50,000 nt of DNA from the NCBI RefSeq assembly GCF_026151205.1, contig NC_087084.1, positions 605,812 through 655,811 of the forward strand. Direction: 5' to 3'. Positions 1 through 50,000 of this stretch are shown piece by piece. The notes beneath the pieces are model-generated. The model ran no database searches and was not told where the DNA came from. It saw only the letters and a program-made list of their open reading frames with translations. Each line of letters opens with the position of its first letter. The stretch's first letter is position 1. The translations under genes were made by a program, and so were the position numbers. The stretch is from Bolinopsis microptera (Eukaryota > Ctenophora > Tentaculata > Lobata > Bolinopsidae).

Positions 1-465
1 CCAAGGTTACATCATTGCATTGCAATTATAGTTTGACATGCCGCACTGGAACATGTTATTAAACATTGTCTCAGAATATAAATAGAACGTTAATCACGTG
101 CACTGATTGACGCACTTCCAGTCAAACTTATTATACTGAAGCGGTAATATCAGTTTAGAAGTAAATATTTCGTAACGTCTGATTTCAGAATACCACACAA
201 CCACGAAGATACTTCAAATATTAATACTCTTAAATACACGTTTAGTACTTCTACTTCTGCCTAGTCTTAGATCCGACCTATAGTAGCTCTATACGTGTCA
301 CTTTAATAACTGTAACATAAACTGATAACACAATGAGCCGGCACACGAGGATTACGTTATGTCTCATAACTTCATAAAGTTACAAAATGTCAGGTTCTGG
401 TTGGCTGTTGTCATGGTCACGTGACTCTTGCATAATAAGATAAACCACTCTTTATCTCTCATAAT
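1..465. other. 5' flank, no gene seen
   Basis: AT-rich sequence without a convincing exon or repeat. It ends in a CACGTGAC motif at about 418-424, a motif that recurs through the window. An open frame begins at 428, but it mainly translates the repeat that follows and is not taken as a gene. Confidence 0.5.
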
Positions 466-560
466 GGTTAACCATAGTAACCATAGTAACCATGGTAACC
501 ATGGTAAACATGGTGACCATGGTAAAAATAGTAACCATGGTAACCATGGTAAACACGGTA
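466..560. repeat. 9-bp tandem repeat (AACCATGGT type)
   Basis: About ten diverged copies of a 9-bp unit alternating AACCATAGT, AACCATGGT and AACATGGTG. It contains palindromic GTAACCATGGTAA cores of the kind repeated throughout the window. The plus-strand translation (NHGNHGKHG-like) is a by-product of the repeat. Confidence 0.85.
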
Positions 561-655
561 TTCAAAAAAAAACATACTATCTAAAGCAGAGATATGAAAA
601 ACTTAACAATATTGTTAACAATTACACAAACTATTGCACTTATCTGCTAACAGGT

Positions 656-862
656 AACAGTAACCATGGTAACACTATAAGGTGATGTATATTGTGAACA
701 GTAACCATGGTAACACTATAAGATGATGTATATTGTGAACGGTAACCATGGTAACACTATAAGGTTATGTATATTGTGAACAGTAACCATGGTAACACTA
801 TTAGGCGATATATATTGTGAGCAGTAACCATGGTAACACTATTAGGTGATGTATATTGTGAA
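656..862. repeat. 41-bp tandem repeat, five copies, containing the GPCR start codon
   Basis: Five copies start at about 656, 697, 738, 779 and 820. Each has a perfect palindrome GTAACCATGGTAAC, then ACTATAAGG, then TGATGTATATTGTG. The last unit runs into the first GPCR exon and its ATG (849-851) is the one I chose as start. In units 1 and 2 the same ATG opens a 13-codon-scale frame. The frame from the unit 1 ATG (685) stops at a TGA (724-726) overlapping the unit 2 ATG (726). Units 3 and 4 have lost this exact arrangement. Confidence 0.9.
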
Positions 863-3800
863 CGAGGAGAGTATCCTTGAAAAACAGAATGTGTCCGCTA
901 TAGTTGGAATATCCTCCTGTGGGTTTACTGTTATCTCTACTGTTAATCTCTTCATTCTCGTGTTCGGGCTTATTGGTGAGTGAATATTTTATTTTAAAAA
1001 ATACATTTAACATCTTATGGCAAAATTTTAGAATCTTAATCTATGCAAATTTTGGAGTTTGAATCTTTAAATTATTAATCTTTCACAAGGCCAGCCGCGC
1101 CAACGCTTTATATAGGTAACAAGTAACCATGATAACAAGTAACCATGGTAACAAGTAAATCATTAACCTGGATAGAACTAGAAGCTGATAGGGAGCTTCC
1201 TATTTCCAGTTACCATAGTAACTAGTTACCATGGTTACTAAGTAACACATTGCCCAGGTAACACACTAGTAGTGTATGGAAGTAAGCAGCGCTACATCTT
1301 CAAGATGATGGATAGTATGACGGGGCTGTGTCTGGAAACTATTGCCCTGGCTGATATCCTCATCATACTAATGTTCTTCCTTCCAATGTACCTTACTTTA
1401 GTAGGAAATAGGTGGTTACTAGGCACTGGAGCCTGCTGGTTTATTGGTAAATACACATTTTAGTTACTTTATTTGTGGTTACTTTACTGGTAACTAGTAA
1501 CTGGTAACTAGTAACCCTAGCAAGTGGTAACTAGTAACTGGTTACTAGTAACCCTAGTAACTGGTAACTAGTAACTGATAACTAGTAACCCTAGTAACTA
1601 GTAACCCTAGCAAGTGGTAACTAGTAACCCTAGCAAGTGGTAACTAGTAACCCTAGTAACCGGTAACTAGTAGCCCTAGTAACTGGTAACTAGTAACTAG
1701 TAACCCTAGTAACTGGTAACTAGTAACTGTTTCAGGACACTTCAGAGCAGTCCCCCTTTACACAGAGATACTGGTTACAGCAGCTATGACCGTCAACAGA
1801 GCCCTCATATTGGAGAAACCTAATAAAAACAGCAGGAACACGTGCTGGAGCAACAATCTCACCAGGTTACCCGTAGTTACATGTTACTAGGTTACTTAGG
1901 TTACCCGTAGTTATATGTTACTAGGTTACTTAGGTTACCCGTAGTTACATGTTACTAGGTTACTTAGGTTACTATAGTGTTGAGTAGTTTTGTTATCGGT
2001 AACTATAGTTACTAGTTACCAGGTTACTATAGTTACTACCCTCCTCAGGTCGCTGCTAGTGTTGGGTAGTTTTGTTATAGGATCTATACCTTCCTTCCTA
2101 TTTCTCATCCTACAGAGTGAAACTTATTTCGACGCTTATTTCCTCTCCTGTGTAACCTCCAAGTACCTTAACAAGGGGCTGGCACTTCTCAACACTGTTG
2201 TCATGGTCATATTTGTTATGGTTCCAGTTGGGATTATCTTCTTTGCTAACAGCTACATTTTAGGTAAAGGCCCCTTTTACAAGCTAACTTGATTTTTAAA
2301 GAGATTTTTCAAATCAAAATTTGCTTATTTTAATCAAAATTTGCTTATTTTAAGTGCAATAAATATCATATAACAATATCCAATCATCTTACAGTAACCA
2401 TAGTAACAAGTAACACGTTACAGTAACCATGGTAACACGTAACACGTTACAGTAACCATGATAACAAGTAACACGTTACAATAACCATAGTTACAAGTAA
2501 CCATAGTAACAAGTAACCATAGAAACAAGTAACACGTTACAATAACCATAGAAACAAGTAACCATAGTAACAAGTAACACATTACAGCAATAGTACTGCA
2601 GAGCAACAAGCGAACCAGAACCTCGTCCACCAGAACAGTAACCATTATCCTGACCATCTCCTGGATATTCGTTATATCCTACATTCCCTTTCCTGTCTTT
2701 ACAGCCCTGCAGTACTACGATCTCATCCATCTTCCTTGGATAGGTGAGTTACTTAGTTACCATGGTTACTAGGAACTATAGAGGCGGTGGTGAGTATTGT
2801 GAAAATCAGGAGGGCACAATTTTAAGATCTTTTAAACTTCCTCCCAGATTAAGAGTATTTAAATAACCTCACCTAATCTCACCTAACCTCACCTCACCTC
2901 ACATCAGGTATTCTGAGTATCTACATAGCCTCAGCTAACCTCATCATAAACCCGGTGGTCTACTTCCTGGTGTCGCCCCGGTTCCGAAGTCAGCTCCGCT
3001 GTAACCCCGGGACAGATGTCAGGTGGTCTGTACAAGGGACAGGGGGCAGATCCGGGCCCCATGCTAGTGGCTCTGCTAACGGGGCTGGGGCTGTAGTAAC
3101 GGACAAGTTGGGGGATACAGCTGTAGTAACGGACAAGTTGGGGGATACAGCTGTAGTAACGGACAAGTTGGGGGATACAGCTGTAGTAACGGACAAGTTG
3201 GGGGATACAGCTGTAGTAACGGACAAGTTGGGGGATACAGCTGTAGTAACGGACAAGTTGGGGGATACAGCTGTAGTAACGGACAAGTTGGGGGATACGG
3301 CTGTAGGGGCTAACTTCAGTACTGAACTAGGGGGAGAGAATGTTGAAAGCAGTAAAAGGCTGGGGTTAAGTCTGAAGTTAAGGAGAAGTCTTACTGAGGA
3401 TGAGTCGGATGTTGGTAAAAGTGCGGATAAAGTAGATGTTGGTAAAAGTGCGGATAAAGTAGATGTTGGTAAAAGTGAGGATAAAGTAGATGTTGGTAAA
3501 AGTGCGGATAAAGTAGATGTTGGTAAAAGTGAGGATAAAGTAGATGTTGGTAAAAGTGCGGATAAAGTAGATGTTGGTAAAAGTGCGGATAAAGTAGATG
3601 TTGGTAAAAGTGCGGATAAAGTAGATGTTGGTAAAAGTGCGGATAAAGTAGATGTTGGTAAAAGTGCGGATAAAGTAGATGTTGGTAAAAGTGCGGATAA
3701 AGTAGATGTTGGTAAAAGTGCGGATAAAGTAGATGTTGGTAAAAGTGCGGATAAAGTAAATGTTGGTAAAAGTGCGGATAAAGTAGATGTTGGTAAAAGT

Positions 3801-4406
3801 GCGGATAAAGTAGATGTTGGTAAAAGTGCGGACAAAGTAGATGTTGGTAAAAGTGCGGATAAAGTAGAGGATGTTGGTAAAAGTGCGGATAAAGTAGAGG
3901 ATGTTGGTAAAAGTGCGGATAAAGTAGATGTTGGTAAAAGTGCGGATAAAGTAGATGTTGGTAAAAGTGCGGATAAAGTAGATGTTGGTAAAAGTGCGGA
4001 TAAAGTAGATGTTGGTAAAAGTGCGGATAAAGTAGATGTTGGTCATAGTGAGGATAAAGTAGATGTTGGTCATAGTGAGGATAAAGTAGAGTTTAGGAGC
4101 CCTGCTAAAGAGCTGAGTGCTAAGTACAGTGTAAAGAAGAAGGGAGTGAAGGGAGTGAAGGGGGAGAGGCGTGAACTGAGCACCAACCTGACGTACTGTT
4201 TAAGGACCAGTCGAGGCTCGCAACCCCGGGACAGGGTGGTCTGTACCAGCTCTAAGATAAGTGACGATGGAGGGATCTGGAAAGGGAGTTTAAAGAGAAA
4301 GGAGAAGGTATTGTACGGTAGTGAACTAAAGGAGAAGGTATTGTACGGTAGTGAACTAAAGGAGAAGGTATTGTACGGTAGTGAACGTGCTAGTTCCACA
4401 CTGTAA
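849..4406 (+). CDS. class A (rhodopsin-like) G-protein-coupled receptor, six exons, repetitive tail
   Basis: Predicted 771-residue plasma-membrane receptor. Exons: 849-975, 1258-1446, 1736-1865, 2049-2263, 2588-2743, 2908-4406. All have GT donors and AG acceptors and agree in phase. Visible hallmarks: sequon NVS at 14-16; TM1 with GNTLVV (43-48, across intron 1); TM2 ALAD with D75; ECL1 W95; C102 at the TM3 start and C183 in ECL2 for the usual disulfide; NRA at 126-128 where DRY is expected; TM5 with the FVMVPVG proline; TM6 ISYIPFP; TM7 NPVVY at 287-291, followed by a basic helix-8-like SPRFRSQLRC. The tail (about 470 residues) has three tandem peptide repeats: 7 x VVTDKLGDTA, 25 x DVGKSADKV and 3 x KEKVLYGSEL. 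Ligand and subfamily are not recognised. Introns 1-4 are largely tandem repeats. The ATG is the least certain point, because it lies inside the upstream 41-bp repeat. Confidence 0.88.
1105..1256. repeat. GTAACAAGTAACCATG-type repeats in GPCR intron 1
   Basis: Intron 1 (976-1257) contains short direct and inverted copies of GTAACCATGGTAAC and GTTACCATGGTTAC near its acceptor. The acceptor itself is CATTGCCCAG at 1248-1257. Confidence 0.6.
1483..1730. repeat. TAACTAG/CCCTAG tandem repeats filling GPCR intron 2
   Basis: Irregular copies of ACTGGTAACTAG and TAACCCTAG occupy nearly all of intron 2 (1447-1735), up to the TTTCAG acceptor. The same ACTAGTAAC core forms the large array at 39.5-40.6 kb. 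Confidence 0.85.
1866..2047. repeat. 32-bp repeat in GPCR intron 3
   Basis: Three copies of a unit built from GTTACCCGTAG and TTACATGTTACTAG lie at about 1866-1970, followed by GTTACTATAGTTAC motifs. The first copy starts directly at the exon 3 donor (GTTACC at 1866). Confidence 0.75.
2393..2587. repeat. repeat in GPCR intron 4 that includes an acceptor-like sequence
   Basis: Copies of AACAAGTAACACGTTACAG and AACCATAGAAAC run up to the exon 5 acceptor at 2587. The true acceptor (AACACATTACAG) is itself a one-base-different copy of the repeat. Earlier copies at about 2420 and 2452 therefore end in the same TTACAG. Confidence 0.75.
3091..3300 (+). repeat. 30-bp coding minisatellite, 7 copies
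   Basis: Seven near-identical 30-bp units encode VVTDKLGDTA in the GPCR tail. The length is a multiple of three, so the frame is kept. Confidence 0.95.
3408..4088 (+). repeat. 27-bp coding minisatellite, 25 copies
   Basis: Twenty-five units encode DVGKSADKV. Variants are SEDKV, NVGK, HSEDKV, and two units with an added Glu codon (3-bp insertions). All changes keep the GPCR frame. The antisense frames are also open, but only because of the repeat. Confidence 0.95.
4299..4388 (+). repeat. 30-bp coding minisatellite, 3 copies
   Basis: Three copies encode KEKVLYGSEL close to the GPCR stop codon (TAA 4404-4406). Confidence 0.9.
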
Positions 4407-4800
4407 AGTGCACTGCAAAGTGTGTCAGATCACAGATAACAGATTCCAAAGATAAACACTAGATTATACAGCAACACGTTGAGTTCCCATAAATTGAGGT
4501 TTGAAACAGACTGCAGGGACAAGAGACCGTGAAATAGCTTTTATACTTTCATAGTCAAATCAGTGGCGTAACGTTGCCTGTTGGCGCCCCCCCCCCCACC
4601 GCTGAAAAAGCGCCAAATGAAGCCTGTCTGTAACCATTATAGTAACTATCTGCGAGACGGTGCAAGTAAAACAAACACTTCTACCTCAGACTATTTGTCC
4701 ATCAGAATCACAAAATGAGGGTCTAGTTACCCAGAATGGTATTAATATGTATCTGCTGCTATTTGTTGTTGCTGCGATCACTTTCATTCAGATATAATGT

Positions 4801-4846
4801 TACCTTATATGGTAGTGTTACTATGGTAACATTACCTTATATGGTG
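4801..4846. repeat. dispersed ~42-bp palindrome (CArG arms, X-box centre)
   Basis: CCTTATATGG occurs on both sides of GTTACTATGGTAAC. The outer sequences form CC(A/T)6GG boxes and the centre matches an RFX X-box. Related copies lie at 35.1-35.6, 37.7, 38.8, 41.4 and 43.6 kb. Confidence 0.65.
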
Positions 4847-4859
4847 ATGTTATATGCGT

Positions 4860-4865
4860 TTTATT
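4860..4865 (-). promoter_or_regulatory. candidate poly(A) signal of the minus-strand gene
   Basis: AATAAA on the minus strand, about 190 bp past the proposed stop at 5055-5053. Confidence 0.3.
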
Positions 4866-4964
4866 GACTACTCTGTATCAGCTATATTGATTGTTTGTAA
4901 TGCATCATTATTTAATATTTCTCATTCCGCAAAGTTATTTATCTGAATCTCTTTAACGGTGGTG

Positions 4965-4970
4965 AATAAA
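4965..4970 (+). promoter_or_regulatory. candidate poly(A) signal of the GPCR
   Basis: AATAAA about 560 bp past the GPCR stop. It is the first canonical hexamer I noticed on the plus strand. Confidence 0.25.
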
Positions 4971-5052
4971 AACTATTCAAAGAACTATGAACGCACTATG
5001 GTTACTATAGTTACTATGGTTACTATAGTTACTATAGTTACTATGGTTACTA

Positions 5053-8000
5053 TTAAACACCCACCTGATCCTGGCCAGCTATGTGGACCTCTCTAAAGAT
5101 CTGCGTCTCCCCCCTTTTCGCTGTTATATTTATCATAGTAGTCCACACAGTCTCTCCTGTAATCTCCTCCTCTATACCAATATACAGCTGTCCTGGGAAT
5201 GCAAATGTATGGTTACTATGGTTACTAAGGTTACTATGGTTACTCCTTCATACCAACATACAGCTGTCCTGGGAATGTATGGTTACTTTGGTTACTAAGG
5301 TCACTATAGTTACTCCTCTATACCAACATACAGCTGTCCTGGGAATGTATGGTTACTTTGGTTACTAAGGTCACTATAGTTACTCCTCTATACCAACATA
5401 CAGCTGTCCTGGGAATGTATGGTTACTAAGGTTACTATGGCTACTCCTTTATACCAACGTCCAACATACAGCTGTCCACGGAATGGGGTATTTGGAGACA
5501 AAGAGAAATACAAGGATTGGGGAATTGGATAAACTAATTTAAAAACCATATGTAGTCCTGCAGAACGCCCATATGGTTTGCAGAAAGTAGACTAGAAAGT
5601 TAAAGAGAAAGTAGTTTATAAACTATATAAATACTAGATAGGTACCTTTGAGAGAGAATGTAGATTTGTGAGAGACAGGTTTAACAACGACAGGCGGAGA
5701 AGATAACGAGCCTCTAACTGATACAGTTAGATTAGTGTTGTTGTGAACCACACAGCCAGGCCACCAGTCAACACACATCTGAACATGAGGTGTTGTCAAC
5801 ATACTGTTCAAGTGAAATAAGTAAATCTAGAGAAATGTAATAACCTCGCAATAGCGATCAGGTTCACGCGCTAAGAGTGTAAGGTTAAAAGCTGCGCACT
5901 ACATTTCTAAAGTTTTCATTTCTTTGAACAGTTTAGAAACGGCGTCTAAAAATTCACGGCCACTTAAAAATCGAATCACAAAATTCGCGGCAATTTTTTC
6001 CATCCACACCCTTTTGTAAAAAGTCAATATTGAAAGGTTAGGAATTGTTGTTTTTGCAGAAAAACGTGGATTTTGGAGAATGAGGAAGGCGGGTCCGTTA
6101 ATCACACTACCACGGCAACTAAACAACTAGACGCGCGCAAGGGTTGCTTGCGGAGATGTGATGTATAGCCTGTAGTCAGTACATGCGCGGCGCGAGTGTT
6201 TTTTAATGTATTAGGCAATAAGCCCAACGAAACAACGGGCACAATTCTTGTTAATTTCGTCGTTTGAGAAATCCGAATATTTGTGAAATTATGAGTTACT
6301 GTACCGTGTGTTTAGAAAGAGGGTCCCTGGATAAGTGTATCTCTGCCTCCATACTCCAATCTTCTATCTCACTGTGGGGTACCAGTATACTCCTTATCTC
6401 ACAGTCTGGCGGCCTAAACAGAGCAATCAATACTGGGGAGTATGGGGAGGAGAGGGGGGAGTACCAGTATACTCCTTATCTCACAGTCTGGCGGCCTAAA
6501 CAGAGCAATCAATACTGGGGAGTATGGGGAGGAGAGGGGGGAGTACCAGTATACTCCTTATCTCACAGTCTGGCGGCCTAAACAGAGCAATCAATACTGG
6601 GGAGTATGGGGAGGAGAGGGGGGAGTACCAGTATACTCCTTATCTCACAGTCTGGCGGCCTAAACAGAGCAATCAATACTGGGGAGTATGGGGAGGAGAG
6701 GGGGGAGTACCAGTATACTCCTTATCTCACAGTCTGGCGGCCTAAACAGAGCAATCAATACTGGGGAGTATGGGGAGGAGAGGGGGGAGTACCAGTATAC
6801 TCCTTATCTCACAGTCTGGCGGCCTAAACAGAGCAATCAATACTGGGGAGTATGGGGAGGAGAGGGGGGAGTACCAGTATACTCCTTATCTCACAGTCTG
6901 GCGGCCTAAACAGAGCAATCAATACTGGGGAGTATGGGGAGGAGAGGGGGGAGTACCAGTATACTCCTTATCTCACAGTCTGGCGGCCTAAACAGAGCAA
7001 TCAATACTGGGGAGTATGGGGAGGAGAGGGGGGAGTACCAGTATACTCCTTATCTCACAGTCTGGCGGCCTAAACAGAGCAATCAATACTGGGGAGTATG
7101 GGGAGGAGAGGGGGGAGTACCAGTATACTCCTTATCTCACAGTCTGGCGGCCTAAACAGAGCAATCAATACTGGGGAGTATGGGGAGGGAGGGGGGAGTA
7201 CCAGTATACTCCTTATCTCACAGTCTGGCGGCCTAAACAGAGCAATCAATACTGGGGAGTATGGGGAGGAGAGGGGGGAGTACCAGTATACTCCTTATCT
7301 CACAGTCTGGCGGCCTAAACAGAGCAATCAATACTGGGGAGTATCGGGGAGGAGAGGGGGGAGTACCAGTATACTCCTTATCTCACAGTCTGGCGGCCTA
7401 AACAGAGCAATCAATACTGGGGAGTATGGGGAGGAGAGGGGGGAGTACCAGTATACTCCTTATCTCACAGTCTGGCGGCCTAAACAGAGCAATCAATACT
7501 GGGGAGTATGGGGAGGAGAGGGGGGAGTACCAGTATACTCCTTATCTCACAGTCTGGCGGCCTAAACAGAGCAATCAATACTGGGGAGTATGGGGAGGAG
7601 AGGGGGGAGTACCAGTATACTCCTTATCTCACAGTCTGGCGGCCTAAACAGAGCAATCAATACTGGGGAGTATGGGGAGGAGAGGGGGGAGTACCAGTAT
7701 ACTCCTTATCTTACAGTCTGGCGGCCTAAACAGAGCAATCAATACTGGGGAGTATGGGGAGGAGAGGGGGGAGTACCAGTATACTCCTTATCTTACAGTC
7801 TGGCGGCCTAAACAGAGCAATCAATACTGGGGAGTATGGGGAGGAGAGGGGGGAGTACCAGTATACTCCTTATCTCACAGTCTGGCGGCCTAAACAGAGC
7901 AATCAATACTGGGGAGTATGGGGAGGAGAGGGGGGAGTACCAGTATACTCCTTATCTCACAGTCTGGCGGCCTAAACAGAGCAATCAATACTGGGGAGTA

Positions 8001-11000
8001 TGGGGAGGAGAGGGGGGAGTACCAGTATACTCCTTATCTCACAGTCTGGCGGCCTAAACAGAGCAATCAATACTGGGGAGTATGGGGAGGAGAGGGGGGA
8101 GTACCAGTATACTCCTTATCTCACAGTCTGGCGGCCTAAACAGAGCAATCAATACTGGGGAGTATGGGGAGGAGAGGGGGGAGTACCAGTATACTCCTTA
8201 TCTCACAGTCTGGCGGCCTAAACAGAGCAATCAATACTGGGGAGTATGGGGAGGAGAGGGGGGAGTACCAGTATACTCCTTATCTCACAGTCTGGCGGCC
8301 TAAACAGAGCAATCAATACTGGGGAGTATGGGGAGGAGAAGGGGGAGTACCAGTATACTCCTTATCTCACAGTCTGGCGGCCTAAACAGAGCAATCAATA
8401 CTGGGGAGTATGGGGAGGAGAGGGGGGAGTACCAGTATACTCCTTATCTCACAGTCTGGCGGCCTAAACAGAGCAATCAATACTGGGGAGTATGGGGAGG
8501 AGAGGGGGGAGTACCAGTATACTCCTTATCTCACAGTCTGGCAGCCTAAACAGAGCAATCAATACTGGGGAGTATGGGGAGGAGAGGGGGGAGTACCAGT
8601 ATACTCCTTATCTCACAGTCTGGCGGCCTAAACAGAGCAATCAATACTGGGGAGTATGGGGAGGAGAGGGGGGAGTACCAGTATACTCCTTATCTCACAG
8701 TCTGGCGGCCTAAACAGAGCAATCAATACTGGGGAGTATGGGGAGGAGAGGGGGGAGTACCAGTATACTCCTTATCTCACAGTCTGGCGGCCTAAACAGA
8801 GCAATCAATACTGGGGAGTATGGGGAGGAGAGGGGGGAGTACCAGTATACTCCTTATCTCACAGTCTGGCGGCCTAAACAGAGCAATCAATACTGGGGAG
8901 TATGGGGAGGAGAGGGGGGAGTACCAGTATACTCCTTATCTCACAGTCTGGCGGCCTAAACAGAGCAATCAATACTGGGGAGTATGGGGAGGGGAGGGGG
9001 GAGTACCAGTATACTCCTTATCTCACAGTCTGGCGGCCTAAACAGAGCAATCAATACTGGGGAGTATGGGGAGGAGAGGGGGGAGTACCAGTATACTCCT
9101 TATCTCACAGTCTGGCGGCCTAAACAGAGCAATCAATACTGGGGAGTATGGGGAGGAGAGGGGGGAGTACCAGTATACTCCTTATCTCACAGTCTGGCGG
9201 CCTAAACAGAGCAATCAATACTGGGGAGTATGGGGAGGAGAGGGGGGAGTACCAGTATACTCCTTATCTCACAGTCTGGCGGCCTAAACAGAGCAATCAA
9301 TACTGGGGAGTATGGGGAGGAGAGGGGGGAGTACCAGTATACTCCTTATCTCACAGTCTGGCGGCCTAAACAGAGCAATCAATACTGGGGAGTATGGGGA
9401 GGAGAGGGGGGAGTACCAGTATACTCCTTATCTCACAGTCTGGCGGCCTAAACAGAGCAATCAATACTGGGGAGTATGGGGAGGAGAGGGGGGAGTACCA
9501 GTATACTCCTTATCTCACAGTCTGGCGGCCTAAACAGAGCAATCAATACTGGGGAGTATGGGGAGGAGAGGGGGGAGTACCAGTATACTCCTTATCTCAC
9601 AGTCTGGCGGCCTAAACAGAGCAATCAATACTGGGGAGTATGGGGAGGAGAGGGGGGGAGTACCAGTATACTCCTTATCTCACAGTCTGGCGGCCTAAAC
9701 AGAGCAATCAATACTGGGGAGTATGGGGAGGAGAGGGGGGAGTACCAGTATACTCCTTATCTCACAGTCTGGCGGCCTAAACAGAGCAATCAATACTGGG
9801 GAGTATGGGGAGGAGAGGGGGGAGTACCAGTATACTCCTTATCTCACAGTCTGGCGGCCTAAACAGAGCAATCAATACTGGGGAGTATGGGGAGGAGAGG
9901 GGGGAGTACCAGTATACTCCTTATCTCACAGTCTGGCGGCCTAAACAGAGCAATCAATACTGGGGAGTATGGGGAGGAGAGGGGGGAGTACCAGTATACT
10001 CCTTATCTCACAGTCTGGCGGCCTAAACAGAGCAATCAATACTGGGGAGTATGGGGAGGAGAGGGGGGAGTACCAGTATACTCCTTATCTCACAGTCTGG
10101 CGGCCTAAACAGAGCAATCAATACTGGGGAGTATGGGGAGGAGAGGGGGGAGTACCAGTATACTCCTTATCTCACAGTCTGGCGGCCTAAACAGAGCAAT
10201 CAATACTGGGGAGTATGGGGAGGAGAGGGGGGAGTACCAGTATACTCCTTATCTCACAGTCTGGCGGCCTAAACAGAGCAATCAATACTGGGGAGTATGG
10301 GGAGGAGAGGGGGGAGTACCAGTATACTCCTTATCTCACAGTCTGGCGGCCTAAACAGAGCAATCAATACTGGGGAGTATGGGGAGGAGAGGGGGGAGTA
10401 CCAGTATACTCCTTATCTCACAGTCTGGCGGCCTAAACAGAGCAATCAATACTGGGGAGTATGGGGAGGAGAGGGGGGAGTACCAGTATACTCCTTATCT
10501 CACAGTCTGGCGGCCTAAACAGAGCAATCAATACTGGGGAGTATGGGGAGGAGAGGGGGGAGTACCAGTATACTCCTTATCTCACAGTCTGGCGGCCTAA
10601 ACAGAGCAATCAATACTGGGGAGTATGGGGAGGAGAGGGGGGAGTACCAGTATACTCCTTATCTCACAGTCTGGCGGCCTAAACAGAGCAATCAATACTG
10701 GGGAGTATGGGGAGGAGAGGGGGGAGTACCAGTATACTCCTTATCTCACAGTCTGGCGGCCTAAACAGAGCAATCAATACTGGGGAGTATGGGGAGGAGA
10801 GGGGGGAGTACCAGTATACTCCTTATCTCACAGTCTGGCGGCCTAAACAGAGCAATCAATACTGGGGAGTATGGGGAGGAGAGGGGGGAGTACCAGTATA
10901 CTCCTTATCTCACAGTCTGGCGGCCTAAACAGAGCAATCAATACTGGGGAGTATGGGGAGGAGAGGGGGGAGTACCAGTATACTCCTTATCTCACAGTCT

Positions 11001-14000
11001 GGCGGCCTAAACAGAGCAATCAATACTGGGGAGTATGGGGAGGAGAGGGGGGAGTACCAGTATACTCCTTATCTCACAGTCTGGCGGCCTAAACAGAGCA
11101 ATCAATACTGGGGAGTATGGGGAGGAGAGGGGGGGGGTACCAGTATACTCCTTATCTCACAGTCTGGCGGCCTAAACAGAGCAATCAATACTGGGGAGTA
11201 TGGGGAGGAGAGGGGGGAGTACCAGTATACTCCTTATCTCACAGTCTGGCGGCCTAAACAGAGCAATCAATACTGGGGAGTATGGGGAGGAGAGGGGGGA
11301 GTACCAGTATACTCCTTATCTCACAGTCTGGCGGCCTAAACAGAGCAATCAATACTGGGGAGTATGGGGAGGAGAGGGGGGAGTACCAGTATACTCCTTA
11401 TCTCACAGTCTGGCGGCCTAAACAGAGCAATCAATACTGGGGAGTATGGGGAGGAGAGGGGGGAGTACCAGTATACTCCTTATCTCACAGTCTGGCGGCC
11501 TAAACAGAGCAATCAATACTGGGGAGTATGGGGAGGAGAGGGGGGAGTACCAGTATACTCCTTATCTCACAGTCTGGCGGCCTAAACAGAGCAATCAATA
11601 CTGGGGAGTATGGGGAGGAGAGGGGGGAGTACCAGTATACTCCTTATCTCACAGTCTGGCGGCCTAAACAGAGCAATCAATACTGGGGAGTATGGGGAGG
11701 AGAGGGGGGAGTACCAGTATACTCCTTATCTCACAGTCTGGCGGCCTAAACAGAGCAATCAATACTGGGGAGTATGGGGAGGAGAGGGGGGAGTACCAGT
11801 ATACTCCTTATCTCACAGTCTGGCGGCCTAAACAGAGCAATCAATACTGGGGAGTATGGGGAGGAGAGGGGGGAGTACCAGTATACTCCTTATCTCACAG
11901 TCTGGCGGCCTAAACAGAGCAATCAATACTGGGGAGTATGGGGAGGAGAGGGGGGAGTACCAGTATACTCCTTATCTCACAGTCTGGCGGCCTAAACAGA
12001 GCAATCAATACTGGGGAGTATGGGGAGGAGAGGGGGGAGTACCAGTATACTCCTTATCTCACAGTCTGGCGGCCTAAACAGAGCAATCAATACTGGGGAG
12101 TATGGGGAGGAGAGGGGGGAGTACCAGTATACTCCTTATCTCACAGTCTGGCGGCCTAAACAGAGCAATCAATACTGGGGAGTATGGGGAGGAGAGGGGG
12201 GAGTACCAGTATACTCCTTATCTCACAGTCTGGCGGCCTAAACAGAGCAATCAATACTGGGGAGTATGGGGAGGAGAGGGGGGAGTACCAGTATACTCCT
12301 TATCTCACAGTCTGGCGGCCTAAACAGAGCAATCAATACTGGGGAGTATGGGGAGGAGAGGGGGGAGTACCAGTATACTCCTTATCTCACAGTCTGGCGG
12401 CCTAAACAGAGCAATCAATACTGGGGAGTATGGGGAGGAGAGGGGGGAGTACCAGTATACTCCTTATCTCACAGTCTGGCGGCCTAAACAGAGCAATCAA
12501 TACTGGGGAGTATGGGGAGGAGAGGGGGGAGTACCAGTATACTCCTTATCTCACAGTCTGGCGGCCTAAACAGAGCAATCAATACTGGGGAGTATGGGGA
12601 GGAGAGGGGGGAGTACCAGTATACTCCTTATCTCACAGTCTGGCGGCCTAAACAGAGCAATCAATACTGGGGAGTATGGGGAGGAGAGGGGGGAGTACCA
12701 GTATACTCCTTATCTCACAGTCTGGCGGCCTAAACAGAGCAATCAATACTGGGGAGTATGGGGAGGAGAGGGGGGAGTACCAGTATACTCCTTATCTCAC
12801 AGTCTGGCGGCCTAAACAGAGCAATCAATACTGGGGAGTATGGGGAGGAGAGGGGGGAGTACCAGTATACTCCTTATCTCACAGTCTGGCGGCCTAAACA
12901 GAGCAATCAATACTGGGGAGTATGGGGAGGAGAGGGGGGAGTACCAGTATACTCCTTATCTCACAGTCTGGCGGCCTAAACAGAGCAATCAATACTGGGG
13001 AGTATGGGGAGGAGAGGGGGGAGTACCAGTATACTCCTTATCTCACAGTCTGGCGGCCTAAACAGAGCAATCAATACTGGGGAGTATGGGGAGGAGAGGG
13101 GGGAGTACCAGTATACTCCTTATCTCACAGTCTGGCGGCCTAAACAGAGCAATCAATACTGGGGAGTATGGGGAGGAGAGGGGGGAGTACCAGTATACTC
13201 CTTATCTCACAGTCTGGCGGCCTAAACAGAGCAATCAATACTGGGGAGTATGGGGAGGAGAGGGGGGAGTACCAGTATACTCCTTATCTCACAGTCTGGC
13301 GGCCTAAACAGAGCAATCAATACTGGGGAGTATGGGGAGGAGAGGGGGGAGTACCAGTATACTCCTTATCTCACAGTCTGGCGGCCTAAACAGAGCAATC
13401 AATACTGGGGAGTATGGGGAGGAGAGGGGGGAGTACCAGTATACTCCTTATCTCACAGTCTGGCGGCCTAAACAGAGCAATCAATACTGGGGAGTATGGG
13501 GAGGAGAGGGGGGAGTACCAGTATACTCCTTATCTCACAGTCTGGCGGCCTAAACAGAGCAATCAATACTGGGGAGTATGGGGAGGAGAGGGGGGAGTAC
13601 CAGTATACTCCTTATCTCACAGTCTGGCAGCCTAAACAGAGCAATCAATACTGGGGAGTATGGGGAGGAGAGGGGGGAGTACCAGTTGCAGTATACTCCT
13701 TATCTCACAGTCTGGCGGCCTAAACAGAGCAATCAATACTGGGGAGTATGGGGAGGAGAGGGGGGAGTACCAGTATACTCCTTATCTCACAGTCTGGCGG
13801 CCTAAACAGAGCAATCAATACTGGGGAGTATGGGGAGGAGAGGGGGGAGTACCAGTATACTCCTTATCTCACAGTCTGGCGGCCTAAACAGAGCGATCAA
13901 TACTGGGGAGTATGGGGAGGAGAGGGGGGAGTACCAGTATACTCCTTATCTCACAGTCTGGCGGCCTAAACAGAGCGATCAATACTGGGGAGTATGGGGA

Positions 14001-17000
14001 GGAGAGGGGGGAGTACCAGTATACTCCTTATCTCACAGTCTGGCGGCCTAAACAGAGCAATCAATACTGGGGAGTATGGGGAGGAGAGGGGGGAGTACCA
14101 GTATACTCCTTATCTCACAGTCTGGCGGCCTAAACAGAGCAATCAATACTGGGGAGTATGGGGAGGAGAGGGGGGAGTACCAGTATACTCCTTATCTCAC
14201 AGTCTGGCGGCCTAAACAGAGCAATCAATACTGGGGAGTATGGGGAGGAGAGGGGGGAGTACCAGTATACTCCTTATCTCACAGTCTGGCGGCCTAAACA
14301 GAGCAATCAATACTGGGGAGTATGGGGAGGAGAGGGGGGAGTACCAGTATACTCCTTATCTCACAGTCTGGCGGCCTAAACAGAGCAATCAATACTGGGG
14401 AGTATGGGGAGGAGAGGGGGGAGTACCAGTATACTCCTTATCTCACAGTCTGGCGGCCTAAACAGAGCAATCAATACTGGGGAGTATGGGGAGGAGAGGG
14501 GGGAGTACCAGTATACTCCTTATCTCACAGTCTGGCGGCCTAAACAGAGCAATCAATACTGGGGAGTATGGGGAGGAGAGGGGGGAGTACCAGTATACTC
14601 CTTATCTCACAGTCTGGCGGCCTAAACAGAGCAATCAATACTGGGGAGTATGGGGAGGAGAAGGGGGAGTACCAGTATACTCCTTATCTCACAGTCTGGC
14701 GGCCTAAACAGAGCGATCAATACTGGGGAGTATGGGGAGGAGAGGGGGGAGTACCAGTATACTCCTTATCTCACAGTCTGGCGGCCTAAACAGAGCGATC
14801 AATACTGGGGAGTATGGGGAGGAGAAGGGGGGAGTACCAGTATACTCCTTATCTCACAGTCTGGCGGCCTAAACAGAGCAATCAATACTGGGGAGTATGG
14901 GGAGGAAAGGGGGGAGTACCAGTATACTCCTTATCTCACAGTCTGGCGGCCTAAACAGAGCAATCAATACTGGGGAGTATGGGGAGGAGAAGGGGGGAGT
15001 ACCAGTATACTCCTTATCTCACAGTCTGGCGGCCTAAACAGAGCAATCAATACTGGGGAGTATGGGGAGGAAAGGGGGGAGTACCAGTATACTCCTTATC
15101 TCACAGTCTGGCGGCCTAAACAGAGCAATCAATACTGGGGAGTATGGGGAGGAGAAGGGGGAGTACCAGTATACTCCTTATCTCACAGTCTGGCGGCCTA
15201 AACAGAGCGATCAATACTGGGGAGTATGGGGAGGAGAGGGGGGAGTACCAGTATACTCCTTATCTCACAGTCTGGCGGCCTAAACAGAGCGATCAATACT
15301 GGGGAGTATGGGGAGGAGAAGGGGGAGTACCAGTATACTCCTTATCTCACAGTCTGGCGGCCTAAACAGAGCAATCAATACTGGGGAGTATGGGGAGGAA
15401 AGGGGGGAGTACCAGTATACTCCTTATCTCACAGTCTGGCGGCCTAAACAGAGCAATCAATACTGGGGAGTATGGGGAGGAGAGGGGGGAGTACCAGTAT
15501 ACTCCTTATCTCACAGTCTGGCGGCCTAAACAGAGCAATCAATACTGGGGAGTATGGGGAGGAAAGGGGGGAGTACCAGTATACTCCTTATCTCACAGTC
15601 TGGCGGCCTAAACAGAGCAATCAATACTGGGGAGTATGGGGAGGAGAGGGGGGAGTACCAGTATACTCCTTATCTCACAGTCTGGCGGCCTAAACAGAGC
15701 AATCAATACTGGGGAGTATGGGGAGGAGAGGGGGGAGTACCAGTATACTCCTTATCTCACAGTCTGGCGGCCTAAACAGAGCAATCAATACTGGGGAGTA
15801 TGGGGAGGAGAGGGGGGAGTACCAGTATACTCCTTATCTCACAGTCTGGCGGCCTAAACAGAGCAATCAATACTGGGGAGTATGGGGAGGAGAGGGGGGA
15901 GTACCAGTATACTCCTTATCTCACAGTCTGGCAGCCTAAACAGAGCAATCAATACTGGGGAGTATGGGGAGGAGAGGGAGGAGTACCAGTATACTCCTTA
16001 TCTCACAGTCTGGCGGCCTAAACAGAGCAATCAATACTGGGGAGTATGGGGAGGAGAGGGGGGAGTACCAGTATACTCCTTATCTCACAGTCTGGCAGCC
16101 TAAACAGAGCAATCAATACTGGGGAGTATGGGGAGGAGAGGGGGGAGTACCAGTATACTCCTTATCTCACAGTCTGGCAGCCTAAACAGAGCAATCAATA
16201 CTGGGGAGTATGGGGAGGAGAGGGGGGAGTACCAGTATACTCCTTATCTCACAGTCTGGCGGCCTAAACAGAGCAATCAATACTGGGGAGTATGGGGAGG
16301 AGAGGGGGGAGTACCAGTATACTCCTTATCTCACAGTCTGGCGGCCTAAACAGAGCAATCAATACTGGGGAGTATGGGGAGGAAAGGGGGGAGTACCAGT
16401 ATACTCCTTATCTCACAGTCTGGCGGCCTAAACAGAGCAATCAATACTGGGGAGTATATATATATGGGAAGGGGCGTTGGGGTAGGGAGGGGGAGGGGGA
16501 GTGGGAGGGAGGGGGAGGGGCCAGGGGGAGTGGGAGGGAGGGGGAAGGGAAGTAGGGGGGAGGGGAGGGGGAGGGGGATTAGGGGGGAGGGGGAGTAGGG
16601 GGAGGGGTAGTAGGGGGAGGGGGAGTAAGGGAGGATGGGGGAGGGGGAGTGGGAGGGGGAAGGGAAAGTAGGGGGGAGGGGAGGAGGGGGAGGGGGATAA
16701 GGGGGGAGGGGGATTAGGGGGGAGGGGGAGTAGGGGGAGGGGGAGTGTGAGGGGGAGGGGGAAGGGAAGTAGGGGGGAGGGGAGGGGGGAGGGGGATAAG
16801 GGGGAGGGGGATTAGGGGGGAGGGGGATTAGGGGGGAGGGGAGAGTAGGGGAGGGGGAGTGTGAGGGGGAGGGGGAAGGGAAGTAGGGGGAGGGGAGGGG
16901 GATAAGGGGGGAGGGGGATAAGGGGGGGAGGGGGATTAGGGGGAGGGGGATAAGGGGGAGGGGGAGTAGGGGGAGGGGGAGTGTGAGTGGGGAGGGAGGG

Positions 17001-20000
17001 AGGAAGGAAGTAGGGGGGACGGGGCAGGGGGGAGGGGGATAAGGGGGAGGGGGATTAGGGGGGAGGGGATTAGGGGGGAGGGGGGAGTGTGAGGGGGAGG
17101 GGGGAAGGGAAGTAGGGGGGAGGGGGAGGGTGGAGGGGGATAAGGGGGGAGGGGGATTAGGGGGGAGGGGGAGTAGGGGGGATGGGAGAGGAGTGAGGGG
17201 AGGGGAAGGGAAGTAGGGGGGAGGGTGAGGGGGAGGGGGATAAGGGGGCGAGGGGGATTAGGGGGGAGGGGGATTAGGGGGGAGGGGGAGATTAGGGGGA
17301 GGGGGAGTGTGAGGGGAGGGGGGAAAGGGAAGTAGGGGGGAGGGGAGGGGGATAAGGGGGGAGGGGGATTAGGGGGGAGGGGAGAGTAGGGGAGGGGTAA
17401 GTAGGGGGAGGGGGAAGTAAGGGAGGATGGGGCGAGGGGAGTGGGAGGGAGGGGAGTGGGAGGAGGGGGAGTGTGAGGGGGGAGGGGGAGTGTGAGGGTG
17501 AGGGGGGAGGGGGATTAGGAGGGGAGGGGTATTAGGGGGAGGGGGATGTAGGGGGGGAGAGGGAGAGGGAGGAAGTAGGGGAGGGGAGTAGGAGAGGGGG
17601 AATGAGGGGAGGGGAGTAGGGAGGATGGTACCACTGAACCGGATGTGTTTGTAAAATGTAGGAGGGAAAATCAAAAATTCCGCTTTCCAACTGAATACGA
17701 CTATTACTAGGGAGTAGGGGACAGTGTGACTGAGTTCTTTTGTTTGCAGCTAAGACAGGTTATACTATTACTCTAGTAACTATGCCCTGCTACTAGAGTA
17801 TACATCTACTTTATCCGATAACCATAATATAACGGATATATCCGATCATTAACCATAGTAATTACACATAACCTCAATTTAATAGGTGAGGGAACCAAAT
17901 GTGCGACAATTAAACTTTAAAGACGTTGCGACGGTAATTAAAATTAAAATTACAACATCGACAAAAACATTGGACTATTATCTTATTATTACGCCAATTA
18001 AACACTCCGCAAAGTTAGAACAGAGACCATGACTATACTGTTATACCTACAATTATTAGCTGTTATTCTTGTTTAGTTAGTACTAAACTACATAATGTAT
18101 ACCCCAGTATGTATACCCCAGGGTATACACAATGTATAGTTTAACCCCAGGGTTTTAGTATTTGTTCTGTTTGTTGTTTATTGTTGTGTTTATTGTGTTG
18201 TTATAATGTTAGAATCTCAACAAACCACTACTCCCCAGTTTATCCAGTGAGTATTAATCTTAAGAACAAATTGTATTTAATTATAACTTATTTGCCATAA
18301 ATGTAGTCAAAATTTAGATTTAAATTGTTGTAAACGAAATAAATAGTGACTTACTTTACTGTTGAGTTAACTTACTCGGAGTGTATAGAAGAGGGCCAGG
18401 GTTTGTCACTGAAGCGAACTGGTAGTTTGTCCAGTAGTCTGTAGCTCAGTGAGGAGACAGGCATGGAGAGGGGGAGGGATGCACTGAAAGAGGAGTATTA
18501 TAGAGAATTGCGATTACTTGGATAATGACAAATTAATAAAATACATGATAGCACTATTTTGAATATAAAGTACCCAGGAGTCATCTCCAACAAAAACTTG
18601 TATAAACGCTGCAATGCTGAACCATTGTCAGAAAAAGTGGCCCGTAGTCGGTGGAGAATGTTAGGACATGTTTTGCGGGGTCCTATTGACGGACCAGCGT
18701 TTTCTTCCCTCATTTTTGCCATCAATACACTGGACTTACCAGGGAGAAGAGGAAGACCCCAAAGCAATCTATTATCGCTGATTGTGCATGATTTATGTAA
18801 AAGAAATCTTTATTTGAATAATATCTTTGACCTGCATTATCTCCGTAATTTGAGTTATGACAAGAGATATTGGCGGAATTTGCAATGAAGTTTTTAATTT
18901 TTAGTTTTTGTTTTAGGGAAAGATTAGACTTGGGCGTTGTTTTTTAAACTATCCCTTGTTTAGAACTTTGATTTAATAAATAATAATGATAGTAATGCAA
19001 ATAAACTTACTCTAGTTTACAGCCGATGTTATGATAAGATGTCTGATTGATGGAGAATATTTGATCATGTTCACCAAATCCTGCCAACTTGACCGTCTGC
19101 AAAATATACAATTTAATGGTAGTAATTAGTGAATAGTATATAGTATATAGTAATTAGTGAATCAAAGATGATTTGTTACTGATAAGTTCTTGAAAGAGAA
19201 AGAGAAATAGAAAGTGAAAGAGAAAGAGAAAGAGAAAGAGAAAGTGTTTACCTTACTCAATCCTTGTTCAGGAGAGCTGAGGCTAATCAGTAAATCCTCC
19301 GCAAAGTTATTCCTCACAATAAAAAGAGGATTGAGGGTTACTGAAATAGTTGGCTGTTAGAAACCTACAAAAACTGACGGTAATATGAATTAATAAATAA
19401 AGTATTGAGATATATCTGAATATTGGTGGGGAGGTGAACTGACCGATCAAAACCCAGGACCAAGGTCACGTGTCAAACCAAATATGATTCACAGCCTCGC
19501 TATAATTTACTGACAACTACTACATTACTACACTTTACAGTTAATTGGGCAATTAATTATTATTACCCGATTACCTAGTTGATGCATTACCTGTGAAATG
19601 ACCAGTGTTGTGTAGTATAGACGCTACAATGTAGCACTCAGCAGATAGACTTACTACAAACGACTCTGATAGATCTTTGTGTAATCTGAAGATGGGAGGA
19701 TCATACTTGTATTGTTCTTAAACTGATGACGTCATCACGTGACGTCATCACAACATCACGTGACGTTATCAAAACATTACGTAATTAGAGTCTAAGAGGT
19801 TTCATCATAGATTTAAAAAAATATGACGTCACAAGACGGAGTATATGACGTCACATGAAGGAGTATATGACGTCACAAGACGGAGTATATGACGTCACAA
19901 GACGGAGTATATGACGTCACAAGACGGAGTATATATGACGTCACAAGACGGAGTGTATGACGTCACAAGACGGGGTATATGACGTCACAAGACGGAGTAT

Positions 20001-23000
20001 ATGACGTCACAAGACGGAGAATATGACGTCACAAGACGGAGTATATGACGTCACAAGACGGAATATATGACGTCACTACCCTCCTACCTGACAGGTTGGG
20101 ACCACTGAACAGTGTCTGAATTAAGAGAGAAGCTCATAGCGTGTTCTCCTGGTCCTAACACGTAGCTCTTATTCACCTCTCCAGCTCCTATAGACTGAAC
20201 CTGGGTTAATGGGATCAACACTCAGTCAACACTCAGTCAACATTCAGTTAACTCAGTTTTTGCTGCAAAGTAGTGTATGCAGTCTCCCCCGTGACATCAT
20301 GTCACGTGGTATGACGTCATGTCACGTGGTATGACGTCATGTCACGTGGTATGACGTCATGTCACGTGGTATGACGTCATGTCACGTGGTATGACGTCAT
20401 GTCACGTGGTATGACGTTATGTCACGTGGTATGCCGTCATGTCACGTGGTATGACGTCATGTCACGTGGTATGACGTTATGTCACGTGGTATGCCGTCAT
20501 GTCACGTGGTATGACGTCATGTCACGTGGTATGACGTCATGTCGCGTGGTATGACGGCATGTCACGTGTGTTTGTCTGTTTGTGTGTAAACCTGTAAAGT
20601 TGAGTATGTAGTCTCTCCCCGCGACGGGTCCAGAGGTAGGAAACTGCACTGAACATTTAACACTGTCCTGTTGTTAACACACAGGCCACCTGGAATTTAG
20701 TGAGATTAAAGTGAGGTTAAATTTAATTTCAATACAGAGTTTAATGGAAATGGCAGGAAGGAATACTGACTAATTATAGAAGAGTGAAGTGTTAACCTGT
20801 GATACGGATGTAGTTGCAACCTCCCTTCCTCTCCACTAACCTGTGATACGGATGTAGTTGCAACCTCCCTTCCTCTCCACTAACCTGTGATACGGATGTA
20901 GTTGCAACCTCCCTTCCTCTCCACTAACCTGTGATACGGATGTAGTTGCAACCTCCCTTCCTCTCCACTAACCTGTGATACGGATGTAGTTGCAACCTCC
21001 CTTCCTCTCCACTAACCTGTGATACGGATGTAGTTGCAACCTCCCTTCCTCTCCACTAACCTGTGATACGGATGTAGTTGCAACCTCCCTTCCTCTCCAC
21101 TAACCTGTGATACGGATGTAGTTGCAACCTCCCTTCCTCTCCACTAACCTGTGATACGGATGTAGTTGCAACCTCCCTTCCTCTCCACTAACCTGTGATA
21201 CGGATGTAGTTGCAACCTCCTTCCTCTCCACTAACCTGTGATACGGATGTAGTTGCAACCTCCCTTCCTCTCCACTAACCTGTGATACGGATGTAGTTGC
21301 AACCTCCCTTCCTCTCCACTAACCTGTGATACGGATGTAGTTGCAACCTCCCTTCCTCTCCACTAACCTGTGATACGGATGTAGTTGCAACCTCCCTTCC
21401 TCTCCACTAACCTGTGATACGGATGTAGTTGCAACCTCCCTTCCTCTCCACTAACCTGTGATACGGATGTAGTTGCAACCTCCCTTCCTCTCCACTAACC
21501 TGTGATACGGATGTAGTTGCAACCTCCCTTCCTCTCCACTAACCTGTGATACGGATGTAGTTGCAACCTCCCTTCCTCTCCACTAACCTGTGATACGGAT
21601 GTAGTTGCAACCTCCCTTCCTCTCCACTAACCTGTGATACGGATGTAGTTGCAACCTCCCTTCCTCTCCACTAACCTGTGATACGGATGTAGTTGCAACC
21701 TCCCTTCCTCTCCACTAACCTGTGATACGGATGTAGTTGCAACCTCCCTTCCTCTCCACTAACCTGTGATACGGATGTAGTTGCAACCTCCCTTCCTCTC
21801 CACTAACCTGTGATACGGATGTAGTTGCAACCTCCCTTCCTCTCCACTAACCTGTGATACGGATGTAGTTGCAACCTCCCTTCCTCTCCACTAACCTGTG
21901 ATACGGATGTAGTTGCAACCTCCCTTCCTCTCCACTAACCTGTGATACGGATGTAGTTGCAACCTCCCTTCCTCTCCACTAACCTGTGATACGGATGTAG
22001 TTGCAACCTCCCTTCCTCTCCACTAACCTGTGATACGGATGTAGTTGCAACCTCCCTTCCTCTCGACTATAATAAACATACCGTTATCCTCCACCACTGA
22101 GCCTGCCGCTAGATCTGACAGTTTAGGGTTTAGTGACTGACAACGTGTTTACTGACAAATTTCAAGGACTCATATACAAAATATATGCGTATTGAGGTAG
22201 AAATGAAGATTACCAATAGAGGACTCATATATAAAACATAAAGTATTGAGGTAGAAAGTAAGATTACCAATAGAGGACTCATATACAAAATATGAAGTAT
22301 TGAGGTAGAAAGTAAGATTACCAATAGAGGACTCATATACAAAATATGAAGTATTGAGGTAGAAAGTAAGATTACCAATAGAGGACTCATATACAAAATA
22401 TGAAGTATTGAGGTAGAAAGTAAGATTACCAATAGAGGACTCATATACAAAATATGAAGTATTGAGGTAGAAAGTAAGATTACCAATAGAGGACTCATAT
22501 ACAAAATATGAAGTATTGAGGTAGAAATGAAGATTACCAATAGAGGACTCATATACAAAATATGAAGTATTGAGGTAGAAAGTAAGATTACCAATAGAGG
22601 ACTCATATACAAAATATGAAGTATTGAGGTAGAAAGTAAGATTACCAATAGAGGACTCATATACAAAATATGAAGTATTGAGGTAGAAATGAAGATTACC
22701 AATAGAGGACTCATATAAAAAATATGAAGTATTGAGGTAGAAAGTAAGATTACCAATAGAGGACTCATATACAAAATATGAAGTATTGAGGTAGAAAGTA
22801 AGATTACCAATAGAGGACTCATATACAAAATATGAAGTATTGAGGTAGAAAGTAAGATTACCAATAGAGGACTCATATATAAAACATAAAGTATTGAGGT
22901 AGAAAGTAAGATTACCAATAGAGGACTCATATATAAAACATAAAGTATTGAGGTAGAAAGTAAGATTACCAATAGAGGACTCATATACAAAATATGAAGT

Positions 23001-26000
23001 ATTGAGGTAGAAAGTAAGATTACCAATAGAGGACTCATATACAAAATATGAAGTATTGAGGTAGAAAGTAAGATTACCAATAGAGGACTCATATACAAAA
23101 TATGAAGTATTGAGGTAGAAATGAAGATTACCAATAGAGGACTCATATACAAAATATGAAGTATTGAGGTAGAAAGTAAGATTACCAATAGAGGACTCAT
23201 ATATAAAATATGAAGTATTGAGGTAGAAAGTAAGATTACCAATAGAGGACTCATATACAAAATATGAAGTATTGAGGTAGAAAGTAAGATTACCAATAGA
23301 GGACTCATATAAAAAATATGAAGTATTGAGGTAGAAAGTAAGATTACCAATAGAGGACTCATATACAAAATATGAAGTATTGAGGTAGAAATGAAGATTA
23401 CCAATAGAGGACTCATATACAAAATATGAAGTATTGAGGTAGAAATGAAGATTACCAATAGAGGACTCATATACAAAATATGAAGTATTGAGGTAGAAAT
23501 GAAGATTACCAATAGAGGACTCATATACAAAATATGAAGTATTGAGGTAGAAAGTAAGATTACCAATAGAGGACTCATATACAAAATATGAAGTATTGAG
23601 GTAGAAAGTAAGATTACCAATAGAGGACTCATATACAAAATATGAAGTATTGAGGTAGAAAGTAAGATTACCAATAGAGGACTCATATACAAAATATGAA
23701 GTATTGAGGTAGAAAGTAAGATTACCAATAGAGGACTCATATATAAAATATGAAGTATTGAGGTAGAAAGTAAGATTACCAATAGAGGACTCATATACAA
23801 AATATGAAGTATTGAGGTAGAAATGAAGATTACCAATAGAGGACTCATATACAAAATATGAAGTATTGAGGTAGAAATGAAGATTACCAATAGAGGACTC
23901 ATATATAAAACATAAAGTATTGAGGTAGAAAGTAAGATTACCAATAGAGGACTCATATACAAAATATGAAGTATTGAGGTAGAAAGTAAGATTACCAATA
24001 GAGGACTCATATACAAAATATGAAGTATTGAGGTAGAAAGTAAGATTACCAATAGAGGACTCATATACAAAATATGAAGTATTGAGGTAGAAAGTAAGAT
24101 TACCAATAGAGGACTCATATACAAAATATGAAGTATTGAGGTAGAAAGTAAGATTACCAATAGAGGACTCATATATAAAATATGAAGTATTGAGGTAGAA
24201 AGTAAGATTACCAATAGAGGACTCATATACAAAATATGAAGTATTGAGGTAGAAAGTAAGATTACCAATAGAGGACTCATATACAAAATATGAAGTATTG
24301 AGGTAGAAAGTAAGATTACCAATAGAGGACTCATATAAAAAATATGAAGTATTGAGGTAGAAAGTAAGATTACCAATAGAGGACTCATATACAAAATATG
24401 AAGTATTGAGGTAGAAAGTAAGATTACCAATAGAGGACTCATATATAAAACATAAAGTATTGAGGTAGAAAGTAAGATTACCAATAGAGGACTCATATAC
24501 AAAATATATGCGTATTGAGGTAGAAATGAAGATTACCAATAGAGGACTCATATATAAAACATAAGTATTGAGGTAGAAAGTAAGATTACCAATAGAGGAC
24601 TCATATACAAAATATGAAGTATTGAGGTAGAAAGTAAGATTACCAATAGAGGACTCATATATAAAATATGAAGTATTGAGGTAGAAAGTAAGATTACCAA
24701 TAGAGGACTCATATACAAAATATGAAGTATTGAGGTAGAAAGTAAGATTACCAATAGAGGACTCATATACAAAATATGAAGTATTGAGGTAGAAAGTAAG
24801 ATTACCAATAGAGGACTCATATACTAAAATATGAAGTATTGAGGTAGAAATGAAGATTACCAATAGAGGACTCATATACAAATATGAAGTATTGAGGTAG
24901 AAAGTAAGATTACCAATAGAGGACTCATATACAAAATATGAAGTATTGAGGTAGAAAGTAAGATTACCAATAGAGGACTCATATATAAAACATAAAGTAT
25001 TGAGGTAGAAAGTAAGATTACCAATAGAGGACTCATATACAAAATATGAAGTATTGAGGTAGAAATGAAGATTACCAATAGAGGACTCATATACAAAATA
25101 TGAAGTATTGAGGTAGAAAGTAAGATTACCAATAGAGGACTCATATACAAAATATGAAGTATTGAGGTAGAAATGAAGATTACCAATAGAGGACTCATAT
25201 ACAAAATATGAAGTATTGAGGTAGAAAGTAAGATTACCAATAGAGGACTCATATATAAAATATGAAGTATTGAGGTAGAAAGTAAGATTACCAATAGAGG
25301 ACTCATATACAAAATATGAAGTATTGAGGTAGAAAGTAAGATTACCAATAGAGGACTCATATACAAAATATGAAGTATTGAGGTAGAAATGAAGATTACC
25401 AATAGAGGACTCATATATAAAACATAAAGTATTGAGGTAGAAAGTAAGATTACCAATAGAGGACTCATATATAAAACATAAAGTATTGAGGTAGAAAGTA
25501 AGATTACCAATAGAGGACTCATATACAAAATATGAAGTATTGAGGTAGAAAGTAAGATTACCAATAGAGGACTCATATATAAACATAAAGTATTGAGGTA
25601 GAAAGTAAGATTACCAATAGAGGACTCATATACAAAATATGAAGTATTGAGGTAGAAAGTAAGATTACCAATAGAGGACTCATATACAAAATATGAAGTA
25701 TTGAAGTAGAAATGAAGATTACCAATAGAGGACTCATATACAAAATATGAAGTATTGAGGTAGAAAGTAAGATTACCAATAGAGGACTCATATACAAAAT
25801 ATGAAGTATTGAGGTAGAAAGTAAGATTACCAATAGAGGACTCATATACAAAATATGAAGTATTGAGGTAGAAATGAAGATTACCAATAGAGGACTCATA
25901 TACAAAATATGAAGTATTGAGGTAGAAAGTAAGATTACCAATAGAGGACTCATATACAAAATATGAAGTATTGAGGTAGAAAGTAAGATTACCAATAGAG

Positions 26001-29000
26001 GACTCATATACAAAATATGAAGTATTGAGGTAGAAAGTAAGATTACCAATAGAGGACTCATATATAAAATATGAAGTATTGAGGTAGAAAGTAAGATTAC
26101 CAATAGAGGACTCATATACAAAATATGAAGTATTGAGGTAGAAATGAAGATTACCAATAGAGGACTCATATATAAAATATGAAGTATTGAGGTAGAAAGT
26201 AAGATTACCAATAGAGGACTCATATACAAAATATGAAGTATTGAGGTAGAAAGTAAGATTACCAATAGAGGACTCATATACAAAATATGAAGTATTGAGG
26301 TAGAAATGAAGATTACCAATAGAGGACTCATATATAAAACATAAAGTATTGAGGTAGAAAGTAAGATTACCAATAGAGGACTCATATATAAAATATGAAG
26401 TATTGAGGTAGAAAGTAAGATTACCAATAGAGGACTCATATACAAAATATGAAGTATTGAGGTAGAAAGTAAGATTACCAATAGAGGACTCATATACAAA
26501 ATATGAAGTATTGAGGTAGAAAGTAAGATTACCAATAGAGGACTCATATACAAAATATGAAGTATTGAAGTAGAAATGAAGATTACCAATAGAGGACTCA
26601 TATACAAAATATGAAGTATTGAGGTAGAAAGTAAGATTACCAATAGAGGACTCATATACAAAATATGAAGTATTGAGGTAGAAAGTAAGATTACCAATAG
26701 AGGACTCATATACAAAATATGAAGTATTGAGGTAGAAAGTAAGATTACCAATAGAGGACTCATATACAAAATATGAAGTATTGAGGTAGAAAGTAAGATT
26801 ACCAATAGAGGACTCATATACAAAATATGAAGTATTGAGGTAGAAAGTAAGATTACCAATAGAGGACTCATATACAAAATATGAAGTATTGAGGTAGAAA
26901 GTAAGATTACCAATAGAGGACTCATATACAAAATATGAAGTATTGAGGTAGAAAGTAAGATTACCAATAGAGGACTCATATACAAAATATGAAGTATTGA
27001 GGTAGAAAGTAAGATTACCAATAGAGGACTCATATATAAAATATGAAGTATTGAGGTAGAAAGTAAGATTACCAATAGAGGACTCATATACAAAATATGA
27101 AGTATTGAGGTAGAAATGAAGATTACCAATAGAGGACTCATATATAAAATATGAAGTATTGAGGTAGAAAGTAAGATTACCAATAGAGGACTCATATACA
27201 AAATATGAAGTATTGAGGTAGAAAGTAAGATTACCAATAGAGGACTCATATAAAAAATATGAAGTATTGAGGTAGAAAGTAAGATTACCAATAGAGGACT
27301 CATATATAAAACATAAAGTATTGAGGTAGAAAGTAAGATTACCAATAGAGGACTCATATATAAAATATGAAGTATTGAGGTAGAAAGTAAGATTACCAAT
27401 AGAGGACTCATATATAAAATATAAAGTATTGAGGTAGAAATGAAGATTACCAATAGAGGACTCATATACAAAATATGAAGTATTGAGGTAGAAAGTAAGA
27501 TTACCAATAGAGGACTCATATATAAAACATAAAGTATTGAGGTAGAAAGTAAGATTACCAATAGAGGACTCATATATAAAATATGAAGTATTGAGGTAGA
27601 AATGAAGATTACCAATAGAGGACTCATATATAAAATATGAAGTATTGAGGTAGAAAGTAAGATTACCAATAGAGGACTCATATATAAAACATAAAGTATT
27701 GAGGTAGAAAGTAAGATTACCAATAGAGGACTCATATACAAAATATGAAGTATTGAGGTAGAAAGTAAGATTACCAATAAAGGACTCATATACAAAATAT
27801 GAAGTATTGAGGTAGAAATGAAGATTACCAATAGAGGACTCATATATAAAACATAAAGTATTGAGGTAGAAAGTAAGATTACCAATAGAGGACTCATATA
27901 TAAAACATAAAGTATTGAGGTAGAAAGTAAGATTACCAATAGAGGACTCATATACAAAATATGAAGTATTGAGGTAGAAAGTAAGATTACCAATAGAGGA
28001 CTCATATACAAAATATGAAGTATTGAGGTAGAAAGTAAGATTACCAATAGAGGACTCATATACAAAATATGAAGTATTGAGGTAGAAAGTAAGATTACCA
28101 ATAGAGGACTCATATACAAAATATGAAGTATTGAGGTAGAAAGTAAGATTACCAATAGAGGACTCATATACAAAATATGAAGTATTGAGGTAGAAAGTAA
28201 GATTACCAATAGAGGACTCATATACAAAATATGAAGTATTGAGGTAGAAAGTAAGATTACCAATAGAGGACTCATATACAAAATATGAAGTATTGAGGTA
28301 GAAAGTAAGATTACCAATAGAGGACTCATATACAAAATATGAAGTATTGAGGTAGAAAGTAAGATTACCAATAGAGGACTCATATACAAAATATGAAGTA
28401 TTGAGGTAGAAAGTAAGATTACCAATAGAGGACTCATATACAAAATATGAAGTATTGAGGTAGAAAGTAAGATTACCAATAGAGGACTCATATACAAAAT
28501 ATGAAGTATTGAGGTAGAAAGTAAGATTACCAATAGAGGACTCATATAATATAAAATATAAAGTATTGAGGTAGAAAGTAAGATTACCAATAGAGCGAGA
28601 CCAGGAAGGGTGTATGTTCTCCAAAGCCACATAGACGGGTTTAGTCAGGTCCCAGTAGCAAGCAACAGTGCTCTTACCTTCACAACTCACATATCTGCTA
28701 CCATTCTGAGGAGGGGGGGGGGGGGGGGGGGGGCTTTACTTTACTTTACTTTACTTTACTTTACTTTACTTTACTTTACTTTACTTTACTTTACTTTACT
28801 TTACTTTACTTTACTTTACTTTACTTTACTTTACTTTACTTTACTTTACTTTACTTTACTTTACTTTACTTTACTTTACTTTACTTTACTTTACTTTACT
28901 TTACTTTACTTTACTTTACTTTACTTTACTAACCAGCATTAGTTGAGCGGAGTAGGATGTCTCGTTAACTACAAACGTCTCAAAGAGGGACACACTGAGA

Positions 29001-29671
29001 TGGTCCCCCCAGCTCCTCTTCACAGAGTTCAGACAAGGGAGGAGAGAGGGGGACATGGCCAGGCTGGTTGAGTCCAAACATAGCGAGACGGTGGTTTTAG
29101 TGGGGCGCGCTGAGGAGGGGTCAATTATATGTAATCTAGTGGGGGGGGGAATGTACTGTAGTGGGGCGCGCTGAGGAGGGGTCAATTATATGTAATGTAG
29201 TGGGGGGGGGGGGGGGGCAATGTACTGTAGTGGGGCGCGCTGAGGAGGGGTCAATTATATGTAATGTAGTGGGGGGGGGCAATGTAATGTAGTGCGGGGG
29301 GGGGGGGGGGGGGGGGTCAATTATAAGTAATGTAGTGGGGGGTCAAAGTGGGGGGGGGGGGGAAGAAAGTGAAAATGTTGCCGCTCAGATATTGATATTG
29401 TATCAGCTAAACAAATGTAACCCAGGTAACCAAGGCAACCAAGGGAATCAGGGTAATCAAGGTAACTGAGGTAACCAAGATAACAAGGTAACCAAGGTAT
29501 TACCTTGAAGGTAACCCTCAACTTACAAGTAACCACGGTAACGTTGGACGTGACGTCATAACCCTGACTCCTGTCACGTGACAGGAATGAAGCTTGTAGT
29601 TGAGATCTAGCTACCAGAGTATAGAGTAGGGTGGAGTAGTCCAGGTAGTGCACGTCACTGCTACACCTCAC
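5053..29671 (-). CDS. multi-exon extracellular glycoprotein, weakly integrin-alpha-like, 5' end missing
   Basis: Fourteen exons on the minus strand (high to low): A 29671-29527, B 29109-28934, C 28705-28588, D 22114-22028, F 20689-20592, G 20200-20088, G2 19685-19655, H 19353-19252, I 19096-19011, J 18483-18376, K 17690-17632, L 6432-6305, M 5778-5646, N 5192-5053. The phases 0/1, 1/0, 0/1, 1/1, 1/0, 0/2, 2/0, 0/0, 0/2, 2/2, 2/1, 1/0, 0/1 match at all junctions, and strong GTAAGT donors follow A, G2, I and J. Together they give 507 residues and a TAA stop. About ten N-glycosylation sequons (NVT, NET, NGS, NRT, NKS, NQT, NNT, NLT, NIT and others) and scattered cysteines indicate a secreted or cell-surface chain. 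The SRP motif after a short strand, FIVRNNFAEDLLISL (exon H) and CVDWWPGC...NLTVSVRGSL (exon M) recall integrin thigh and calf domains. No propeller, membrane helix or GFFKR is visible, so this family call is weak. A donor at 5064 could replace the stop. A 14-codon first exon at 30003-29962 is possible but unproven. The donor of K (GTACCA) is poor. Confidence 0.72.
5193..5475. repeat. ~67-bp repeat carrying the exon N acceptor, about five copies
   Basis: Repeated blocks contain, on the minus strand, TTCCCAG followed by GACAGCTGTAT and TGGTATAGAGGAG. These are the acceptor and first ~27 bases of exon N. The blocks are spaced by GTTACTATAG-type motifs. The copy joined to exon N (5192) is the one that continues in frame. 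Confidence 0.8.
5543..5579. repeat. short inverted repeat
   Basis: AAACCATATG (5543-5552) pairs with CATATGGTTT (5570-5579) across a 17-base loop, within the M-N intron. Confidence 0.5.
5779..6304. other. intron L-M of the minus-strand gene
   Basis: No tandem array and no convincing extra exon. Contains a GC-richer patch with CGCGC motifs at about 6130-6195. Confidence 0.5.
6379..16456. repeat. 82-bp satellite, about 123 copies, seeded by the exon L acceptor
   Basis: The period is 82 bp across about 10.1 kb. Read on the minus strand, each unit has a pyrimidine tract (CCCCCCTCTCCTCCCC), ATACTCCCCAG, then about 54 bases identical to the start of exon L (TATTGATTGCTC... to ...ACTGGTACC). Copies at 9.66-13.62 kb are almost identical to one another. 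Both ends carry more variants: AGCGATCAA, GGAAAGG, GGCAGCC, a one-base indel at 7190, and a 6-bp insertion at 13687. Because 82 is not a multiple of three, the recurring 73-residue frames are artefacts of the period. Confidence 0.97.
16457..17631. repeat. G-rich purine minisatellite, 1.2 kb
   Basis: Almost pure G/A on the plus strand, built from GGGGGA, GGGGGATTAGGGG, GGGAAGTAGGGG and GAGTGTGAGGGGG. These are arranged in a loose ~120-bp higher-order pattern. It has very high G-quadruplex and triplex potential. It lies at the donor side of intron K-L, directly after exon K in transcription order. Minus-strand open frames in it are proline-rich translations of the repeat. Confidence 0.9.
17691..18375. 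other. intron J-K of the minus-strand gene
   Basis: AT-rich, no array. Contains a short palindrome around GTATACCCC/GGGGTATAC at about 18098-18130. Confidence 0.45.
18541..18985 (+). mobile_element. 3' fragment of a non-LTR retrotransposon (LINE)
   Basis: About 110 codons ending at TGA 18886-18888 carry the C-terminal signature of LINE polyproteins: LSEKVARSRWRMLGHVLRG, then PGRRGRP, then a VHDLC..YWRNL end. These match the pattern LSxxxxxRRWRWLGHVLR...GRRxRGRP...WR seen after the reverse transcriptase domain in many LINEs. The 3' UTR and an A-rich AATAAATAATAATG tail follow. It is 5'-truncated, lacks RT and endonuclease domains, and sits antisense in intron I-J of the minus-strand gene. Confidence 0.82.
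19188..19245. repeat. GAGAAA hexamer microsatellite
   Basis: AGAAAGAGAAAG-type tract ending at the exon H donor (19251-19246) in intron H-I. Confidence 0.8.
19822..20079. repeat. 22-bp array of CRE-like sites
   Basis: About 11-12 copies of TGACGTCACAAGACGGAGTA, each with the perfect palindrome TGACGTCA. The array starts next to the exon G donor in intron G-G2. More TGACGTCA and CACGTGA motifs lie at 19727-19790. Confidence 0.95.
20284..20572. repeat. 20-bp array, CRE plus E-box
   Basis: About 14 copies of ATGACGTCATGTCACGTGGT, alternating TGACGTCA and TCACGTGG. It fills much of intron F-G of the minus-strand gene and begins close to the exon F donor. Confidence 0.95.
20794..22064. repeat. 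44-bp satellite carrying the exon D donor, about 29 copies
   Basis: Minus-strand unit: GAGAGGAAGGGAGG, TTGCAACTACATCC, GTATCACAG, then GTTAGTG. The first 37 bases equal the 3' end of exon D and the rest is its GT donor. Copies are almost invariant (one 43-bp copy near 21219). The terminal unit at 20796 has GTTAAC instead of GTTAGT. Fills most of intron D-F. Confidence 0.97.
22170..28590. repeat. 54-bp satellite carrying the exon C donor, about 119 copies
   Basis: Period 54 bp with two alternative centres (GAAAGTAAG or GAAATGAAG) and variable ATACAAAATATG or ATATAAAACATA segments. The minus-strand unit contains CTCTATTG|GTAATC, the junction of exon C and intron C-D. Since 54 is a multiple of three, all three minus frames stay open for up to 1272 codons. 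I read this as intron, not protein, because exon C joins exon D in phase. A coding role is not excluded. Confidence 0.95.
28706..28933 (-). repeat. intron B-C made of a (TTTAC)n tract and a 21-base homopolymer
   Basis: On the minus strand: donor GTTAGT, then about 38 AAAGT units, then 21 C residues (28733-28713), then TCCTCAG. The whole 228-bp intron is microsatellite, and its pyrimidine tract is the C run. Confidence 0.85.
29100..29360. repeat. ~60-bp repeats with G runs, containing copies of the exon B acceptor
   Basis: Three blocks of AGTGGGGCGCGCTGAGGAGG plus GGTCAATTATATGTAA at about 29100, 29160 and 29230 are separated by G runs. On the minus strand each holds CCTCCTCAG|CGCGCCCCACT, the exon B acceptor and first exon bases. 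The copy at 29109 is contiguous with exon B. Confidence 0.85.
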
Positions 29672-30240
29672 CTGAAATTAGTGGTATAATTAATTAATAT
29701 CGTAATTATTATAATTTTAATAACAATATCAGGAACTATCGGTGTTAATGGTTAACACATTTGGTATGATAATTGAAGTGCTTTCCCAAAATGTCAAGTT
29801 GGTTGTTCACAATTTAACCGAGTTATGACCCTTTTAAGGCATGCAGATACGTGATCCAGCGCTTAATCAGTGATATCTTCACTCAATCAATGCTCTGATT
29901 GGTTGGAGACTGCTTATAGGACATCAACCGAAGCGCTATAAGGCGAATTTCTTCTATATACACTAGTAGTGTAGTTTAAAGTAGTACTATAATATATAGA
30001 CATGGTATCAGATTATTGCTCAGCGGAAATCTCAATTTAAACCTACACACCGGGCGACACAGTGATGCAGTGGGTGGGTAGTAGTAGTAACTACACAGTG
30101 TGTAGTGCTTTACTTCTGCTGTGCTTCTTTTCTGCGTTAACATTGCACGTGCTTTTTCCAATCATTACACGTGCTTTTTCCTATCATTGCACGTGCTGTT
30201 TCTTATCAGTGCAGGTGTTTTTTTCCAGTAATCACTAGCC
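29672..30240. promoter_or_regulatory. possible divergent promoter region
   Basis: Lies between exon A of the minus-strand gene and the ATG of a plus-strand gene at 30241. Contains an inverted CCAAT motif (CTGATTGGTTGG, 29895-29906). At 30143-30200 it has three copies of a ~22-bp unit GCACGTGCTTTTTCC-AATCAT, with CACGTG E-boxes. Minus-strand ATG at 30003 could start the minus gene. No TATA box is obvious. Confidence 0.35.
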
Positions 30241-31707
30241 ATGGAGATTGACTATACACTGTAAGGATACTTCTTACACTACATGTCCTTAAACCCTCAT
30301 CCCAATTCACCCCAGACACACCACCCCTCCCCCTTTTTAAAAACATAACTCATCAGATTTTACCCCCCCCCCTTTCAGAAACATAATTCCTTACTCCTTA
30401 GATTGTACCCCCTCCCAATACCCCTCTTAATAAACGCAACCCCTCAAATTGTACCCCATATAGAAACTCAACCCCTCAGATTGTACCACTCTAGAAACTC
30501 AACCCTCAGATTGTACCCCTCTAGAAAATCAACCCCTCAGATTGTACCACTCTAGAAACTCAACCCTCAGATTGTACCCCTCTAGAAAATCAACCCCTCA
30601 GATTGTACCGCCTCTAGAAACTCATCCCCTCAGATTGTACCCCCTCTAGAAACTCATCCCCTCAGATTGTACCCCCTCTAGAAACTCAACCCCTCAGATT
30701 GTACCCCCTCTAGAAACTCAACCCCTCAGATTGTACCCCCTCTAGAAACTCAACCCCTCAGATTGTACCCCTCTAGAAAATCAACCCCTCAGATTGTACC
30801 GCCTCTAGAAACTCATCCCCTCAGATTGTACCCCCTCTAGAAACTCATCCCCTCAGATTGTACCCCCATCTAGAAACTCAACCCCTCAGATTGTACCCCC
30901 TCTAGAAACTCAACCCCTCAGATTGTACCCCCTCTAGAAACTCAACCCCTCAGATTGTACCCCCTCTAGAAACTCAACCCCTCAGACTGTACCCCCTCTA
31001 GAAACTCAACCCCTCAGACTGTACCCCCTTTAGAAACTCAACCCCTCAGATTGTACCCCCTCTAGAAACTCAACCCCTCAGACTGTATTCCCTCTAGAAA
31101 CTCAACCCCTCAGATTGTACCCCTCTTATTAACTCAACCCCTCAGACTGTACCCCATCTAGAAACTCAACCCCTCAGACTGTATCCCCTCTAGAAACTCA
31201 ACCCCTCAGATTGTACCCCCTCTTATTAACTCAACCCCTCAGATTGTACCCCACTGACTACACGCGACGTGTATCCGAGCAGACAAAAAGTGAACCAGAG
31301 ATGAACTTCACAGCAGCCCCTAAATACACACCTCATAACACGTGAGCATATTTAGCATATTTAACATATTTAGCATATTTAGCATATTTAGCATATTTAG
31401 TAAGGTAATCTTATTATATAATATAGGATTTCAATCATTTATTTTTCCGCGATTCTTGTGTTAACCTTTCTTGTACAATATTACTAAATCAAGAGAACAC
31501 ATTCTTCTCATTACAACGTCATTAAATCTCCACAAGACACATAAACCAGACTAAATATTGTAGGCTAATCTTTGTTTGGTCAGTTTATACAAATATGTAG
31601 TAAAACTTATCCAAGCCATAGTATCCATGGTAACGCATACCAGACCCAATAGTCTGCAAAACATGCAGACACAAGCTAATCTGTTGTATAATTGGGACGT
31701 TCTGTAA
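30241..31707 (+). CDS. start of a plus-strand gene, 2-3 exons, product unknown
   Basis: Exon 1 is 30241-30260: GCC ATG G context, an in-frame TAA just upstream, donor GTAAGG. It encodes MEIDYT. Exon 2 is 31243-31341: acceptor CCCCTCAG, donor GTGAGC, phase 2 in and 2 out. It encodes LYPTDYTRRVSEQTK, SEPEMNFTAAP, KYTPHN. A possible terminal exon 3 is 31584-31707. It has acceptor TTTGTTTGGTCAG, matching phase and 40 codons to TAA, but is much weaker. No domain recognised. The intron between exons 1 and 2 is filled by a 32-bp array whose unit contains the exon 2 acceptor. Confidence 0.5.
30420..31250. repeat. 32-bp array carrying an exon acceptor, about 26 copies
   Basis: Unit CCCCTCAGATTGTACCCC, CTCTAGAAACTCAA. 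CCCCTCAG is the acceptor and ATTGTACCCC the first ten bases of the exon at 31243. Variants are CTCTTATTAACTC, CAGACTGTA and CATCTAG. Confidence 0.93.
31342..31396. repeat. CATATTTAG tandem tract at a donor
   Basis: Six copies of a 9-10 bp unit follow the GTGAGC donor at 31342. Confidence 0.7.
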
Positions 31708-32810
31708 CCATCACAACATTGTTAAAAGTGTTAATTCAGGCACACGAATAATATTGTTACTTTTACAAGCTCAAACTCTGTGCGCGACAAATCTATTTGC
31801 ACAAAAAGTGAACATAATACTCCTATTATATCTCATATTCAGCGTCATTAACAGGCTAATATCTGTCACGTGGTTTGTCACGCGGTCTGTATACTGGACC
31901 CTGATTGGTTTAACCACACCTGGACGAGTCTAACAATAATTCCCACTGTAACAGTATAGCTGGAAATTTAATAATTTTCCAAATTCAGTCTGTTCACGTG
32001 ACCATCAAGACACCCCAGGACTGGTAACCATGGCAACTACAGAGGAGCACGTGACGGGTCACGTGCTAAGTTCCGCAGCACATAGTCACGTGATAATTAG
32101 TGAGAAGTTGGAGGTTTTAATTAAGAGAATAGCACGGTGGTGCGTGGGGCGGCTGATTATATACTGTATAATTATTATAATTATACGGGTTTTCTCTCCT
32201 TATTTCTGGCTTAGTTCCGAGTTTAACAGGTCCTCGTTATATAGATATCACTATAGTTACTATAGTTACTATCATTATAGTTACTATAGTCACTATACTT
32301 ACTATAGTGACACTACTAGTACAGTTTCTTTATTTTAGTTACTTTAGGGTCGGCTTTGCCATTTAATTTCGATAATTAGGCTGGATTAGCTTTGAGCCCA
32401 ACAGAAGCCTATTTTAAAATTAAACGTATTCTTTAAAACAGTGTTTTGTAAAGAAGTGAGAATAGGAGATACTAGCAGGGTACACACAGAGATACCATTG
32501 TGAAGTAGAGCAGTTAGAATATAAGCAGACAAGATCAGTTAGCAGGAGATATACCAGATCAGTAAGCAGTATTTGGCAGGTAGCCAGGTAACCGGGCAGG
32601 TTGCCAGGTAACCGGGCAGGTTTATCAGCGTATTTAACTGGAACCAGTTCAGATAATGAGATCTGTAGTAGACACTGCGAGGTAGAGCCTAGATAGAGGC
32701 ACTACCTCACTACTACTACTAGTATACAGAGGCACTAAGGTAGTGCTAGCTGTAGTAGAGGCAATGTTAACTTTATCTAGGTCGCCGTTTGGTTCCGTCT
32801 TATGTGAATA
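31708..32810. other. no firm gene; E-box-rich segment
   Basis: Contains six or more CACGTG motifs at 31867-32093 and a TATAGTTAC tract at 32246-32310. There are two GCCAGGTAACCGGGCAGGTT copies at about 32580-32625. A 102-codon frame starts in an X-box-like GTAACCATGGCAAC (ATG 32030) and includes a hydrophobic stretch. Its second half translates the repeat, so I do not call it. Confidence 0.4.
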
Positions 32811-32937
32811 GTTCGTTTGTGTCACGTGGTGTGAATACAGTGCTCTGATTGGTTCGTTTGTGTTACGTGGTGTGAATACAGTGCTCTGATTGGTTAGTTT
32901 GTGTCACGTGGTGTGAATACAGTGCTCTGATTGGTTA
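32811..32937. repeat. 41-bp repeat (E-box plus inverted CCAAT), 3 copies
   Basis: Unit GTTTGTGTCACGTGGTGTG, AATACAGTGCTCTGATTGG. It holds CACGTG and ATTGG (CCAAT on the other strand) at fixed spacing. The same unit recurs at 34.3, 34.5-34.7, 34.9 and 39.05 kb. Confidence 0.9.
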
Positions 32938-33022
32938 TATTACCTGCACTGAGAGGGCTGTGTCGATGTCAGTTTTAGCGGAGAGGTTTCTTGCAGTTAC
33001 TTTTAGCAGTTCTAGTTCACGA

Positions 33023-33340
33023 TCAGGAAGCACCAGCGGTAAATCGTACACCCACAGCTCTGAAGAGTAATATCATTATCACCCAATCATAAAGCAACAT
33101 TTGCTTTTCCTTGTTTTGCTTGTTGGCAACACGAAGAGAATTTGGTTTATTAGGACAATTTTCTAAGACCCCAATATAAACATAAAATAAACTAACACAA
33201 TATTCAGAAAATTTTAAAATCAATCAACCAGTCATCAAAATCAGAATATAATTTTATTTGCGATTTTCCCCACACCCGAACCAGAATTTCCCGTTCTTAT
33301 TAAAAAAAGCAGAATCCAATTCATTTAATATCATCACTTT
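33023..33340. other. AT-rich spacer
   Basis: No exon, array or RNA gene recognised. Confidence 0.4.
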
Positions 33341-33341
33341 G

Positions 33342-34121
33342 TTAGGTATTAGTGGGGTTGTGCCCCCCCCCTTTAGGTATTAGCGGGGTTGTGCCCCCCC
33401 TTTAGGTATTAGCGGGGTTGTGCCCCCTTTAGGTATTAGTGGGGTTGCCCCCCCCCTTAGGTATTAATGGGGTTGCCCCCCCCCTTAGGTATTAGTGGGG
33501 TTGTACCCCCCTTTGGGTATTAGTGGGGTTGTGCCCCCCCCTTTAGGTATAAGTGGGGTTGTGCCCCCTTTAGGTATTAGTGGGGTTGTACCCCCCTTTG
33601 GGTATTAGTGGGGTTGTGCCCCCCCCCTTTAGGTATTAGTGGGGTTGTACCCCCCTTTGGGTATTAGTGGGGTTGTGCCCCCCCCTTTAGGTATAAGTGG
33701 GGTTGTGCCCCCTTTAGGTATTAGTGGGGTTGTACCCCCCTTTGGGTATTAGTGGGGTTGTGCCCCCCCCCTTTAGGTATTAGTGGGGTTGTGCCCCCCT
33801 TTGGGTATTAGTGGGGTTGTGCCCCCCCTTTAGGTATAAGTGGGGTTGTGCCCCCTTTAGGTATTAGTGGGGTTGTACCCCCCTTTGGGTATTAGTGGGG
33901 TTGTGCCCCCCCCCTTTAGGTTTAAGTGGGGTTGTGCCCCCTTTAGGTATTAGTGGGGTTGTACCCCCCTTTGGGTATTAGTGGGGTTGTGCCCCCCCCT
34001 TTAGGTATTAGTGGGGTTGTGCCCCCCCCCCTTTAGGTATAAGTGGGGTTGTGCCCCCTTTAGGTATTAGTGGGGTTGTGCCCCCCCCCTTTAGGTATTA
34101 GTGGGGTTGTGCCCCCTTTAG
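33342..34121. repeat. ~31-bp array ending in an acceptor-like sequence, about 25 copies
   Basis: Unit GGTATTAGTGGGGTTGTG plus a C run and TTTA(G), with C-run length varying from 5 to 10. Read on the plus strand each unit ends CCCCCCTTTAG, a good acceptor. The last copy abuts the candidate exon at 34122. Confidence 0.9.
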
Positions 34122-34197
34122 GAGTTAGGGTTGATAGCACTATGGATGAGCTATGTATGTGCGAAAGTATCAGATTGTCATTCCTTACAAAAAACAG
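34122..34197 (+). CDS. candidate internal exon
   Basis: Bounded by acceptor GCCCCCTTTAG and donor GTATAA. Two frames are open. With phase 1 in and 2 out it encodes VRVDSTMDELCMCES, IRLSFLTKN. It is proposed because it follows the array-at-acceptor pattern seen elsewhere. No partner exon was identified. Confidence 0.25.
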
Positions 34198-34289
34198 GTA
34201 TAATATATCATATAAGCTACCGTAGAGCGTAATGCTTCGTGGGAGCATACTGTGAAATTGTTCATCAGACTGCATACTGATAGGTAGAC

Positions 34290-34375
34290 TTGTGTTACGC
34301 GGCGCGAATACTGTGCTCTGATTGGTTGGTTTGTGTCACGTGATGTAAATACTGTGCTCTGATTGGTTATTATTC
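34290..34375. repeat. 41-bp repeat, 2 copies
   Basis: Two diverged units of the CACGTG/ATTGG family, one with GTTACGCGGCGCG in place of GTCACGTGGTGTG. Confidence 0.8.
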
Positions 34376-34514
34376 GCAGACTCTTGACAACAGTAGTTTG
34401 AAATTGTTTCTTAGGTGTTTATAGCTTTATAGGCATTTAATGATCAAAGTGCGCATAACAACTCTGCTACTCTGGTGTATAACAAGTGTTTAGGGATATT
34501 AATGTAGCATTGCA

Positions 34515-34710
34515 CTGGATACTGTGCTCTGATTGGTTTGTTTGTGTCACGTGGTGTGGATACTGTGCTCTGATTGGTTAGTTTGTGTCACGTGGTGTGA
34601 ATACTGTGTTCTGATTGGTTAGTTTGTGTCACGTGGTGTGAATACAGTGCTCTGATTGGTTAGTTTATGTCACGTGGTGTGAATGCTGTGCTCTGATTGG
34701 TTAGTTGGCA
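34515..34710. repeat. 41-bp repeat, 5 copies
   Basis: Five units of TGTGTCACGTGGTGTGAATA with GCTCTGATTGGTTAG, the same family as at 32.8 kb. Confidence 0.9.
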
Positions 34711-34904
34711 CTGCATATTTCTGTCATCAGTTTAGGAGGTTTCAGTTTCGAGCTTGTAGCTACATGAATAGTAAGATTGTACGATTGTGTCGTCTAGTAA
34801 GAAGTTATCAAATACTTTCCGTACTTCTGAGTAGATTAATTCTACAGACTAAACTTGGTAACTGTGGGCACAGGAACGGTTACATCTTTATATATACCAG
34901 ACTG

Positions 34905-35025
34905 TGTAGTTTGTGTCACGTGGTGTGAATACTGGGCTCTGATTGGTTAGTTTGTGTCACGTGGTGTGAATACTGGGCTCTGATTGGTTAGTTTGTGTCA
35001 CGTGGCGCTCAACCTGTTGTGTGAT
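34905..35025. repeat. 41-bp repeat, 3 copies
   Basis: Further units of the CACGTG/ATTGG family. An open stretch between this block and the previous one (34715-34900) encodes FRRFQFRACSYMNSK and similar, but no splice model was found. Confidence 0.85.
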
Positions 35026-35145
35026 TGGTTGATGATGAGCAGATATTATATCAAATGTTTTTCACCTCGCAGACGTATTTAATATCATGATTGAACTGAC
35101 ACAATCATCAACGGACACATTTAACTCATCCAGTCACATCATTCC

Positions 35146-35630
35146 ATATAAGGTAGTGTTGCTATGGTCATGTTACCATATAAGGTATTTTGATACCATC
35201 AACACTACTATATACAAAATAATTTGAGGCTCTAAAGATGTAGTTTTACGCAGAATGCAAGCCTCACATTGTGTGTTTCCCCTCGTGTCCAAACGCAACA
35301 TAATAGTGTTGCTATAATGGCCATGTTATCATATATGGTAGTGTTGCTATGGCCATGTTACCATATATGGTAGTGTTGCTATGGCCATGTTACCAAATAT
35401 GGTAGTTTTGCCGTGGTCATGTTACCATATATGGTAGTGTTGCTGTGGTTACACTACCTAATATGGTAGTGCTGCTATGGTCATGTTACCATATATGGTA
35501 GTTTTGCTGTGGTCATGTTACCATATATGGTAGTGTTGCTATGGTCATGTTACCATATATGGTAGTGTTGCTATGGTAATGTTACCATATATGGTAGTGT
35601 TGCTGTGGTTACACTACCTAATATGGTCAT
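35146..35630. repeat. ~32-bp array of CArG and X-box-like motifs
   Basis: Repeats of CCATATATGGTAGTG and TTGCTATGGTCATGTTA. Adjacent palindromes share their CCATATATGG arms. The first pair at 35146-35196 has CCATATAAGG. Confidence 0.88.
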
Positions 35631-35883
35631 TATAAATCTCACGCACAACTAACTCACTAGATTCCTGTCGCTAAACATTTCTCTAAATTTTCTCACCAGA
35701 CGTCAGTACATATTAGCTAACAGGACTCTAGTAGTAGGGAGTAGAACTTCTGTACCTGTTAGCTAGCTCATACTAATTTGTATTTTAGATCACTAATCTG
35801 AGGCGACAAATTGCATCGCATTTAGTAATACATTGTTTAGTTGTTTTCTCCTTGTTCGTTCGTCTTGTTTCTTGGGTCGGATT

Positions 35884-37138
35884 GAAAAAAAAAAAAATTT
35901 TTAAAAAAAAAGGGGAAAAAAAAAAATTTTTTTAAAAAGGGGGGGTTTTTTTTTTTAAACCCTTTTTTTTTAATTTTTTTAAAACCCGTTTTGTTTTTTT
36001 TCCCAAAAAAAAAAAAATTTTTTTCCCCCAAAAAAAAATACCCCCAAAAATTTAAAAAAAAGGGGAAAAACCTTTTTTAAAAAAAAAAAGGGGTTTGGGG
36101 GGGGGTTTTTTTTTGGTTTTAAAAACCCCCCAAAAAAAATTTTTTTTAAAAAAAAATTTTTAAAAAGGGGTTTTTTTTCCCCCCCCCCCAAAAAAACCAA
36201 AAAAAAGGGGGAAGGCCTTTTCCCCCCAAAAAACCCGGCCTTTTCCTTTTAATTTTTTTTTCCCTTTTTTAAAAAAAAATTTTTTTTTGGGGAAAAAAAA
36301 TTTTTTGGGGGTTTTTGGGGCCCCCCAAAAAAGGGGGAAAAATTTTTTTAAAATTTTGGTTTTTTTTAAAAAAAATTTTTTGTTTTTTTTTTAGGGTTGG
36401 GGAAAAATTTTTCCAAAAATTTTTGTTTTTCCATTCCGGTTTTTTTCCCAAAAATTTTTTCCCCCCCAAAAAAATTTCCTTTTTAAAAAATTAAAAAAAA
36501 AACCCCCTTTTTGGGGGGGTTTTTTTCCCCAAAGTTTTTTTTTAAATTTTTAAAAAATTTAGGGAAAAAACTTTAAAATTTTTAAAAATTTTTTTTTCCC
36601 CTTTGTTTTTTTTTTTTTTTTAAAACCCTTTTTTTTTTTTTTTAAAAAAGTTTTTAAAAAAAAAAATTTTTTTTTTTTAAAAGGGGAAAATTTTTTTAAA
36701 AAAAATTTTTAACCTTCCAAGGGGAAAAAAAAAAAAATTTTTTCCTTTTAAAAAAACCCCCCGGGGGTTTTTTAAAAAAATTTTTTGGTTTAAGTTTTTT
36801 TAAAAAGGTTTTTGGTTTTTTTTGGTTTTAAAAAATTTTTTTTTTTTGGGGTTTTTTTAAAAAAAAAAAGGAATTTTAAAATTTTGGGGGGAAAAAAAAA
36901 CCCTTTTTTTTAAAATTTTTTTTAAAAAAAAAAAATTTTAAAAGGGGGGAAAGAAACCCTTTTCCCAAAAAAAAAAAATTTTTTTTTTAAAAAAAACCCC
37001 AAAAAAAGGGTTTTTTTTAAAAAAAAAATTTTCCTTTTTTTTTTTCCCCCTTTTAAATTTTAAAAAAAAAACCCCCCTTTTTAAAAAAATTTTTTTTGGG
37101 GGGTTTTTAAAAAAAGGGGGTTGGGGGGGGGGGTTTTC
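35884..37138. other. low-complexity homopolymer-run block, probable consensus error
   Basis: About 1.25 kb consists almost only of runs of 3-14 identical bases (A, T, G, C blocks) with sharp edges against normal sequence at 35883 and 37139. It has no period and no motif. Open frames in it (FFFGKKNK-like) are meaningless. Confidence 0.8.
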
Positions 37139-37308
37139 CGAATTTAACGTTGATTTCGTTGAATTCAGGATCTGTCTTTAGCAATAGCCAGCAAGAGTTG
37201 CCCTGGGATTACTTTAGTTAGCACGCAACTATCTAACTATCTAAAACACAGAGGACTATAATTTATATATCCTCATATTGTGCACCCTTTCTGTTTCGGA
37301 GATAATAC

Positions 37309-37440
37309 CTTGGTTACTATGGTTACTATGGTTACTATGGTTACTATGGTTATTATGGTTACTATGGTTGCTATCGTTACAACGGTTATTATGTATATGG
37401 TTGCTATGATTATTACGGTTGCTATGATTACTATGATTAC
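37309..37440. repeat. 9-bp GGTTACTAT tract
   Basis: About 14 diverged copies. The translation MVTMVTMVT is a repeat product. Confidence 0.85.
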
Positions 37441-37682
37441 ACGTGATTCACTGCACTCTACAGTCTATCCCTATGTTCATTATACTCGATTAAAAATTAA
37501 CAATAGTCCGCAATAATAATAAAGGAAAGTTCACAATTTAATCGGAAATATCATTATTTGCATTGTCTGACCAGGAGGTAAGGTAGTGTTGCCATGGTGA
37601 TCACGTGAGTATTTCCAGTGGGTTAGCAGCGCTTCTAATTCCCCGACAAAGAAGCAATAAAATCAGACCTGGCTGGCTTATC

Positions 37683-37728
37683 ATACCTTATATGGTTGTG
37701 TTGCTATGGTTACATTACCTTATATGGT
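37683..37728. repeat. ~42-bp palindrome copy
   Basis: CCTTATATGG, then GTTGCTATGGTTAC, then CCTTATATGG. Confidence 0.65.
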
Positions 37729-38770
37729 CATCATAACTACATAAGTCTTTGTTCTTTTGTCGAAGTTCGCAGATTGGGTGATGATTTTGCAAAAAGAGTG
37801 TCGATTGTTCAGGTAAATTAACTGTTTTTTGTTGAGTCTCACGGCTAGAGTCTCGCTCACTACTTGGTAGAACTGTAGCAGTGTTACCATGTATACATAA
37901 CCTTATTTGGGTAAATAGGTTACCATAGTTACCATAGTAACCATAGCAACAGTAAACAGTTATAGGTAAATAGGTAACGTCGTCTGGCGTTTGATTATTA
38001 TTATTAATGGAGATGTTGAAGGATTATTAAAGGTAAATGGGAGCTTACTTTTTGTATAATAAACGAGCCCATATTTGATTACATTAGTATATTTAATTAT
38101 AAACAGTCACCAAACTTTCAGCGCGTAACGATAGTAACAGTAACTATAGTAACAATAGTAATAAGTACAGTAAGTATTTATACCATTGTTAACTTAATCG
38201 TTGTATTGATCGTATTTTTGCAGCCTGGAAATGCTTGTCAGTTATAGGTGACACCTCCTCCCGCTACAAAGCAATACTGTGCTACAGACAGGGGAGTAGT
38301 AGAGTAGTAGAGTAGTAGAGTAGTAGAGGGAGCACGTGCAAACCTTCTGAGTGTGCAAAGCAAACTCTTAGCGCGTGAAGACTGTACCATTTCTGTTTGC
38401 AAAACATGTTTTTCACTCGAACCTTTTTTACGTTTACTGTCAATTGCCAACTTTAACTTCTAACTCTCTTGTGGGTTTAGCTAACTCAGGCCGGAGTCCG
38501 GACCCCCCCCCCCCCCCCCCCCCCCCCCTTAACAAATGGGGTCACAATTATATTATTATTAACTGTGGCTTTCTCCTGGAACGCAATAGTTTCACGTTTC
38601 AAAGTGGGAGTATATTCTACAGAACTCTGTATAGAAGCATGCTAAATCCAATATATAATCCCCTATATAGAAGCAATATAGCAATGTTAATACATTCCGG
38701 GTGTCTCTAGGAGTTCTGTAGCTAGTATTCAGTTATTTTAGCTCGCACATTGCTAGTATTTTGAGATGCA

Positions 38771-38890
38771 TTCCCATATAAGGTAATGTAACCATAGTAA
38801 CACCTTATATGGTGAGTTCCATATAGTAGTGGTGCTATGGTTACACTACCTTATACGGTAGTGTTGCTATGGTTACACTACCATATATGA
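38771..38890. repeat. ~42-bp palindrome copies
   Basis: CCATATAAGG, then GTAACCATAGTAAC, then CCTTATATGG. Two further partial copies with GTTGCTATGGTTAC follow. Confidence 0.7.
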
Positions 38891-39049
38891 CAGAGTTGCT
38901 ATGGTAACTGACCACATAACCGGGTGACTGAAGGACTTGCCAGATGCTAAACATCTAGTTTACAGTAAAGTTATTGTATTCTCCAGCAACTGAGGAGTTG
39001 CCTGCCGCCGCCTCCCCTCCTCCAACAAGCTTTAGTTCTTTGCTAAATA

Positions 39050-39125
39050 CTGTGCTCTGATTGGTTGATTAGTGTCACGTGGTGTGAGTACTGGACGCTG
39101 ATTGGCTGGGCTGTGTCACGTGGTT
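39050..39125. repeat. 41-bp repeat, 2 copies
   Basis: CTGTGCTCTGATTGGTTGA and GTGTCACGTGGTGTGAGTA, the same family as at 32.8-35 kb. Confidence 0.8.
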
Positions 39126-39459
39126 AACCAGCAAGGCTGCTGTAAAACATCGATTATATGAACTATTTTAATGGCCTACTTTACATGTGCTTTAATAGCA
39201 AACGAATTTCCCGGATTTTAAGTTGTGCTGCAAATTTGACGTTTTGGTTTTTGCAATTAAATGCAGGATAATAGAAGCTCCACGAAGAGCAAGTGTAGTA
39301 TATAAAAGAGCAAGTACTATATAACGTATATAAGTTACTATAAGCAGTAATAGTAGGGGTGGTACCGCGGCAATAAACGCGGGAAATAACATAGTCACCT
39401 TATAAACACTTTGATGTTTACCAGCAGTTAGCAGTGTTGTTCACTAGACCATGTAACAC

Positions 39460-40592
39460 TGCGCTACTAGTAACTAGTAACTAGTAACTAGTAACTAGTA
39501 ACTAGTAACTAGTAACTAGAACTAGTAACTAGTAACTAGTAACTAGTAACTAGTAACTAGTAACTAGTAACTAGAACTAGTAACTAGTAACTAGTAACTA
39601 GAACTAGTAACTAGTAACTACTAACTAGAACTAGTAACTAGTAACTAGTAACTAGAACTAGTAACTAGTAACTAGTAACTAGAACTAGTAACTAGTAACT
39701 AGTAACTAGAACTAGTAACTAGTAACTACTAACTAGAACTAGTAACTAGTAACTAGTAACTAGAACTAGTAACTAGTAACTACTAACTAGAACTAGTAAC
39801 TAGTAACTAGTAACTAGTAACTATTAACTTGTAACTAGTAACTAGTAACTAGTAACTAGTAACTAGTAACTAGTAACTAGTTACTAGTTACTAGTAACTA
39901 GTAACTAGTAACTAGAACTAGTTACTAGTTACTAGTTACTAGTTACTAGTTACTAGAAATTTTCAACCCTAGTAACTAGTAACTAGTAACTAGTAACTAG
40001 TAACTAGTAACTAGTAACTAGAACTAGTAACTAGTAACTAGTAACTAGAACTAGTAACTAGTAACTACTAACTAGAACTAGTAACTAGTAACTAGTAACT
40101 AGAACTAGTAACTAGTAACTAGTAACTAGAACTAGTAACTAGTAACTAGTAACTAGAACTAGTAACTAGTAACTACTAACTAGAACTAGTAACTAGTAAC
40201 TAGTAACTAGAACTAGTAACTAGTAACTACTAACTAGAACTAGTAACTAGTAACTAGTAACTAGTAACTATTAACTTGTAACTAGTAACTAGTAACTAGT
40301 AACTAGTAACTAGTAACTAGTAACTAGTTACTAGTTACTAGTAACTAGTAACTAGTAACTAGAACTAGTTACTAGTTACTAGTAACTAGTTCTAGTTAGT
40401 AGTTACTAGTTACTAGTAACTAGTAACTAGTAACTAGTAACTAGAACTAGTTACTAGTTACTAGTAACTAGTTCTAGTTAGTAGTTACTAGTTACTAGTT
40501 ACTAGTAACTAGTAACTAGTAACTAGAACTAGTAACTAGTTACTAGTAACTAGTAACTAGTAACTAGTAACTAGTAACTAGTAACTAGTAAA
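39460..40592. repeat. 7-bp (TAACTAG)n array with inversions and higher-order structure
   Basis: About 1.1 kb of TAACTAG units broken by GAACTAG and TACTAACTAG variants. Blocks switch to the complement (GTTACTAGTTACTAG), giving internal palindromes. The rare variant CTATTAACTT occurs at 39821 and 40268, so a 447-bp segment is duplicated. The spacer GAAATTTTCAACCC at 39955 is repeated in the unique flank at 40638. Confidence 0.93.
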
Positions 40593-40606
40593 CCTGGTGT
40601 GTCTAA

Positions 40607-40777
40607 GGGGTCCTTCACATACATTACGTAATCACTTTTTGGAAATTTTCAACCCCTCTCCTCCGTAATCAGTTTTACACATAGCTATTGTGTCAAAATT
40701 ACACTAGCGTAATCATTTGGAAACCCCCCGCCCCCCCCCCCCCCCCTTGGCTGATTACGTAATACGTGAACGACCCC
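40607..40777. mobile_element. 171-bp MITE with 26-bp terminal inverted repeats
   Basis: Left end GGGGTCCTTCACATACATTA, CGTAATCA. The right end is the imperfect complement (TGATTACGTAATACGTGAAC, GACCCC). It is flanked by a TAA target duplication (40604-40606 and 40778-40780). No open frame. The terminal sequence resembles GGGTCGTTCA...ACGTAA ends of some eukaryotic DNA transposons, but I cannot assign a superfamily. Confidence 0.8.
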
Positions 40778-40982
40778 TAAATATTGATTATAAGTTTTGG
40801 AACTGTATTTGAGGTACGAGGTAATAAAAATAGTGCATCAGCACCAGTACTCCAGCACCAGTACCCCTGGAGTACAGTATAGTGTTTACATGAAATTTGT
40901 TTGACGGTTCACAGGCTTTAATTAGTGGTAATAAATACATTACATGTGATATGCTACTCATTACAGAGTATACTAGTATCTA

Positions 40983-41159
40983 ATGAACACTAAGTGCTAT
41001 GTTGTTGAAGTCTACAAAAGTACAAAGGAGCTGCTTAACCTGATACAAACACTACCACAGACTATTCAAGCAGCTATTATACTGCAGGTGCTTGTTCTTT
41101 TGCGGACCTGGATACTACTGTATATCTTGTACTCTAGTAGCAGGGAGGAGGTATTGTGA
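40983..41159 (+). CDS. 58-residue open frame, single hydrophobic helix
   Basis: ATG at 40983, TGA at 41157. The N-terminus is polar (MNTKCYVVEVYKSTKEL). It is followed by IQAAIILQVLVLLRTWILLY and a short SSSREEVL end, a tail-anchored or single-pass layout. CTGCAG|GTGCTTG in the middle could instead be a donor. No family recognised. It could be a chance frame. Confidence 0.28.
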   Translation: MNTKCYVVEVYKSTKELLNLIQTLPQTIQAAIILQVLVLLRTWILLYILYSSSREEVL

Positions 41160-41375
41160 AATTATTGTGTATACTAACTAATTATTAACTAGTAATTATT
41201 GTAGGCACGGCTTACTATCTGGTAACTACTAACTAAGTAACTAGTAACTACTAACTAATTATTGTATGCACTATCTGGAATATGAACCTCTCTGAGGTAT
41301 GATATTACCAACCATACCGTGAAATATTCAGGGGATACCTCGTGATTATTGACCCATTCAAATAGCAATGTACAT

Positions 41376-41475
41376 CCATACAAGGTAATGTAACCATAGT
41401 AACACTACTATATAAGGTAATGTAACCATAGTAACACTACTATATAAGGTAATGTAACCATAGTAACACTACTTA
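41376..41475. repeat. 32-bp array of palindrome units, 3 copies
   Basis: TATATAAGGTAATGTAACC and ATAGTAACACTAC repeated three times. The family matches the ~42-bp palindromes. Confidence 0.85.
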
Positions 41476-41593
41476 TATAATATATAAGATACTAGAAAGC
41501 CCGTGATCACAGGGAGGGAGATAATATTAATATTAGTTTTTATCGCATCAAAAAATATCTGTCACAACCGAAGATACAGCCAATTAAAATGTA

Positions 41594-41716
41594 GGGGGGG
41601 GGGGGGGGGGGGGGGTCCAAGGGGAACTTTGGGGAACTTTTTTTAGGGAACTTCAGGAAACCTGGGGGACTTTCCCAAAGTTCCCCAAAGTTCCCCTTGG
41701 ACCCCCCCCCCCCCCC
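41594..41716. mobile_element. 123-bp foldback element with G-run/C-run ends
   Basis: The left arm begins with 22 G, then GTCCAAGGGGAACTTTGGGG, AACTTT. The right arm is its complement and ends in 15 C. A 6-bp direct repeat AATGTA flanks it (41588-41593 and 41717-41722), as expected for a target duplication. The arms would form a near-perfect hairpin. No open frame. Confidence 0.75.
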
Positions 41717-41722
41717 AATGTA

Positions 41723-42239
41723 CGGCTCGAACTGAACACGACGTAATTACCACAAAACCGATCAAAATATCGCTCGCAAATTTATGCACGTGCACTTGCG
41801 CGTTCCAACACCGTTACCAATTACCATGGTTACCATGTAATTTCCTATTTCTCATCTAATTTGCACGTGGGCAGTCGTACATACAAAAAGAATATTTCGA
41901 ATTATAGTAGAGATGTAGATTACTGACTCATTAAAATTACAAAGTGGACCGGCCGAATATAAGGGTGGGACCATGGTTACCATGGTTACCGTATATATAG
42001 ACAATAAATATTTAGTAGTTAGAAGTGCGAGGAATGATACTTCAAGGGTGCTGATTTTCCTTATCTAACTAACTAGATACCTGGTAGTGTTATTATGGTT
42101 ACTAACTACTGGTTAATATAAACAGTATCTCCCATAGCACACACTGACACACTTATTGTATATTGATATGTTGTGAATTGGTCGTTATTATCTTATAGTA
42201 AACATTTGGGTTACCAGTAGGTCAATACAAATAGGAGGA
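41723..42239. other. non-coding stretch with X-box-like palindromes
   Basis: GTTACCAATTACCATGGTTAC near 41812 and ACCATGGTTACCATGGTTAC near 41970 are seen. No exon. Confidence 0.45.
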
Positions 42240-42610
42240 CATCATCTCACGTGATACCCATATAAGGACATCACGTGATAAGGGAATCATGTCGCGGGTC
42301 ACATGATTTGAAACTTTCATCAAATAATGAAGGACAATCACACAATAGTGGCACATGTTTGCTAAAATGCTCGGAGAGCTGTGACATCCAGCTCATTGGA
42401 GATTGTTTCCAGCAGCATTTACTACCCACGTGTAGCAGACGTGACACCCTAATATGGGCATCATTTCACGTGACACCCTAATATGGGCATCATCTCAAGT
42501 GACACCCTAATATGGGCCTCATCTCACGTGATACCCTAATATGGGCCTAATCTCACGTGATACACTAATATGGGCCTTATCTCACGTGATACACTAATAT
42601 GGGCAGCAGA
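42240..42610. repeat. ~29-bp array, E-box plus CArG box, with an embedded unique segment
   Basis: CACGTGATACCCTAATATGG and GCCTCATCT repeat about six times at 42434-42605, with two related motifs at 42248-42275. CCTAATATGG fits CC(A/T)6GG. The unique segment 42300-42430 encodes a cysteine-rich frame (GTCLLKCSESCD, LIGDCFQQHLLPTC). It might be an exon, but its splice sites are unclear. Confidence 0.75.
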
Positions 42611-42925
42611 CTCGTAACTTAACTAAATATGTTTAAATAAACTATAAACTGGTGTTAATAGTTCGCACTTAAGCCTCCCTGCTACTAGTACTATCTACTT
42701 TACCTTCTGTTAGAATAAGTTGCATAATAATTTTACTTTAGTATCTCTCTCGCTACTATACTATACAAATGTTACTAGTACCAATAGTACATTTTTCCCT
42801 TAATTTTGTCCCTCTTTTTTAAAACCTACAAAAATTTCCTGTTTTATTCTCCGGAGTCCTTCTCTTTATAAGTTTATAGAGCTGTCTGTAACCATAGAAA
42901 CACATATCTATACCATATACGGTGT

Positions 42926-43255
42926 GTTGCTATGGTTACAAGGTGAACTAAGGTGTGTTGCTATGGTTACAAGGTGCACTAAGGTGTGTTGCTATGGTTA
43001 CAAGGTGTACTAAGGTGTGTTGCTATGGTTACAAGGTGTACTAGGGTGTGTTGCTATGGTTACAAGGTGTACTAAGGTGTGTTGCTATGGTTACAAGGTG
43101 TACTAAGGTGTGTTGCTATGGTTACAAGGTGTACTAAGGTGTGTTGCTATGGTTACAAGGTGTACTAAGGTGTGTTGCTATGGTTACAAGGTGTACTAAG
43201 GTGTGTTGCTATGGTTACAAGTTGTACTTAGGTGTGTTGCTATGGTTACAAGGTG
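42926..43255. repeat. 29-bp array with X-box-like motif, about 11 copies
   Basis: Unit GTGTTGCTATGGTTACAAGG, TGTACTAAG. GTTGCTATGGTTAC is the complement of GTAACCATAGCAAC. Confidence 0.95.
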
Positions 43256-43629
43256 TGTTACATACATAACACACTAACAGTTATACAGTATCAACACTAT
43301 ACTGCACTACACCGCACATTTCACACTTTAATGCTGAAGTGTGAGAGGAAACTCTTTAAATATCCCAGTCAAATTAACGATAAGTAAAATGAGGTGTATA
43401 GCACAAGTGGTGCCACACGTTGCGTGCTGGTTTCTTAGTAACCATAGTAACCTTAGTAACCATAGTAACTTAGTAGTCATCATCAGAACCAGGACTATAC
43501 CTTTTTGTGCCCATAAAAGGATTACCGTGCGATATGGAGTTTGTTGCAATTTGACGAATTGATTTTTGAAATATTTGCACTTATTTTTTTTCTTTTGAGA
43601 CCGCTAAAAATATCAAAACCCTTATTCCA

Positions 43630-43825
43630 TAGTATGTAACCATAGTAACGCTACCTTACATGGTATGTAACCATAGTAACGCTACCTTACATGGTATGTA
43701 ACCATAGTAACGCTACCTTACATGGTATGTAACCATAGTAACGCTACCTTACATGGTATGTAACCATAGTAACGCTACCTTACATGGTATGTAACCATAG
43801 TAACGCTACCTTACATGGTATGTAA
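43630..43825. repeat. 31-bp array, 6 copies
   Basis: Unit CATGGTATGTAACCATAG, TAACGCTACCTTA. Palindromic around GTAACCATAGTAAC. Confidence 0.95.
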
Positions 43826-43867
43826 ATACGTAATACAGGGAGCACGTTCCCCAGGCGCTACATTTTT

Positions 43868-44158
43868 TACCATAGCAACACCCTATTACCATAGCAACAC
43901 CCTATTACCATAGCAACACCCTATTATCATAGCAACACCCTATTACCATAGCAACACCCTATTACCATAGCAACACCCTATTATCATAGCAACACCCTAT
44001 TACCATAGCAACACCCTATTACCATAGCAACACCCTATTACCATAGCAACACCCTATTATCATAGCAACACCCTATTACCATAGCAACACCCTATTACCA
44101 TAGCAACACCCTATTACCATAGCAACACCCTATTACCATAGCAACACCCTATTACCAT
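43868..44158. repeat. 19-bp array, about 15 copies
   Basis: Unit TTACCATAGCAACACCCTA with sporadic TTATCATAG variants. It ends in a CCATATAAG motif. Confidence 0.95.
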
Positions 44159-44829
44159 ATAAGATGTGTTGATACGCCCTATTTCTACTGTACATTCCAG
44201 AACCACTGGTATAAGAACACCTGATACCCATATAAGGAGTTACTGAGAGCTACTGCTAGCTAGAGTTACTGAAATTAAGAGCGCCGAGGGAGAAGGGTCA
44301 ATATAACCTGCACTCTACAGCGCCGAGCTTCACGCCCCTTTGAGGGTCAATATAGCCTAATAATGTAGCCATAGCAACACCACCTTATACCTTTATACTG
44401 CCTCAGCAGTGGAATCAATCTAAATTTAACATTTCATTTCAAGCAAAAGAACACTAACTATCATCACTATTTCTTACTCAATGAAATGTACGTATACTAT
44501 ACTTGGTAATGTAATGTAGCAGTGCTACTTCAACACAGTGACTAGTAGTCACTTTCTCACTTCTTTCTAATCCCTGTCCCTAGTTTCCTATCTTAAAATC
44601 AGAATACCGTCAATAACTTAGTCGTAACAAAATGTGAGATTTCAACGTAGAATACAACATCTTTACATTGTGCTACTTCTACTTGCTGTGCTACATTGTA
44701 GATCCACGTAGTACTGCAGTTTGTAGTTTCCAGAAATCGTTTTGAAAACTACAAGTCCTTTTTCCGCTGAGTACACGTTCGTCAAACTAACAGTAGCACC
44801 AGTCGCCATGACAACGGGGAATCTACACA
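44159..44829. other. non-coding spacer
   Basis: Contains CCCATATAAGG at 44228 and two GAGGGTCAATATA copies at 44295 and 44343. No gene recognised. Confidence 0.4.
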
Positions 44830-47752
44830 CGCACTTACCCACAACTAGCTTAGAGTTGGTTCTATTTTGTGTGCACTATATCCCACAACTAGCTTAGAGT
44901 TGGTTCTATTTTGTGTGCACTATATCCCACAAATAGCTTAGAGTTGGTTCTATTTTGTGTGCACTATATCCCACAACTAACTTAGAGTTGGTTCTATTTT
45001 GTGTGCACTATATCCCACAACTAACTTAGAGTTGGTTCTATTTTGTGTGCACTATATCCCACAACTAGCTTAGAGTTGGTTCTATTTTGTGTGCACTATA
45101 TCCCACAACTACTTTAGAGTTGGTTCTATTTTGTGTGCACTATATCCCACAACTAGCTTAGAGTTGGTTCTATTTTGTGTGCACTACATCCCACAGCTAG
45201 CTTAGAGTTGGTTCTATTTTGTGTGCACTATATCCCACAGCTAGCTTAGAGTTGGTTCTATTTTGTGTGCACTATATCCTACAACTAGCTTAGAGTTGGT
45301 TCTATTTCGTGTGCACTATATCCCACAACTAGCTTAGAGTTGGTTCTATTTTGTGTGCACTATATCCCACAACTAGCTTAGAGTTGGTTCTATTTTGTGT
45401 GCACTATATCCTACAACTAGCTTAGAGTTGGTTCTATTTTGTGTGCACTATATCCCACAACTAACTTAGAGTTGGTTCTATTTTGTGTGCACTATATCCC
45501 ACAACTAGCTTAGAGTTGGTTCTATTTTGTGTGCACTATATCCCAAATAGCTAGCTTAGAGTTGGTTCTATTTTGTGTGCACTATATCCCACAACTAGCT
45601 TAGAGTTGGTTCTATTTTGTGTGCACTATATCCCACAACTAGCTTACAGTTGGTTCTATTTTGTGTGCACTATATCCCACACCTAGCTTAGAGTTGGTTC
45701 TATTTTGTGTGCACTATATCCTACAACTAGCTTAGAGTTGGTTCTATTTTGTGTGCACTATATCCTACAACTAGCTTAGAGTTGGTTCTATTTCGTGTGC
45801 ACTATATCCCACAACTAGCTTAGAGTTGGTTCTATTTTGTGTGCACTATATCCCACAACTAGCTTAGAGTTGGTTCTATTTTGTGTGCACTATATCCCAC
45901 AGCTAGCTTAGAGTTGGTTCTATTTTGTGTGCACTATATCCCACACCTAGCTTAGAGTTGGTTCTATTTTGTGTGCACTATATCCCACAGCTAGCTTAGA
46001 GTTGGTTCTATTTTGTGTGCACTATATCCTACAGCTAGCTTAGAGTTGGTTCTATTTCGTGTGCACTATATCCCACAACTAGCTTAGAGTTGGTTCTATT
46101 TTGTGTGCACTATATCCCACAACTAGCTTAGAGTTGGTTCTATTTTGTGTGCACTATATCCCACAACTAGCTTAGAGTTGGTTCTATTTTGTGTGCACTA
46201 TATCCCACAGCTAGCTTAGAGTTGGTTCTATTTTGTGTGCACTATATCCCACAGCTAGCTTAGAGTTGGTTCTATTTTGTGTGCACTATATCCTACAACT
46301 AGCTTAGAGTTGGTTCTATTTTGTGTGCACTATATCCCACAGCTAGCTTAGAGTTGGTTCTATTTTTTGTGCACTATATCCCACAACTAGCTTAGAGTTG
46401 GTTCTATTTTGTGTGCACTATATCCTACAACAAGCTTAGAGTTGGTTCTATTTTGTGTGCACTATATCCAACAATTAGCTTAGAGTTGGTTCTATTTTGT
46501 GTGCACTATATCCCACAACTAGCTTAGAGTTGGTTCTATTTTGTGTGCACTATATCCCACAACTAGCTTAGAGTTGGTTCTATTTTGTGTGCACTATATC
46601 CCACAACTAACTTAGAGTTGGTTCTATTTTGTGTGCACTATATCCCACAACTAGCTTAGAGTTGGTTCTATTTTGTGTGCACTATATCCCAAATAGCTAG
46701 CTTAGAGTTGATTCTATTTTGTGTGCACTATATCCCACAACTAGCTTAGAGTTGGTTCTATTTTGTGTGCACTATATCCCACAACTAGCTTACAGTTGGT
46801 TCTATTTTGTGTGCACTATATCCCACACCTAGCTTAGAGTTGGTTCTATTTTGTGTGCACTATATCCTACAACTAGCTTAGAGTTGGTTCTATTTTGTGT
46901 GCACTATATCCTACAACTAGCTTAGAGTTGGTTCTATTTCGTGTGCACTATATCCCACAACTAGCTTAGAGTTGGTTCTATTTTGTGTGCACTATATCCC
47001 ACAACTAGCTTAGAGTTGGTTCTATTTTGTGTGCACTATATCCCACAGCTAGCTTAGAGTTGGTTCTATTTTGTGTGCACTATATCCCACAACTAGCTTA
47101 GAGTTGGTTCTATTTTGTGTGCACTATATCCCACAGCTAGCTTAGAGTTGGTTCTATTTTGTGTGCACTATATCCTACAGCTAGCTTAGAGTTGGTTCTA
47201 TTTCGTGTGCACTATATCCCACAACTAGCTTAGAGTTGGTTCTATTTTGTGTGCACTATATCCCACAACTAGCTTAGAGTTGGTTCTATTTTGTGTGCAC
47301 TATATCCCACAACTAGCTTAGAGTTGGTTCTATTTTGTGTGCACTATATCCCACAACTAGCTTAGAGTTGGTTCTATTTTGTGTGCACTATATCCCACAG
47401 CTAGCTTAGAGTTGGTTCTATTTTGTGTGCACTATATCCTACAACTAGCTTAGAGTTGGTTCTATTTTGTGTGCACTATATCCCACAGCTAGCTTAGAGT
47501 TGGTTCTATTTTGTGTGCACTATATCCCACAACTAGCTTAGAGTTGGTTCTATTTTGTGTGCACTATATCCTACAACTAGCTTAGAGTTGGTTCTATTTT
47601 GTGTGCACTATATCCAACAATTAGCTTAGAGTTGGTTCTATTTTGTGTGCACTATATCCCACAACTAGCTTAGAGTTGGTTCTATTTTGTGTGCACTATA
47701 TCCCACAACTAGCTTAGAGTTGGTTCTATTTTGTGTGCACTATATCCCAAAT
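44830..47752. repeat. 44-bp satellite, about 66 copies, with 1146-bp higher-order duplication
   Basis: Unit CCCACAACTAGCTTAGAG, TTGGTTCTATTTTGTG, TGCACTATAT. Diagnostic variants CCCAAATAGCTAG (45542 and 46688), AGCTTACAGT (45641 and 46787) and TCCAACAATT (46467 and 47613) are each spaced 1146 bp. A 26-unit block was therefore duplicated. On the minus strand the first copy is followed by GTAAGT (44834-44829), a donor-like sequence. Confidence 0.96.
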
Positions 47753-48004
47753 AGTAAACATTTCAATTATTGATAATAAAATGTTCATCAAGGGATAATT
47801 CGGTTCAATTTCTACTGGCTCTAAAATGTAATTATAATATTTCGTAAAAAGGCGCTGCCAACGGTTACTTCACTAGTGCAATATGTATTACCATAGCAAC
47901 GACAGCGTTTCTATGGTAGCTTCTAACACTTGTTCTTATTTCGTTAATTATTAGTTTCCTTTGCCAACAACACCCAAACAACAACATGGCGAACCTAGCA
48001 AGCT
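47753..48004. other. non-coding spacer
   Basis: AT-rich. ATTACCATAGCAAC at about 47888 is an X-box-like match. Nothing else recognised. Confidence 0.4.
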
Positions 48005-48271
48005 AGGAACGAGGGGCCAATCTCTTTTTCGTGTAGCGTTCGGCCACGGTCCTTTCGGTACAGATTTCCCTGCAGCATAGTCGGGACGCAACCCCAGGCA
48101 TATGCACTCGTGTTATTTTCGCAGCTCTAATGAGAGCCACTACCATTTACACCATAGTTTGGTGAGTGACGGCTGCCCTTCAGTTTTTGAGATTTTGGCC
48201 CAACTGGGGTTCGAACTCGCAGCCTTCAGGCCAGTAGACAAGCGGATCAACCAACTAAGCCATCGAACCAA
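48005..48271 (-). mobile_element. tRNA-derived SINE candidate
   Basis: The 5' head on the minus strand (48269-48196) is tRNA-like. A-box TGGCTTAGTTGG and B-box GAGTTCGAACCCC are clear, and the 7-bp acceptor stem GGTTCGA/TTGGGCC pairs with wobbles. The T-stem is mismatched, so it is not a functional tRNA. About 190 bp of unrelated sequence follows, as expected for a SINE body. The 3' end is a guess. Confidence 0.55.
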
Positions 48272-48572
48272 ACTAGTTAAACAACTTTAAAGATAAATAA
48301 TTGCTTGTTTTAAGAAATCATACCACACTTAAAGGAAATATTAGTTTTGTTCCTTAGCACTGAAGAGTCTTCAACATTAGCTCAACGAATATTGGTAAAT
48401 TGATTTAAATAAATACCGTCGGAGTTGTCAATCTGCAGCCAGAGATATCATAAGTTTACTATACTAAGTTGGGTATTGTGAACACCTCCCTGTTCCTCAG
48501 TTTTAAGTGGTGTCAAAGATGTCACATCACCACAACATTAATACTAAAGATAGGCCAAAAGGTCTGGGCCTA

Positions 48573-48656
48573 GTACACAGGGGGACCTGTGTGCACTAGA
48601 AAACTTCTCCAGACTCGTAATTAACTGCTGACGTGCACGCAGGTCCCCCTGTGCAC
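48573..48656. repeat. inverted repeat with 24-bp arms
   Basis: GTACACAGGGGGACCTGTGT, GCAC at 48573-48596 pairs with GTGCACGCAGGTCCCCCTGT, GCAC at 48633-48656 across a 36-base loop. Confidence 0.75.
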
Positions 48657-48686
48657 GCAAACTCGCGTGCATTCAGGAATTACGAA

Positions 48687-48805
48687 AGGATATGGCACCC
48701 ATATAAAGGTGTCCCGTGAGATGATTGATTCAAAGGGAGAAAAAAATCCTCACGTGAGATGATGCCCATATAAAGGTGTCACGTGAGATGATGCCCATAT
48801 AAGGA
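48687..48805. promoter_or_regulatory. CCCATATAAAGG/CACGTGAGATGATG repeats upstream of a gene start
   Basis: Three CCCATATAA(A)GG motifs alternate with GTCACGTGAGATGATG about 170-285 bp upstream of the ATG at 48974. They could act as TATA-like or CArG/E-box elements. The same pair recurs in intron 2 of that gene at 49474-49499. Confidence 0.35.
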
Positions 48806-48973
48806 GTGTATTAAGCTTTATTAGCTACCTAACTGCGAATACAATACCATATCAATCCTTTGCAACCTCTCATCAGTAAATATCTCTTACTACTCTCATC
48901 GGGTTCCTTTTTTTCTTATTTGTATGACTAATCTTTTCCTTATTTGCTAAACTGTAAATACACCGTAGTGTAG

Positions 48974-49595
48974 ATGAATGATTCTAATCTAGCCGGGAAT
49001 GGAAACCACAGGTAAATCTATAATTAGAAACTTAATCATAGATTAATTAATAGATTATCAATTAGAAAATAATTGTAAATATTAAACAAGTATATATGAT
49101 TAGAACTGCAAAACCTTATAAACTTATAATTGTAAATATTAAACAAGTATCTATAAACAGAACAGTACGAACCTTATTATTTTAAATATTACAAACTTTG
49201 TAGTTTATCAATGATACGTTTATGGAAAGTAATTATTATTGACTATAAATTTGAAAGACAGTCATAAAAGGCGGCAACCTAGGATTACTCGTCTTACTTG
49301 ATTTAAATAATCAATAATCAATGCTAATGATTCATGTTTCAGGGAGACATCGTCTATTCAGAAGTTTTATAATTCCGTCACAAGAAAGAAACCCGTTGGT
49401 GAGTATCTGAAGTTAGCTGACGTTCAATGTAGCAGAGTTACCATGGTTACAGTAGCAGAGTGAAGTTGAGTGGTACCCATATAAGGAGTGACACGTGACA
49501 TTTTAACTGTTCAGGTTACACTGGGGTATTCAGAGAAGAAAGTTATAATGCTAGTGCAAGAAGGATGGGAACATTGCTCGACATAACCACCACAG
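48974..49595 (+). CDS. start of a plus-strand gene, three exons, product unknown
   Basis: Exons 48974-49011, 49343-49398 and 49515-49595. Donors are GTAAAT, GTGAGT and GTAGGG; acceptors are TGTTTCAG and CTGTTCAG. Phases 2/2 and 1/1 agree, and the last exon leaves phase 1 toward an exon beyond the window. The visible N-terminus reads MNDSNLAGNGNH, RETSSIQKFYNSVTRKKPVG, then YTGVFREESYNASARRMG, TLLDITTT. Polar, basic, no signal peptide, no domain recognised. The intron after exon 3 is a GGGAGA tract that runs to the window end. Confidence 0.6.
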
Positions 49596-49639
49596 GTAGG
49601 GAGGGGAGATATAGGGACTGGGGGGATATAGGAAAGCAG

Positions 49640-50000
49640 GAAGAAGGAGAGGGAGAGGGAGAGGGAGAGAGGGAGAGGGAGAGGGAGAGAGGGAGAGGGA
49701 GAGGGAGAGGGAGAGGGAGAGGGAGAGGGAGAGAGGGAGGGAGATGGAGAGGGAGAGGGAGAGGGAGAGCGAGAGGGAGAGGGAGAGGGAGATGGAGAGG
49801 GAGAGGGAGAGGGAGAGGGAGAGGGAGAGGGAGAGGGAGAGGGAGAGGAGAGGGAGAGGGAGAGGGAGAGGGAGAGGGAGAGGGAGATGGAGAGGGAGAG
49901 GGAGAGGGAGAGGGAGAGGGAGAGGGAGAGGGAGAGGGAGAGGGAGAGGGAGAGGGAGAGGGAGAGGGAGAGGGAGAGGGAGAGGGAGAGGGAGAGGGAG
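49640..50000. repeat. (GGGAGA)n purine microsatellite
   Basis: Hexamer tract with rare GATGGA and GAGAGC interruptions, still running at the window edge. It lies at the donor side of intron 3 of the gene starting at 48974. Confidence 0.95.

Follow-up and report, generated by a model that had tools for sequence, protein, structure and literature searches.

The locus analysed here raises the question of whether tandem arrays can grow out of splice sites and, if so, whether splice sites are places where arrays preferentially begin. In the window, a stretch of 50 000 nucleotides of Bolinopsis microptera DNA, an earlier note had proposed that at six exon–intron junctions the adjacent array repeats the splice site together with flanking exon bases, and that the arrays had been seeded there.

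The gene that carries most of these junctions was read on the minus strand as 14 exons, A to N, which give a single 520-amino acid open frame spanning 13 introns; the exons measure 75–176 nt and the introns 155 to 11218 bp. The exons are A (29527..29671, drawn from its open frame, with boundaries set by eye and no homology in the library), B (28934..29109, acceptor in the terminal copy of an array), C (28588..28705) and D (22028..22114), both with the donor in the first copy of an array, E (20592..20689), F (20088..20200), G (19591..19685), H (19252..19340), I (19011..19096), J (18376..18483), K (17632..17706, donor outside the 82-bp array), L (6305..6413, acceptor in the terminal array copy), M (5646..5778) and N (5065..5192, followed in frame by a stop at 5053–5055 if there is no further splicing). 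The boundaries were picked by eye from splice-like sites and fitted to frame and phase, so the agreement of phase from A to N is no independent test of the model. The A–N protein had no Pfam match, and every match from the PDB searches had an E above 1; a VPS13-like identity, which had been an impression by eye only, was set aside on the same ground (five PF25036 matches lie elsewhere). The lack of Pfam and significant PDB matches, together with the choice of exons by eye, might suggest that the gene is in decay or wrongly modelled, and that the arrays sit in DNA free of splicing constraint. We regard this as improbable, given that the 14 exons produce one open frame and that the dynein cases described below belong to a conserved family, one of them with strong homology across the junction.

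All 28 exon ends of this gene were examined with a 24-base window (12 exon plus 12 intron bases, at most four mismatches, search radius 12 kb). Five of them proved to be copied into the adjacent intron, namely the acceptors of B (2 copies), L (122) and N (3) and the donors of C (94) and D (27); a stricter short motif gave 118 L acceptors, 118 C donors and 29 D donors, with the functional site counted in. The corresponding arrays, all on the minus strand, were delimited by TRF and by this junction test. The B-acceptor array (29098..29342) has units of 61–69 bp that read CCTCCTCAG|CGCGCCCCACTA, with decoy first-exon bases at 29170 and 29239. The C-donor array (22165..28595) consists of 119 copies of a 54-bp unit, and the D-donor array (20793..22069) of 29 copies of a 44-bp unit with the donor CACAG|GTTAGT. 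The L-acceptor array (6379..16457) is made of 122.8 copies of an 82-bp unit that holds a pyrimidine tract, the AG and exon bases, and the N-acceptor array (5167..5437) of 3.8 copies of 70–76 bp, with decoy first-exon bases at 5268, 5338 and 5408. As had been claimed, the bases on the exon side are identical in exon and array: compared with the neighbouring copy, this holds for 35 nt at L, 37 at D, 12 at B and 8 at C, and exon N has 11 exact bases in common with its neighbouring copy, or 26 by the TRF span.

Five of the six proposed junctions (acceptors B, L and N, donors C and D) are confirmed as lying within arrays that repeat them. The sixth, an acceptor with its first exon base at 31243, falls away for want of a supported exon. 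Its AG does lie close to the end of a 32-bp array of 25.8 copies (30432..31252, plus strand, TRF), but a tentative 82-amino acid reading across 31243 had no Pfam match, and the AG may be intronic with respect to the minus-strand gene. The window holds a second supported gene, which encodes a rhodopsin-family receptor (7tm_1, E 1.2e-14) and occupies about 900–4406 of the plus strand. The window as a whole is array-rich, with 95 overlapping TRF rows.

The view, put forward in the earlier note, that the arrays expanded where they stand, out of DNA that includes the junction, is borne out by the exon bases inside the units and by the privacy of the L array to this locus: a search of the 264.65-Mb genome (232 contigs) for an exact 27-base stretch of the L unit gave 116 copies, all of them in the window. 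Since this stretch is found nowhere else in the genome, the L array formed in place; the L unit is the only one for which the origin was tested in this way. The copies are not uniform, 93 of 118 being equal to the consensus at L and 61 of 118 at C, the remainder with scattered changes. Such scattered differences speak against misassembly of noisy long reads with insertion of copies, as do the independent cases on other contigs; a homopolymer-rich stretch at 35880–37140 does resemble consensus noise, but an assembly artefact is very improbable as the source of the arrays.

How would the splicing machinery choose among so many sites? The score of the functional copy is matched by 112 of 118 at L, 28 of 29 at D, 118 of 118 at C and 3 of 3 at B, and these near-equal scores suggest that position, not strength, decides at these four junctions. 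At N, the functional acceptor outscores the decoys (3.90 versus 2.45). The consequences for the reading frame were followed by translating from decoys, using L copies −1 to −6, the next four donors at D, the three AG copies at N and the two at B. With the inner copies, the first stop fell at residue 9 to 34 of the translated stretch. The frame at B, D, L and N survives only with the exon-proximal copy, in agreement with the earlier view that the terminal copy is needed, and the exon-proximal copy is probably the one spliced, as judged from sequence. The accompanying claim that most other copies shift the frame held for the decoys tested at L, D, N and B, which led to early stops, but was wrong for C. 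There the array is in frame and stays open from exon C until 24874, over about 68 copies; because the unit is 54 bp long and the frame open, use of inner C donors would add steps of 18 residues in frame.

The C array might therefore be partly or wholly coding, with exon C running into it and its 18-residue repeats becoming part of the protein, much as the neighbouring receptor gene has coding arrays: its last exon holds arrays of 30, 27 and 30 bp and stays open between 2910 and a stop whose last base is 4406. Besides the unit of 18 codons and the open copies, the weak donor of exon C, at the 5th percentile among sampled donors, would fit such a reading. Eight stops further along the array, copies of 53 and 55 bp that break the frame, and a phase between exons C and D that agrees with the first donor all weigh against it, and we consider it unlikely.

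For comparison, junctions were sampled from myosin, CCT, dynein and kinesin genes, in which flanking profile matches fix the junction approximately. The search rows taken in were 72 of 73 for myosin, 29 of 35 for CCT, 62 of 67 for dynein and 17 of 109 for kinesin, and 178 of these 180 rows fell within the 253 036 bases examined. Of 117 introns called, limits on score and gap removed 14 and left 103, giving 206 junctions. By the 24-base test 1 of the 206 was duplicated, and by TRF 2 of the 206 were crossed by an array over at least 8 bp; the second crossing, seen by TRF only, is a two-copy dynein case in which the intron side differs. Two paired kinesin genes on C13, the contig to which the window belongs, differ in intron length (122 and 1062 bp); they were considered as a possible natural experiment and rejected, since the longer copy carries what resembles an inverted-repeat insertion and not a junction array.

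One case outside the window is a dynein heavy chain gene on contig C2, which has 12 donor copies at a spacing of 62–65 bp with 53 exon bases per copy. Its spliced peptide aligns to dynein heavy chain over residues 1–73 (E 4.3e-28; AAA_6, E 6.9e-32) and, because this alignment is ungapped, the first copy is fixed as the junction; any of the next three donors leads to a stop. In the dynein gene on C1, where the junction was called solely from profile matches, there is an exact two-copy 55-bp duplication composed of 53 exon nt plus GT, the first donor scoring at the 69th percentile and the second below all sampled donors. Junction-carrying arrays are real, local and recurrent. Copy numbers of 2 (C1 dynein), 12 (C2 dynein), 3–4 (B and N), 29 (D), 119 (C) and 123 (L) look like an expansion series.

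One way in which such arrays could, in this lineage, form a recurrent genome-wide class is recursive removal, in which dual acceptor/donor units such as CACAG|GTTAGT of D would correct mis-splicing by themselves: a mis-splice to an inner copy would rebuild an identical donor, which would be spliced again. If this were true, splice sites would be reservoirs for harmless satellite growth. The AGGT of the D unit scored at the 82nd percentile as a 5′ splice site and at the 62nd as a 3′ splice site. The units at L, N, B and C are without AGGT at the junction, and both dynein units contain AGGT yet score poorly as 3′ splice sites. The probability that we give to recursive removal is low.

Whether junctions are preferred as starting points is a separate matter, and here the earlier proposal of seeding at junctions finds no support in the data examined. 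Under preferential seeding, some process tied to splicing or transcription (R-loops, reverse splicing, junction repair) would start arrays at splice sites more often than elsewhere. In its favour are the five junctions within one gene and the two dynein duplications, both of which begin 53 nt upstream of the donor, in a shared region of the motor domain. However, neither duplication profile has a peak at the junction. In the gene of the window, 5 of 28 junctions were duplicated versus 29–57% of windows 24–96 bp into introns (21–46% without low-complexity sequence); exon interiors were duplicated less than junctions. In the sample, 1 of 206 junctions was duplicated versus 1.4–7.8% of windows at the same intron distances. 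For donors in the sample, between 1 and 5% of windows were duplicated over the stretch that reaches 60 bp into the exon and 96 bp into the intron, two zeros apart, and the junction itself gave 1 of 103 versus 2–5 of 103 in the flanks, numbers too small to separate; among acceptors it was 0 of 103 at the junction and 2–8% at 12–96 bp inside the intron. In the receptor gene, none of 10 junctions tested was duplicated (exons placed by eye), although its introns do contain several arrays.

Crossing arrays were also rarer than under uniform placement. When each array was placed uniformly over its own intron, and crossing was defined as an overlap of at least 8 bp, 8.6 crossing arrays were predicted for the gene of the window and 5 observed; for the 103 sampled introns, 6.2 were predicted and 2 observed. 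The overlap of arrays with splice sites does not, in this small sample, exceed the expectation from intron content, an outcome that the earlier note had itself named, for the genome as a whole, as one that would refute its reading. The gene of the window nevertheless exceeds the sample (5 of 28 versus 1 of 206 by the 24-base test, Fisher p about 1e-4), a comparison between a gene chosen for being striking, searched over a radius of 12 kb, and profile-defined junctions searched over 6 kb. Arrays occupy 88.5% of its introns and 10.3% of those in the sample, and local factors may lie behind the excess.

Genome-wide counts of tandem triplets of splice-site words bear on the same question. The donor word gave 1491 triplets at a spacing of 20–50 bases versus 12 for the reversed word, a longer donor word 781 versus 10, and the acceptor word 1530 versus 205, so that both kinds of word exceed their reversed controls, as preferential seeding would have it; other control words, however, gave 185, 370, 532 and 375. 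As single words, in 303 kb, the donor occurred at 36 per Mb versus 23–46 for controls, and the acceptor word was 2.5-fold commoner than its reverse. Because a few long arrays supply most of the triplets among the matches listed (about the first 100 places), this excess is a hint only, and one that could point to some preference for splice sites. Taken with the profiles and the crossing counts, we judge preferential seeding to be quite unlikely.

The observations are most probably explained by ordinary minisatellite growth in an array-rich genome, which sometimes starts from a segment that happens to straddle a junction. A single tandem duplication would copy the splice site together with a portion of the exon end and of the intron, and the extra copies on the intron side would be spliced out by use of the exon-proximal copy. 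Being removable by splicing, copies on that side would be tolerated by selection and could then expand, presumably through unequal exchange or slippage. Under exon definition, the copy closest to the true exon would be favoured, an expectation that follows from the size of the exons (75–176 nt) in comparison with the introns that hold the largest arrays (1.3–11 kb). Loci of this kind are natural experiments on splice-site choice: as many as about 118 equally scoring copies are in competition, and at most of these junctions only one of them keeps the protein in frame. With members that range from an exact duplication of two copies to an array of 10 kb, the series illustrates how introns may lengthen starting at their own edges.

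The splice site inside a tandem unit is not without precedent. By its title, a 1995 study reportedly concerns a minisatellite that supplies multiple donor splice sites, said to be that of human 6-16/IFI6. As in this Turri-type minisatellite, the tandem unit contains the exon–intron junction here, with 8–37 exon bases at the five junctions and 53 in dynein; unlike it, the present arrays involve donors as well as acceptors, at five junctions in one gene and with as many as about 120 copies, and are known from DNA alone. Zhuo et al. 2007 reportedly deals with introns that arise when exonic AG/GY is tandemly duplicated. For Drosophila, such duplication of exonic AG/GY is described as a source of introns (PMC2891723), and for human paralogs recent repeat-driven introns are described (PMC2812944). 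The present cases are like AG/GY intron gain (PMC2891723) in that exon sequence including a splice site is tandemly duplicated, but differ in that existing introns appear to have been enlarged and that no intron takes both its donor and its acceptor from array copies. The lengths of the introns concerned are not multiples of the unit (11218 bp with a unit of 82, 6473 with 54 and 1338 with 44), and the opposite splice sites lie outside the arrays.

The human polyubiquitin gene UBC carries a tandem array of dual-specific AGGT splice sites, and introns within tandem repeats are known genome-wide, according to the portions of Duan et al. 2024 drawn on here (PMC10809524). The statement in the earlier note that no pattern like this had been described was thus too strong, the UBC array and introns in tandem repeats having been published (PMC10809524); beyond the systems named here, no such pattern was found among the matches listed, which covered titles and abstract openings outside subscription papers. 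In UBC, so far as described in those portions (PMC10809524), the same site serves both ends of the intron and the intron spans a whole number of units, whereas here the other intron end lies outside the array and the arrays reach 6–10 kb. The likeness to UBC (PMC10809524) lies in a splice site within the repeat unit and in many equivalent sites that compete, and AG|GT is present in the D unit and in both dynein units. The arrays described here belong with the splice-site-bearing tandem repeats already known, of which they are a variant on a larger scale.

Two open stretches with splice-like ends were noted by eye on the minus strand of the window, at about 32945–33060 and approximately 44666–44815; these are possibly upstream exons of the minus-strand gene modelled as exons A–N. 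Within intron I–J of that gene, on the plus strand, lies an open reading frame (18529–18885) with words such as RWRMLGHVLRGP, which we take to be typical of the end of a non-LTR retrotransposon. The stretch 35880–37140 consists mostly of homopolymer runs (GC 23.5% across 36001–37000) and looks like consensus noise of the assembly. The plus-strand gene at about 900–4406 was identified as a rhodopsin-family receptor by a 7tm_1 match (E = 1.2e-14). The frame of its last exon is open over 2910–4406, and this exon contains three coding arrays, with units of 30, 27 and 30 bp, that keep the frame.

Outside the window, junction-crossing duplications are present in two dynein genes (L035, C2:21034000–21038200; L041, C1:12741800–12748900); both start 53 nt upstream of a donor, and the part of the motor domain involved is also the same. 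Two closely alike kinesin gene copies (L047 and L048) lie on C13 with ~87 kb between them. One intron measures 1062 bp in one copy versus 122 bp in the other; the extra length comes from an apparent inverted-repeat insertion.

In the genome search, one 32-bp unit containing AGGTAAGT was found arrayed at two sites on contig C1 (36.5 kb and 761 kb). The L unit, the 82-bp repeat carrying the exon L acceptor, differs from it in this occurrence at two places.
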